NCBI GenBank assembly: GCA_034401795.1
Contig: CM067370.1
Span: forward strand, 66,213,188-66,277,187
Reading direction: 5' to 3'
Origin: Chaetoderma sp. LZ-2023a
Lineage: Eukaryota > Mollusca > Caudofoveata > Chaetodermatida > Chaetodermatidae
DNA length: 64,000 nucleotides
In this document: positions 1 through 64,000 of the stretch, in pieces
Layout: each line of letters begins with the position of its first letter
Numbering within the stretch: position 1 is the first letter of the stretch
Made by a program: the position numbers and the translations under genes
Notes under the pieces: generated by a model
The model's database searches: none
Told to the model about the DNA's origin: nothing
The model's input: the letters and a program-made list of their open reading frames with translations, nothing else

Positions 1-232
1 CCCCACGGAGGCAAGCCATAGTTTTCTCTTGTTTGGTGGCTATGCAAACAATATGAGCTCTATGGTAAATGGGTACTCGGCAGTGGGGAGCCGGGTACCC
101 AGTTCCCAGAAGTCGGTAAAGCTTTCTAAGTCTATAATCCTAGAGCCGCTGTCAGGGCCAGCTGTATATCAGAAGTAACAGAATGGTGAGTATTGTTAGA
201 TCTCGGAGAAAGGGAAATTGACATTTCCTGCA
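1..232 (+). mobile_element. DIRS retrotransposon copy Z, right end only
   Basis: The window opens inside the right inverted terminal repeat of a DIRS-type element. The sequence matches the right ends of the copies ending at 8351, 9893, 23756 and 42435, and finishes with the same CATTTCCTGCA terminus at 232. From 233 the sequence continues abruptly in the RNase H coding region of another copy of the same family, so copy Z was inserted into copy A. Its body and left end lie upstream of the window. Confidence 0.85.
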
Positions 233-1129
233 GTCTCGGGCACATGGACTCTCCCGGAGAGTCAGCTGCATATCAATCTGTTGGAAATGATGGCAGTGGA
301 ACTGGCGTTGGAAGAGTTCCTTCCGATGATCAGGGGCAAGGTGATATTGATACGGTCGGACAATTCGACAGTAGTATCATATATAAATCGCCAAGGAGGG
401 ACCAGGTCGCCCACCCTGTGCATCAGGGTGTGGCACTTGATTCAATGGTGCAGGAATTACTCGGTTGTTTTGAAAGCAGCTCATATTCCTGGCCGATTGA
501 ACATTCTGGCGGATGCTTTGTCTCGCAGACAGAGAATCTTGCCAACAGAATGGTCCCTCAACCCTCCAGTTCTGCGACGGATCTTCGAGCATTGGGGCAA
601 ACCCAACGTGGACTTGTTCGCCACAAAGGAAAATGCTCAAATCATGACATATGTCTCGCCGATTCCAGATCCAAATGCCGTCGATACAGACGCTCTGGCG
701 ATAAGCTGGAGAGGGATGCACGCGTACGCGTACCCACCCACCATTCTTCTTCCGAAGGTATTGGTGAAGGTCAGGGAGGAGCCGTGTCTGGTCCTGCTAA
801 TAGCGCCGTATTGGCCGAGCAGGGCGTGGTTCACGGATCTTCTGGATCTGCTGGTGGAAAATCCTGTGCAGTTGCCCGAGATTCCGAACATAATCTCCCA
901 GGCCAAGGGACGCTTCCTACACGAGCGTCCCGAAATGTTCAAATTGACTGCGTGGATGTTGTCAAACAACGTTCCACGTCGGAAGGTTTTTCTCGACAGG
1001 CTGCTGATTTCATCGCGGCTGCGAGAAGGAGGTCAACCTTCAAGTCATATAACAACAAGGTTAACAGATTTGCAGACTGGTGTGAAGAAAAGGGTATTGA
1101 TACCTTTCAATCCACTATTCAGCAAATAG
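233..1129 (+). pseudogene. RT/RNase H gene of DIRS copy A, 3' part
   Basis: Open frame covering the second half of the RNase H domain and the conserved C-terminal region. Visible motifs are the RSDNS catalytic-aspartate block, the HIPGRLNILADALSR block and the VDLFAT...DALAISW region that follows RNase H in DIRS elements. The reverse transcriptase half is missing because copy Z interrupts the gene at 232/233. The stop at 1127-1129 corresponds to the stop at 6659-6661 in copy B. It cannot give a complete protein. Confidence 0.8.
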
Positions 1130-1279
1130 CAGACTTTCTCTGTGAGCTGTTCTTTACAGGACTAGCTCCCGTCACAATTGCTGGATACAAGTCAGCTTTG
1201 GCATCAGTTATCCCTTGTCTAGCCAACAGGGATAGTCCAGAGGTGGCCCAGTTAAACGTGATGTTGAAGGGAATGAGCA
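985..1279 (+). pseudogene. Tyrosine recombinase of DIRS copy A, 5' part
   Basis: N-terminal, DNA-binding part of the recombinase core (AARRRSTFKSYNNKVNRFADW and following). It is read in a frame different from the overlapping RNase H gene. The ORF is cut at 1279/1280 by insertion of copy B; the missing catalytic half is at 8352-9043. The frame runs on a few codons into the copy B terminal repeat and stops at 1333-1335, which is an accidental fusion. Confidence 0.8.
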
Positions 1280-1450
1280 TTCTCCTTCGATCAATACTCA
1301 CCATTCTGTTACTTCTGATATACAGCTGGCCCTGACAGCGGCTCTAGGATTATAGACTTAGAAAGCTTTACCGACTCCTGGGAACCGGGTACCCGGCTCC
1401 CCACTGCCGAGTACCCGTTTACCATAGAGCTCATTCTTGTTTGCATAGCA
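1280..1450 (+). repeat. Left inverted terminal repeat of DIRS copy B
   Basis: Inverted complement of 8158-8310, with only small differences. It includes the palindromic stretch GGGTACCCGGCTCCC and ends near GCATAGCAACAAG. The outermost ~45 bp are also present as their complement in the ICR (8002-8045). It probably carries promoter functions, but no promoter motif was identified with confidence. Confidence 0.88.
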
Positions 1451-1557
1451 ACAAGTGCAATACATGCTTTTCGCATTAAGGATTTTAGTGTTTTTTAAAA
1501 GAATCTAAGTCTTTAATCAGTGATAGTTTGTGTGTTCTGAAAGGATAACTAAGGACT

Positions 1558-1584
1558 ATGGAGAATACCGCCCAAGATAACCAG
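1558..1584 (+). CDS. Predicted first coding exon of the DIRS gag-like gene (copy B)
   Basis: An ATG in good context (A at -3, G at +4) is followed by nine codons ending ...DNQ. The same short peptide is kept in copy C (17671-17697) and copy D (35624-35647), while the reading frame just after it is closed differently in each copy. A GT follows directly (CAG|GTTGTA). A pyrimidine-rich acceptor ends at 2349, and joining the two keeps the frame into a conserved Cys-rich segment that has no ATG of its own. This is a prediction from conservation. The donor is weak (GTCGTA in copy D), so confidence is moderate. Confidence 0.45.
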
Positions 1585-2349
1585 GTTGTATTGTTCTTTA
1601 TATCCATAGTTAAAAGACTTAGGTCTCTAAATTTCGTTGTGTCGCATGTTCCAATTTCTAACCCCATAGAATCTGGGACGTGTGCTAGCAACGATATATG
1701 CCAGATGATCGCCTTCTTTAAACCCCAACAGGCGATCGGCAGATATGAAAATAGGTGTTTGCTACGGTATTTCTAACACGAATATCGGCTGACGTCGTTC
1801 TCCGTAGAATCCGAGCGGGTGACGTCACACCCGGTCGCTCGGATGTTTATGTGAAGAAAAATTTTTTCATTAATCGCGCATCTTGTTCTGGGTGCTGCGT
1901 ACTAAAAATGGTACCGGAAACTTTAGAATGATCAAGTTTACGTGCAATCACGATCGGTTTGCAATGATCGGTGGTTTCAAAATTCTTGAGTAGATGCGTG
2001 GTCTGCGGTTTTACCGTGTGGGACAGCAGTTGTTATACATTTTGTTGTTTTCTTCACATATCGTGCTGCGTTCGTTAGGAGTATAATTTATATTGATTAG
2101 TAAATATACCCTGAATGCTATGCGATATGATTCCTGGAGCCGTTACACATCCTGTAGGATCTATTATGGGTGTGTTGTGCCCGCCGCGTTCTTGTCGTCA
2201 TAATCAATGCGATCGTTGTTGTAACGTGGCGGGGTGGGGTGCGGGAGGTTACGGTTAATTTATGAGTCAAAATATTTGAAAATTAATTGTCTGCCTTCCA
2301 TCCGTGTCTCGTTCCGCTTGTTTATTGTAGGTTTGTGCTTATTTTATAG
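1585..2349 (+). other. Predicted intron in the 5' leader of DIRS copy B
   Basis: 765 bp of non-coding sequence between the predicted donor (CAG|GTTGTA) and a good acceptor, TTTGTGCTTATTTTATAG|G. Copies C (17698-18460) and D (35648-36411) have the equivalent segment with the same ends. It includes a conserved block around the GGCTGACGTCG motif (about 1786-1830). It holds no coding potential shared between copies. If it is not an intron, it is simply a long leader. Confidence 0.4.
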
Positions 2350-4445
2350 GCCAAGCCAGCCCCGCCATCATGTGACGACTGCCATAAGTTTGTCCGTGTA
2401 ATGTTCAAGGACCATGTCTGTTTTAGGTGTGCCCTGTGTAATATAGATCATAGGTGTAATGTTTGTGCAGTGTGGTCCGTCGAAACGATGGTTAAGTTCC
2501 TTGCCCAGAAGGACTTGGCTGGGTCTGACGCGGGGTCAGGCGGTCCGAGAGGAAATCGTGGATCGGCCGGTGGGGGTGCTCCACGTCCCCAGCTGGAGGT
2601 GGCGGAGATGGCACCGCCGGCGTGGTTTGGTCCGGCTATGCAGGGTTTTCTGCATAGCGTTCTGCCCACGCTGGTGTCGTCCCTGCTACCAAAGGTTGGG
2701 GGCAGTTTCTCCCCATGCCTGGTACGGATCCTGTCTTCGGACAGGATTCTGGACTGGTTACCGAGGGGGCCGTCTCGTACGGCCCCCTGGCGGGTCCGTC
2801 TGGCTTCGGCCAGACGGGTTCTGTCTCTCTGCGGCCACCTCCGGGTGGTCCAGTAGCGGTGGCCGGTCCGTCAGGTGTGGGAGCCGTCCGCCAGGACGGC
2901 TCCACGGTTTATTCGTCTAGTGACGGCTCTTCGGAGTCTGAAGACGATGAGGCCGAGGAGGAGAGGTTGCTGCGGCCCGTGAAGCCGCAGGTGGAGAATA
3001 TGGAGGTTGATTCCGTCCTGGACGGAACCGGCCTCCATTTGTCTGGTTTGGCGCAAGCCAGGTCAGCGGCTCCGCCTGCGGCTGAGGCCAATCCGTTACC
3101 GTGCACCGGTTCCGCGCGGCTTGGTTTGTCACCAGCCGTCAGGGGAACCGGTGTGCCGGGCCAGGCGTGGTACTCACCTATCTCGCCTGGTCCGGCAGCC
3201 GGACATGGGGTGCCGTTGGCGCCCGTGGCCGGCTATGGTTCCGCGACGGTTACGGGTCCGTACGGTTTTCCGTGCGGACCTACCCCATGGACCGGAGTGT
3301 TTCATGGGGTGGCGGCGGAACCATGTGGTAGCGGAGTGCCTGGCGTGTCAGCCGTGGCTCCTGGCCGGGAGGCCATGGCTGGCAGACCCGTAAGCATGTC
3401 AACGGGTGACGTGTTTGCGGGGGTATCTTCTTCGGAGTTAGACTGGTCTGATGCTCTGGCGTGGCTAGCCAGAGTTGACCCGTCTGTGGTTTCGGCCACG
3501 GCCGATGAAGATGCGCCCCGTCCGTCGGTTGCGTCGATTAGGACGGGGATTTTGCCCGCGGCCCGGATCCAGTCAGTGGGACTGGATCCAAGGTTCATTG
3601 ATTTGTTGGATGCTATTTATAGCAAACAACTAATGACCAAGGGTCAGCTCCCTGCGGCCTCCAGGGAGGTGGGGGCAAGGTGTCGTATTCCGCGGGGTGA
3701 ATACGACAGGTATGGTGTAGTCCCGTCGGTCACGGAGGATGACCGATGGGTACTGGGCGTCCAAAGTGCCGGTTCGGGTGGTCCCGGTCCGGCACTAGTG
3801 GATAAGGCCCTATGCGATGAGGGTGTGAGGGCAGCCATGAGCGCTGTCAATCACTCCTATCGTCTACTTCAGTCGGTGTGGGCTGAAGCGGGGCCAGGCC
3901 ACCCTGTGCCACCTGTGGCGCTATCGTGCGTTAATGACGGCTTGGTGCTGTCAATGGACGCATTGGCAAGGGTGCAAGCGCGTGTGACGAAGTCCAGGAG
4001 GCAAATGGTCATTGACCATATGCGTCCGGCTACGGCAGTCAAGGAGCGTCTTCTTGGGACGCCCCTGACAGGGCCTAGCATCTTTGGTGGCCAAGCGCGG
4101 GCCATCTTAGAGGACACCGCCAGTATTGCGCAGAATCGGTTAGCGGTAAATCTACAGCTAGAGCTAGTGCGGCAAGCGCACGCACTAGGGGCTGTGGGTA
4201 AGCCGCTAACAGTACAGCCTTCAAAGAAACAGAAAAAGCATAAGGGCAAGGCGAAAGCCAGGCCTATTGCGACGTCTGTTTCGGCTGGGTTTTCGGAGCC
4301 GCCGCCGGCGAAGAAACCCAGGAAGGCTGTAGAGGCGCCTACCCTCCCCAATGTTGCTCCGGACCGCCCTAGAGGTGGTAAGGGCAAGGGGAAGGGTAAG
4401 GGTAAGGCCTCAAAGGGCGGACAGAAGGGGCCGAAGCGTACCTGA
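2350..4445 (+). pseudogene. DIRS gag-like ORF1, copy B (one frameshift)
   Basis: The putative nucleocapsid/structural gene of the element. It opens with a Cys/His-rich segment (CDDCHK...CFRCALC...CNVC) that could bind zinc. A Pro/Gly/Val-rich middle follows, then a helical conserved region (about 3570-4200), and finally a very basic Gly-Lys repeat tail ending at the TGA at 4443-4445, which probably binds RNA. The N-terminal part runs in one frame to about 2856. The remainder is in the next frame from 2715. Comparison with copy D (GTTGTTGGGCAG against GTTGGGGGCAG) places a 1-nt loss near 2695. ORF1 of DIRS elements has no enzymatic domain, so function is inferred from position and the basic tail. 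Confidence 0.65.
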
Positions 4446-4561
4446 GGGTACGCAAGCTCCCTTCATATCCGCCTGGACCGCACCTGTGCGACAGGAACAG
4501 CGGTGCCAGTTATACCCGTCGTGCCTAGAACGAAATGGTTCTCACTCTCTCTCGTTAAGAA

Positions 4562-4573
4562 AGGGGGGGGGGG
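4562..4573 (+). repeat. Poly(G) tract between ORF1 and RT/RNase H
   Basis: An uninterrupted run of 11 G follows GTTAAGAAA, just after the gag-like stop and about 45 bp before the ORF2 start codon. The same site has 7 G in copy C (about 22218-22224) and 14 G in copy D (about 38666-38679). Length changes here alter the relative frame of sequences upstream of ORF2. Confidence 0.8.
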
Positions 4574-4615
4574 CGGACTGCGAGCCGGACAACCCCGTTA
4601 GACGTCGAGGCGTCT

Positions 4616-6661
4616 ATGGTGGGTGGAAGGCTCATGCGTTTCGTCGAGGCTTGGCGAGGTGTGACGTCAGACAGTCTGGTCCTGGGATGGTTATCCCAGG
4701 GTTACATGCCGGAGTGGTGGGACTTTCCGCCACAAAATCTGTCTTTGGCACCAGTCTGGACACCCGTACCAAGGGAGCCAGACAAGTTAGAAGCCGTTCA
4801 AAAGGAAGTGTCGGGTTTGCTTCTGAAGGGAGCAATAAAACCAGCAAACCGGAACACTCCAGGCTTCTATTCAAACATGTTCCTTGTCCCCAAGAGCACG
4901 GGGGGATGGAGACCCATACTCAATCTCAGGCCATTAAATTGGTTTATCCATACGCCTCGGTTCCAGATGGAAACACCGAGGTCGGTAATGGCGGGATTGA
5001 GGAAAGGAATGTGGTGTGTATCGATCGATCTGAAAGATGCATATTTCCACATTCCGATCAATCGGAGTTGGCACAGGTTTCTGAGATTTGCGTTTCAGAA
5101 TCAAGTATGGGAGTTTACAGTTCTCCCGTTTGGCCTGTCGACAGCTCCGAGGGTTTTCACAAGAGTGGTCCTTGCGGTGACAGCGTTTCTCAGAAAAGAG
5201 AACGTGGCGCTACACACCTACATAGACGACTGGCTGCTCAAGGCAGACTCGGCAGCCAGGTTGAACGTGGATACTGCTCTGACTCTGAAGTTACTTTCAG
5301 ATCTAGGCTGGTTAGTCAACGAGGAGAAATCCGAGTTGACACCCACTCAACATTTCGTTTATTTGGGGATGCGATTCGACCTCGAGGAGGGCAGGGTTTA
5401 CCCGTCAGAGCCCAGAGTGGTGTCTCTGTTAGCCATCCTCGGGAGTTTTCGAGTGGGAAACCACATTCAGGCGAGGCGGTTCCTTCAGATGCTGGGCATG
5501 ATGGTCTCCATGGAGCAGGTTATCCCGTACGCTGCTCTAATGCGAAGACCTATCCAGTTGTATCTGATGTCTCTGTGGAAACAGAGAACAGAACCCCTGT
5601 CAAAACTGGTGCCAGTTTTGGAGCCGATAATATCGCATCTTCTATGGTGGAAACAGCGTCAGAATCTCCTAATAGGGGTTTCGCTGCACCTACCCCACCC
5701 CCAGCTGTCCGTTTACACGGATGCATCGCTGGAAGGGTGGGGTGCCTGCCTGGGAGAACACCAGGTCTCGGGCACATGGACTCTCCCGGAGAGTCAGCTG
5801 CATATCAATCTGTTGGAAATGATGGCAGTGGAACTGGCGTTGGAAGAATTCCTTCCGATGATCAGGGGCAAGGTGATATTGATACGGTCGGACAATTCGA
5901 CAGTAGTATCATATATAAATCGCCAAGGAGGGACCAGGTCGCCCACCCTGTGCATCAGGGTGTGGCACTTGATTCAATGGTGCAGGAATTACTCGGTTGT
6001 TTTGAAAGCAGCTCATATTCCTGGCCGATTGAACATTCTGGCGGATGCTTTGTCTCGCAGACAGAGAATCCTGCCAACAGAATGGTCCCTCAACCCTCCA
6101 GTTCTACGACGGATCTTCGAGCATTGGGGCAAACCCAACGTGGACTTGTTCGCCACAAAGGAAAATGCTCAAATCATGACATATGTCTCGCCGATTCCAG
6201 ATCCAAATGCCGTCGATACAGACGCTCTGGCGATAAGCTGGAGAGGGATGCACGCTTACGCGTATCCACCCACCATTCTTCTACCGAAGGTATTGGTGAA
6301 GGTCAGGGAGGAACCGTGTCTGGTCCTGCTAATAGCGCCGTATTGGCCGAGCAGGGCGTGGTTCACGGATCTTCTAGATCTGCTGGTGGAAAATCCTGTG
6401 CAGTTGCCCGAGATTCCGAACATAATCTCCCAGGCCAAGGGACGCTTCCTACACGAGCGTCCCGAAATGTTCAAATTGACTGCGTGGATGTTGTCAAACA
6501 ACGTTCCACGTCGGAAGGCTTTTCTCGACAGGCTGCTGATTTCATCGCGGCTGCGAGAAGGAGGTCAACCTTCAAGTCATATAACAACAAGGTTAACAGA
6601 TTTGCAGACTGGTGTGAAGAAAAGGGTATTGATACCTTTCAATCCACTATTCAGCAAATAG
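4616..6661 (+). CDS. DIRS ORF2: reverse transcriptase / RNase H
   Basis: 681-residue open frame. It copies element RNA into DNA and removes the RNA strand. The RT domain (about residues 85-290) shows LKDAYFHIPI near residue 139, LPFGLSTAPRVFTR near 168 and the catalytic YIDDW near 202. RNase H (about 362-480) shows YTDAS near 366, the INLLEMMAVELAL block, RSDNS near 423 and HIPGRLNILADALSR near 465. The following VDLFATKEN...DALAISW region is conserved in DIRS elements; whether it is the methyltransferase-like domain reported for this group I could not decide. The start ATG is kept in copy C and is ATA in copy D. The last ~680 nt overlap the recombinase frame. No inactivating change was seen. 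Confidence 0.92.
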   Translation: MVGGRLMRFVEAWRGVTSDSLVLGWLSQGYMPEWWDFPPQNLSLAPVWTPVPREPDKLEAVQKEVSGLLLKGAIKPANRNTPGFYSNMFLVPKSTGGWRPILNLRPLNWFIHTPRFQMETPRSVMAGLRKGMWCVSIDLKDAYFHIPINRSWHRFLRFAFQNQVWEFTVLPFGLSTAPRVFTRVVLAVTAFLRKENVALHTYIDDWLLKADSAARLNVDTALTLKLLSDLGWLVNEEKSELTPTQHFVYLGMRFDLEEGRVYPSEPRVVSLLAILGSFRVGNHIQARRFLQMLGMMVSMEQVIPYAALMRRPIQLYLMSLWKQRTEPLSKLVPVLEPIISHLLWWKQRQNLLIGVSLHLPHPQLSVYTDASLEGWGACLGEHQVSGTWTLPESQLHINLLEMMAVELALEEFLPMIRGKVILIRSDNSTVVSYINRQGGTRSPTLCIRVWHLIQWCRNYSVVLKAAHIPGRLNILADALSRRQRILPTEWSLNPPVLRRIFEHWGKPNVDLFATKENAQIMTYVSPIPDPNAVDTDALAISWRGMHAYAYPPTILLPKVLVKVREEPCLVLLIAPYWPSRAWFTDLLDLLVENPVQLPEIPNIISQAKGRFLHERPEMFKLTAWMLSNNVPRRKAFLDRLLISSRLREGGQPSSHITTRLTDLQTGVKKRVLIPFNPLFSK

Positions 6662-7503
6662 CAGACTTTCTCTGTGAGCTGTTCTTTACAGGACTAGCTC
6701 CCGTCACAATTGCTGGATACAAGTCAGCTTTGGCATCAGTTATCCCTTGTCTAGCCAACAGGGATAGTCCAGAGGTGGCCCAGTTAAACGTGATGTTGAA
6801 GGGAATGAGCAATCTCCGACCGAGACAACCGGTAGTCATTCCAGCCTGGAGTCTATCTTTAGTGCTTAATGTACTGGCCAAGCACCCATTCGAACCGTTG
6901 CGTTCGGCTAGTCTAAAGCATTTGACTCTAAAGGCGGTTTTTCTATTGGCAGCTTCCTCAGCTAGAAGGCGCAGTGAGATCCATGCGCTTTCGGCAGAGA
7001 GGAACCGATTTATTGTTTCTGGAGAAGGTCTGCGTCTTCTGCCAAGAGCAGAATTTATGTCAAAGAACCAATCTTTGAGATATCCCGGCAAACCGATCAT
7101 TATACCGAAGTTAACCAGGTTTGATCGTGATGCCAGTGTCTGGTGCCCGGTCCGTGCTTTGACTAAGTACAAGAAACGGACTGACTCGTTACGGTCGAAC
7201 GATAGACATCTGTGGATCTGCCATAAAAAGCCTTATGGCGCCGCATCCATGGATACTATCTCTCGTTGGGTGGTCGAATGCATTCAGACTACTCATGAGA
7301 TGGCGACTGGGCACCAGGTGCAGGGCGTAAGGGCACACGATGTTAGAGGAATAGCCGCCTCGACCGCCCTTTACAATGGTGTTCCGTTAGAGGACATCAT
7401 GGCCGTTGCACAATGGCACTGTGAGTCCTCATTTACGGATTACTATATGAGGGATGTGTCAGACTCAGCCAATCCACTCGCTTTAGCTGTTTTGAAACGA
7501 TAG
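5977..7503 (+). CDS. DIRS ORF3: tyrosine recombinase
   Basis: It integrates the circular DNA form of the element. The conserved core begins near 6511 (ARRRSTFKSYNNKVNRF). Catalytic features follow in order: the first Arg in SARRRSEIHALS (about 6958-6990), HDVRG giving the H-x-x-R box (about 7339-7353), and QWHCESSFTDYYM (7411-7449) carrying the last His/Trp and the nucleophilic Tyr, one of the two at 7441-7446. The start is uncertain: this frame is open without a stop from 4351, through the whole RT/RNase H gene. I chose the Met at 5977 by analogy with copy D, where the open frame starts at the equivalent place. The N-terminal overlap residues are low-complexity and may not be protein. Confidence 0.85.
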   Translation: MVQELLGCFESSSYSWPIEHSGGCFVSQTENPANRMVPQPSSSTTDLRALGQTQRGLVRHKGKCSNHDICLADSRSKCRRYRRSGDKLERDARLRVSTHHSSTEGIGEGQGGTVSGPANSAVLAEQGVVHGSSRSAGGKSCAVARDSEHNLPGQGTLPTRASRNVQIDCVDVVKQRSTSEGFSRQAADFIAAARRRSTFKSYNNKVNRFADWCEEKGIDTFQSTIQQIADFLCELFFTGLAPVTIAGYKSALASVIPCLANRDSPEVAQLNVMLKGMSNLRPRQPVVIPAWSLSLVLNVLAKHPFEPLRSASLKHLTLKAVFLLAASSARRRSEIHALSAERNRFIVSGEGLRLLPRAEFMSKNQSLRYPGKPIIIPKLTRFDRDASVWCPVRALTKYKKRTDSLRSNDRHLWICHKKPYGAASMDTISRWVVECIQTTHEMATGHQVQGVRAHDVRGIAASTALYNGVPLEDIMAVAQWHCESSFTDYYMRDVSDSANPLALAVLKR

Positions 7504-8001
7504 TTAGTGACCACACTGCTTTTCCCCTTTTTTCACTTTGGTAAGAAAAGAACCTAAAGCAGGCATGGTCAAGCGAGAGGATGTCAACCAGATTGTGTCA
7601 CTGATGGCCGAACCGGTGTATGGTTGTAGGCGGTACGTCTGAAGTCCTGTTATCATAAGGTAATTCAACAAGTGAGAGTTTTTTGTATTATGTATATGTA
7701 TCATGTTCATTCATCTTATATATTCATGCTCATTCCCAGGCTAATACAAACGATATGCAGGGAGTAGTTAACCCTCTTGGCATATTGGTGTTTCAGGCGA
7801 GATACATGTTCGTTAGTTCTCTCCCTTTTCTTAGGAGGAAAAAGGGGGGGGGGCTGTGACGCGAATGTGATTCGGTTCCGTGAACTTGACGGTCCTTTTA
7901 GGTCTCCGTTAGTCAAGTTTGAAGTCTAAAATCTTTCTCCAAGGGGCAAAATTAGCATGTATGGCTTGCCCCTTCCCACCAGGTTACTGATCAAATCTGC
8001 T
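7504..8001 (+). other. 3' non-coding region of DIRS copy B with G-tract hairpin
   Basis: Non-coding, conserved in copies A (9044-9542), C (22912-23402) and D (41578-42081). It contains CTCCCTTTTC, a TTAGGAG loop, then GAAAAAGGG leading into a 10-G run (about 7822-7853), which can fold as a stem-loop. The G run is 12 long in copy A and interrupted in C and D. No other motif was recognised. Confidence 0.6.
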
Positions 8002-8105
8002 GTATATCAGAAGTAACAGAATGGTGAGTATTGATCGAAGGAGAATGCAGGAAATGTCAATTTCCCTTTCTCCGAGATCTAACAATACTCACCATTCTGT
8101 TACGG
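8002..8105 (+). repeat. Internal complementary region (ICR) of DIRS copy B
   Basis: The first ~44 bp are the reverse complement of the left terminus (1280-1323). The next ~58 bp are the reverse complement of the right terminus (about 8294-8351). They meet at GGAGAA|TGCAGG, the complement of the two ends joined head to tail. In the DIRS1 replication model this segment templates completion of the termini and formation of the circular intermediate. Confidence 0.92.
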
Positions 8106-8157
8106 ACCCAGCCTCCCAGCCCCACGGAGGCAAGCCATAGTTTTCTCTTGTTTGGTG

Positions 8158-8351
8158 GCTATGCAAACAATATGAGCTCTATGGTAAACGGGTACTCGGC
8201 AGTGGGGAGCCGGGTACCCGGTTCCCAGGAGTCGGTAAAGCTTTCTAAGTCTATAATCCTAGAGCCGCTGTCAGGGCCAGCTGTATATCAGAAGTAACAG
8301 AATGGTGAGTATTGTTAGATCTCGGAGAAAGGGAAATTGACATTTCCTGCA
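8158..8351 (+). repeat. Right inverted terminal repeat of DIRS copy B
   Basis: Inverted relative to 1280-1450, with a terminal extension (TTAGATCTCGGAGAAAGGG and on to CCTGCA) that is not in the left repeat but is mirrored in the ICR. Copy A resumes immediately at 8352. Confidence 0.88.
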
Positions 8352-9043
8352 ATCTCCGCCCGAGACAACCGGTAGTCATTCCAGCCTGGAGTCTATCTTT
8401 AGTGCTTAATGTACTGGCCAAGCACCCATTCGAACCGTTGCGTTCGGCTAGTCTAAAGCATTTGACTCTAAAGGCGGTCTTTCTATTGGCAGCTTCCTCA
8501 GCTAGAAGGCGCAGTGAGATCCATGCGCTTTCGGCAGAGAGGAACCGATTTATTGTTTCTGGAGAAGGTCTGCGTCTTCTGCCAAGAGCAGAATTTTTGT
8601 CAAAGAACCAATCTTTGAGATATCCCGGCAAACCGATCATTATACCGAAGTTAACCAGGTTTGATCGTGATGCCAGTATCTGGTGCCCGGTCCGTGCTTT
8701 GACTAAGTACAAGAAACGGACTGACTCGTTACGGTCGAACGATAGACATCTGTGGATCTGCCATAAAAAGCCTTATGGCGCCGCATCCATGGATACTATC
8801 TCTCGTTGGGTGGTCGAATGCATTCAGACTACTCATGAGATGGCGACTGGGCACCAGGTGCAGGGCGTAAGGGCACACGATGTTAGAGGAATAGCCGCCT
8901 CGACCGCCCTTTACAATGGTGTTCCGTTAGAGGACATCATGGCCGTTGCACAATGACACTGTGAGTCCTCATTTACGGATTACTATATGAGGGATGTGTC
9001 AGACTCAGCCAATCCACTCGCTTTAGCTGTTTTGAAACGATAG
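8352..9043 (+). pseudogene. Tyrosine recombinase of DIRS copy A, 3' part
   Basis: Catalytic half of the recombinase, with the RRRSEI and HDVRG boxes present. The conserved QWHCES box is broken: TGG has become TGA at 8954-8956, so the nucleophilic Tyr region is behind a stop. Together with the split at 1279/8352 the gene is doubly inactive. The upstream ORF start at 8312 lies in the terminal repeat of copy B and is accidental. Confidence 0.85.
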
Positions 9044-9542
9044 TTAGTGACCACACTGCTTTTCCCCTTTTTTCACTTTGGTAAGAAAAGAACCTAAAGC
9101 AGGCATGGTCAAGCGAGAGGATGTCAACCAGATTGTGTCACTGATGGCCGAACCGGTGAATGGTTGTAGGCGGTACGTCTGAAGTCCTATTATCATAAGG
9201 TAATTCAACAAGTGAGAGTTTTTTGTATTATGTATATGTATCATGTTCATTCATCTTATATATTCATGCTCATTCCCAGGCTAATACAAGCGATATGCAG
9301 GGAGTAGTTAACCCTCTTGGCATATTGGTGTTTCAGGCGAGATACATGTTCGTTAGTTCTCTCCCTTTTCTTAGGAGGAAAAAGGGGGGGGGGGGCTGTG
9401 ACGCGAATGTGATTCGGTTCCGTGAACTTGACGGTCCTTTTAGGTCTCCGTTAGTCAAGTTTGAAGTCTAAAATCTTTCTCCAAGGGGCAAAATTAGCAT
9501 GTATGGCTTGCCCCTTCCCACCAGGTTACTGATCAAATCTGG

Positions 9543-9646
9543 TGTATATCAGAAGTAACAGAATGGTGAGTATTGATCGAAGGAGAATGCAGGAAATGTC
9601 AATTTCCCTTTCTCCGAGATCTAACAATACTCACCATTCTGTTACG
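9543..9646 (+). repeat. ICR of DIRS copy A
   Basis: Same arrangement as 8002-8105: complement of the family left end, then complement of the right end (9836-9893), meeting at GGAGAATGCAGG. Confidence 0.88.
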
Positions 9647-9699
9647 GACCCAGCCTCCCAGCCCCACGGAGGCAAGCCATAGTTTTCTCTTGTTTGGTG

Positions 9700-9893
9700 G
9701 CTATGCAAACAATATGAGCTCTATGGTAAACGGGTACTCGGCAGTTGGGAGCCGAGTACCCGGTTCCCAGGAGTCGGTAAAGCTTTCTAAGTCTATAATC
9801 CTAGAGCCGCTGTCAAGGCCATCTGTATATCAGAAGTAACAGAATGGTGAGTATTGTTAGATCTCGGAGAAAGGGAAATTGACATTTCCTGCA
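9700..9893 (+). repeat. Right inverted terminal repeat of DIRS copy A
   Basis: Nearly identical to 8158-8351 and ends CATTTCCTGCA. The corresponding left repeat of copy A must lie upstream of the window. Confidence 0.85.
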
Positions 9894-10149
9894 ATCTCCC
9901 TAAATAAAAGTAAAATCTGATGGCATACAAATGTGAAATGGGGAAATAAAGCTCGGAAATACACATTTCCATACCTTTATCGCGGCGATCACATGATTTC
10001 ATTCATTATCAAAGTCATATGTCCAACCAAAATAAAATGACCCAAAACAACGTAAGAAATAAAATGAGGTTAAATCCCTTCTTATGTTGGTAGGCCATAT
10101 TAAACTCTTTTGTGATTGGAGGCATTCCACTGAACTATATCTGGACTGG
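9894..10149. other. Unique-looking spacer
   Basis: AT-rich sequence between DIRS copy A and the truncated LINE. No ORF, known repeat or signal recognised. Confidence 0.5.
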
Positions 10150-11574
10150 AAGGAGGCCTCCCAAATAAAAACGGGTTTTGTAACGCTGCGAATGCGAATG
10201 TTGAAGAAGTCTGGCCTAGACGAAGATACTCTAAAAAACTATAGACCTGTCTCGAACCTGCCTTTTATGTCTAAGCTAATCGAGAAGGCGGTGTTCAAAA
10301 GACTATCAGCTCATGTAAGTGACAATGCGTTATATGAACCGTTTCAGTCAGCGTACCGTCAGCGTCATAGCACGGAGACTGCTCTATTATGCGTCCTCAA
10401 TAATATTCGAGAGGCGGTAGACAGAGGTAATGTGTCATTGTTGCTACTCCTTGACCTCAGTGCCGCATTTGATACGATAGACCATCATTTACTTATGTCA
10501 CAATTGAGTAGTGTATTTGGTTTACAAGGCACTGTCTGGAACTGGTTTCACTCATATTTATCCGATAGACACCAGTCTGTATATATTAACGGCACACTTT
10601 CAGAACCAGTCAACCTCGTGTGTGGTGTGCCTCAGGGGTCTATTCTAGGTCCGGTGTTATTTACACTCTACACACAACCACTTGGATCGGTTATTGATCA
10701 GCACAACATTATGCGTCACTTCTATGCTGATGACACACAGCTTGTCATTAGTTTTGAACCTTCAACATGTACTGCACGCTTAGCAACAAGTCAGCTCAAT
10801 ATGTGTTATATAGACATTAAAGAGTGGATGACTACAAACATGCTGAAACTTAACGATGAAAAGACCGAAGCTCTGTTAGTCGGGCCAGCAAACCGACGTG
10901 CTAAGACTGACCTATGTGACATCACAGCTGGAAATAGTCAAATAAAGCTGTCAACTGTCGTAAAGGATCTTGGTGTATACTTAGACAATGAACTGACTAT
11001 GGATAAACATGTTAGTTACATCTGCAAAGTCTGCTATTTTCAATTGCGCAATATCGGCAGCATCAGGCGCTATATCACAAAAGAGGCCGCGATCATGCTA
11101 GTACGAGCATTGATAACGTCGCGCCTGGATTATTGTAATAGCCTCCTGATTGGCGCCTCAAAAGAACTTATTCAGCGACTTCAGGTGGTCCAGAACACTG
11201 CAGCGAGAATCATATCCCTGTGTGCCAAGCGAGAACACATTACTCCGGTCCTACATGATTTGCACTGGCTCCCCATTGTGCAAAGAATAACTTTTAAGAC
11301 ACTATGTCTGACATACCAATGTGTATCTGGCACAGCACCAGCCTATCTCTCTGACCGTGTACAACCTTACATTCCTGGTCGCTCTCTCAGATCTGCAAAT
11401 CTAAATCTACTAAAAGTACCTAAGGTCAACTCTAAAACATATGGCCATAAAACTTTCTCTTTCACTGCAGCTACCGAATGGAATAACTTACCAAATGAAA
11501 TTAGAAACTCATCAACTTTAGAAATCTTTAAATCCAATCTTAAATTCTATTTATTTCAAATAGCATATCCATAG
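10084..11574 (+). CDS. LINE ORF2 fragment: reverse transcriptase
   Basis: An open frame of 496 codons, of which recognisable RT begins at about residue 38 (LKNYRPVSNLPFMSKLIEK). Motifs in order: HSTETALL, LLLLDLSAAFDTIDHHLL, GVPQGSILGPVLFTLYT and the catalytic YADD near residue 213. The C-terminal region (RLDYCNSLL, LHWLPIVQRITFK, WNNLPNEIR...FK..LK) is typical of CR1/L2-type elements. The first ~35 codons are flanking sequence that happens to be open, so the annotated Met is not a true start. It remains free of stops, so the copy is young, but it cannot mobilise itself without the endonuclease. Confidence 0.85.
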   Translation: MLVGHIKLFCDWRHSTELYLDWKEASQIKTGFVTLRMRMLKKSGLDEDTLKNYRPVSNLPFMSKLIEKAVFKRLSAHVSDNALYEPFQSAYRQRHSTETALLCVLNNIREAVDRGNVSLLLLLDLSAAFDTIDHHLLMSQLSSVFGLQGTVWNWFHSYLSDRHQSVYINGTLSEPVNLVCGVPQGSILGPVLFTLYTQPLGSVIDQHNIMRHFYADDTQLVISFEPSTCTARLATSQLNMCYIDIKEWMTTNMLKLNDEKTEALLVGPANRRAKTDLCDITAGNSQIKLSTVVKDLGVYLDNELTMDKHVSYICKVCYFQLRNIGSIRRYITKEAAIMLVRALITSRLDYCNSLLIGASKELIQRLQVVQNTAARIISLCAKREHITPVLHDLHWLPIVQRITFKTLCLTYQCVSGTAPAYLSDRVQPYIPGRSLRSANLNLLKVPKVNSKTYGHKTFSFTAATEWNNLPNEIRNSSTLEIFKSNLKFYLFQIAYP

Positions 11575-11665
11575 AATACTTACGCGCGTTAGCGCTTAGA
11601 GCATGCAGTTGCATGGATTAAGCGCTCTAAAAATGTACTATTATTATTATTTATATCCCAAATTA
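10150..11665 (+). mobile_element. 5'-truncated LINE of the Jockey/CR1-L2 type
   Basis: A non-LTR retrotransposon that keeps the reverse transcriptase and C-terminal part of ORF2, and has lost ORF1 and the endonuclease. The 5' breakpoint is near 10150-10195, where RT similarity starts. The 3' end is a short UTR finishing in an ATT-trinucleotide tail (TACTATTATTATTATTT, about 11636-11653), as is common for CR1/L2-like elements. 5' truncation is typical of incomplete reverse transcription. Confidence 0.85.
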
Positions 11666-12234
11666 ATAATAAATATGTACAGAAGAGAATGTTTTTAAAA
11701 CAATTTGAGTAATAAATTCACTATTTCCTACTCAGCGTATGCATTCGGCAGTATATTTAGTGGCAAGATTTTTGTTCCTTTGGGCGATTTCGTCCCGGCC
11801 GAATTGGTTACATTATGATAATTAGATGGCGATGATATCTCGGTCTCGCTAGCGTATGGAGATTCCCCTGTATATTGAACGTATTTCTTGCTCAAAGATG
11901 GTGTTATGCATTCTATTACAGTTAAAGTATGAAATAAACTTGTTAATATTAAAAGAATAACAAGATATTTAGCCGATAAAGGTTTATTATTATTTCGAAT
12001 CTAGCGGTAAAGTTACCAATTTTCGTTTGTCTGAAAAATATGTTTTGCAATATTTCTAAACTCTGATTGCGTATTATATTCATGTATAAAGCTTTTTTGG
12101 CTCATATTTTGTCAAATTTTCCCATGCGTGTTATTTATTAGTGCGCAACATATTCGCGAAAGTAATGATTTTATGGATTGGATTTCAATTTTTTCTTGAA
12201 CACCTTGTCCAAATAGAAGCCTCAGCTCTAAGCC
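11666..12234. other. Non-coding, AT-rich
   Basis: No gene, strong hairpin or recognised repeat family seen. Confidence 0.4.
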
Positions 12235-12254
12235 TTAAATTTGTTCAGAAAATT

Positions 12255-12411
12255 TAAAGATTTCAAAGAAAATGTCAATTTGCAGACCAAGTGAAGACTA
12301 TTTTATAAAAAAATGTTCAACAATAGTCTTCTCTTGGTCTGCAAATGGACATCTCTCAAGACCACGCGTGACAGAAGCCGGCTTTGGCGGATATGAGTGT
12401 TAAAGGGTTAA
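12255..12411. repeat. Foldback element (GTCCATTTGCAGACCAAG family)
   Basis: Inverted arms with TTTGCAGACCAAGTGAAGAC on the left and GTCTTCTCTTGGTCTGCAAA on the right, around a short AT loop. The right edge finishes AGGGTTAA at about 12411. Related sequences occur near 17335/23765, 30825, 44335, 48890-49050, 57630 and 61195, so it is a dispersed family. Confidence 0.7.
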
Positions 12412-12660
12412 TAGACAATTTTTGGGGTCCAAATCTTAGATTTTTTACAAAATTTACTAGAAATGCCCATAGTGCTTCTTACCATTTTGACCGATTTCAA
12501 CCAAGTTAGGCTGAAAGGATACTACATGTATGATCATAGGCTCTAGAACTTCCATTCAGAATTTTTATTCGTCAATTTTTTATGTGAAAACCTAAGATTT
12601 TATTAAAAATGTACCGGATATTCTCACATGTTGACCCTTTGCCCTAGATAAAGTGAATTC
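12412..12660 (+). repeat. Fragment of the ~155-bp core repeat
   Basis: Contains the AACCTAAGATTTTATTAAAA, TACCGGA, TTTGACCGATTTCAACCAA and GGCTCTAGAACTTCCATTC blocks. These make up the tandem cores at 47338-48366 and 57671-59311. The terminal AGCTCACC segments are absent here. Confidence 0.6.
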
Positions 12661-13027
12661 CATATGATTCACTATATGCTGTTGAACATTTTGAAACAAA
12701 TTTGACTGTCTGACCTAGCTATTGATTCTTGGAGGTCATGGAATTTCTTAATTTTAGTCATGGAAAGTCATGGAAAAGTCATGAATTTCAAATACTGAAA
12801 GGTGTACAAACCCTGTTATACGTACTAAATAGAGAGAGAGAATAATCAGAATGATAATTTTTAGAATAGTGCTGTTGAAATGTCTATCAGCAACATCTTG
12901 TCCAATTATTAGAATAAACAGCAATTAGCACTTATGTGAAAAAGGAAAAGGAGCAAAGCTAAGTGTACATTTAGGAGTTCCAAGTCTTATCCATAATCAA
13001 TTTAACCCCTGAGATTTCATTTTCTCA

Positions 13028-13125
13028 CAGGGTTGGAAAAAAATCGATTTTTTTCAAAAAAATCAAATCAATCGATTTTTTTGATTTAAATCGATTTCAA
13101 TGATTTAAATCGATTTTTATTCGCG
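13028..13125 (+). repeat. hAT left terminal inverted repeat and subterminal ATCGATTT cluster
   Basis: Starts CAGGGTTGG and continues with at least four copies of AATCGATTT-type motifs to about 13122. The matching right end is at about 17040-17120. Confidence 0.85.
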
Positions 13126-13366
13126 ACATCCCAGGAAATTACGTAAAACTTATACAGTGAAACCTGTATTAAGACACTGGCTGTGGGAGTCGCAGAAGGT
13201 GGTCTCTTAAGACAGGTGGTCTCTTAATACAGGTCCAGATGCATTGCTAAACTGTATTTTGGAACTGAATAAAGTGGTATTTTTATGACTTATTTTTAAC
13301 TGAATTTTAAGCTTGCTGGTTTCTTAATACAAAAAAACTTTGTTCGCTTAAGCAGTTTTAACAGTA

Positions 13367-13470
13367 TTATTATTGCATCATTTTTTATTGCATCATTTTT
13401 TTATTGCATCATTTTTCTATTGCATCATTTTTTTATTGCATCATTTTTTTTAAATGATGCAATAGAAAAG
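13367..13470. repeat. Tandem ATTGCATCATTTTTT repeat with inverted end
   Basis: Five copies of a ~17-bp TTATTGCATCATTTTT unit, followed by an inverted copy (AAATGATGCAATAGAAAA). It lies in the hAT 5' leader, ~85 bp before the transposase start. Confidence 0.8.
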
Positions 13471-13553
13471 CATTTTTTCATTCTTGAAAAATACAGTCAA
13501 AACTGCTTAAGTGACAAAGGCTATGAAATATTTTCAATTCCATAATTAGCAAA

Positions 13554-15404
13554 ATGTCTAACTCCGGCCGAAAACAAGATCCAATATGGATTCATTATGA
13601 GAAAGTGAAGACCCCAGATAAGGCCGGTGTCCGGGCTGTCTGCAAGGTCTGCCGACACGAACTCCAAGGTATCCCAGAGCGGTTAAAAAAACATGCAGCC
13701 AATTGCACAGGTCCACCAACACCAGCACTTCAAGGTCTAGCTGTAGCCGCAACAGAAACGGGGACTTCATCTCAATCTGAGCAGCAGCAGCGCGTTGAAA
13801 CTGTTGTTGATCAAAACGATGTGGTGGTGATGGAAGTTGAACCTCTGTCAACTTCAAGTTCTGCTTCAGCGGCAGTGAAGCGCCCAGTGCACGGTCAATT
13901 AGCTGCTGGTACATTGGCCGCTAAGATACCCAAGCTGAATTATGGTCTACAGAATTATGTCATCAGAACTTCAGCAGAAAAACGTGGTGAATTAGATCGT
14001 GATGTAGCTAGGATGGTGTATGCTACGAACTCCCCATTTCGCTTAGTAGAAAATAGACATTTTATAAACCTTGTAAAAGATTTACGACCAGGCTATCAAC
14101 CACCATCCAGAAAGGACATAGGGGGGAAATATTTGGATGTTATCTACACAGAAGAGCGGGAGAAGGCGAGAAAAAATTTGGAAGGTGAACTTGTCTGTCT
14201 AGCATTAGACGGTTGGAGCAATATTCATAACGAGCCTATCGTATGTGCTACAGTGACGACCTGCTTAGGTGATATTTACTTAGTGGATACTACGGACACC
14301 TCTGGACATCCTCACACAGCGGAATATCTTTATGACATTGCGAAGCAGACAATTGAAAACACGTACAATGATTTTGGGTGCATTATATGTAGTATCGTCA
14401 CAGACAATGCTGCTAATGTAGCAAAGATGCGAGAGTTCTTGAAAGAACGACTGGGTTTCAACATGATTGCGTATGGATGCACGCCTCATCTTCTAAATCT
14501 GACTTCAAAGGACTTAGAAATGGGTAATGTTAAGGAGCATGTCACACAAGTTGTGAAGTATTTCCGAAATAACCACTTTGCTAGTGCCCAAATACGCCAA
14601 TCATCGTGCAGAAAGTTAGTGATGCCAGCAGATACAAGGTGGAACACAATGTACGATTGTTTAAACTCGTATTGTGAGGCATGGCCGACACTTGTGACAA
14701 TCTGTGATGGACATACTGACCGCATAGATGTTGCCATTGCCAATAAAGTTCGTAATGTAGTAATCAAACGTTCTGCAGATGAATACCGACTTTGTTTGAA
14801 ACCAGTAGCTTGCGCTCTCGATAAAGCTCAATCGGACAATTGCACAATAGCAGAAGCAGTTGAATTATGGAAAGATGTAAAAACGGCCCTGCATAATGAC
14901 ACTAATAATTCAACAAAGCGTGCGGCCGATAAGCGTTATCAACAAGCTGTGACACCTCACCACATGCTGGCCAATCTACTCCACCCTAAATACCGTGGTC
15001 GAAACTTGACTCAGCAAGAACGTGAAACTGCACTCACCGTAGCATCCGAAATCCCTGGTTTGATGACTTTGGTAATCAAATTCGAGGCCATGGCACCACC
15101 ATTTCACATTCTTAAATTTAACGACGAAGTTGTTAATGGAGTAACCTCTCTTCATTGGTGGAAGTCGCACAGACGTGACTTCGAGGATGATCTGCTGGAA
15201 GCATTTGAATTTACTCAGCGTCTGATGTCAGCTGTGGCGGCGTCAGCTGGTGTCGAGCGCGTGTTCTCCAGCTATGGGCTCGTGCAGAGTAAGTTGAGAA
15301 ACAAACTTGGAACTTTAAAAGCGGCTAAACTAGTATTTCTTTTTCGGTCCCTAAACTGTGACAAAGAAAATGACTTCCGGTTTCAGTTGAATGATGATTG
15401 TTGA
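13554..15404 (+). CDS. hAT transposase (BED finger, DUF659, hAT dimerisation domain)
   Basis: Complete 616-residue transposase that excises and reinserts the element. A BED-type zinc finger is at the N terminus (C30, C33, H47, C51). A DUF659-like RNase H-fold segment shows LALDGWSN near residue 215 (first acidic residue) and VTDNAAN near 281 (second). The C-terminal hAT dimerisation domain shows ASAGVERVFSSYG near 562, with the Glu expected as the third catalytic residue, then SKLRNKLG. Length and domain order fit the family and there is no frameshift or internal stop. With recognisable ends and a near-perfect target duplication, it may still be active or only recently silenced. Confidence 0.93.
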   Translation: MSNSGRKQDPIWIHYEKVKTPDKAGVRAVCKVCRHELQGIPERLKKHAANCTGPPTPALQGLAVAATETGTSSQSEQQQRVETVVDQNDVVVMEVEPLSTSSSASAAVKRPVHGQLAAGTLAAKIPKLNYGLQNYVIRTSAEKRGELDRDVARMVYATNSPFRLVENRHFINLVKDLRPGYQPPSRKDIGGKYLDVIYTEEREKARKNLEGELVCLALDGWSNIHNEPIVCATVTTCLGDIYLVDTTDTSGHPHTAEYLYDIAKQTIENTYNDFGCIICSIVTDNAANVAKMREFLKERLGFNMIAYGCTPHLLNLTSKDLEMGNVKEHVTQVVKYFRNNHFASAQIRQSSCRKLVMPADTRWNTMYDCLNSYCEAWPTLVTICDGHTDRIDVAIANKVRNVVIKRSADEYRLCLKPVACALDKAQSDNCTIAEAVELWKDVKTALHNDTNNSTKRAADKRYQQAVTPHHMLANLLHPKYRGRNLTQQERETALTVASEIPGLMTLVIKFEAMAPPFHILKFNDEVVNGVTSLHWWKSHRRDFEDDLLEAFEFTQRLMSAVAASAGVERVFSSYGLVQSKLRNKLGTLKAAKLVFLFRSLNCDKENDFRFQLNDDC

Positions 15405-15590
15405 CTAGACTAGTGAAGTACAATTGCAGCATTATTGAAAACTGAAAGTGAAAAGTGATGACAGACACATCTATCTGTGACTCAGTTAGGTTTGCGCGAT
15501 ATTGCTTGAGAGAATATCGATATCGTTATTATAAAAAAATTGCGGTATCTCAATAGTCAATATATCGAGTGTTCTGGTTAATCACTTAAT

Positions 15591-15770
15591 TGTGAATAAT
15601 TAAAGAATATGCATCCCATCATTCATAACATATTGAATATTTTGAAAGCAATTTCACTGGAAGCCGTTGCTGCCTAAGTCAGCAACGGTTTTCAGTGAAA
15701 TTGCTTTCAAAATATTCAATATGTTTATTATGTTACGAATGATGGGATGTCTATTCTTTAATTATCACTG
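15591..15770. repeat. Foldback MITE with AATATTTTGAAA arms
   Basis: A long near-perfect hairpin. The left arm includes CATCCCATCATTC and GAATATTTTGAAAGCAATTT; the right arm includes AAATTGCTTTCAAAATATTC and GAATGATGGGATG. They meet around GCCGTTGCTGCC / GTCAGCAACGG. The AATATTTTGAAA arm motif recurs in foldbacks across the window. Confidence 0.85.
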
Positions 15771-16015
15771 TTTGAACTAATAATATATAGAGTTCAAAAT
15801 TTATATATTACGTCATATTAGCAACGATTTTTCAATTTTGTTCACAATTGCATCACAGATACAGTGAGTAGCAATAGGACAGAAATGATGCAATGCATAA
15901 ATCTAACGAATTAGCCCTAATTAGATGCACAAAATCTATGAAGGTATGCAAAAGTCATCATTGTCTAAGTCTATCAACCTTGTTAACTTCTGTCTTTAAA
16001 AATATGCTCAAATTA

Positions 16016-16128
16016 AAATTGATAAACTGGTGTACATTTTTCAACAATTTTGGTGGACGATGTTGCTGTCTGCGACAGCTCTATCATCCACCAAATTTGT
16101 TGAAAAATGTACACCAGTTTATCTTTAA
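16016..16128. repeat. Foldback MITE (AAACTGGTGTACATTTTTCA family), truncated copy
   Basis: Arms AAACTGGTGTACATTTTTCA and TGAAAAATGTACACCAGTTT surround a GATGTTGCTGTC / GACAGCT loop. It abuts a second, more complete copy. Confidence 0.85.
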
Positions 16129-16382
16129 CCCTTAGCACACTGATGTCGAAATTTTTAAATTTCAAATTAAATTTAAAGATAAACTGGTGTACGTTTTTCA
16201 ACAAATTTTGTGGAAGATGGTGCTGTCACAGACAGCAGCATCGTCCACAAAAATTGTTGCAAATTGTACACCAGTTTATCTTTAAATTTAATTTGAAAAT
16301 TTAAATTATCATGCTCCAGAGTGCTAGGGGTTATGTTTATTTTGAAAAATTAAAACTCCTACATCAGTGTGCTAAGGGTTAA
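16125..16382. repeat. Foldback MITE with TTAACCCTT ends (piggyBac-like)
   Basis: Starts TTAACCCTTAGCACACTGAT and ends ATCAGTGTGCTAAGGGTTAA, so both TTAA flanks are intact. The inner hairpin arms are AAACTGGTGTAC / GTACACCAGTTT. TTAA targets with CCCT termini suggest the piggyBac superfamily. Other copies are at 48611-48818 and 63199-63375. Confidence 0.8.
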
Positions 16383-17297
16383 TGTAATGTAATGATGTGT
16401 TTACGTGTTACAATGTATATAGTTTCTTGCCAGTTTCAGCAATTACTGATTTTGATTTTTGAAGTTGTAGTAAACTACTTAATTTAATAACATTTCAATC
16501 TTTATTGTTTTAGTGTTAAATAAAATGGAGCCCAAAAGTCCAACTTGATAAGCACTAGCCAATAGTAATCGAGACACTCAATGACACTCCAGAGTGACTC
16601 CAGACGCATGTCATAGCTGAAAAAAGAGACAGTGTCTTGCTTTAAAAGAGTGTGCTTTTGGAATTAGACTAATAGTAATAGCCATACTGGCCCATACATG
16701 ACTTTTCATGTACACTATTGCTTTAATGGTCATGTAGTGACATGTACGCACATGGAATTCTCCTCTTCTTTACAGCTTACACATACTTAATGATCATACT
16801 TTGTACACATGTGTGATGTACTGTGTACATGAACCTCAAGTATGTAGATTGTAGATGTGGACTCGTGCACTGGGTCTAGTCTTGCTGATGACAAATATGA
16901 GCAATTAAGTGTATAATTCTATTTTGTGTTGATGTTCAAGTGCCATGGAAGCAGTAAAATAATTATGTTACTTTAATTTAACAAAATTACTGTTAATTGT
17001 ATTAATTACTTGAAAATTCCTCTATTTTTGCAAAACTGATTTAAATCACGATTTTTTCGATAAAAATCGAGTGATTTAAATCATGATATAAATCAATTGA
17101 TTTAAATCAAGCCAACCCTGGTTTCTCATGTTCAAATCAAATATACAGATCGATGGATAAGCTGTTGTGTATGTTGAAATTAACTTGCCTGAAAATGTTT
17201 CTGACATAGATCATCAGCTTCCAATAAAGTTAGTTTCAAAATGTTCAACAAAATATTCCGTACATCATAAAGCATTTTTTACATATGATCTGTAAGG

Positions 17298-17380
17298 TTT
17301 AACCCTGTACTGGTCACGTCTACTAAAATGGCATCTGCAGTAGTCTTAAGAAATGTCCATTTTAGTGCTACATGATGTAA
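17298..17380. repeat. Left part of a foldback-family repeat split by DIRS copy C
   Basis: TTTAACCCTGTACTGGTCACG and CAGTAGTCTTAAGAAATGTCC belong to the GTCCATTTGCAGACCAAG family. The element resumes at 23757 as TTCTAAAAGATTGTCTTCTC and TTGGTCTGCACATTGG. Confidence 0.65.
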
Positions 17381-17560
17381 TTCTCCTTCGATCAATACTC
17401 GCCATTCTGTTACTTTCTGATACACAGCTGGCCCTGACAGCTGGCTCTAGGACTATAGACTTAGAAAGCTTTACCGACTCCTTGGAACTGGGTACTCGGC
17501 TCCCAACTGCCGAGTACCCGTCTACCATAGAGCTCATTCTTGTCTGCATAGCAACAAGAG
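17381..17560 (+). repeat. Left inverted terminal repeat of DIRS copy C
   Basis: Matches 1280-1450 and is the inverted complement of 23563-23756. Confidence 0.85.
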
Positions 17561-17670
17561 CTGTCCACGCTTTTTTCAGGGAGAGATTTAAAGTGTTTTG
17601 AAAAGAAATCTAAGTCTTTTATCTGTGATTTGATAGTTTGTGCGTTCTTGAAAGGATATAACTGGATAAA

Positions 17671-17697
17671 ATGGAGAATACCGCCGATGATAACCAG
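17671..17697 (+). CDS. Predicted first gag exon, DIRS copy C
   Basis: ATG plus eight codons (MENTADDNQ), followed by GTTGTA. Two codons further in the same frame is a TAA, so the peptide could continue only by splicing, predicted to the acceptor at 18459-18460. The evidence is the same three-copy conservation described for 1558-1584. Confidence 0.4.
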
Positions 17698-19975
17698 GTT
17701 GTATAATTCCTTATTATCCATTGTTAAAAGACTTAGGTCTCTAAATTTCGTTGTGTCGCATGATCCAATTTCTGACCCCATAGAATCTGGGACGTGTGCT
17801 AACAACGAGATATGCCAGACGATCGCCTTCTTTGAACCCCAACAGGCGATCGGCAGATATGAAAATGGGTGTTTGCTACGGTATTTCTAACACGAATATC
17901 GGCTGACGTCGTTCTCCGTAGGGTCTGAGCGGGTGACGTCACACCCGTGATGCTCGGATGTTTATGTGAAGAAAAATTTTCATTAATTCGCGCATCTTGT
18001 TCTGGGTGCTGCGTACTAAAAATGGTACCAGAAAACTTTGGAATGGTCAAGTTTACCGTGTGATCACGATCGGTTTGCAATGATCGGTGGTGTCAAAATT
18101 CTTGAGAGATGCGTGGTCTGCGGTTTTACTGTGTGCTACAGCAGTTTGTTTACATTTTGTTGTTTCTTCACGTATCGTTTTGGCTTTCGTTAAGAGTATA
18201 ATTTATATTAATTGGTAAATATACCCCGAATGCTATGCGATATGATTCCTGGTTCCGTTATACATCCTGGAGGATCAATTATGGGTGTATTTATGCCCGC
18301 TTCGTTCTTGTCGTTATAGTCAATGCGATCTTTGTTGTAACGTTGCGGGGTGGGGTGCGGGAGGGTTTGCAGTTAATTTATGGTCAAATTATTTGAAAAT
18401 TAATTGTCTGCCTTCCATTTTTGTTTCGTTCCGCTGACTTATTGTAGGTTTGGTTTATAGGCCAAGCCATCCCCGCCATCATGTGTCGAGTGCCACATAT
18501 CGTACGGGTTCTATACAAGGACCATGTCTGTTTCCACTGTACTAAGTGTAGTCTTGACAGTAGGTGTAACGTTTGCGCTGTGTGGTCGGTCGATATGATG
18601 CTTAAGTTCCTTGCCAGAAGGACTTGGCAGGGTCTGACGCGGGGTCAGGCGGTCCGAAAGTAAATCGTGGATCGTCCGTTTCGGCCCGGGGGGGGGGCGT
18701 TCCACGTCTGCAACCGGAGGTGGTGGAGATGGCACCGCCGGCGTGGTTTGGTCCGGCTAGGCAAGGTGTCTTGCATAGCGTTCTGCCCACGCTGGTGTCG
18801 TCCCTGCTGCCAAAAGTTGTAGGGCAGTCTCTCCCCATGTTTGATTCGAACCCTGTCCTTGGACAGGGGACTGGACACCTAGGGAGCCGTTTCGTACGGC
18901 CCCCTGGCAGTCCCGTCGGGCTCCGGCCTGATGGGTTCTGTCTCTCTGCGGCCACCTCTGGGTGGTCCAGTAGCGGTGGCCGGTCCGTCAGGCATGGGAG
19001 CCATCCGCCAGGTTTTCCTTGTCTAGTGACGACTCTTAGGGGTCTGAAGATGAGGAGGCCGAGGAGGAGAGTGTGCTGCGGCCTGTGAGGCCGCGGGTGG
19101 AGAGCATGGAGGTCGATTCCGTCCTGATGGAACCCGACCGCCAGCTGTCTGGCCTGGCGCAAGCCAGGGCAGCGGCTCCGCCTGTGGTTGAGGCCACTCC
19201 GGTACCGGGCACCGGTCCCGTGATGGTTGGTTTGCTGCCAACCGCCACGGTGACGGGTGTGGCCGGCCAGGCATGGTACTCACCTATCTCGCCTGGTCCG
19301 GCGGTCAGACACGGGGTGCCGTTGGCGCCCGTGTTTGGCCACGGTTCCTCAACCGCTATGGGTCCGCACGGTTTTCCGTGCAGGCCTACTCCATGGACTG
19401 GTGTGTTCCATGGGGTGGCGGCGGAACCGTACGGTGCCGGAGTTCCTGGCATATCAGCAATGGCTCCTAGCCGGGAGGCCATTGCTGGTAGGGCCGTGAA
19501 CTTGTCAACGGGTGACGTGTTCACGGGAGTGTCCTCCTCGGAGATGGATTGGTCTGAGGCTCTGGCTTGGCTAGCCAGGGTGGACCCGTCTGTGGTTCCG
19601 ACCACTGCCGAGGAGGATGTACCCCGTCCATCGGTGCATCGATTAGGACGGTGATCTTGCCCGCAGCCCTGATCCAGTCTGTTGGACTGGATCCATGGTT
19701 TATGGTGTTGCTTGATACTATGTATAGAAAACAACGCATGAACAAGGGCCAGCTTCTTGCAGCCTCCATGGAGGTGTGGGCGAGGGGTCGTATTCCACGG
19801 GGGGAATACGACAGGTATGGTGTTGTCCCGTCGGTCACCGAGAATGACCGCTGGGTACTGGGTGTTCAGAGTGCTGGAGCGGGTGGCCCCGGTCCGGCAC
19901 TTGTGGACAAGTCCCAGGCACACCAGGATGAAGTCCTGTCCCTATGCGATGAGGGTGTGAGGGCAGCTATGAGTG

Positions 19976-19983
19976 CTGTCAAC
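19976..19983 (+). repeat. 8-bp target-site duplication, left copy
   Basis: CTGTCAAC, repeated exactly at 21500-21507 on the other side of the hAT insertion. Confidence 0.92.
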
Positions 19984-21499
19984 TAGGGTTGGGCGATTTT
20001 TTGATATTATCGTCACTATCGCGATATACCGAATACCGATACCGAAATCGTCATAATTGCGAAAAATCGTAAATATGGTCAATACCGACAGGACGATATT
20101 GCACTTTTAACTGTGAGCATAATATAAATAATGTCATACTCTTACCTCTATTCGGTCCAGTAATAGTCTTTAAGTAATAATCTAGTCTTTGTCTAAGGTA
20201 ATAAAAACTTAATAAACTCCAAAATAATCTGTGTTCATTTAATTCATGGTTTGTTCGCGCTAATAAAATGATTTAAAGTACAAAATAATCCTTTGTTGTT
20301 CACTTTTCATAATTGCATAAATAGACGACGCCATGTTTTTTGTTGCCTCATTCTGAGTATTAGTCAGTGGGGAATACCATTTGCACTACCCACATTTCAT
20401 TCTGATGACGTCATTACTACAGGTCAAGCTATTTATCCATTAGTCATTGATCTGCATGGTTAAACATTCTTCTGACCGTGAAAGATTTAAACTTTAAAAC
20501 TTTTGAGGTCGATAAGAAACCACACACACTTAATCCTTTATCAATACCACAGCTTGGAACGGTGGGTGAGGGGAAGTTAATCTCTTGCTTTACCGTTATA
20601 CGTCTTTATGTTACTTTATACAATATATTTAGCATTTTTAAACGAATCAGATCAAAATTCATTCCACATATAACATTACGGATTTATTCTAAGTGAGAAA
20701 CGTCCTTAATATAAAGAATTTAGGCCTAATTATTTCCAGTTTTCTATCAGTTGTGGCAGTCGTGGCTGCAGAGTTAACTGGGTTAATTTCACACATCCCG
20801 GCTACGCCTTGAGATCAATGGATAAACCCGCTAAGTAGTGAGCGAATTTGAATAGGTCTACAATGGGGCAAATTAGTATTTAATATTACAGACCAAATAA
20901 AATCTGATATAATTGTTTCCAGTCTTCACGCTCGTTCTCGTTCAAAATCATGCAGTGTTATTTTATTAATTTGCATCGTCTATGCTAGCAGCGGCCGTGA
21001 TAACAGCTGTCGGAATTCTGCAGTGTGAATTCTGATTGGCTCAAGTATGATACGGCGGCCAATCAGATTTCGTTCTGCAGAATTCCTTTCTGCGCGATGA
21101 AGTTAATGCGTATTCCTTGCTCAATCTTTTGACAGTTGTCGTGAGGTAAAGATAACATAAAATACAACACAAGAACAGAAGAAAACCCTTTATTTTTCTT
21201 ATTTGTGATGGGTTAGTTGAATTACATTCGTTGCTTTAAACTGTATATTGAAGGGTGTCAAAGTGTGGAATTTCGTGTATTAAATATGCGGAAATGGTAA
21301 TCATGGCGATCTTAATTTACGGTTTCAATGCAACAAATTTAATGAAAATAACTTGCAGACACCACCAATTTGAAATACATGTTATTCTATGTTTACACCC
21401 TAACTCCACACCTCACCCAAATGACGATATATCGTGATACCGCGGTATTTTAATGAGATACCGATATCGTCATACCTTGAGCAATATCGCCCAACCCTA
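19984..21499. mobile_element. Non-autonomous hAT element (TAGGGTTGGGCGAT ends)
   Basis: 1516 bp with terminal inverted repeats TAGGGTTGGGCGAT / ATCGCCCAACCCTA and a perfect 8-bp duplication (CTGTCAAC). The subterminal regions are rich in CGATAT and ATACCG motifs. No transposase ORF is present, so a hAT elsewhere must have moved it. The ends differ from those of the hAT at 13028-17120 (CAGGGTTGG with ATCGATTT repeats), so that element is not an obvious helper. Inside, 21013-21087 forms an imperfect palindrome (GGAATTCTGCAG / CTGCAGAATTCC). Confidence 0.93.
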
Positions 21500-21507
21500 C
21501 TGTCAAC
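21500..21507 (+). repeat. 8-bp target-site duplication, right copy
   Basis: CTGTCAAC; identical to 19976-19983. Confidence 0.92.
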
Positions 21508-22268
21508 CATTCGTATCGCCTTCTTCAGTCGGTGTGGGCTGAAGCGGGGACAGGCCACCCTGTGCCACCTGTGGCGCTTTCGTGCGTCAATGACGGCTTG
21601 GTGCTGTCTATGGACGCACTGGCAAGGGTGCAGGCGCGTGTGACAAAGTCCAGGAGGCAAATGGTTCTTGACCATATGCATCCGGCTACGGCAGTCAGGG
21701 AGCGTCTTCATGGGACACCCCTGACAGGGCCTAGCATCTTCGATGGCCAGGCGCGGGCCATCCTAGAGGACACTGCCAGGATTGCGCAGAATCGGTTGGC
21801 GGTAAGCCTACAGCTGGAGCGAGTGCGGCAAGTGCACGCACTAGGGGCTGTAGGGAAACCGTTAGCTGTCCAACTTTCGAAGACGCAGAAGAAGCAGGAA
21901 GGCAAGGCGAAAGCTAAGCCTACTGCGACTTCTGCTTCGTCTGGATTTTCTCAGCCACCGCCGGCTAAGAAAGCCAGGAAGGTTGTGGAGGCCCCTACCT
22001 TCCCCAATGTTGCTCATGATCGCCCTAGAGGCGGGAAGGGCAGGGGGGAGGGGTAAGGGTAAGTCCTCCAAGGGCGGAAAGAAGGGAGCGGATCGTACCT
22101 GAGGGTACGAGAGCTCCCTTCATATCCGCCTGGACCGCACCTGTGCGACAGGGACAGCGGTGCCAGTTATACCTGCCGAGCCAAGACGGAAATGGGTCTC
22201 TCTCTCTCGTTAAGAAAGGGGGGGAGCGGACCGCGAGCCGGACAACCCCGTTAGACGTTGAGGCGTCT

Positions 22269-22914
22269 ATGGTGGGTGGAAGGCTCATGCGTTTCGTCGA
22301 GGCCTGGCGGGGTGTGACGTCAGACAGTCTGGTCCCGGGATGGTTATCCCAGGGGTACATGCCGGAGTGGTGGGACTTTCCACCGCAGAATCTGTCTTTG
22401 GCACCTGTCTGGACACCCGTACCACGGGACCCAGACAAGTTAGAAGCCGTTCAAAACGAAGTGTCGGGTTTGCTTCTGAAGGGAGCAATAAACCCAGCGA
22501 ACCAGAACACTCCGGGCTTCTATTCAAATATGTTCCTTGTCCCCAAGAGCATGGGGGGGGTGGAGACCCATACTCAATCTCAGGCCATTAAATTGGGTTT
22601 ATCCATACGCCTCGGTTCCAGATGGAAAAACCGAGGTCGGTAATGGCAGGATTGAGGAAGGGAATGTGGTGTGTGTCGATCGATCTGAAAGATGCATATT
22701 TCCACATTCCTATGAACCGGAGTTGGCACAGGTTTCTGAGATTTGCGTTGTTAGAGGAATAGCCACCTCTTCCGGCCTTGACAATGGTGTTCCGTTTAAG
22801 GACATCATGGCTGTCGCACAAGGGCACTGTGAGTCCTCTTTCACGGATTACTATATGAGGGATGTGTCAGACTTCGCCATTCCACTCGCTTTAGCTGTTT
22901 TGAGACGATAGCTA
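22269..22914 (+). pseudogene. RT / recombinase deletion fusion in DIRS copy C
   Basis: Begins with the ORF2 start (MVGGRLMRFVEAW) and runs into the RT domain with one extra G in a G run near 22553. It jumps near 22748 from the RT region (LRFA) directly to the last ~55 codons of the recombinase (RGIA...GHCESSFTDYYM...LRR, ending 22912-22914). The RT active site, RNase H and most of the recombinase are missing. The recombinase tail also has QWH changed to QGH. Confidence 0.85.
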
Positions 22915-23402
22915 TATGACCGCACTGCTCTTCTTCCTTCTTTGGCATTTGTAAGAGAGAATTTAGAAGCAGGCTTGGTCAAGCGAGAGGATATCAACCA
23001 GTTGTGTTACTGAAGGCCGGACAAGTGAATGGTTGGAGTCTCCAGGTCTGAATTCCAAATATCATGAGGTAATTCACGATTGAGAGTGTTTTGTATTATG
23101 TCTATATATCATGATCATTCATCTTATATATTCATGCTCATTCCCAGGCTAATATATGCAAAGAGCAGTTAACCCTCTTGGCATTTTTGTGTTTCAGGCG
23201 AGATACTTGTTCGTGAGTTCTCTCCCTTTTCTTAGGAGAAAAAGGGGGGCGGGGCCAGTGATGCGAATGTGATTCGGTTCCGATAACGTGACGGCCCTTT
23301 TAGGTCTCTGTTAGTCAAGTTGTTACGTCTAAATCTTTCTCCAAGGGGCAAAAGTAACATTTATGGCTTGCCCCTTCCCACCAGGTTACTGAACAAATCT
23401 GG
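22915..23402 (+). other. 3' non-coding region of DIRS copy C
   Basis: Homologous to 7504-8001, including the CTCCCTTTTCTTAGGAGAAAAAGG hairpin region at about 23221-23250 with a shorter, interrupted G run. Confidence 0.6.
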
Positions 23403-23507
23403 TGTATATCAGAAAGTAACAGAATGGTGAGTATTGATCGAAAGAGAATGCAGGAAATTTCAATTTCCCTTTCTCCGAGATCTAACAATACTCACCATTC
23501 TGTTATG
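23403..23507 (+). repeat. ICR of DIRS copy C
   Basis: Complement of the left end, including the extra base in AGAAAGTAAC that matches GTTACTTTCT at the left end. It is followed by the complement of the right end, including the variant GGAAATTTCAATT matching AATTGAAATTTCC at 23740-23752. Confidence 0.9.
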
Positions 23508-23562
23508 GACCCAGCCTCCCAGCCCCACGGAGGCAAGCCATGGATTTCTCTTGTTTGGTGGC

Positions 23563-23756
23563 TATGCAAACAATATGAGCTCTATGGTAGACGGGTACTC
23601 GGCAGTTGGGAGCCAAGTACCCGGTTCCAAGGAGTCGGTAAAGCTTTCTACGTCTATAGTCCTAGAGCCAGCTGTCAGGGCCAGCTGTGTATCAGAAAGT
23701 AACAGAATGGTGAGTATTGTTAGATCTCGGAGAAAGGGAAATTGAAATTTCCTGCA
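23563..23756 (+). repeat. Right inverted terminal repeat of DIRS copy C
   Basis: Matches 8158-8351 and ends CCTGCA; the flank TTCTAAAAGATTG follows. Confidence 0.86.
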
Positions 23757-25610
23757 TTCTAAAAGATTGTCTTCTCTTGGTCTGCACATTGGCATTTTCT
23801 GACCTATTTTACCAAACGGTTAATTATTTTCTTAAAACAAGGCAGCCATACAGGAAAGTTGTAGAATTTTTCAAAAATAGTTTTACAGGAAGCCATTGCT
23901 TCTGGCAGCAACAGCTGTGCTAATAAATTCAAAATATTTGACAGAATATGTCTTAGATTGTAAACAAGTTAGTTTATCATGTCTGTATGATTAAATTGCT
24001 ATGTTATCTAGTGACAGAGATGGATCAAGACAGGCGCATGGTGAGGAGTAGTGGGAGCTTACTTTAAAGAACGCTCCTATTCAGTAGCATTACATACATG
24101 CTTATAATTACAGGACACATATTGGGATGTTTCTTGCTAGGGGAGGGATAGCAAGGTGTGAAATTCATTCTTTTGTGTTGGCCAGATAATGAGAGCAGCT
24201 AGAATGGTCAGTTAACGCAACCAATCATTCAGCCTTTATCATTCTGAATGTTGATGTCAATGGAGCTAAAACTTGGCCCTGTTGACTATTTGGAAAGGAA
24301 AGTGACAGGAACTTGCTTTCAAACTATTCAGAGCTCTACACGCATGACAGAGCAGATAAAACAATTATATATGATGTAGAAAATATCATGCTGAGCCTTT
24401 TGTATCTAATTTGACTTACAACGGCTTAATCTAGTCAAATTAGTTTCAAAATATTTAGCAGGTTTTGTGGCCCATAATACATACTGTTTATGTCTCATAA
24501 AATAATGAATACATGTAATTAGGCCATTTCATTCTGAATTCACCCAAAAAAATATTTACAGGTAGACTTGGGAAAGCTATTAAGTGTTATCTAAAGATTT
24601 GTCTATAGTTGCCTCAAGTGCTTTCAGTCAAAATATCTTCAAAATTGGCTGCAAACATTCTGTAAATATGTGGTAACAGCATATATGTGTAGAATGGTAA
24701 AAAACTATAATTTGATAACTAAGTACTGTATTGGCTCAGGTGAAAATCTAAAAAGGGCTTGAAAGCACATGGTATTTTTAATGTGCTTAAGCACAAGCCC
24801 AAAGCCCTTCTTGGGCTAAAGGGATTAAGCACATTTCCTAGCCGTTTAAGGTGAAGCCCTAATTCACCTAGGGGTGATGCACAGTCGAAATCCCCATGCA
24901 TTCACTAACTTTAGCATTGTTTCCCCCACTGTACTCCATCAGGAAATAAATTAATACACTTATCCAGTAGTAAAAATTAGTATCAAAATCTACTACCCAG
25001 GCGGACTACCTAACTTACAGTTCTTGGTAACCCACCAATAGATTTATCATGTGATTGGTAGTTTTTCTCAACAACATTTTATGTTAATTTTGATGAAATA
25101 AGTGATGTCTATTAAAGCATTCGCAACATTTAGGCGGTCCCATTTAATAATTTCACTCCTGTGATGATGGATATAAGGTATACATTAAGCTTAGTCGTAA
25201 GGCGGTTAGAATTTGTGCCGTGAAATAATGAAATTGTGTCGTACTTTCATGATATTTTTTCATTTAAGAGAATCGATTTCAATCTTTTCCTGAATTATAT
25301 CTAATATAAGTTCCCCCCCACCCCCCTCCCCTTTCTCAGAGATTTGGATTTAAAGAATTTACAATATAGGCGGTTTACAGTAGTCACTGTGTGTTTGGCA
25401 TGGCTGAGTGCTACACATATCTATTTATATTAAACATTTCTTTCTAGCGATCAGATTTTTTCAATCTGACGCCATTAAACGTTAAATTACAACGTCATTG
25501 ATTTAGCTGTATATGGATATAATATGTATATTTATCTTGTTAATTTATGCACGTGAACGTGTGTTTCACTGGATGTTTATGACATTTATATTGTCAATTG
25601 CTGTTTACAG
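23757..25610. other. Non-coding, probable SH2B intron
   Basis: The first ~45 bp complete the foldback-family repeat split by copy C, and AATATTTTGA-type arms occur near 23930. No earlier PH-domain exon of the SH2B gene could be recognised here. Otherwise no gene was seen. Confidence 0.5.
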
Positions 25611-25712
25611 TCAGTGAAGCCTCGTACTGGATTGTTCTGTTTCCTGATCTCAGACGTCCGAGAAGCAACTTTGCTGGAAATGCCTGATCATGACTACACC
25701 ATCGTGCTCAAG
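25611..25712 (+). CDS. SH2B: SH2B-family adaptor, exon encoding the second half of the PH domain
   Basis: Acceptor TGTTTACAG before it, donor AAG|GTCAGC after it; 34 codons, ending in phase 0. The peptide KPRTGLFCFLISDVREATLL plus EMPDHDYTIVLK is the beta-strand region of the SH2B-type PH domain, which binds membrane phosphoinositides. The first PH exon and the N-terminal dimerisation region are not seen in the window. The exon could also start 4 nt later (CAGTCAG|TG), but the present start keeps the phase. Confidence 0.82.
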
Positions 25713-27847
25713 GTCAGCTAAACTCTTTTCTGTCAAAGATTTGTCTGTCAGCAACATACATTGTTATGTAATGCACAATTTGATATTCGTTTGAATCAAA
25801 AACAGTGCTTGATAAAGGTACCGGTACCAGACATTTATTACCAGAAAAAGATTTTACCCGTGTCGCTAGATGCCAGGGTTAATGCGTGAAATGGAGTGCT
25901 GGTTGTTGTTAAGACATTTTTAATTACTGGGGTTCTACAAGATGGAGTCTTGTGTGTGTGTGTGTGGGGTCCCAAAGATGTATGCCGATTTGGGGGTCAA
26001 GTTCTAATATGAAAATTAACACTTGACCTCGCAGCGACCCAATTGAAAAATATATCAACGTCGCATGTATTGCACAGATTTGTCCTTGTTAACTGTTCAT
26101 TCCCCCAGCCACACAAGAGTATTAGCTCTGTGCTGTGACTGAATAACCTTCTATGGGTTGAGCTCAGCTCTCTCATGTGTCAGTCATGGATGCATACTGG
26201 GATGGGACACACCCGGCTAATATAGAACTTGTGACAACTGGCTAACTCATTAAAAAAATGTCTTTCTAACATGTCTGAAGAGGTCAGATCTATGGCCTGT
26301 GGCAGAAGTTTTTAGCTGTGGGTAACGGGTCCATAATTATCATGTCTCTTAGTCAGTCAGTCACAAACAGACAAAAGCTTATTTCTCTATAACCCTGGTT
26401 CTACTGGCTTGAATGGACTGTTGCTTCTAGGGTCCCAAAGAAGTGTGATAAATTTGGGGTCCAAAATTCGCAAGTCAACCAGATTAATTAAAATTTATCA
26501 TTATTTTGAAAACTGATTTGTCAATTTATAACTGGTTCTTCTAGAGATGTGTTGACCAAACTTGGGTGGGAGATTGCCCCGCGCAGACCAGAAGAAGTGT
26601 TATTATTCTGGGTCAAAAGGTCAAGGCATGGACTGTTAATTTACTGTTGGCACAAAAAGCACCTTGACCTTGTATACAATGTTGTAGGTCAATAATCAAA
26701 TAATCTGATAAAATTATCAATAGCTTATTTGAGGTGGAACAAGGCCTGGCATCAAGATGTCTAGGATTAAGACTTACATTAGAGCATAGAACTTAGAAGT
26801 TTTGTTGCCCATCACAGACCACAGCAGCTCCCTACCATGTGTACACATAGACAATGGCTGATCCAAATAAGGAATAGATTTGTGGGGGGGGGGGGGGGGT
26901 GTAACCAGGATGACCCTAGCAGTTGACCTAGTAGTTTTGTAATTTCTAAAATTCAATTCATCTTTGAATATTTGAGAAAATCTGATAGAAATCGGTTGCT
27001 GTCTATCAAATTAATTCATTTCGGTGTTTTCAATATAAACGCGAGATTTTATATGCAAATCACGGGAAGTAATAAATTCCTCTAAAAAATGACATTTCTA
27101 TCGCTCATTAATATGCTTGAGCTGACGTAATGTTCAGTGACACGACTCCAGGATTTCTGTTGAGGAATTTAGGAACCATTTAGCGGACTCGGCTACGACT
27201 CCGCCTACTCATTTATCAGGTATTTCTATTCGCTTGTCTAAATTTTGTAAACAACGGCATCGCTTCAATTTTTATTTAAATTTTGGGTGTCTTCTCGAAC
27301 TAATATCTCGTTACTTCAATCGGATGTCAATGATGATTTTAACAAACCCGACTGATGTTTAAAGGATTGAGTCGGATAATATAGAGACCGGTAAAATTTG
27401 AATCCAAATCAAAGTTGGCGATCTCGCACATTTGACCGAGGTCGGGTGTCAATGTATCACGATTTCCATAATAAAAAGTAAGAATTCTAACTTATCCCGC
27501 TAGGAATCACTAAATTATAACTATGTTCAGATAAATCCTACTTCAAATCTATTTAAATTGATAAAATTTAGCGGCACGAATCATTAAAAGTTGGTAAGCG
27601 GACTAAGGAATGAAGCTGATTTTTGCGGTAATTTTCGTCGGAAGTAAAAGCAAATTTCCCATAAATCTTTGTACTGGACATGAATATGAATGAGGTACAG
27701 GGTTAAAGGTCATATAATTTTCTATTTGCTGGTGAAATTAGTTTTCACCAATGAGCATTTGTTTTGCCGACACACCTTCAGAGCCGACACACCCTCGTAG
27801 CTAAAACCTATGATGACTATAGTCATCATTGGGATCAAACGACATTT
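25713..27847. other. SH2B intron, non-coding part
   Basis: Contains simple-sequence runs (TG repeat near 25954, 16 G at about 26884-26899) and GGTCAAGG-type repeat fragments near 26620. No coding signal seen. Confidence 0.5.
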
Positions 27848-28700
27848 TTATTTATGACGCCTGTAGTTGTCATTGGGATTGAATGAGTTAAGATAGAAGG
27901 ATATAAAAGTAGACTCGGATTTCCATCCAGCAACCTGGAGTCCTGATCTATGGATGATCTGGCGAAGAGCAAAAGAAGTAGCCATGTCACGAACGTCATG
28001 TGCTTTTACATTAGCTAATTGTTTGTCGCTGGAGGTTGCAAGTTTGTGGCAAATTTTTATAGTATCCCAAATCCACCGAACAATTGTCTCTTTTGATGCC
28101 GGTATCGCTACTTCTGCATGTGTAACCCATATGTGAAAAGGATCCAGCCTTTTAAAATTAGTTTGAGTTTTGTAAATCTTTAATGCTCTGACCGGAGACC
28201 AGAGCTTGTCTGATGGAGAAAGGGAAGATAGGCTTTTAAGAATAATCGGTTTAGCAGGATGAAGACTAGATTGAGTTTTTGTTAAAAAATCTAGGATGAA
28301 GGACACACCATCTCCAACTATCTTAAACCTGTCGTCTTCAGCAGAAAGAGCATTAATTTCACCTGACGATGAGCCGAAGTGACAGCAACTAAATATTTCC
28401 CAGACCATGAATAAAATCATTCAAAATCTTAGTATCCTTAATCTCGGCATTCAAAAGACGTGGGAGATAAGATGCCAAAGAAAATCTGTAACCGGTGACA
28501 GTCTTTGCTGGTAAATTTAAAGAGGCAAACAAATATGATAAACAATCTAGAGCTTGGTGTAAAGATACAGAATCAGGCACAAGATTATTGTCAGAACACC
28601 ATCTTGAGAAAACTTTAAATCGACCAATGTAAACATGTCTGGTTGATTCCCTTCTGGCACACTTAAGAATTTCCTGAGATCTGTGTGAAAAATCGACCGG
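27848..28700 (-). pseudogene. Tyrosine recombinase remnant of the decayed DIRS element
   Basis: The N-terminal part is fused to the RNase H frame (ARRESTRHVYIGRFKVFSRW near 28650). The catalytic part is a separate ORF (27848-28420) with SSGEINALS in place of the Arg box, so the first catalytic Arg is lost. It keeps KAHDVRDMA (the H-x-x-R box) and GWKSESTFISFYL at the end. A frame break lies near 28400. Confidence 0.8.
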
Positions 28701-29735
28701 AGGGACCGAAGGTTGGATATCTTCCAGACACAAAGGTTGAATAACTCTGGGTTTGGATGAAGACACTTGCCCCTTACTTTGGACAGAAGATCTGGAGATG
28801 CCAGAAGAAGACGTGGAAAATCTACTAAAAGGTCCACAAACCAAATCCTCTTGGACCAAAAGGGGGTGATTAGAAGGGTTTTTCAACTTTTCTCCTTGAC
28901 CTTCTTCAAAACTAGAGGAATGAGAATGGTTGGAGGGAAGGCATAAGCTGTACAGGGCGTCCACAGCTAGAGCTTGATCCTCTGGAAATGGAGACATGAA
29001 GGTGGAAATCTGGGCATTTAGACTGGTTGCGAAAATCCACATAAGAATAAGATGAAAAATCGACTTGACTACTGAAGTCTTCAGCATCCACTCTATGTGG
29101 GTGAACTTGCTTGGCCTGGAAACCTGATCCGCCAGGAAATTGAGTTTGCGTGGGAGATGGCAAACCACTAGAAACATCTGAAACCTGCGGCACCAGAGAA
29201 GAAGATTCCACGTCTCTATGCACAGAATGGAAGATCTCGCTCCCCCGTGATGGTTTATGTAGGAGACTACCGTTGAATTGTCCGATCGAATCGAGATCTT
29301 GCGACCCTTCAGGAGATCCAACCAATGAAACAAAGCCTTCTTGGCATCCCACAACTCTAGGACATTGATGTGGGCTGACAGTTCTATTGGGGACCACAGA
29401 CCCGAAACTGACTTGAAATCCCAGACTGCCCCCCCCCCTCCCCACCCTCCTGGGAGGCATCTGTGAAGAGGGACTTCAGAGGAACACCTTTCAACAAGAG
29501 GGCCTGGTCCAACCAAAAGTCTAGGTGAGGAAGCAGAGCGTCTTGAATGGAAATTTGAAAATCTAGCGAGTCTTTGGACTGCTTCCATAGGGACATAGGG
29601 TAAAGCTGAAAGGGTCTTCTCATCAGAGCTGCCCAAGGAATGACGTTCTCGACACTGACCATCAGCCCTAGAACTCATAGAAAAAAGCGATCCTTTGTGA
29701 ATGGGGACTTGGTCAGAAGAGACATGGCGCATGAA
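28701..29735 (-). pseudogene. RNase H remnant of the decayed DIRS element
   Basis: Visible are SLFTDAS (about 29460), INVLELWDAKKALF, IRSDNSTVVSYINHHGG (about 29270) and HLPRKLNFLADQVSR. The frame changes at the C-rich run near 29428-29437 (Gly/Trp-rich artefact). The downstream conserved region is recognisable but degraded. Confidence 0.8.
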
Positions 29736-30170
29736 ATCGCTTCCAGATGAAAGACAGACAGGAAAATCAGGCCTTGAACTAAATTGAAGGTTACTCCTAG
29801 GTGGTGAAATTTTGAGAAGAAACCAGACTTAATTTTTGAAGATTTATGATCCATCCTAGATGGCAAGAAAGATGACAGACTACTGGGATGACGTCTTCTA
29901 CAAGAGCACAAGACCTTTCTTTTAGCAACGAGTCGTCGATATAAACATGTAGATGGATCGACTGATGATGCAGAATGCCTTCCACGGCCATAACTAGACG
30001 GGTGAAAGGTAAGGGAGCCATGGTCAGACCGAAAAGCATAGCTCTGAATTGCCAGACTTGACCCTGATACGCGAACCTCATGAACGTTCTGAAAGAGAGA
30101 TGAATCGGAACATGGAAGTATGCGTCCTTTAGGTCGATAGAAGCCGTCCACATGCCTGTCTCCAGGCTTG
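29736..30170 (-). pseudogene. Reverse transcriptase remnant of the decayed DIRS element
   Basis: Carries SIDLKDAYFHVPI, LFGLTMAPLPFTRL and the catalytic YIDD (about 29935). A frameshift follows at about 29797. RT similarity stops at about 30165, giving a truncated 5' end. Confidence 0.82.
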
Positions 30171-30391
30171 AAATAATAATAGCTAAATATAGTACATCAT
30201 GGACAGTACATTTGTACATTTTAAATCAATAGTCCCCATATACTGACTTTATCAAGGCTAATGAAATCTCTCAACCTGGGTTTGACCATGATCTTCTAGC
30301 AATATTCCTTTGATGGTTTTCTTGTAAAATTTAACTTTTATGTTGATGTACATGTATGATTATATACTGTTATTTGTGTATGTTAATACAG

Positions 30392-30504
30392 GGAGATAGC
30401 AATAGTGAATATGTGATAGAGACGCCAAGTGCTGTGGAGCGAATGGCCTGGATGGTTGCGATTAAAACGTGTGTTGCTGAAGATAAAGGCCATACACAAG
30501 AAGG
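30392..30504 (+). CDS. SH2B: SH2B-family adaptor, exon with the end of the PH domain
   Basis: Acceptor TTAATACAG, donor GAAGG|GTACAT. Starts in phase 0 and leaves 2 nt. The peptide SEYVIETPSAVERMAWMVAI is the last strand and C-terminal helix of the PH domain, with the conserved Trp in MAWM. The reading frame joins exactly to the exon ending at 25712 and to the one starting at 43473. Confidence 0.82.
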
Positions 30505-32451
30505 GTACATAGAGATAAAAAAAATTATGTAAATTAGACTGCCTTGCTTACGTTCAGTTCTATTGATGTGTAGGTTGTTGTTGAAGGACTCTTGGCAATA
30601 TTAAATATATAGAATCCGTATGTATTTAGTTTTTCAACATACAGAAAAACCTGCTCAAAATAAGTTATAGCTCCTATTCATATTCTGCATATAAATATCT
30701 ATGATGTAAGCTAACCGTAGGAAAAGTCATTGCCTCATCTGATCCTACAGCCATAATACAGTAGATAATCTGCCCTATCAATTAACCCTTTTGTGGTCAA
30801 GCCTACCAAAACCCGCCTGTGCAGTGATTTGCAGGCTCAGAGAAGACTATTTTTGAAAATCTACAACTTGAGTGCCTGGCTTGATGAAAGACTAATAGCC
30901 ATTCAGTACTGTGAGCAAATACTTGAAGCAGGGTTAACACAAATTTGAAACATAATTTTGCCATCGGTCCTTGAAAGTGATTGAATTTGAAATTTGCTTT
31001 GAAAACGACGTGAAAGAAGCAGTAAGTCTTTGAAAAGGACTTGAAAATGTGTTTTTCCCAAGATAGGCAAAAGTTGCATACAATATAGGAATACTGATTA
31101 CCATACAGTACTTCTGGAGACTGCATTTCACAACATCTAATTTGCATAATTTCCTGCACCCCTAAAGATAGCCCAGTTAGAGTCCTTGAAAACATGAGAT
31201 AGAGTCCTTGAAGTCCTTAAAAATGTATGAATGAATCGGTCAAATTTCTCTATGAACCATGTAAAATGTTAAATGTACAATGATAGTGTAACATGGCTAT
31301 TTTCCACCTTTATAAGAACACTGGGGATTAGCTGGGTGGAAATAGCTCCGCTACGCTTCAGGATGAGACGACAGGTGAAGACACTAATAAATAATACGCA
31401 AGATCGTTCTTCAAATGTTACTGAGATTAAACTTTTAATGATTCGAAACTTTGCTTCAAAATATGTACTGGTGATATTAAACTGTACAAACACTATTTTC
31501 CTATGCTTACTTCTCTCTATCTATCTGTCTTTAACTATATCTCTAGCTCTGTCTCTCACGGTTTCTCTCACTTATTCTATCTCACTGTTTGTGTCTGTCC
31601 TTCTCCACATTCATGCTCATTTTATAACTATCTAAGCAAACAAACACAAAACAAGTTTGAAATATTCAAAGCGTGTCAGAAACAATTTCTAAAGAACAAC
31701 TCTAAAAACTTGCTATTACTTGCTCCATATATTTATGCATTAAAATTAAATACGAATTATTACCGATTTCATTCTCTATACATGGTGATAACATGGTTAT
31801 TGAAATAAAATGAAAAATGATGATTATTTTGAAAACAACCTGAAAGAAAGTTGTTATACCAAAGACAGCAACAACTTTCAGTCAAATAATTTTCAAAGTA
31901 CTCAACAGGCCACATGTCATAATTCCATGGAACCTGTTTGTTCTACTTCAGTATGAACTTCAGAATGAAAAGTGTTTAGCCAGCTTAAGGATCAGTTTCT
32001 AGTACAGTACAGCACAGAAATAATTTAACATGTTGACAAAACAGAATAAAACATACCGTTGACTATTTTGAACCCAACTGTATTAGAAGACCTCGCTGCC
32101 CAAGGCAGCTTTTGTCTATCAATCGAATTATGCACAAAATACCTAACAGAACATTTGTTACTAACAAGTTTCTGTTTGCGTTTTTTTAATGCAATTTGTT
32201 ATACTTCTGAGCTACACTGTATATCGGCAATATTATGAAAAGTTTGTGAATTAAAAATGTCCAAAACAAGATATATCCAGCAAGCTGGCACTGGTAATTA
32301 TGCGTCTATTGTGAATGCGTCTATTGTTCTAGTTGTGTATAGTAAAGAACAATCACGCTTGACTACACATGGTTTCTCCTGTACTGACAGGGAGCACTGA
32401 ATACTGTTGAATGAGCGGATTTTGCGATAAATTATAATTCCACACATTTTT
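30505..32451. other. SH2B intron, non-coding part
   Basis: Fragments of the GCAGACCAAG foldback family near 30783-30900 (starting TTAACCCTTTTGTGG), and a foldback with TTTGAAAACAACCTG / TTATTTTCAAA arms at 31829-31905. No gene seen. Confidence 0.5.
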
Positions 32452-34790
32452 AGCTCACCTGGCCTGAAAGGCCAAGTGAGCTTATGTCGTGGCGATCGTC
32501 CATCCGTCAACTTTTAAACGACTTCTCAAGAACCGCTGGGCCAATTTCAATTATATTTGGCCGGAAGCATCCTTAGGGCATAGGGATCCAAGTTTGTTCA
32601 AATGAAGCCAATTGGCCCGGTGGCCATCTTGGATTTTGGCCAATTTTTAGAAGCGTCTTTAAAAATCTCCGAAACCGGGATTGAAGGAAACCTCATGAAA
32701 TATGATCTAGGGCAAGAGCTCAACCAAGTTTGTTCAAGAGAACTTAATTGGTCAAATAGTTCAGTGGCCAGCTTGGTTGACCTGGTTTTAGCGAAAATAA
32801 CTTCTCCAGAACTGTTGAAGGGATCGGGCCGAAATTTGGCAGATATGATTAGGGACTAAGGGCCAGTAAAGTTTGTTCAAGAGAAGTTGATCCGTCAAAA
32901 AACATAGCTGCCGTGGGCCAATCAAAATATAGCATGTTTTGATGGATTTTGAGGCCGAAATTGGTTTTATATAGGCTTTTGTGTATTCTGATCTCAAATT
33001 TGCAATTTTAGAAACTGTCAGATAAACGGTTTGGCAGCCATCTTGGATAATTTTCCCGTCAAAAGCTCCCATACTAAAGCAATGGGAAATTTAAAATATC
33101 TTCTTCTCGAGAAGTACTGGGCCGATTTCAATTATATTTGGCATGAAGCATCATTAAGGCATAGAGATTCAAGTTTGTTCAAACAGACCCAATCGGCCAA
33201 TTTGACCGGCGACCATCTTGGATTTCGGCCAATTTTTAGAAATGTATTTAAAAATCTTCTCCCAAACCGTTAGAGGGATCGATTCAGAACTCATGAAATA
33301 TGATCTAGGGTAAGAGCTGAATCAAGTTTGTTCAAGGGAACTTGATTGACCAAATGGTTCAGCGGCCATCTTGGATGACCTAGTTTTCACAAAAACAACT
33401 TCCGCAGAACCACTGAAGCGATCAAGCCAAAATTTGTTATATATAATTAGCACCTAAGGGTGATTAATGTTTGTTCAAGAGAAGTTGATTCGTCAAAAAA
33501 CATGGCCACATTGGACCAATCAAAATATAGTGTGGTTGGCAGCCATATTGCATTTTTATATTTGATGGATTTTGAGGTCGAAATTCATTTTATATAGGTT
33601 TTTGGGTATTCTGATCTCAAATTTGTAATTTTCGACTCTGTTGGATTATGGTTTGGTAGCCATCTTGAATCATTTTCCCGCCAAAAGCTTCCATACTAAA
33701 GCAATGGGAAATTTGAAATGTCTTCTCGAGAACTACTGGGCCAATTTGAATTATATTTGGCAGGAAGCATCCTTATGGCATAGAGATTTCATTTTGTTCA
33801 AACGAAGCCGATCGGCCAATTTCGCCTGTGGCCATCTTAGATTTCGGCCAATTTTTAGAAATCGCTTTAAAACCGTTTGAGGGATCAATTCAGACCTCAT
33901 GTAATATGATCTAGGGCAAGAGCTCACTCAAGTTTGTTCAAGGGAATTTGATTGAACAAATGGTTCAGCGGCCATCTTGGATGACCTCGTTTTCGCAATA
34001 CCTCCTTCCTCAGAACCGCTGAAGCGATCAGGCGGAAATTTATGATATATGATTAGGGACTAAGGGCCATTAAAGTTTGTTCACGAGAAGTTGATCCATC
34101 AAAAAAACTGGCTGCTATGGGCCTATCAATATATAGCGTGTTTGGCAGCCATATTGGATTTTTTTATTTGATTGATTTTGAGGCAGAAATTGGTGTTATG
34201 TATGTTTGTACAGATTGTGATTTCAAATTTGCCATTTTCGAGACTGTCGGATAAACGGTTTAGCGGCCATCTTTGATCATTTACCCGCCAAAATCTCCCA
34301 TACTCAAGCAATGGGAAATTTTAAATGTATTTTCGCGACATCTTGTATTTTGGTCGATTTTTAGAAATGTCTTTAAAGATCTTCGCCAAAACCATTTGGG
34401 GGATCAATTCAAAACGCATGAAATATCATCTAGGACAAGAGCTGCACCAAGTTTGTTCAAGGGAACTTGATTGGCCAAATGGTTTGGCGGCCATCTTGGA
34501 TAACCAATTTTTTGCCAAAATAACTCCAGAACCACTGAGCGGATTGGGCCGAAATTTGGGAGATATGATTGGGAACCGAGTGCCATTAAAGTTTGTTCAC
34601 GGGAAGCAGCTTAGTCAGAAACATGGCAGAAGTGGACCGATCAAAATGAAGCATGTTTGGCGGCCATATTGGACTTGCAAAAATATCCACAAACTCATTT
34701 AAAAGACTACTCCTAAACCACCTACCAACAATTTTGACAAAAATGCATAGTGCTCCAGGTGAGCTACACAGGCCCCTTTGGCCTCTTGTT
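32452..34790 (+). repeat. AGCTCACC-end repeat with ~600-bp tandem core
   Basis: Starts with a self-complementary segment (AGCTCACCTGGCC / GGCCAAGTGAGCT) and ends CCAGGTGAGC...GGCCTCTTGTT. Between the ends are at least three copies of a ~600-bp unit. The block TGGGCCAATTTCAATTATAT recurs near 32537, 33117 and 33738, and AAGTTTGTTCAAG recurs throughout. The second copy is at about 61686-62880. It is non-coding. Confidence 0.8.
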
Positions 34791-35234
34791 ATATATCCAA
34801 ATGAATAATTGCTATGCTTTGACTAGTAGACTCGTCGCAATAGCATGAGTCAATCTAAGTGAAATGTGAATCATCAGACTGTGAACCAAGCCCTAAAAGC
34901 ATTCCACCATATTATTGCATATGAACTGAATGAGGCCAGTCATTGTATTTGTATGGTACTTGATTTTAGTCCATGGGACTCCTCAAATTTCTAAAATCAT
35001 ACCGTCTTGAATTTTGAAGTTGCTATCAGGATGGTCTAGGGGAAGTTGATGTGTTTTCCATAATATCCTGGACTAATCTTGAAAAAATTAGCTTTTTGCA
35101 AATTTTTCACAACTAATCTAAGTCTGTCTGTCTGGCGCTCAGTCTGTCTGTCTGTCTGTTGGTCTCTCAAATTTTTTACATTTCTGAGAAAGAGTTGTAT
35201 GTCCAACTACCGGTATAATGCATTAGCCATTGGT
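34791..35234. other. Intronic spacer
   Basis: A short TCTG/TCTGTCTG simple repeat at about 35121-35165; nothing else recognised. Confidence 0.45.
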
Positions 35235-35340
35235 AGCTCACCTTTCCTGAAAGGCCAAGTGAGCCTATGCCATGGTGGCTGTCCATCCGTGAAATTGCTA
35301 CTTCGCCATAATGGTTTGACCGATTTCAACCAAATTTGGA
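35235..35340 (+). repeat. AGCTCACC-end repeat, left part, split by DIRS copy D
   Basis: AGCTCACC terminal hairpin followed by the first part of the ~155-bp core. The repeat continues at 42436 and ends at about 43247 with the CAGGTGAGC...GGCCTCTTGTTT terminus. Confidence 0.8.
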
Positions 35341-35520
35341 TTCTCCTTCGGTCAATACTCACCATTCTGTTACTTCTGATATACAGCTGGCCTTGACAGC
35401 TGGCTCTAGGACTATTGACTTAGAAAGCTTTACCGACTCCTTGGAACCGGGTACTCGGCTCCCAACTGCCGAGTACCCATCTACCATAGAGCTCATTCTT
35501 GTTTGCATAGCAACAAGAGC
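35341..35520 (+). repeat. Left inverted terminal repeat of DIRS copy D
   Basis: Matches 1280-1450 and pairs with 42240-42435. Confidence 0.85.
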
Positions 35521-35623
35521 TATACATGCTTTTTGCAGTGGAAATATTGAGAGATAAAAATCTAAGTCTGTGTAACTGTGATTGTGATAGCTAGTGACTC
35601 TCTTGCAAGGATAATTGGATAAT

Positions 35624-35647
35624 ATGGATACTGCCGATGATAACCAG
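35624..35647 (+). CDS. Predicted first gag exon, DIRS copy D
   Basis: ATG plus seven codons (MDTADDNQ), then GTCGTA; the frame closes soon after. It joins in phase to the acceptor TTATTTATAG at 36410-36411. Part of the three-copy pattern described for 1558-1584; the donor is the weakest of the three. Confidence 0.38.
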
Positions 35648-36411
35648 GTCGTATATTTCCTTATTATTCCATAGTTAAAAGACTTAGGTCTCTAAATTTT
35701 GTTGTGTCGCATGTTCCAATTTCTGACCCCAAAGAATCTGGGACGTGTGTTAACAACGAGATATGCCGGATGATCACCTTCTTTAACCCCAACAGGCGAT
35801 CGGCAGATATGAAAATAGGTGTTTGCTACGGTATTTGTAACACGAATATCGGCTGACGTCGTTCTCCGTAAGATCTGAGTGGGTGACGTCACACCCGTGG
35901 TGCTCGGATGTTTAGAACATTTTTTCATTAATTCGTGCATCTTGTTCTGGGTGCTGCGTACTAAAAATGGTACTAGAAAACTTTGGAATGGTCAAGTTTT
36001 GCGTGTTATCACGATCTGTTTGCAATGATCGGTGGTTTCAAAATTCTTGATTAAGATGTGTGGTCTGCGGTTTTACCGTGTGCTACAGCAGTTTGTTTAC
36101 ATTTTGCTGTTTCTTCACGTATCGTTTTGGCTTTCGTTAGGAGTATAATTTATATTGATGGTAAATATACCCCGAATGCTATGCGATATGATTCCTGGTT
36201 CCGTTATACATCCTGGAGGATCAATTATGGGTGTATTTAATGCCCGCTTCGTTCTTGTCGTTATAGTCAATGCGATCTTTGTTGTAGCGTTGCGGGGTGG
36301 GGTGCGGGAGGGTTACAGTTAATTTATGGTCAAATTATTTGAGAATTAATTGTCTGCCTTCCATCCGTGTCTCGTTCCGCTTGCTTATTGTAGGTTTGTG
36401 CTTATTTATAG

Positions 36412-38550
36412 GCCAAGCCAGCCCGGCCATCATGTGACGAGTGCCACAAGTTCGTACGGGTCCTATTTAAGGACCATGTCTGCTTTAGATGTACTGCATG
36501 TAACCTTGATAGTAGGTGTAATGTGTGTGCAGTGTGGTCCGCAGATATGATGTTGAAGTTCCTTGCCCAGAAGGATTTGGCTGGGTCTGACGTGGGGTCA
36601 GGCGGTCCGAGGTTAAATCATGGAGCGTCCGGTACGGCCGGTGGGGGCGCTCCACGTCCTCAGCTGGAGGTGGCGGAGATGGCACCGCCGGCGTGGTTTG
36701 GTCCGGCTATGCAGGGCTTTCTGCATAGCGTTCTGCCCACGCTGGTGTCGTCCCTGCTGCCGAAGGTTGTTGGGCAGTCTCTCCCCATGCTTGGTACGGA
36801 CCCTGTCCTTGGACAGGGTTCTGGACTGGTTACCGAGGGAGCCATCTCGTACGGCCCCCTGGCAGTCCCGTCGGGCTCCGGCCTGACGGGTTCTGTCTCT
36901 CTGCGGCCACCTTCAGGTGGGAGCCCGACGGGTTCTGTCTCTCTGCGGCCACCTTCGGGTGGTCCAGTAGCGGTGGCCGGTCCGTCAGGCATGGGAGCCG
37001 TCCCCGGTTTCTTCGTCTAGTGACGACTCTTCGGGGTCTGAAGACGAGGAGGCCGAGGTGGAGAGGTTGCTGCGGCCTGTGATGCCACGGGTGGAGAAGA
37101 TGGAGGTCGATTACATCCTGGACGGAACCGTCCTCCATCTGTCTGGCTTGGCGCAAGCCAGGGCAGCGGCTCCACCCGTGGTTGAGGCCAATCTGGTACT
37201 GGGCACCGGTCCCGTGATGGTTGGTGTGATGCCAGCCGACACGGTGACGGGTGTGCTGGGCCAGGCGTGGTACTCACCTATCTTGCCTGGTCCGGCGGGC
37301 AGACGTGGGGTGCCGTTGGCGTCCGTGTCTGGCCACGGTTCCGCGTCTGCTATGGGTCCGCACTGTTTTCCATGCGGGCCTACTCCATGGACTGGTGTGT
37401 TCCATGGGGTGGCGGCGGAACCGTATAGTACCAGAGTTCCTGGCGTGTCAGCCGCAGCTCCTAGCCGGGAGGCCGTGGCTGGTAGGTCCGTGAACGCGTC
37501 AACAGGTGACGTGTTCACGGGTGTGTCCTCGGAAGTAGACTGGTCGGAGGCTCTGGCTTGGCTAGCCATGGTTGACCCGTCTGTGGTTTCGGCCACGGCC
37601 GAGGAGGATGCGCCCCGTCCGTCGGTTGCATCGATTAGGACGGGGATCTTGCCCGTAGCCGGCATCCAGTCCGTTGGACTGGATCCACGGTTTATCGAGT
37701 TGCTAGAGGCTATTTTTAGCAAGCAGCTCATGACCAAGGGCCAGCTCCCTGCGGCCTCCAGGGAGGTGCGGGCAAGGTGTCATATTCCACGGGGGGAATA
37801 CGACAGGTATGGTGTGGTACCATCGGTTACGGAGGATGACCGATGGGTTCTGGGTGTCCAGAGTGCTGGAGCGGGTTGCCCCGGTCCGGCACTGGTGGAC
37901 AAGTCCCAGGCACACCATGAGGAAGTCCTGTCCCTATGTGATGAGGGTGTGAGGGCAGCTATGAGTGCTGTCAACCACTCTTATCGGTGTGGGCTGAAGC
38001 GGGGGCAGGCCACCCTGTGCCACCTGTGGCGCTTTCGTGCGTAAATGACGGCCTGGTGCTGTCTATGGACACGCTGGCAAGGGTGCAGGCGCGTGTTACA
38101 AAGTCCAGGAGGCAAATGGTTCTTGACCATATGCGTCCGGCTACGGCCATCAGGGAGCGTCTCCTTGGGACGCCCCTGACAGGTCCTAGCATCTTCGGTG
38201 GCCAGGCGCGGGCCATCCTAGAGGACACTGCTAGCATTGCGCAGAATCGGTTGGCGGTAAACTTACAGCTGGAGCTAGTGCGGCAAGCGCACGCACTATG
38301 GGCTGTAGGGAAGCCGTTGACTGTTCAACCTTCCAAGAAACAGAAGAAGCATAAAGGCAAGGTGAAAGCTAAGCCTAGTGCGGCTTCTGCTTCGTCTGGA
38401 TTTTCTCAGCCGCCGCCGGCAAAGAAAGCCAGGAAGGTTGTGGAGGCCCCTACCCTCCCCAATGTTGCGCCGGATCGCCCTAGAGGCGGGAAGGGCAAGG
38501 GGAAGGGTAAGTCCTCAAAGGGCGGAAAGAAGGGAGCGGATCGTACCTGA
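36412..38550 (+). pseudogene. gag-like ORF1 of DIRS copy D (two frameshifts)
   Basis: Begins after the predicted acceptor with an intact Cys-rich segment (CDECHK...CFRCTACN...CNVC). It runs open to a frame break near 36995-37020 (loss relative to copy B in the PxxFSS region). There is a second break at about 37985, where 11 nt of CTACTTCAGTC-type sequence is missing. The first frame also has a tandem duplication of TGTCTCTCTGCGGCCACCTT (about 36893-36960). The C-terminal part ends in a shorter basic Lys/Gly tail at the stop at 38548-38550. Confidence 0.75.
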
Positions 38551-38743
38551 GGATACGAGAGCTCCCTTCGTATCCGCCTGGACCGCACCTGTGCGACAGG
38601 AACAGCGGTGCCAGTTAGACCTGCCGAGCCAAGACCAAAATGGTTCTCTCTCTCTCGTTAAGAAAGGGGGGGGGGGGGGAGAGCGGACCGCGAGCCGGAC
38701 AACCCCGTTAGGCGTCGAGGCGTCTATAGTGGGTGGAAGGCTC

Positions 38744-40732
38744 ATGCGTTTCGTCGAGGCTTGGCGAGGGGTGACGTCAGACAGTCTGGTCCTGGGATGG
38801 TTATCCCAGGGATACATGCCGGAGTGGTGGGACTTTTCGCCACAGAATCTGTCTTTGGCACCTGTCTGGACACCCGTACCAAGGGAGCCAGACAAGTTAG
38901 AAGCCGTTCAAAAGGAAGTGTCGGGTTTGCTTCTGAAGGGAGCAATAAAACCAGCAAACCAGAACACTTCAGGCTTCTATTCAAATATGTTCCTTGTCCC
39001 CAAGAGCACAGGGGGATGGAGACCCGTACTCAATCTGAGGCCATTAAATTGGTTTATCCATACGCCTCGGTTCCAGATGGAAACGCCGAGGTCGGTAATG
39101 GCAGGGTTGAGGAAGGGAATGTGGTGTGTATCGATCGATCTGAAAGATGCATATTTCCACATTCCAATGAACAGGAGTTGTCACAGGTTTCTGAGATTTG
39201 CGTTTCAGAATCAAGTATGGGAGTTTATTGTTCTCCCGTTTGGCCTGTCGACAGCTCCAAGGGTTTTCACAAGAGTGGTCCTTGCGGTGACAGCGTTTCT
39301 CAGAAAAGAGAACGTGGCGCTACACACCTACATAGATGACTGGCTGATCAAAGCAGACTCGGCAGCCAGGTTGGACGTGGATACTGCTCTGACTCTGAAG
39401 TTACTTTCAGATCTAGGCTGGATAGTCAACAAGGAGAAATCCGAGTTGACACCCACTCAACATTTCGTTTATTTGGGGATGCGATTCGATCTCGAGGAGG
39501 GCAGGGTTTATGCATCAAAGCCCAGAGTGGTGTCTCTGTTAGCCATCCTCAAGAGTTTTCGAGTGGGAAACCACATTCAGGCGAGGCGGTTTCTTCAGAT
39601 GCTGGGCATGATGGTCTCCATGGAGCAGGTGATCCCGTACGCTGCTCTAATGCGAAGACCTATCCAGTTGTATCTGATGTATCTGTGGAAACAGAGAACA
39701 GAACCCCTGTCAAAACTGGTGCCAGTTTTGGAGCCAATAATGTCGCATCTTGTATGGTGGAAAGAGCATCAGAATCTCCTAGTAGGGGTTTCGCTGCACC
39801 TACCCCACCCCCAGCTATCCGTGTACACGGATGCATCGCTGGAGGGGTGGGGGCCGAGAGCACCAGGTCTCGGGCACATGGACTCTCCAGGAGAGTCAGC
39901 TGCATATCAATCTGTTGGAAATGATGGCAGTGGAACGGGCGTTGGAAGAGTTTCTTCCGATGATCAGGGGCAAGGTGATATTGATACGGTCGGACAATTC
40001 GACGGTAGTATCATACATAAATCGCCAACGCTGTGTATCAAAGTGTGGCACTTGATTCAATGGTGCAGGAATTACTCGGTTGTTTTGAAAGCAGCTCACA
40101 TTCCTGGGCGATTGAACATTCTGGCGGATGCTTTGTCTCGCAGACAGAGAATTCTGCCAACAGAATGGTCCCTCAACCCTCCAGTTCTACGAAGGATCTT
40201 CGAGCATTGGGGCAAACCCAACGTGGACTTGTTCGCCACAAGGGAAAATGCTCAAATCATGACTTATGTCTCGCTGATTCCAGATCCAAATGCCGTCGAT
40301 ACAGACGCTCTGGCGATAAGCTGGAGAGGGATGCACACTTACGCGTACCCACCCACCATTCTTCTGCCGAAGGTATTGGTGAAGATCAGGGAGGAACCGT
40401 GTCTGGTCCGGCTAATAGCGCCATATTGGCCCAGCGGGGCGTGGTTCACGTATCTGCTGGTGGAAAACCCGGTGCAGTTGCCCGAGATTCCGAACATAAT
40501 CTCCCAGACCAAGGGACGCTTCCTACACGAGCGTCCCGAAATGTTCAAATTGACTGCGTGGATGTTATCAAACAACGTTCCACGTCGGAAGGTTTTTCTC
40601 GACAAGCTGCTGATTTCATTGCGGCTGCGAGAAGGAGGTCAACCTTCAAGTCATATAACAACAAGGTTAACAGATTTGCAGACTTGTGTGAAGAAAAGGG
40701 TATTGATACCTTTCAATCCACTATTCAGCTAA
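38744..40732 (+). pseudogene. RT/RNase H of DIRS copy D, RNase H scrambled by paired deletions
   Basis: The RT domain is intact (LKDAYFHIPM, LPFGLSTAPRVFTR, YIDDW at about 39329). At ~39855 an 8-nt deletion shifts the frame and at ~40028 a 19-nt deletion restores it. About 58 residues, including the RSDNS catalytic aspartate block, are therefore read in the wrong frame. The total loss is 27 nt, so the ORF stays open to 40732. The ATG used in copy B is ATA here (38726); the next in-frame Met (38744) is given as the start, and the frame is open back to 38378. RT may work; RNase H should not. Confidence 0.85.
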
Positions 40733-41577
40733 TAGCAGACTTTCTATGTGAGCTGTTCTTCTCAGGACTAGCTCCCGTCACAATTGCTGGATACAAGTCA
40801 GCTTTGGCATCAGTTATCCCTTGTCTAGCCAACAGGGATAGTCCAGAGGTGGCCCAGTTAAATGTGATGGTGAAGGGAATGAGCAATCTCCGACCGAGAC
40901 AACCGGTAGTCATTCCAGCCTGGAGTCTATCTTTAGTGCTTAATGTACTGGCCAAGCACCCTTTCGAACCATTGCGTTCGGCTAGTCTAAAGCATTTGAC
41001 TCTAAGGGGGGTCTTTCTATTGGCAGCTTCCTCAGCTAGAAGGCGCAGTGAGATCCTTGCGCTTTCGGCAGAGAGGGACCGATTTATTGTCTCCGGAGAG
41101 GGTCTGCGTCTTCTGCCAAGAGCAGAGTTTATGTCAAAGAATCAATCTTTGAGATATCCCGTCAAACCGATCATAATACCGAAGTTAACAAGGTTTGATC
41201 GTGATGCCAGTGTCTGGTGCCCGGTCCGTGCTTTGACTAAGTACAGGAAACGGACTGACTCGTTACGGTCGAACGATAGACATCTGTGGATCTGCCATAA
41301 GAAGCCTTATGGCGCCGCATCCATGGATACTATCTCTTGTTGGGTAGTCGAATGCATTCAGACTACTCATGAGATGGTGACTGGGCACCAGGTGCAAGAC
41401 GCAAGGGCACACGATGTTAGAGGAATAGCCGCCTCGACCACCCTTTACAGTGGTGTTCCGTTAGAGGACATCATGGCCGTTGCACAGTGGCACTGTGAGT
41501 CCTCATTCATGGATTACTATATGTGGGATGTGTCAGACTCAGCCAATCCACTCGCTTTAGCTGTTTTGAAACGATAG
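40033..41577 (+). CDS. DIRS ORF3: tyrosine recombinase, copy D
   Basis: 514-codon open frame overlapping the end of the RT/RNase H gene. The core has ARRRSTFKSYNNKVNRF, ARRRSEILALS, RAHDVRGIA and QWHCESSFMDYYMW, so all expected catalytic residues (R, H-x-x-R, H/W, Y) are present. The first ~190 codons overlap RNase H and are probably not part of the folded recombinase. Compared with copy B there are scattered substitutions only. Potentially active. Confidence 0.85.
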   Translation: MYQSVALDSMVQELLGCFESSSHSWAIEHSGGCFVSQTENSANRMVPQPSSSTKDLRALGQTQRGLVRHKGKCSNHDLCLADSRSKCRRYRRSGDKLERDAHLRVPTHHSSAEGIGEDQGGTVSGPANSAILAQRGVVHVSAGGKPGAVARDSEHNLPDQGTLPTRASRNVQIDCVDVIKQRSTSEGFSRQAADFIAAARRRSTFKSYNNKVNRFADLCEEKGIDTFQSTIQLIADFLCELFFSGLAPVTIAGYKSALASVIPCLANRDSPEVAQLNVMVKGMSNLRPRQPVVIPAWSLSLVLNVLAKHPFEPLRSASLKHLTLRGVFLLAASSARRRSEILALSAERDRFIVSGEGLRLLPRAEFMSKNQSLRYPVKPIIIPKLTRFDRDASVWCPVRALTKYRKRTDSLRSNDRHLWICHKKPYGAASMDTISCWVVECIQTTHEMVTGHQVQDARAHDVRGIAASTTLYSGVPLEDIMAVAQWHCESSFMDYYMWDVSDSANPLALAVLKR

Positions 41578-42081
41578 TTAAGTGACCACACTGCTCTTCT
41601 CCCTTTTTTCACTTTGGTAAGAAAAGAATTTAAAGCAGACATGGTCGAGCGAGAGGTTGTCAACCAGATTGTGTCACTGATGGCCGGACCAGTGAATGGT
41701 TGGAGGCGGTACGTCTGGAGTCCATTTATCATGAGCTAATTCAAGATTGAGAGTTTTTTGTATTATGTCTATATATCATGTTCATTCATCTTATATATTC
41801 ATGCTCATTCCCAGGCTAATACATGTGTATATGCAAAGAGCAGTTAACCCTCTTGGCATATTTGTGTTTTCAGGCGAGATGCATGTTCGTGAGTTCTCTC
41901 CCTTTTCTTAGTAGAAAAAGGGGGTGGGGGGGGGGGCAGTGATGCGAATGTGATTCGGTTCCGTTAACTTGACGGTCCTTTTTAGGTGTCCATTAGTGAA
42001 GTTTTAAGTCTAACTCTTTCTCCAAGGGGCAAAAGTAGCATTTATGGCTTGCCCCTTCCCACCAGCTCACTGACCCAATCT
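41578..42081 (+). other. 3' non-coding region of DIRS copy D
   Basis: Homologous to 7504-8001, including the CTCCCTTTTC...GAAAAAGGGGG hairpin with a G-rich run interrupted by one T (about 41897-41936). Confidence 0.6.
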
Positions 42082-42186
42082 GGTGTATATCAGAAGTAAC
42101 AGAATGGTGAGTATGGATCGAAGGAGAATGAAGGAAATGTAAATTTCCCTTTCTCCGAGATCTAACAATACTCACCATTCTGTTAC
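42082..42186 (+). repeat. ICR of DIRS copy D
   Basis: Complement of left and right ends. The right-end half reads GAAGGAAATGTAAATTTCCC, the exact complement of this copy's own variant terminus (GGGAAATTTACATTTCCTTC), not of the family-typical one. Confidence 0.9.
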
Positions 42187-42239
42187 GGACCCAGCCTCCC
42201 AGCCCCACGGAGGCAAGCCATGGATTTCTCTTGTTTGGT

Positions 42240-42435
42240 GGCTATGCAAACAATATGAGCTCTATGGTAGACGGGAACTCGGCAGTTGGGAGCCGAGTAC
42301 CCGGTTCCAAGGAGTCGGTAAAGCTTTCTAAGTCTATAGTCCTAGAGCCAGCTGTCAAGGCCAGCTGTATATCAGAAGTAACAGAATGGTGAGTATTTTT
42401 AGATCTCGGAGAAAGGGAAATTTACATTTCCTTCA
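42240..42435 (+). repeat. Right inverted terminal repeat of DIRS copy D
   Basis: Matches 8158-8351 but ends ACATTTCCTTCA in place of ACATTTCCTGCA. The flanking repeat resumes with TTCTATGCTGG. Confidence 0.86.
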
Positions 42436-43247
42436 TTCTATGCTGGTACCCTCTAGAGGTTTGTTCAAAATTTTGATTGGTAAATTTTTTGAGATGAAAA
42501 TCTTAGTTTTTATGAAAAATTTACCCTAAAGTGTCAAAGCGCTGCTCCTCCTTAGCTAGTTGACATATTTCAACAAAATTTGGCTAGACTGATTCTATGG
42601 TGGTAGGTTCTACAACTGCTATTCAGAATTTAGATTGATCAATTTTTGGGGGTGAAAATCTTAGATTTTTGTGAAAAATTTACTGGAAAGAGTCAAAATG
42701 ATACTCCTTGGCTACTTTACATATTTTAACCAAATTTGGCTAGACTGATTCAATGCTCGTAGGTTCTAGAACTTCTATTCAGAATTTTGATTGATCAATT
42801 CTTTTGGTGAAAATCTTAGATTTTATGAAACATTTACCGGAAATAGTCAAAATGCTACTGCTCCATAGCTGCTTCACATATTTGAACCAAATTTGGCTAG
42901 AAGGCTTCTATGGTGATACACTCTAGAACCTCTGTTCAGAATTTTAATTGTTAAATTTTGTGGGCGAAAGCCTTAGATTTTGTTAAGAATCTACCAGAAA
43001 TGGTCAAAATGGTACTCCTCCTTAACTGCTTAACATATTTCAATCAAATTTGACTAGATGGATTCTATGATGGTGGTAGGCTATAGAACTTCTATTCAAA
43101 ATTTTGGTTGCCCGATTTGTTTGCCATTCATTTCTTTGGTGGCGATCTTGGATTTTTTCGAAAATTATCCATCAAGTCTATTTAAATACAAATGGTTCAA
43201 ATGCTAATGGTCCAGGTGAGCATCACAGGCCCTTGGGCCTCTTGTTT
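42436..43247 (+). repeat. AGCTCACC-end repeat, right part (~155-bp core)
   Basis: About five units carrying AACCAAATTTGGCTAGA, TTCTATGGTGGTAGG, TTCAGAATTTTGATT and GAAAATCTTAGATTTT. It ends CCAGGTGAGCATCACAGG and GGGCCTCTTGTTT at about 43247. Confidence 0.82.
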
Positions 43248-43472
43248 CCCGGTTATGACACAATTTGTTCTCGGCTTATAGCATAGCTCTCGCCTTTTTA
43301 ACATGTATTAGAATTAATACCATTTTGTAGTGGATAAAAAAACTACTATTATGCAACTTGTATTCATAGTGTGTTAAAAATGTTAAAGATTTAATGATTT
43401 CAATTTCCAATCATTTTGTGGTTTATCCATATGTTGTTTCTAAATTTCTGTTGTTATTGTTTATATTAACAG

Positions 43473-43528
43473 GCGGCCACGCCTTCCAACAGCACCATCT
43501 ATATTATCGAGACCATCAATCATGCATG
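43473..43528 (+). CDS. SH2B: SH2B-family adaptor, short proline-rich linker exon
   Basis: Acceptor TATTAACAG, donor ATG|GTAAGT (strong). It takes 1 nt to finish the previous codon and leaves 1 nt. In the phase fixed by its neighbours it reads RPRLPTAPSILSRPSIMH, a Pro/Ser-rich linker between the PH and SH2 domains. The assignment rests on splice sites and phase continuity more than on similarity. Confidence 0.68.
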
Positions 43529-43594
43529 GTAAGTTCTCGAATACTAGTACACAACCTTTTCATCGCTAATCCCAGTAGCTCAATTCCAAGCATC

Positions 43595-43832
43595 CAATGA
43601 ACCTTTCCAGTTTTAGCTATGCCCCGCCCATCTCAATCTAAGCACCACCCACACCATGTCTGTATTGGGATCGATAGATCTCTGAACTCCCTTACTATCA
43701 ATTTCCAGAAAACTATACATGTAAGCTGTTGAATATTTTGAAATTAATTTGACTTGGCGCTGTTGCTGCCTATGGCAGCAATAGCGCCCAGTCAAATTAG
43801 TTTCAAAATATTTGACAGAATGTTTATCAAAT
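43595..43832. repeat. Composite MITE (ATGGACCTTTCC family), partial
   Basis: Begins ATGAACCTTTCCAGTTTTAGC and includes the internal foldback GCTGTTGAATATTTTGAAA...TTTCAAAATATTTGACAG (about 43729-43817). The right part present in other copies (46434-46748, 55846-56233) is missing. Confidence 0.7.
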
Positions 43833-43952
43833 AGTAAAACCATACAATAATTTTTTGAACAAATTTAAGTGTGAAAGGGTTAATACTCTGTTTTCTGTTT
43901 TTCACATATAGCTGTTGTAGAATAAATATAAAATGTGTTTTCAATATTGCAG

Positions 43953-44141
43953 AATCACCAAGTCCATCTTTACAGCGACGTGGTTCTCAGGGTAGTTTGA
44001 ACCGCACATTTGTACCTGATCTGCCACCACGCCTGTCTGCTCGTGCCCTCAGTGCTTCACAGTCTGGATTGGTGGGTGGTCGATTATCTGGTTCAATGGA
44101 GTTACATGTAACGGGATCTCCAAGATCTGATACCGCACTAG
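43953..44141 (+). CDS. SH2B: SH2B-family adaptor, Ser/Arg-rich linker exon
   Basis: Acceptor TCAATATTGCAG, donor CTAG|GTGAGA. It takes 2 nt and leaves 1 nt. It encodes a Ser-, Pro- and Arg-rich segment (SPSPSLQRRGSQGSLNRTF... LPPRLSARALSAS) between the PH and SH2 domains. RRGSQGS looks like a basophilic kinase site, and PPRLSAR is a possible ligand for SH3 or 14-3-3 proteins; both are motif-level inference. Phase agrees with both neighbours. Confidence 0.8.
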
Positions 44142-45329
44142 GTGAGAACAAATCAGTGAAGTTTTTAAAAATGCATTTTTTTTCTCTTATCCTACCGTAA
44201 AACCTGTCTATAACGGACACTGGACCAAAAATGTAGTACCTATATACAGATTGTCACTTGATTCACCTCAGTGGCTGGACTATATAGAAGCCAAATGGAG
44301 CTAGTTCAATTTTCTCATAAAAAATGTTCGTTTGCAGACCAAGAGATTGTCTTAGAAATTTTATCACTGTAATGACTGGCTCGATTATCGAGTCCTTTTT
44401 TGGCCGGTTTGTGATAAAGATACAGGTTGTTTTTCAACCACACTAGCCTAAACATAGGCATCCATTATAGAGACTTACATGTATTTAAGAAAGATTGGTG
44501 TTACCTCCTTATCCCATATGACCAGTGAAGGATTTACATGCAGCAGAATATGTTTGTAAGTCATGATTTTATGAGAACAATTTTCATATGTAAATGAACA
44601 AGTGTGGATAACACTTGCTGTTGAATTTTTGCAGACTACATTTTTCATGGGGTTTGACTGGATATGCTGGATATTTTGAAAACAATTTGGCTGAAAGCTG
44701 TTGGTGGATAAGCCCCACAACTTAAGTCAAATTATTTTCAAAATAATCAGCTGTTCGGGAATTATTGTCCATTGAACTTTACTGTGACTGTCATGTGACA
44801 TATTCTGGCAGAATGTATGCTTTGATAGACCATGACATGAATTAAAATAACTTACACTCATTACTCTATGCATGTGTGCATAATTTAGATCTGGCCGAAC
44901 AAACTATTGAATATAGACTTACATGTATTTAAGTAAGATTGATATTACCTCCTTATCCCATATGACCAGTGAAGAATTCACATGCAGCAGAATATGTTTG
45001 TAAGTCATGATTCTATGAGAACAATATTCATATGTAAATGAACAAGTGTGGATAACACTTGCTGTTGAATTTTTGCGGACTACATTTTCCATGGGGTGTG
45101 ATCGTACGTATAAATACCATTTTATTAACCATTTAACCCTAGAAATGTCAATGTCTCAATTTCAAGACAACTGTACAAGAAGGCTGTTGAATATTTTGAA
45201 ACTAATTTTACTGAAACATACCCCCCCCCCAAGTAAAATTAGTCTTTGAATATTCCTTAGCTCATAAAGAATTTGTCATTTCTGGTCTGTAAGTGTTAAA
45301 CTGCTAAGTGATTTATATTTTGTTCTTAG
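44142..45329. other. SH2B intron with a local direct duplication
   Basis: About 190 bp at 44471-44660 is repeated at 44917-45107. A foldback with TTAACCCTAGAAATG / CATTTCTGG...GTTAA ends is at 45133-45299, with an 11-C run at its centre. A GTCTATAACGGACACTGG-type repeat fragment lies at 44196-44230. Confidence 0.65.
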
Positions 45330-45544
45330 TCACAGATGGTCACCACGGTGGCGCATCGCTTGATATGCCTATTGAACAGCTATTACGGCAGTACCCCTGG
45401 TTCCATGGTACGTTGTCACGCATAGACGCAGCGCGTCTTGTTCTACAGCAGAGCAGCGCAGGACATGGCGTGTTCTTAGTCCGTCAGAGCGAGACACGGA
45501 AAGGCGAATATGTGCTGACATTCAATTTTCAAGGACGAGCTAAG
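45330..45544 (+). CDS. SH2B: SH2B-family adaptor, SH2 domain exon 1
   Basis: Acceptor TTGTTCTTAG, donor TAAG|GTTAGT; ends in phase 0. It encodes [20 protein letters not shown] and the [17 protein letters not shown] block, the N-terminal half of an SH2 domain with the phosphotyrosine-binding Arg in FLVRQS. The WFHGTLSR and [11 protein letters not shown] wording is characteristic of the SH2B/APS/Lnk family, which links JAK and receptor tyrosine kinases to signalling. An alternative acceptor 6 nt downstream (CACAG|ATGG) would remove two residues without changing frame. Confidence 0.93.
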
Positions 45545-46433
45545 GTTAGTAATACACTGTATGTAATGAGGTATGCCATTGTATATCATTAGCACACATA
45601 AATGGGTGTGGATTTAGATAATTTGAAAAGTATCATATCTTTATATAGAAAGCGATGGAGTTTTACAGACACCTATAAGGTTGTTTTTATTTTCTCATTG
45701 TCATTTATGTGCCCTACTCTCGTAGAAGGTTGCCTACAATGGTCCTCCACCATTCTCTATCCTCAGCACGTCTTAACGAGGCTTGTAGCTCCTGTCCAGT
45801 CCAGACGTTTACATTGTCTTTCCATGATAGGCCCCCATCCTTCTGGACTGCTTTCATTCTATCTTGCTTTGTATCAGGTCTTTTTAAATACTATTGTATC
45901 TCATAATGGCTCCAAAATATTTTATCATTCTTGCTTTGATGGTTTGAATCATGTGTGTTTTTGTTCTCATCTGCTTATAATACTTTATCATTATGTTCCC
46001 TTGCACCCAAAGTGCATTTGCTTTGTACCTCTCTTTGGTTGTCCATTAATCATCTGTTTCTCCATACAGGCTTCCATTTCTGTGTGATAACTCAATTTCT
46101 ATAAAAGGGATGTTACCAACCTTGGCCTGTGTACTGCACTTGAAGGCCTGAAGAACTCTACTAACTCGGGGGTCGAAAGATCATGGTCACAGTGATGCAA
46201 TTAAGGACAGTGGGTTGCATTTCTAGATGATGACTATAATTCTACTGAATGGATCTTCACCAGACTTGGGCTGTGTGTCTACATACTTGCATATATAAAT
46301 AAGCATGATTTTTCTTTATTTCTGTTTCACATTTTCTACCTTGTATTGTCATTTGGCCACGGTTTAAAATAAGAACGTTTCCAATGTTGTATCATACTTT
46401 TATATTAGTTGCTGGTATTTCCTTTAGTCTACT

Positions 46434-46748
46434 AATGGACCTTTCCAGTTTTAGCTATTCCCCACCCATCACTAGCTAAGCTCCACCCACACCATACTCG
46501 TGTTGGGATAGATCGATCCCTGAACTCCCTGACTTAATTTCCAGAAAACTAGATAGGTAAGCTGTTACATATTTTGAAACTAATTTGACGCGGTGCTGTT
46601 GCCGCTTAGAACGTGTCAGACTATTAAGCGTTAAAGACAGACTATATTGAATTATTCATGACAATGATTATGATGTCATCCTGCACGTCACGTAGTTGAT
46701 TATGACATCATGTGATGGATGGATGGATACACTGGAAAGGCCCTTTGT
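46434..46748. repeat. Composite MITE (ATGGACCTTTCC family)
   Basis: Left end AATGGACCTTTCCAGTTTT, right end CACTGGAAAGGCCCTTTG, which are mutually inverted. The internal part has CTCCACCCACACC, GATCGATCCCTGAACTCCC, one arm of the GAATATTTTGAAA foldback, and ATTATGATGTCATCCTGC. Inserted in the decayed LINE. Confidence 0.75.
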
Positions 46749-46984
46749 CATTGTCTTTAAGGTTCATGAATAATCATACCTCATCGCTCTCCACTTTGAT
46801 TTTATTAACAGTAGCTTATAAGGCATGACTTCTTTTTGCAAGCAGGACTGTGTCATCAGAATACCTCAAATTGTTCATATTGGTACCATCGATATTTAGT
46901 CCCACAAAACCATTGATTTCTCTAGCATGTCTGACGATCAATTCAGTGCTGCTTGAAACCTTTCATCCATGAATTTCCCATATC

Positions 46985-47157
46985 TGATTTTCCGGAAAAT
47001 AATACCATTAAAGTGTTGACTATTTTGAAATTAATTTCACTGGAAGACATTGCTGCAGCAAAAACTTCCAGTCAAAATAATTTTAAAATGTTCAGCAGAA
47101 TAAGTTTTATATCGTAAGGAATTTACTTTTTCAGGGATTTGTCGGTGAAAGGGTTAA
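46985..47157. repeat. Foldback MITE ending TCGGTGAAAGGGTTAA
   Basis: Inverted arms around an AAGACATTGCTGCAGC centre. The right end reads GGATTTGTCGGTGAAAGGG followed by TTAA. A related copy at 60949-61147 begins CCCCTTTCACCGACAAATCC. Confidence 0.72.
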
Positions 47158-47337
47158 GCTGTCAGTCATCCTGTTAAGGTGTATCTTATCAAATGCCTTT
47201 GTATAGTGAATGAAGCATGCATGTACATCTTGGTCTAATTCTAGATGACTTTCCCAGATCACTCTGATGTTAAATCCACATTGCTGCTATCCTGTTGAAA
47301 TCACAGTTTATTTTGTTTTTCATTCTTACAAGTATGT

Positions 47338-48366
47338 AAGGCCAGGTGTGCTTATGCTGTTGGTGACCATCCATCATCTGTCAACCTTTGCTTTAAAACA
47401 CTACTCCTCATTAACCACTTGGTCGATTTCAAACAAATTTGGCTGGAAGGACCCTATGGTCGTTGGCTCCATAACTTCCGCTCAGAATTTTGATTCATCA
47501 ATTTTTTGGGTCAAAAACCTAGATTTTATGAAAAATGTACCGGAAATTGCCAAATTGCTTCTTACCATTCTGAACGATTTCAACTAAATTTGGCTGAAAG
47601 GCTCCTATGATCTTTGACTCCAGAAGTCCATTCGGAATTTTGATTCATCAATTTTGTGGGTGGAAATCTTAGATTTTATTTTTAAATGTACCGGAAATTA
47701 TCAAATTCCTTCTCCTTACTGTTCTGAGCGTTTTAAACCAAATTTGGCTGAATGGATCCTGTGGGGCTCTAGAACATCCATACAGAAGTTTGATTCATCA
47801 ATTTTTGGTGTCAAATCTTAGATTTTATTTTAAATGTACGGGAAATTTTCAAATTGCTTCTCCTTACCATCTTGACCGGTTCTAACCAAATTTAGCTGAA
47901 AGGATCCTATGGCCATAGGCTCTAGAACCTCCATTCAGAATTTTGATTCATCAATTTTTTGGGTGAAAATCTTAGATTTTTTTTTAATGTACCGGAAATT
48001 GTCAAATTACTTTCTTACCATTCTGAGCATTTCAACCAAATTTGGCTGAAGGGATCCTATCATGATGGGCTCTAGGACATCCATACAGAATATTGATCCA
48101 TTAATTTTTTTGAATGAAATCTTAGATTTTATGAAAAATCTACCGGAAATGGTCAAAATGCTACTCCTTAACTGCATGAGATATTTAAACTAAATTTAGC
48201 TAGAGTGACCCTATCATGGTAGACTCTAGAACTTCTATTCAGAATTTTCATTGGTCAATTCTTTGTGTGGTCATCTTGAATTTTCTGAAAATTATCGATC
48301 ATATATCTATTTAAATGCAAATGGTTCAAATGCTAATGGTTGAGGTGAGCGCCACAGGCCCTTGCT
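47338..48366 (+). repeat. AGCTCACC-end repeat with ~155-bp tandem core (degraded start)
   Basis: Six or so units sharing TTTTGATTCATCAATTTTTT, TACCGGAAATT, CAACCAAATTTGGCTGAA and GATCCTATGG. It ends GGTGAGCGCCACAGGCCCTTG. The leading hairpin is eroded (GGCCAGGTGTGCTTATG). Confidence 0.78.
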
Positions 48367-48610
48367 TATATAAGTAAGTACGTCTACACTGGTTGTATCT
48401 AATAGTTTCAGAATTTCTGCAGATCTTTATTCTAATATTTAAGAATACTTTTCTTACTCATTTTGCCCATTAGGCTCTCGCTGAAGGTGCTGTGGGAGTA
48501 TCGTACTCACCTTGTGTGTCTGTTGGCCTTGTTAAGTCGAGTTCTACTGGATAAATTTTCAACAAATATTCATGGGTGGGAGTTTGCCCTTCAGCTGCTC
48601 ATAACCCCTC

Positions 48611-48818
48611 TTAACCCTTACCACTCTGTCAAAATTTAAAATTTTCAAAAATTGAATTAAAAGATGAACTGGTGTTAATTTTTCAACAAATTTGGTGGAA
48701 GATGTTGCTGGCGTAGACAGCAACATCGTCCACCAAAATTGTTGAAAATTGTACAACAGTTTCTTTCCTAATGGCACAATAAAAGAAAGAAAATTGACAT
48801 CAGTGTGCTACGGGTTAA
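48611..48818. repeat. Foldback MITE with TTAACCCTT ends
   Basis: TTAACCCTTACCACTCTGTC on the left, GACATCAGTGTGCTACGGGTTAA (about 48796-48818) on the right; inner arms GAACTGGTG / ACAACAGTTT around GATGTTGCTG. Same family as 16125-16382. Confidence 0.8.
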
Positions 48819-48867
48819 TTCTTGGACAAAGTGAATATAACCCAATTAACCGTGAACTCTCAAGCTG

Positions 48868-49082
48868 GCAAAAAATGGGTTTTGTAGTGGTCTTGAGAAT
48901 TGTCCATTTGCAGACTGAGAGAAGACTATTTTTGAGCATTTACCACTGAAATGACTGGCTCGATAACTGAGCCAGTCATTTCATTGATAAATTTTTCAAA
49001 AATAATATCTTGGTCTGAAAATTGACATTTTCAACGAGAAAATTAAAATTTTCTTTAAAATTTCTGTTAGTTAAAGAGTTAA
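48868..49082. repeat. Foldback element (GTCCATTTGCAGAC family)
   Basis: TTGTCCATTTGCAGACTGAG on the left, ATATCTTGGTCTGAAAATTG on the right, with a central ACTGGCTCGATAACTGAGCCAGT palindrome (about 48953-48975). Confidence 0.75.
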
Positions 49083-49322
49083 GGAGATTGTGTTTGCAGG
49101 TGATAACTCTAGTTCTAATAAAGCTGTTTAATTTTTACCAGACTAGGCCTGTATAATATCAATGGGAGTCTGGAGACTTGATTTTGTGGGCAAAATGTCA
49201 CGGTTTGTTGACTCAATGAAAGAAATGGTGGTATTGATGTGGGGGTAATCTGGGATTGTTTTTTTGGGAGTTTTCTGTCTGTTCTTAATATCTAGTCTAT
49301 TTTACCATCTGTTGTTTTCTAG

Positions 49323-49472
49323 CATCTACGGATGACAATAAATGCAGATGGTCAGTGCCATGTACAGCACCTATGGTTTCAGACAGTGTTTGATATGTTG
49401 GAGCACTTCCGGACCCATCCCATACCGCTTGAATCCGGGGGTGCTTCAGATGTTACACTCACGGACTATGTG
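49323..49472 (+). CDS. SH2B: SH2B-family adaptor, SH2 domain exon 2
   Basis: Acceptor GTTGTTTTCTAG, donor GTG|GTTAGT; 50 codons, phase 0 at both ends. It encodes [20 protein letters not shown] and [20 protein letters not shown], the C-terminal half of the SH2 domain and the conserved strand after it. The HLWFQ...[16 protein letters not shown] block is highly characteristic of SH2B proteins. Confidence 0.93.
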
Positions 49473-50467
49473 GTTAGTATGATAATTCCAAGATGATCTA
49501 CCTTTTACATTTTCACACAATGAACTCAAAAATACATTCTGAGTCAATATGAGATTTCATTAAAACATTGCATGTTTGTTCTATGTAATGATTACATTCA
49601 GTCTGCATTCTCATGAAATAGCTTTTTTAACTCTTCATATTTGTACAGGGCTTGAGCAGAGATTTCTGTTTTAATTATTCCAGGAACTAGGTTGTGGCAT
49701 AATAAAGTCTCCAAAACATCTCATATATATGAGCATAAGACTTTTGGAGAGATTTTGTCCCGCATCCTATACACGGGTAGAATATTAACCAAGATAATCA
49801 GATATTACTAAGTTATGCCACAACCCAATTCCTGGAAAAACAAAAATAGGAATTTCTGAAGGATGTTTTCTATTCGTAAAAGTTGTAACAGAATATTCAG
49901 TTGTGTTTGCTACACTTCTTCTAAAAGTTGCCATTCTGTATTCTCACTGTCGCATACAACCAAATTATCCAAAGTTATATAATCAAATGTTAGAATCATA
50001 TTTTTTCTCAAACTTGCACCTCATCGGGGGAAATTCCACTCACTTGTCATCACAATGCATAAATGTGCCTCGAAAAGTTCATTCTATCCACGCATAAATC
50101 ATGCTAAATCAACATTTTCTCTAACCGTCTACATTTTGCTCAGATATCTATGTTATAATCCAAAATCATTTGCGAAAATGTGTTTTTGTGCAATTTCTGA
50201 TGTTTCGCGACAGTATTTATTTTGAAAAATTAAATAAAATTCTGAGCAGAAAAATGTGCCCAAGTTTTGTAATGAAATATAGGAGACACCTTCCTTAGAA
50301 CTTGCAAATTGAGTGTTAAAATGTAAACCACTCTGCATCATAATGAAATTAATTTGAAATTTTATTTCTCTTTCTAATAGAATTCAGATGACTGCATGAT
50401 GAACATATAACACTGATAAACATATTCCCGTGGTTTTAATAAAGTTTGACAAATCTTTTTTCAATAG
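49473..50467. other. SH2B intron
   Basis: Contains one foldback (about 49681-49840) with arms CAGGAACTAGGTTGTGGCAT and ATGCCACAACCCAATTCCTG. No other feature recognised. Confidence 0.55.
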
Positions 50468-50794
50468 GTTTCTATAGAACGGCCTCGCACACCCACCTCA
50501 ATGACACATGGATCTCCACAACCCATCGGATCAGCTGGCCGATCTTTGTCATCATCAAGTCTCGGTGTTCATCGCTCAGGTTCGGCGGGAAGTGGTGTGG
50601 GTGCCGGGGATCCTGGTCATCATTTACCACATGACAGTATTCGTGATGCACTGGTCATTAGCGGCTCCGTTCGTGCCAGGACGGAATCGATAGAAAATGT
50701 TGTGCGAGAACAGCAGCAGCAACAGCAGCAGCATCAGACAGCTGGACAAGGCTTGCCTGGCCGTGCTATTGATAATCAGTATTCATTTGTATAA
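50468..50794 (+). CDS. SH2B: SH2B-family adaptor, terminal coding exon
   Basis: Acceptor CTTTTTTCAATAG; stop TAA at 50792-50794. It encodes a Ser/Gly/Pro-rich tail (VSIERPRTPTSMTHGSPQP...), a SIRDALVISGSVRARTESIE segment, a polyglutamine tract (EQQQQQQQHQ, about 50708-50737) and a C-terminal RAIDNQYSFV. The NQY near the end corresponds to the conserved C-terminal tyrosine of SH2B family members, which in vertebrate APS is phosphorylated and recruits Cbl. Recruitment here is inferred from that family knowledge. The CAG/CAA tract is a likely length-variable site. Confidence 0.9.
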   Translation, partial: VSIERPRTPTSMTHGSPQPIGSAGRSLSSSSLGVHRSGSAGSGVGAGDPGHHLPHDSIRDALVISGSVRARTESIENVVREQQQQQQQHQTAGQGLPGRAIDNQYSFV

Positions 50795-52881
50795 CAACAG
50801 GCAAGCCTACCATTAAATGTCATGAAAGTTTTGTCTGTTTGTTGTAGGTTAGATATTTTATCATTGGTTATTCTGACTGAAAACAGTATTACAGTGTGAT
50901 CTTTAGAATCATAACTTTAAATACAGTGCATGGATATGGGTATTGTCTCACACTAAAGGATGCCATTCACCCACGATTGGTACCTTTGTTTACGGCCTTC
51001 TGAACTGAAATCACTAAGTCTGTGTGAATGATTTTCATGTCATGTGAATAATTTTTTGAACAGAGAAATTATTGCTAGCAAAATGGTCAATCATGTTTGC
51101 AATACAATATTTACCATTTGTATTCATTGATAGTTCCATATTATAAACAAGAGGAAGTGCAGAAGCTCAACTCTGCAGTTTTCTCATTGAATATTTTAGA
51201 TCATAACCAAACTTAAGTAATCATGGCTTTAGGGAACACTTGTTCTTGTGCTAAGATTAGTCAAATTTAACAAAGAAATACAATCAAACAGAGAATTGCA
51301 GATGCAGTAGCCTCTATGTCTATGGGATGAATGTAATTAATGAATGAATTAGTGATAATAAGCATCTACTATCCCAAAAGCCCACTACATTTGTCAGCTT
51401 TCACACAATTATCCTATTGATTTGAAATTTGGACAGAGGAAACAAGAGATTTATATGTTTCTTCCTCTCCTGTCAGGAAAACTTTTGGGACAGAAAGCAA
51501 TTAACTTTATAATTATATCGCGACGCAATTAATCATGACCTCATCCTACGCGACACGCAGTTGATTATGACATCATATGAATGATGGATAAAATGGAGTC
51601 CTCCATTGGTTAGATGGAACGGATTGGGGGGGGGGGGGGTGTCATGCTTGACCAATCTCTGACCATTAATTGGTCGAGTCTGCTTATATACAGTACAGCT
51701 CATAAATAAGTTAGAATGTTTGTTTCTCAGAAGCTAACAAGTGCATACACAATTAGTTTGGCCTATATCATATGCATATTCCTGTGTGAGATATTTTCGC
51801 CAAGATCAATCAACCATCACGTGCATGAATGCCTCTGACATAGACCTACAGTAAGTAGAATAATATGCTTACCTTCTGATTGACAATGAAATGAACAGCA
51901 TTTTCTAGCGTATCGGATACTGGGTCTCGATTCCCTATGTCATATAGGCCTAACTTACATGCATTTGTAAGTGAACAAAAATGAAATCCATCTGATTATT
52001 CCGAGATATATTTGACAAAACTGATGCTGCTGCCTTAGTCATCAACGACTGTCAATAAAGTTGCTTGAAATATCTTCAGCAAGTCTTGCAAAATTGACTA
52101 CCATACTGATTATTTGAGAATAATTTGATTGAAAGTTTTTGCATATACAATTTTCAGCCAAATCGTTATCAAATCTCTAAAACAAATTTACAGTAAGCTG
52201 TTATTGCTCTGGGTAGCTTTACAGTAAACTTATTATAAATACATTTGTTATCACTTGCACCATAGAATATATACAATTAGTTTTGAAGTATTCTATATGC
52301 ACTTACTATGCGCTCACCATGGAAGCCAGCAGAATTACCAGCATCAGCATTATGAGGATGGTTCTATACGGACAATTGTGCACCAGCGAAGACAATAGAA
52401 TCTGAAATAATGGCGCCAGCAAATATCTAACTAAAATGGCAGCTACACACCTGGTTAGTTAGTGTCCATAAAATAACAAATAGTTAAAAATTTATTTAGG
52501 AGACATGTTTTTATAAATGGGAATGTTAATGTTGAACTGGGGCACCACCATTTTGTCTATTCAAGCGATAGTGTGAGATATCATGTAGCTACATAATATG
52601 GCACAACACATTCGTTATAATAAAGTAACTATCCTCTCTAATATTTTGAAAATAATTCCAGTCGAATTAGTTTCAAAATATTCAGCAGTTTACGTGTATG
52701 GTTGCTCCTACATCACACTGCCAAACTATGGATTGCACCCTATAATTTAAGGCATAGATAGAGGCAGACACTAGGTTTTTAGTTGAGACGAGTAACTAGT
52801 ATAAACCAGTCTGACAGTTGTTTTGTCGATTGATCGTTCTGTCAAATTTTTTGCAATTCAACTATTGCGTGTTTGCACTTA
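50795..52881. other. SH2B 3' UTR and downstream non-coding sequence
   Basis: No canonical polyadenylation signal was assigned with confidence; ATTAAA occurs at about 50813. A 14-G run lies at about 51626-51639. A fragment of the composite MITE right part (TTGATTATGACATCATATG) lies near 51550-51615. Partial TTTTGAAAATAATT / TTAGTTTCAAAATATTCAGC foldback arms lie near 52640-52690. Confidence 0.5.
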
Positions 52882-53215
52882 TATCCAGTTTTAGCTAGGC
52901 CCCGTCCATCTCTAGCTAAGCTCCACCCACACCTCACTCATGATGGGATCGATTGATCCCTGAATTTAAATTTCAAGGAAACTAAGCAGGTAAGCTGTTG
53001 AATATTTTGAAACTAATTTAACGGGGTGGTGTTGCTGCCTACAGCATGTTTATTAAATAGTAAAGACATACAATTGATACAACAAGGCTTAGTCCATCAC
53101 CAATTATGCATTCTTGATGAACTTATCTACGTCATTCATGTCGTCATTGATTATGATGTCAGGTAGTTGATTATGATCTCAGATGATGAATGGATAAATG
53201 GGGAAGGTCCATTGC
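52882..53215. repeat. Composite MITE (ATGGACCTTTCC family), left-truncated
   Basis: CCAGTTTTAGCTAGGCCCCG start, CTCCACCCACACC, GCTGTTGAATATTTTGAAAC arm, TTGATTATGATCTCAGATG, and end GGGGAAGGTCCATTGCC. Confidence 0.72.
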
Positions 53216-53429
53216 CTGAAAAGCAGATAATGGCAGTCTTCATGAGGGACACAGTCCTAGTTACAGAGTCTATTGCCAATAATAAACACTCAATTATGTC
53301 TGTATGGCTGTCTTATTTAGAGCCATTGATGGGAACTTGCCATAGACTAACACACATTTATATAGTCTAACTTATTGTGGAAAATGTGGTCTAACTGTCA
53401 TTTTATCATATCAGAATCAATATATATAT

Positions 53430-54215
53430 ATGGCCTTATGCTATACCATACCATGGCCTATACGATAGCATACCATACTATGGCTTATACGATAACATAC
53501 CATACCATGGCTTATGTGATACCATACCATGGCCTATACGATAGCATATCATACCATGGCTTATGCGATACCATAGCATGGTCTATTTGATAGCATACCA
53601 TACCATGGCTTATGCGATACCATACCATGGCCTATGCGATAGCATACCATACCATGGCCTATACGATATCATGCCATACCATGGCTTATACGATAGCATA
53701 CCATACCATGGCTTATGTGATACCATACCATGGCCTATACGATAGCATACCATACTATGGCTTATACGATAACATACCATACCATGGCTTATGTGATACC
53801 ATACCATGGCCTATACGATAGCATATCATACCATGGCTTATGCGATACCATAGCATGGTCTATTTGATAGCATACCATACCATGGCTTATGCGATACCAT
53901 ACCATGGCCTATGCGATAGCATACCATACCATGGCCTATACGATATCATGCCATACCATGGCTTATACGATAGCATACCATACCATGGCTTATGTGATAC
54001 CATACCATGGCCTATACGATAGCATACCATACCATGGCTTATGCGATACCATAGCATGGTCTATACGATAGCATACCATACCATGGCTTATGCGATACCA
54101 TACCATGGCCTATGCGATAGCATACCATACCATGGCTTATACGATAGCATACCATACCATGGCTTATGCGATGCCATAGCATACCATGGCTTATACAATA
54201 GCATACCATAGCATG
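53430..54215. repeat. Satellite: CCATACCATGGCTTATGCGAT tandem array
   Basis: About 30 units spaced alternately 22 and 27 bp (49-bp dimer), each with CATACCATGG. A larger period is superimposed: the unique variant CATACTATGG occurs at 53474 and again at 53751, 277 bp apart, and the ordered variants between them repeat. Short ORFs on both strands come only from the repeat. Confidence 0.9.
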
Positions 54216-54307
54216 TGGTAATATAGCAATCTTTATATGGCAACCACCTATGATGTGTAATATGCGTCAAACAAAAAAGCTTGACACGCAGTTCTAATGT
54301 TATTGTT

Positions 54308-55183
54308 AGCTCACCTGAAAGGCCAAGTGAGCTTATGCCATGGCGTCCATCCGTCTGTTGTCCGTCCGTGTGTCAAATCATTTCTTCTTAATGGTTTGAT
54401 CGATTTAAACCAAATTTGCTAGGAGGATCCTATGCTGGTATCCTCAGATTATTTTCAGAACTTTAATAGAAAATCTCTTTTGGGTGAAAATCTTAGATTT
54501 TAGTAAAAAAATCTACCAGAAATGGTCAAAATGTGACTCCTCCATAGCTGCTTGACATATTTCAACCAAATTTGGTTAGATGGATTCTATGGTGGTAGGC
54601 TCTAGAATTTAGTGAAAATCTTAGATTTTGTAAAGAAAAAATGACCAGAAATTGTAAAAACGCTACTCCTCATTAACTGCTTGGCGGATTTCAACATAGT
54701 TTGGCTGGAAGGACCCTATGGGTGTATGTTTCAGAACTTGTATATAGAATTTTTCTCGCTAAATCTTTTGGTCAATACCTGAAATTTTATGAAAATTTAT
54801 TGGATATCATTTAAAACGCTACTCCTCATTAACTGCATGGGCGATTTCAACCAGACTTGGATGGAAGGACCCTATGGTAGCAGGCTTCAGACTTTATATG
54901 CAGAATTTTGATTGGTAAATCTTTGGGTGGCCATCTTGGAATTTCCAAAAGTTTTGGTCAATCAGTTAAAAGCCTACACCTCATTAACCGCGTGGCAGAT
55001 TTCAATCAAACTCAGTTGAAAGGACCCTAGGTGGGTAGGCGTCGGAACATCTACAGAATTTTGATTTGTCAATTCTTTTGGTGGCTATTTTGGATTTTCC
55101 GAAAATTATCCATCTATGTCCATTTAAATGCAAATTGTTCAAATGGTCCAGGTGAGCGCCATAGGCCCTTGGGGCCTCTTGTT
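54308..55183 (+). repeat. AGCTCACC-end repeat with ~155-bp tandem core
   Basis: Starts AGCTCACCTGAAAGGCCAAG and GAGCTTATGCCATGGCG; ends CCAGGTGAGCGCCATAGG and GGGGCCTCTTGTTT. About five core units. Confidence 0.82.
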
Positions 55184-55845
55184 TCATTGTACAATAGTCT
55201 AGGCCTGTTTAAATTGCCTACGATTTTTAATCCAGTTTAGGAAGCTGTTAGGAATATTTTTGTATGACCATTTAGTTATGTTGCTGGGCATGAATTGTTG
55301 TTATATATGAAATTATATAGTGAAATGTTAGTGTATTCATAGATTGCATTTAACCAATGTTTATACTGTCAATGATGCTTACAATACTCTAGTTAAATAC
55401 ATGTCATGTTTATTTTGAAAACAATTTGGCAGAAAGGTGTTGCTGCATTAGAATGTTCAGCAAGGCTCTTATTAAATCCCATGAATTTACAAAATCTCCA
55501 CTCTTAGCACATTGTTATGGCAACCACACTTGTCTTAGCCAATCATATTTCAATTACCATAGAGATTTCCTAAGCTGGATATTTTATTAAATACATAATT
55601 GTGTTCTCAGAGAATGAATGGATTAATTTGAGAATAATGCATTTATGTGTTGGTTTGTTGATTGTTTGTATTTAACATTAAATAATTATGAAACTATATA
55701 CAGACGTTGATGTTAGTGAGTATTTTAAGATAAAGATTTAATCAAGGTTTTTCCAAGTCTGTGATGATGATACTGACACTAACTCTGGTAGATATTCTGA
55801 ATTTACTCTGTTTATATAATGTTGTCATTTTTAACGTTATTCTAT
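55184..55845. other. Non-coding
   Basis: AT-rich; only a TTTTGAAAACAATTTGGC-type foldback arm near 55412. No gene seen. Confidence 0.45.
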
Positions 55846-56233
55846 AATGGACCTTTCCATTTTTAGCTATGCCCCGCCCATCACTAGCTAAGCTCCACCC
55901 ACACCTCGCCGTGTTGGGATTGATCGATCCCCAAATGCCCTAGCTATCAATTTCCAGAAAACTATACAGGGAAGCTGTTGAATATTTTGTAACTAATTTG
56001 ACTGGGTGCTGTTGCTGCCTATGGCAGCAACAGCGCCCAGTCAAATTAGTTTTAAAATATTCAAAAGAATATTTATTAAATAGTAAAAGCAAGCAATTTG
56101 TACAACAACGCATAGACCGTCATCAAATATGCGTTCGTGGCGTACTTATCGACGTCATACATTATGATGTCATTGTACACACCACGCAGTTCATTATGAC
56201 GTCATATGATGGGTGGGTACTCTGGAAAGGTGA
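55846..56233. repeat. Composite MITE (ATGGACCTTTCC family), most complete copy
   Basis: Left end ATGGACCTTTCCATTTTTAG; right end TCTGGAAAGGTGAATTG. Between them are a perfect central foldback (TTTGACTGGGTGCTGTTGCT / AGCAACAGCGCCCAGTCAAA, about 55997-56047) and the right-hand region ATGTCATTGTACACACCACG. About 385 bp; no coding capacity. Confidence 0.8.
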
Positions 56234-57670
56234 ATTGTTTGATGCTCGATTTTATGGAAAAGCCAACTGCGATTCCTGTGATTGCGTTTTTAATTACATT
56301 GCTTAAAATTTATTATAATATATGGATATTTCATTAGTTGTAAGATATGTATATACAGGGTGTGCAGCTTTAGAACAGACTGCCGGTTAATGCGGTTTAC
56401 AATGTTTTTAGAGTCATTTTGACGTTGTTATTATATAAATGTATGAGGGTTTATATGCCTTTTGCTTTTTCTATCTGTATGTGTGTTTGTGCTGTTATTT
56501 CCATTTCGACTGGAGCGATCCTCATCAGGCATGGTTGTCATGTTGTCCTTGACACTAGTAAGAATCCTATTGATTTTGCGATCAAGGTCATTGGGAGCCA
56601 TTTACTGGCATTACTATTCATTTTCGGATGGTAGCTCAACCTTGACTGACGGTATTTCATCAAATTTTGGTTGCAGGTCAAAAGGTCAATGCTACGTTGA
56701 TCCAGTTACGGAAAGAGTTCTACTAAAGGGATCTTTGTCAGCCTTTGCCTGTATTTTCCCCTTTATGTCTCCGAAAACCATATTATTTTTGTCCTCAAAA
56801 GGTCAAAGGTCATGGTGGAAATAGTGTTACTGCGGATGTCCGACGCATAAATTTCAGCAATCTATGGTTGCCATTCTTGTTACATACAGAGTATGTTTAC
56901 ATGACATGATATTTTGATCTGATTGGATGGAGGTAAAGATTTACATGTAGCGTGTGCATATATATATATATATACACTCATCTACGAAGACATATAATAC
57001 AAGTAATCAAACCAGCTTTTACTCGAAGCATAATAAAGCGTAACATTCTGGGACACTGCTGTATTTGTAAGCTATTTGTGGCACTTCATCAAACAGACAT
57101 ACACTTGACATACAATAAGCATGGTGTGCAATAGAAAATGAACAATGGTAAAATAGTTATTGTATTGATATGTTAGTAGTGATATAGCATGAGCAGTGAT
57201 TGAATAATTTAAGTGAGCAGAGTTGTAATATGTTAATCCATCTTATCTATTGGCGTTGCCTTTGAAATTATAACCGTGGCAAAAAAAATATAGAGAAATG
57301 AATATTCCAGCTTTAAATTGAAATAAGTGAATGAATGTTTTCATCATTTAATAATCACAGATTTGTATATCATTATCTTGATGTTCTCAAAAGTTTCACT
57401 GCCATGCAGATTTATGTATCCTGCATTTACAGTGATGGGCACAGCTTGAGTGTGTCATGGTGGGTGTGCGCGCGTCAGATTAGATTGTGTGTGTGTGTGC
57501 GTGCGTCCGTGTGTACATGTGTAGTCACATGATCAGTCAGTCTTTAGTTATACACTATGTAGAGTATGTGATATATCTGTTAACCCCAAACTCAAACTGC
57601 TCAAGCGGTCAAAATCAGCCTTTTCTGTAGTCTTGAGGAATGGCCATTTGCAAGCCAAGTGAAACTTATT
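56234..57670. other. Non-coding
   Basis: An AT microsatellite at about 56958-56975, a TG/CG-rich simple stretch at about 57488-57510, and a fragment beginning TTAACCCC at 57580 of the GCCATTTGCAAGCCAAGTG foldback family. A 120-codon ORF at 56462-56824 has no recognisable domain. Confidence 0.45.
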
Positions 57671-59311
57671 AGCTCACCTGGCCTGAAAGGCCAAGTGAGA
57701 TTATGCTGTGGTGACCGTCCGTCATCCATCAATTTTTGCTTTAAAACGCTACTCCTCCTTAACCAATAGCCGAATCTTAACAAAATTTTGGTCAAAGGAT
57801 ACTATTGTGCTCGGATCCGGAACTTCCATTTGGAATTTTGATTCATACATTTTTGGGCTCAAAATCCTAAATTTTATTAAATATTTACCGGAAATTGTCA
57901 AATTGCTTCTTCTCCTTACCCGTTTACCGATTTCAATCAAATTTGGCTGAAAGGATCCTATGGTCATAGGTTATAGAACGTACATTCAGAATTTTGATTC
58001 GTAAATACTTTGGGTGAAAAACTTAGATTTTATTAAGAATTTACCGGAAATTATTAAATTGCTTTTTCTCCTTACCATTTTGACCAAATTGAACCAAATT
58101 GGGCTGAAAGAATCCTATGGCTCTAGAACTTCCATTCAGAATTTTGTTGCGTAAATATTTTGGGTGAAATTCCTAAATTTTATTAAAAATTTACCGGAAA
58201 TTGTTAAATCTCTACTTCTCCTTACCATTTTGACAGATTTCAACCAAATTGGACTGAAAGGATTCTATTGTGATAGGCGCTAGTACTTCTAGGCTCCAGT
58301 ACTTCTATTCAGAATTTTGATTCATGAATTTTTTGCGTGAAAATCTTTGATTTTATTATTTTTAAATTCCAAAAATTTGTCAAATTGCTTCTTACAATTT
58401 TGACTGATTGTAATGAAACTTGGCTGGGAGATTCCTATTGTGGTAGGCCTCGGACCTTCTATTCAGAATTTTGATTCATCAATTTTTCCTGTAGCGATCT
58501 GGGATTTTCTGAAAAATGCTACTCTTCATTAACTGCTTGGGTGATTTCAACCAGATTGGGCTGGAAGACCTCTATGGTGGTAGGCTTCAGATCTTCTATT
58601 CAGAATTTCGATTCGTCAATTTTTTCGTTGGCCAAAAAAGTCTAATCATTAACCACTAGGATGATTTCAACAGAACATAGATGAAATGAACCGAGGCTAG
58701 GAATATTCAGAACTCCTATACAAAAATTTGGATGGTATATTTTTCCAGTGGCCATCTTGGATTTTTTTTTAATGTCCCGGAAATCGCTTAGTTGGCTACT
58801 CTTCATTAACCACTTGACTGATTTTAACCAAACTTAATTGGAATGATCCTCGACTGGTTTGGCTTAGAACTTCTATGCAGAAATGTGATTTGTCAATTTT
58901 TGGTTGGCCACCTATGATTTTCCGAAAAGTTCCAGAAATAACTTTAGTAAAAGATAGTCATTAACCGCTGGGCAGATTTTAATCAAACTTGGCCAGAGCA
59001 CCTTGGGATGGTGGGCTTCGGAATTTCTAATAAAAATGTGATTGATAAATTTTGCTGGTGGCCATTTTGGATTTACAAAGAAACTCCAGAGAATTGGTTG
59101 ACTTTCTCATGAAGTGCTGGACCAATTTTTGTTAATGAAATATTTACTGGAAATTGTCAAAACACATCTCCTTAACATCTTGGTGGATTTTAACCAAATT
59201 TGTCTTCGATTGGTCGATTTTTCCGGTGGCCATCTGTTTAAATGTAAGGATTCATGTATATTTAAATGCTAATGGTCCAGGTGAGCGTCACAGGCCCTTG
59301 GGCCTCTTGTT
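57671..59311 (+). repeat. AGCTCACC-end repeat with ~155-bp tandem core (longest copy)
   Basis: AGCTCACCTGGCCTGAAAGG start, ending CCAGGTGAGCGTCACAGG and GGGCCTCTTGTTT. About ten core units with TTACCGGAAATT, CAACCAAATTGG and CTTCTATTCAGAATTTTGAT blocks. Confidence 0.85.
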
Positions 59312-59595
59312 TTTAAATCAATCAGTGCAATGCCTGGATAAATAACAGAGCCAGTCATTCTAGTGTAAATCTTCAAAAATCGTCTTGACCTGCATATGCC
59401 CATTCACTCTGATGTCAAAATTTTTAATTTTCAAATGAAATATTCCCTAAGTCATCAAAGAAAGATATTCGATCTTTTAAAGTAAAATTTCAATATATTC
59501 ACCCAGTTTATCGAAGCCACCATTACCTGATGTTTCATCCAATAGACCTCAGACCTCATTCTGTCTCTGATGTGCGAGTATCCTAGTATATTATT

Positions 59596-60333
59596 AGCTC
59601 ACCTGGCCAGAATGGCCAAGTGAGCTTATGCCATGCCGACCGTCCAGCCATCAAATTTTGCTTTAAAACACTACTCATTAACTGCTGGGTGGATTTCAAA
59701 CTAATTTGGCTGGAAGGACCCTATGGATGTAGGCTTCAGAACTTGTATACAGAATTTTGATTGCTCAATTTATTTTGGTGAAAATCTTAGATTTTATGAA
59801 AAATTTACCGGAAATTGTCAAAATGCTACTCCTAATTAACTGCTTGGTCGATTTCAACCAGACTTGGCTAAAAGGACCCAATGGTGGTAGACTTCGGAGC
59901 AGATTTATAATTGATCGATTTATCCATCTGCCATCTTGGATTTTCGGAAAATTTTCTAAGTCATTTAAAAGCCTATTCCGCATTAACCACGTGGCTGATT
60001 TTAACCCAGCTGGAATTACTGTAGGCAGGTAGGCTTCAGAACGTGTATACAATTTTGATTGGTCAAATTTTCCAACGTGTATACAATTTTAATTGGTCAA
60101 ATTTTCTTTTGGCCATCTTGGATTTTCCAGAAATCCTTAAAAATACTACCCTTCCTTAGTCAATGGTTCAATTTCAACGAAACTTGGTGGAATCATCCTA
60201 TGGTGATGAAACCTGGCTGGAAGGATCCTATGGTCATATGCTTCAGAAGTTGAATAAATGAATTTAATTAGTTAATTTTTTCAATGGCGATCTTGTATTT
60301 TTGCAAAGATTCCCAGAAGCCTTTAAATACTAT

Positions 60334-60398
<65 letters not shown>

Positions 60399-60594
60399 AA
60401 TTAATGGCTTAATTTCAAACAAACTTTGATGGAATGATTCTATGACGATAAGCTTCAAGAAAACAATGGATAATTTGATTGGTCAATTTTGTTTTATGGC
60501 CCTGTTGGATTTTCCGAAAATTATCCATCATGTCTTGCAAATAGTTCAGATGCTAATGGTCCAGGTGAGCACCACTGGCCCTTGGTCCTCTTGT
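59596..60594 (+). repeat. AGCTCACC-end repeat with ~155-bp core and an ACT microsatellite
   Basis: AGCTCACCTGGCCAGAATGG start; end CCAGGTGAGCACCACTGG. It carries a run of about 21 ACT/TAC trinucleotides at 60334-60396. Confidence 0.82.
60334..60396. repeat. (ACT)n microsatellite, about 21 units
   Basis: Uninterrupted trinucleotide run inside an AGCTCACC-end repeat. Confidence 0.95.
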
Positions 60595-60948
60595 ATTCTA
60601 GTAGGGAATAAAGCTGTATAGGCTGATAGGTTTGATGACCGTGTCATGTCAATATCACTTACAACCTACGCTGAAATCCCAATAGACTCAGAACATGAAC
60701 ATACTATATACTAACTTGCTCGAATGTTTAATATTTGGACGTTCAAATGGTAATTGGAGAGGTATTAATAAACAAATGTATCTGAACGTTGTTTATATCA
60801 TGTCACAATCTATTATTATAATACTATATTCTTGATCCATTTAGGAATGAAGCTGATTGAAAAACAACGTATCATCATCAAACTGCATTTCCTATGGCAA
60901 CAGATTTACAAGTATTAGGCGACCATCTGTCTAAATCTTTACCCCTTT

Positions 60949-61147
60949 CACCGACAAATCCCGGGAAAAGTATATTCTTTACAATATAAAACTTATTCTG
61001 TTGAATATTTTGAAATTAATGTGACCAGAAGCCGTTGCTGCCTAAGGCAACAATGGCTTCCAGTCTAATTATATTCAAAATATTCAACAGTTTTCCTGTA
61101 TGGTAGCCTTGAAAATAAGATATAGGTAATTCATCGGTGGAAGGGTT
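60949..61147. repeat. Foldback MITE starting CCCCTTTCACCGACAAATCC
   Basis: Arms TTCTGTTGAATATTTTGAAA and TTCAAAATATTCAACAG with a GCCGTTGCTGCCTAAGGC centre; right end ATCGGTGGAAGGG. Related to 46985-47157. Confidence 0.75.
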
Positions 61148-61454
61148 AGTGTTCAAGATTGGTCAAGAAGATGTAGATTTTTTGTTAGCGATTGTCCATT
61201 TGCAAGCCAAGAGAATACCTTTTGATAATGTACAACTCGGATGACTGGCTTGGTTGGTTATCAAGTCAGGCATTGGAGTTGTAAATTTTCAAAAATAATC
61301 TGCATATAGACAGTTCTTAAGACAGCTGCAGGGTCTTGACCATTAATAGGTTTATGATCATCTTTTGCTGTGCTTATATGTGCGCATTCTGGGCAGGTTT
61401 CACAATTTGTATACTGTAACCAAACTTTTTGTTTGCATTGTATGATAAAGGTAT

Positions 61455-61690
61455 GTCACATACCAAAAGTAGGTCATTATGACCCTACCTTTCTGGCTCA
61501 CTGAACATCATATAGAATTCTTGGCTGCATTGGCATTGCAAAAGTTTGGTATACATTAAGCAAACTTGGTGTATTATTGCGTATTTGACTAATGTTGTGT
61601 CATGTGTCAAAGTAGGTTTTCATAGCCTATGTTTCTGGTTAACTGAACATCATATAGAATTCTTGGCTGCATTGTCAATTTAAAAGGACC
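61455..61690. repeat. Direct repeat pair CATCATATAGAATTCTTGGC
   Basis: CTGAACATCATATAGAATTC and TTGGCTGCATTG occur at about 61502 and 61643 (~141 bp apart). A diverged third piece follows the neighbouring repeat at about 62885-62950. Confidence 0.7.
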
Positions 61691-62880
61691 AAATGAGCTT
61701 ATGCCATGGCGACCATCCGGCGTCCGGCCGTCAACTTTTTTCTTTAAACGACTTAAGAACCACTGGGCCGATTTCAATTATATTTGGCAGGAAGTATCCT
61801 TATGGCATAGGGATCCAAGTTTGTTCAAACGGAGCTGATCGGCCAATTTGGCCGGTGGCCATCTTGGATTTCAGCCGATTTTAGGAAATTTCTTTAAAAT
61901 TTTTTTCAAAAACCGCTTGAGGGACTGAAACAAACCCAATGAAATATGATCCAGGGCAAGAGCTGAACCAAGTTTGTTCAAGGGAACTTGATTGGTCAAA
62001 TGGTTCGGCGGCCATTTTGGTTGACCTAGTTTTAGCGAAAACGACTTCTCCAGAACCTCTGAAGGGATTGGACCGAAATTTGGCAGATATGATTAGGAAC
62101 TAAGGCTCACTAAGGTTTGTTCAAGGGAAGTTGATCCATCTAAAAACATGGCCGCAGTGGGCCAAACAAAATACAGCATGTTTGGCGGCCATATTGGATT
62201 TTTTTTATTTGATGGATTTTGAGGCTGAAATTGGTTTTATATATGGTTTTGGGTATTCTGATCGCAAATTTGCAATTTTCAAAACTATCAGATAAATGGT
62301 TTGGTGGCCATCTTGGATCAATTTTCCCGCCAAAAACTCCCATACTAAAGCAATGGGAAATTTAAATGTCTTCGAACTACTGGGCCGATTTCAATTATAT
62401 TTGGCAGGAAGCATCCTTAGGTTGTAGAGATTCAAGTTTGTTCAAACGAAGCCAATCAGCCAATTTGTTCGGCGGCAATCTTGGATTTGGCCGATTTTTA
62501 GAAATGGCTAAAAATCTTCGGTCGAACTGAGCGATTGATTCAAAAGTCATAAAATATCATTTAGGGCACGAGCTGAACCAAGTTTGTTCAAGGGAACTTG
62601 ATTTGCCAAATGGTTGGGCGGCCATCTTGGATGGCCTGGTTTTCATGAAAGCAACTTCGTCTCCAGAGCCACTGAACGGATTGGGCTGAAATTTTGGAGA
62701 TATGATATTGATGACTAAGGGCCATTAAAGTTTGTTCAAGAGAAGTTGATACATAAAGAAACTTGGCCTCTGTTTTTTTCTTGTTACAAGTCTGCTTAAC
62801 TCATTAGAGGTTTACTTACTGTTAATGACCATTCTAGTTGAGATGCCTATGACCCAGGTGAGCGATACAGGCCCCTTGTT
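61686..62880 (+). repeat. AGCTCACC-end repeat with ~600-bp core, second copy
   Basis: Left hairpin eroded (AAATGAGCTTATGCCATGGC). Two core units start near 61763 and 62380 (CTGGGCCGATTTCAATTATA). Ends CCAGGTGAGCGATACAGGCC. Confidence 0.8.
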
Positions 62881-63198
62881 AAAGGTGTGGCATGTATCAA
62901 AAGTAGGTCACCATACCCGGCTCAATCAACATCAAATAAATTGTTGGCGTATGTGTATTCTCAAAACTTCTACCCATGGTCACTAAACTTGGGAGTATGG
63001 GTGCGTCGTAGTCTAAAGGGTAGTCATGGTAGTGTGGGAGTATCTTGAGTGATTTAGTGCATCACTAAATTTCTAGGTTCCTTATTAGAGTCAATAATAA
63101 AACATTCAGTCAGTACGGTTTGTATTATTTTCAGCAATTTAGACCAAATAAGTTGACTTTGGAATTAGGTACATGTCATGCATGTAGACTCGAGAGCT
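62881..63198. other. Non-coding
   Basis: A diverged copy of the 61455 repeat at the start; otherwise nothing recognised. Confidence 0.4.
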
Positions 63199-63375
63199 TT
63201 AACCCTTGGCGCTCTGATATCAATATTCTATCTTTTACTGTGTCAATATCAAAGAAACTGGTGTACATATTTCAACAATTTTGCCGGAAGATGTTGCTGT
63301 CTACGACAACACCATCTCCCACCAAATTTGTTGAAAAATGAACACCAGTTCATCTTTTAATTTAATTTGTGTTAA
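63199..63375. repeat. Foldback MITE with TTAACCCTT end
   Basis: Left end TTAACCCTTGGCGCTCTGAT. Inner arms AAACTGGTGTACATATTTCA / TGAAAAATGAACACCAGTT around GATGTTGCTGTC. Same family as 16125-16382; the right end is degraded. Confidence 0.75.
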
Positions 63376-63461
63376 GTGTCAGGCAGCTGAACATCAACAC
63401 CCTTGGGCCGCTTGTCAATAATGAACTACTTGTGGCCGTAAACATGCTTGTTAATATGTAA

Positions 63462-63773
63462 TTACCCGACTCATATTTGTGTGGGGTGTAATGCATGCCA
63501 TTACCTGACTTATATTTATTGTGGGGTGTAATGCATGCCATTACCTGACTCATATTTGTGTGGGGTGTAATGCATGCCATTACCTGACTCATATTTGTGT
63601 GGGGTGTAATGCATGCCATTACCTGACATATTTGTGTGGGGTTGTAATGCATGCCATTACCTGACATATTTGTGTGGGGTGTAATGCATGCCATTACCTG
63701 ACTCATATTTGTGTGGGGTGTAATGCATGGCATTACCCGACTCATATTTGTGTGGCGTGTAATGCATGCCAAC
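63462..63773. repeat. 39-bp tandem repeat, about 8 units
   Basis: The unit contains CTGACTCATATTTGTGTGG and GGTGTAATGCATGCCATTAC. Because 39 is a multiple of three, the minus strand stays open over 136 codons, but this is a repeat artefact. Confidence 0.92.
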
Positions 63774-64000
63774 TCCAGTTTTTAAATATATATTTATGCC
63801 TCATTATTGTACAAAAGATCATTTTAGTCCATATGAATTTTAAAATTAAAAAAGATGTTGAAAGACAAATTTTATTTTTAACTGATTTGTTGACCTGAGC
63901 TATTAATGCCATGTGTTCCCTCGATTGACGCTTTCTCCGATAAATTCTCAGTATCTCATTGTCAGGGAAAACAAACAGGAAAGATGCTGAATATTTTGAA
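63774..64000. other. Non-coding window end
   Basis: The last bases (GCTGAATATTTTGAA) start another foldback arm that runs out of the window. Confidence 0.45.

Follow-up and report, generated by a model that had tools for sequence, protein, structure and literature searches.

The question raised by this locus is which target sequence a DIRS retrotransposon uses and at which step it is joined to it. The window, i.e. the whole stretch of 64,000 nucleotides that was analysed, corresponds to positions 66213188-66277187 of contig C12 in the host genome (G000, 2.44 Gb). It contains copies of one DIRS family: the right end of copy Z, the middle piece and the tail of a host copy A, copy B, copy C and copy D (Table 1). 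The mechanisms of DIRS1 insertion are described in a 2018 paper as proposed without experimental demonstration (PMC5941688). In the DIRS model, the element recombines with an identical 3-bp sequence, and no target-site duplication is produced (PMC3266345). An earlier note on the window had proposed that the elements are inserted into A|NTCT, with the cut before N and with no base duplicated, lost or gained. This observation proved right in outline and is corrected below in three points; in outline, the rule was already published as the 3-bp NTT model (PMC3266345).

Table 1. Positions in the window of the DIRS copies and of the genes and internal complementary region (ICR) of copy B
Feature	Position	Strand	Remarks
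Copy Z, right end	1..232	+	ends ..TTTCCTGCA; left end outside the window at G000:C12:66206426 (L033)
Host copy A, middle piece (RNase H to YR)	233..1279	+	lies between Z and B, from GTCTCGGGC to GAGCA; 99.05% to B 5765-6817
Copy B, full	1280..8351	+	TTCTCC...CTGCA; flanks, once joined, align to intact copies without gaps
Long ORF before pol, B (stop to stop)	2658..4445	+	gag position; putative function, assigned from position
RT/RNase H ORF, B	4559..6661	+	YIDDWL 5219-5236, TDAS 5717; PF00078, PF17917
Tyrosine recombinase (YR) part of ORF 4333-7503, B	6481..7503	+	PF02899; ARRRSE 6961, HDVRG 7336, QWHCE 7411, DYYMRD 7438
ICR of B	8003..8110	-	reverse complement of the right end joined to the left end, ..TTTCCTGCA|TTCTCCTTCG..
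Host copy A, tail (YR 3' part to right end)	8352..9893	+	target side of B; right end adjoins ATCTCCCTAAATAAAAG
Copy C	17381..23756	+	internal deletion and foreign insertion at 19984-21499
Copy D	35341..42435	+	target about 8 bp shorter than in repeat relatives

The elements form a young, high-copy family of DIRS1-like retrotransposons. Whole-genome patterns allowing up to two mismatches found 6,205 right and 6,672 left termini in the host genome, totals that are not copy numbers because composites hold extra termini; reversed control patterns gave zero matches in the same search. The reverse transcriptase and the RNase H of copy B were recognised with Pfam (PF00078, E 4.8e-22; PF17917, E 2.3e-5), and the recombinase was recognised narrowly above the cut-off (PF02899, E 7.1e-5). 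Relatives of the reverse transcriptase at E <= 0.001 numbered 2,084 among the 7,988 scored. Comparison of the recombinase with PDB sequences gave no match; we assume the familiar roles for its HxxR and Y-like motifs. The region after RNase H may hold a methyltransferase-like domain; a Pfam search of the RT/RNase H ORF did not match one at E <= 0.001. The copies have inverted terminal repeats (ITRs) with a right extension. The ICR is complementary to both ends and overlaps at the circle junction: its opposite strand reads ..TTTCCTGCATTCTCCTTCG.., that is, the right and left ends joined. The circle junction is preserved in this way, as a reverse complement, in the ICRs of A, B, C and D. If the ends and the ICR template each other, bases private to a copy are expected to be common to both, and the right terminus and the ICR of the same copy do share TTGAAATTTCC in C and TTTACATTTCCTTCA in D. 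By its RT, RNase H, YR, ITRs, ICR and lack of target-site duplication, the family is a new member of the DIRS1-like group. The known DIRS1-like elements, as described in PMC3266345 and PMC5633606, have the same RT/RNase H, a YR, inverted termini, an ICR across the circle junction, NTT-like ends and no target-site duplication, and their insertion into own copies is also known (PMC5941688). No relative was found in the viral contigs scanned, and the scan of genome contigs yielded four pieces of DIRS elements, all in MAG contigs and all illegible across the junction.

Five right junctions had been read in the window, and all of them are borne out: CTGCA|GTCT at 232/233 (Z), CTGCA|ATCT at 8351/8352 (B) and 9893/9894 (A), CTGCA|TTCT at 23756/23757 (C) and CTTCA|TTCT at 42435/42436 (D). 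The element itself starts with TTCT, as had been noted, and its left junctions are GAGCA|TTCTCC at 1279/1280 (B), GTAA|TTCTCC at 17380/17381 (C) and TTTGGA|TTCTCC at 35340/35341 (D). TCT makes up 1.85% of positions in the non-DIRS DNA of the window, and five TCT words at five junctions would be expected by chance with a probability of about 8e-6, five registers per junction being allowed. A larger sample was drawn from the first 100 listed right and the first 100 listed left places on contig C1, all of them exact matches. Pairing by eye gave 49 left/right pairs on one strand, 4.8-7.2 kb apart, of which 48 were fetched as short stretches; both flanks were foreign in 38, both were element sequence in 6 and one was element sequence in 4. 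Four of these pairs were dropped as repeats (one duplicated flank and three at one site in the family's own RT), leaving 44 sites, including two (L105/106 and L147/148) which have one own-element flank each and whose pairing may be false. As exact patterns were used, the sample consists of young copies with intact ends, with left +2 to +8 fixed by selection and left +1, right -1 and all flanks free. The evidence is drawn from young copies whose insertions are fixed, and for the most part from one contig.

In the 44 targets, numbered so that N is +1, the first base was A in 22 cases, T in 19, G in 3 and C in none (0.44 bit). Position +2 was T in 43 targets and A in one (1.47 bit), +3 was C in 34, T in 7, A in 2 and G in 1 (1.25 bit), and +4 was T in 36, C in 6 and A in 2 (0.91 bit). 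The NTCT rule stands as a preference for T-C-T at these positions, seen both in the 44 sites and in genome counts, and falls as a demand for strict TCT, which is present in 29 of the 44 targets against the 1.85% background; the only near-invariant target base is the T at +2. The base before the cut need not be A. Position -1 was A in 19 targets, T in 14, G in 6 and C in 5, a spread which makes A no rule. Each of the positions -6 to -1 and +5 to +10 carries at most 0.29 bit. The values at +6 (0.28 bit, C or T in 35 of 44) and +9 (0.29 bit) slightly exceed a random 99% level of 0.22 (n=38), and a slight preference on the far side at these two positions is possible. Genome-wide, 3,385 right termini end exactly in CTGCA. 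They are followed by TTCT in 849 cases, ATCT in 659, GTCT in 417 and CTCT in 37, together 1,962 or 58%, the ATCT and GTCT counts being inflated by own-element joints that have spread in composites. C at +1 is rare but permitted.

The word N-T-C-T might be a target motif read by the protein, in which case likeness to the circle would not be needed for pairing. Within one family with one circle word, homology and reading by protein are inseparable. The preferred target word is, however, the same as bases +2 to +4 of the circle, and in Table 3 of PMC3266345 families with other junction words end with matching words, though most of these have T at base 3. We regard reading by the protein as unlikely, yet as an explanation to be kept in mind.

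The crossover had been placed at one step, immediately before N, and the mismatches at -1 and +1 confirm this placement. The left end has T at +1 in 44/44 sites, and the target differs from it in 25, two of which are the doubtful pairs L105/106 and L147/148. The right end has A at -1 in 44/44 sites, and the target again differs in 25. A mismatch at -1 leaves the target base at the left junction and the circle A at the right one; a mismatch at +1 leaves the circle T at the left junction and the target base at the right one. The bases retained at -1 and +1 indicate that the exchange takes place between these two positions. Both sides keep the junction word, as after a reciprocal exchange.

The same picture was obtained from left ends genome-wide. 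The inner left terminus, searched with a pattern that leaves +1 to +9 free, occurs exactly 4,721 times, and the exact sequence TTCTCCTTC stands before it in 4,415 cases (93.5%). Among 100 listed inner left termini, TTCTCCTTC is present in 96, and the four others show one-base changes (TTCTCCATC twice, TTCCCCTTC and TTCTCCGTC); four of the 306 remaining left ends (6.5% of the 4,721) were read. T at +1 is found in 99 of the 100 left ends from which the sampled pairs were drawn. The exception, at C1:54180208 (L153, left end only), has A at +1 (TCA|ATCTCC) and is possibly a point mutation or a rare member of the missing junction class. Right flanks starting with TTCTCC were found at 1 of the 44 sites. 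The cuts that tyrosine recombinases make in the two strands are staggered by a few bases, and after replication about half of the insertions would be expected to carry target bases at their left ends. The presence of the circle sequence TTCTCCTTC at left ends despite mismatched targets means that essentially one of the two classes of a staggered recombinase occurs, a point which the earlier note did not see. As a rule, the crossover is one fixed step with essentially one junction class.

Published termini were compared with this result. Table 3 of PMC3266345 gives the start, the end and the circle junction of 28 elements, of which two with 2-nt junctions were left out and 26 kept. In eight of the 26 a terminus is unlike the junction. 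The end is concerned in seven of these (at base 2 in six, at base 3 in one) and the start in the remaining one (at base 1), and all eight are compatible with a crossover between bases 1 and 2. In that table base 1 of the start is nearly always the same as in the junction, unlike -1 in the present family; this difference may come from the choice of reference sequences or from differences between families. Compared with the DIRS1-like elements of the accessible literature, the present family is distinguished by a preference reaching to about +4, a free -1, a step fixed at -1/+1 and one junction class.

A single class despite mismatches suggests that, as a rule, the strand carrying both termini is alone exchanged. 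We propose this one-strand exchange as the best explanation of the junctions and consider it probable, with the reservation that it is drawn from insertion products. The recombinase of the element would cleave one strand of each partner, the element's at CTGCA^TTCTCC and the target's where the common word begins on its 5' side, and would swap these two strands, the target being accepted via +2 to +4. The second, staggered exchange would be absent or without product, and replication or repair would complete the insertion. The product seen in the sampled insertions consists of the target to -1, the element TTCTCC...CTGCA and the target from +1, at a target word D-T-(C)-(T), where D means rarely C, with normally zero bases duplicated or lost. 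The substrate may be cDNA in single-stranded or nicked form, which becomes double-stranded at the junction either through the ICR or when its inverted repeats fold. More tentatively, by analogy and at somewhat less than even confidence, single-stranded cDNA with the junction held by the ICR or by folded ITRs might be joined by one strand in the manner of integron cassettes. If this is true, the role of the ICR and the right extension would go beyond closing the circle, and both would contribute to the recombination site itself.

In integron attC recombination, the second strand exchange does not take place and replication resolves the product (PMC2727003). It has in common with the proposed reading that one strand is exchanged, the second exchange is absent and replication finishes the reaction, and the junction strand of the present family is predicted to be able to form a stem with a tip hairpin. 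Unlike attC, the present family is a eukaryotic retrotransposon with another recombinase, and its single-stranded junction is a proposal. In the predicted fold of the junction strand, the ITRs form a long stem, which is accompanied by short stems, and the right extension contributes a tip hairpin, GGAAAT-TGAC-ATTTCC; the cut TGCA|TTCTCC lies at the start of the next stem. The fold has a z score of -9.4, to which the ITRs contribute most; when the end that bears the tip hairpin was folded by itself, z was -0.6 to -0.8, which is not significant. Tip hairpins of about 7-8 bp between ITR stems are present at three loci (L001, L002 and L003); at a fourth (L004) no ICR was seen and the tip hairpin was not successfully located. 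The variation of the tip hairpin within the family carries little information.

The same junctions would result if two strands were exchanged from a double-stranded circle and strand-biased mismatch repair or a persistent nick then favoured the same strand each time. Strand-biased products from nicked double-stranded circles are described for the bacterial SE elements (PMC10214605). The repair bias must, however, be near-complete in the present family, and strong base preferences are confined to one side of the cut; we consider this explanation rather improbable. In the SE elements the circle spacer is found mostly at one end and the target spacer at the other, giving one product class, as here. 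They differ in that the DNA is bacterial, the spacer is 6 bp long, three integrases take part and double-stranded nicked circles are favoured by the authors (PMC10214605). The recombinase of Tn916/Tn1549 likewise tolerates a mismatched crossover, and the base at the ligation site matters (PMC5871717). Tn1549 leaves a heteroduplex of 5-7 nt, and in the Tn916/Tn1549 circle these 5-7 nt come from the flanks (PMC5871717), whereas the circle junction of the present family is constant and mirrored in the ICR.

The model stated in PMC3266345 and PMC5941688, in which a double-stranded circle recombines at an identical 3-bp genomic word by an ordinary two-strand reaction of the YR, has in its favour that circular forms of DIRS-1 are reported (PMC5633606), and the conservative junctions found here fit it. 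The three bases are, however, not identical in this family, as -1 and +1 each differ from the circle in 25/44 targets, and staggered exchanges predict target bases at about half of the left ends, where 4,415/4,721 show the circle sequence. We thus regard it as quite unlikely for these elements. Identity of three bases is a feature of the published model, and not of the anatomy that defines the DIRS1-like family. Against the exchange of one strand can be set the left end L153, the 306 inner left termini without exact TTCTCCTTC, of which four were read, the loss of about 8 bp at D, the signal at +6 and +9, the double-stranded circle described in both papers, and the fact that biased mismatch repair could imitate the pattern.

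The absence of a target-site duplication, as claimed before, was upheld. Among 38 unique pairs, the identity between flanks was not above that of shuffled pairs for k = 1 to 6, and triplets shared across the flanks were found in 0/38. One locus (L017) with GTC on both sides had been considered as a candidate for a duplication and was rejected in view of this sample. The claim that no base is lost or gained holds at B, where the joined flanks align over 300/300 positions without a gap to the intact copies at 6662-6961 and 40736-41035. Six sampled sites are also free of gaps at the cut (L063/64, L073/74, L079/80 together with L121/122 and L131/132, L085/86, L091/92 and L127/128) when compared with intact copies or repeat relatives within the window, which makes seven empty sites with B; such relatives are proxies for the ancestral site, except in the near-identical own-element cases. 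At L091/92, one of four relatives has a 1-base indel beside the cut. No empty site of C was found within the window.

At D the claim does not hold, as about 8 bp are missing. The flanks of D are a dispersed repeat, and 15 of 17 aligned relatives in the window have 7-8 bp extra at the junction; the two others (58056 and 47709) align at this site with gaps of 0 and 3. In the genome, where 40 of 1,535 candidates were scored, 38 other matches span 4-10 bases more than the joined flanks of D, the remaining two being the flanks of D themselves. The missing stretch has GG at either border, so that an older slip in the target and a loss at insertion are indistinguishable. Joining of linear cDNA by microhomology end-joining would account for short shared words and for the bases absent at D, but it is very improbable, given that both ends are exact at the sampled sites (the sampling patterns take intact ends, so truncated insertions would be missed), no target-site duplication is present, nothing is missing at seven empty sites, and the word is kept on both sides, like in reciprocal exchange. 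The insertion rule as a whole, made up of the target word, the crossover step and the absence of a duplication, can be regarded as nearly certain.

This large collection of natural insertions fixes the crossover step and reveals the target bases that matter. It speaks against a simple exchange of two strands at an identical three-base word. The mechanism becomes testable with regard to the strand that is cut and to the sufficiency of a single-stranded junction, and annotators gain a rule for locating the ends of elements. A single junction class or a measured DIRS target logo was not found in the accessible parts of the literature, including PMC3266345, PMC2685390, PMC9210276, PMC5633606, PMC6681497 and PMC5941688, a weak negative since subscription papers are mostly uncovered.

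The arrangement of Z, A and B in the window can be followed beyond its border. A left terminus with an ordinary flank, AAAATGATA|TTCT, was found 6.99 kb before the right end of Z (L033). This is the position where the left end of Z is expected, and the head of A is not there. The ordinary flank in place of the head of A indicates that Z, A and B did not enter this locus one by one; three independent nested insertions at this locus were considered and given up in favour of one composite. Z, the middle of A, B and the tail of A probably came here as a single unit, at the target AATGATA|ATCTCCC. The left end of A had been guessed to lie in L034, whose 601 bp contain no left terminus. A sixth DIRS is degraded, and inverted termini could not be recognised in it. 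Composite units could be made by read-through from the left end of the inserted copy to the right end of the host copy; element-plus-tail composites can evidently move as units. The joint between the end of B and the tail was matched over the whole query at 40/40 scored places (40 of 654 candidates, the window included). At some of the matched places it repeats in tandem with a spacing of about 1.54 kb, and the left flanks differ at most of the places read. GCCC follows the joint in 19 of 20 loci read, where the intact YR has GACC. As the query itself carries GCCC, this reflects the spread of one version and does not give the count of insertions at that site; the case for a single origin of the YR joint is weakened accordingly. 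At the family's own RT site, CCAG|GTCTCGGG, four sampled pairs differ from B at 0, 5, 9 and 37 (with an indel) of 136 positions, and these differences suggest that the site has been hit repeatedly.

The same position of the element's own reverse transcriptase (RT) ORF, between CCAG and GTCTCGGG, was used as a target in several copies of this DIRS1-like family. Because the flanks of these copies differ, the position is suggested to be a self-insertion hot spot. On contig C1 (L107/L108 and L133), DIRS copies are joined head to tail at the right end of another copy, where CTGCA meets TTCTCC, as if insertion had used this end junction as its target.

In the composites, a full element comes first and the tail of the copy that hosts it lies directly behind. 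This layout is found in window 1-9893 together with L033, a left terminus with ordinary flanking DNA, and at the genomic loci L013-L032 and L041; the outer flanks vary from locus to locus. The composites, each comprising a self-inserted copy and the host-copy tail, appear to move on as units. The tails also occur in tandem with a spacing of about 1.54 kb, for example four on contig C17 near 59.58 Mb. Among the termini listed in the genome pattern searches, evenly spaced arrays are located at C1:51362017-51377032 and C4:62345386-62360431, the left termini being 2,993 bp apart and the right termini about 3,745 bp apart.

The target of copy D (window 35340/42436) lacks about 8 bp that its repeat relatives carry, a stretch with GG at both borders. 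Copy C is interrupted by a foreign insertion, which we read from its sequence as putatively hAT-like. In the degraded sixth DIRS no inverted termini were recognised. Further repeats are included in the table.

Features of the window and related loci
Feature	Position	Strand	Remarks
RT-ORF self-insertion site	5764/5765 and 232/233; L079/80, L121/122, L131/132, L151/152, L041		CCAG, then GTCTCGGG
Foreign insertion within copy C	19984-21499		inverted ends TAGGGTTGGGCGAT
8-bp direct repeats bordering it	19976-19983 and 21500-21507		CTGTCAAC
Sixth DIRS, degraded, another family	27848-30225	minus	RT and tyrosine recombinase fragments, frames broken
Frame resembling non-LTR retrotransposon RT	10150-11575		by eye only
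Tandem repeat arrays	53430-54215 and 63461-63771		window self-comparison
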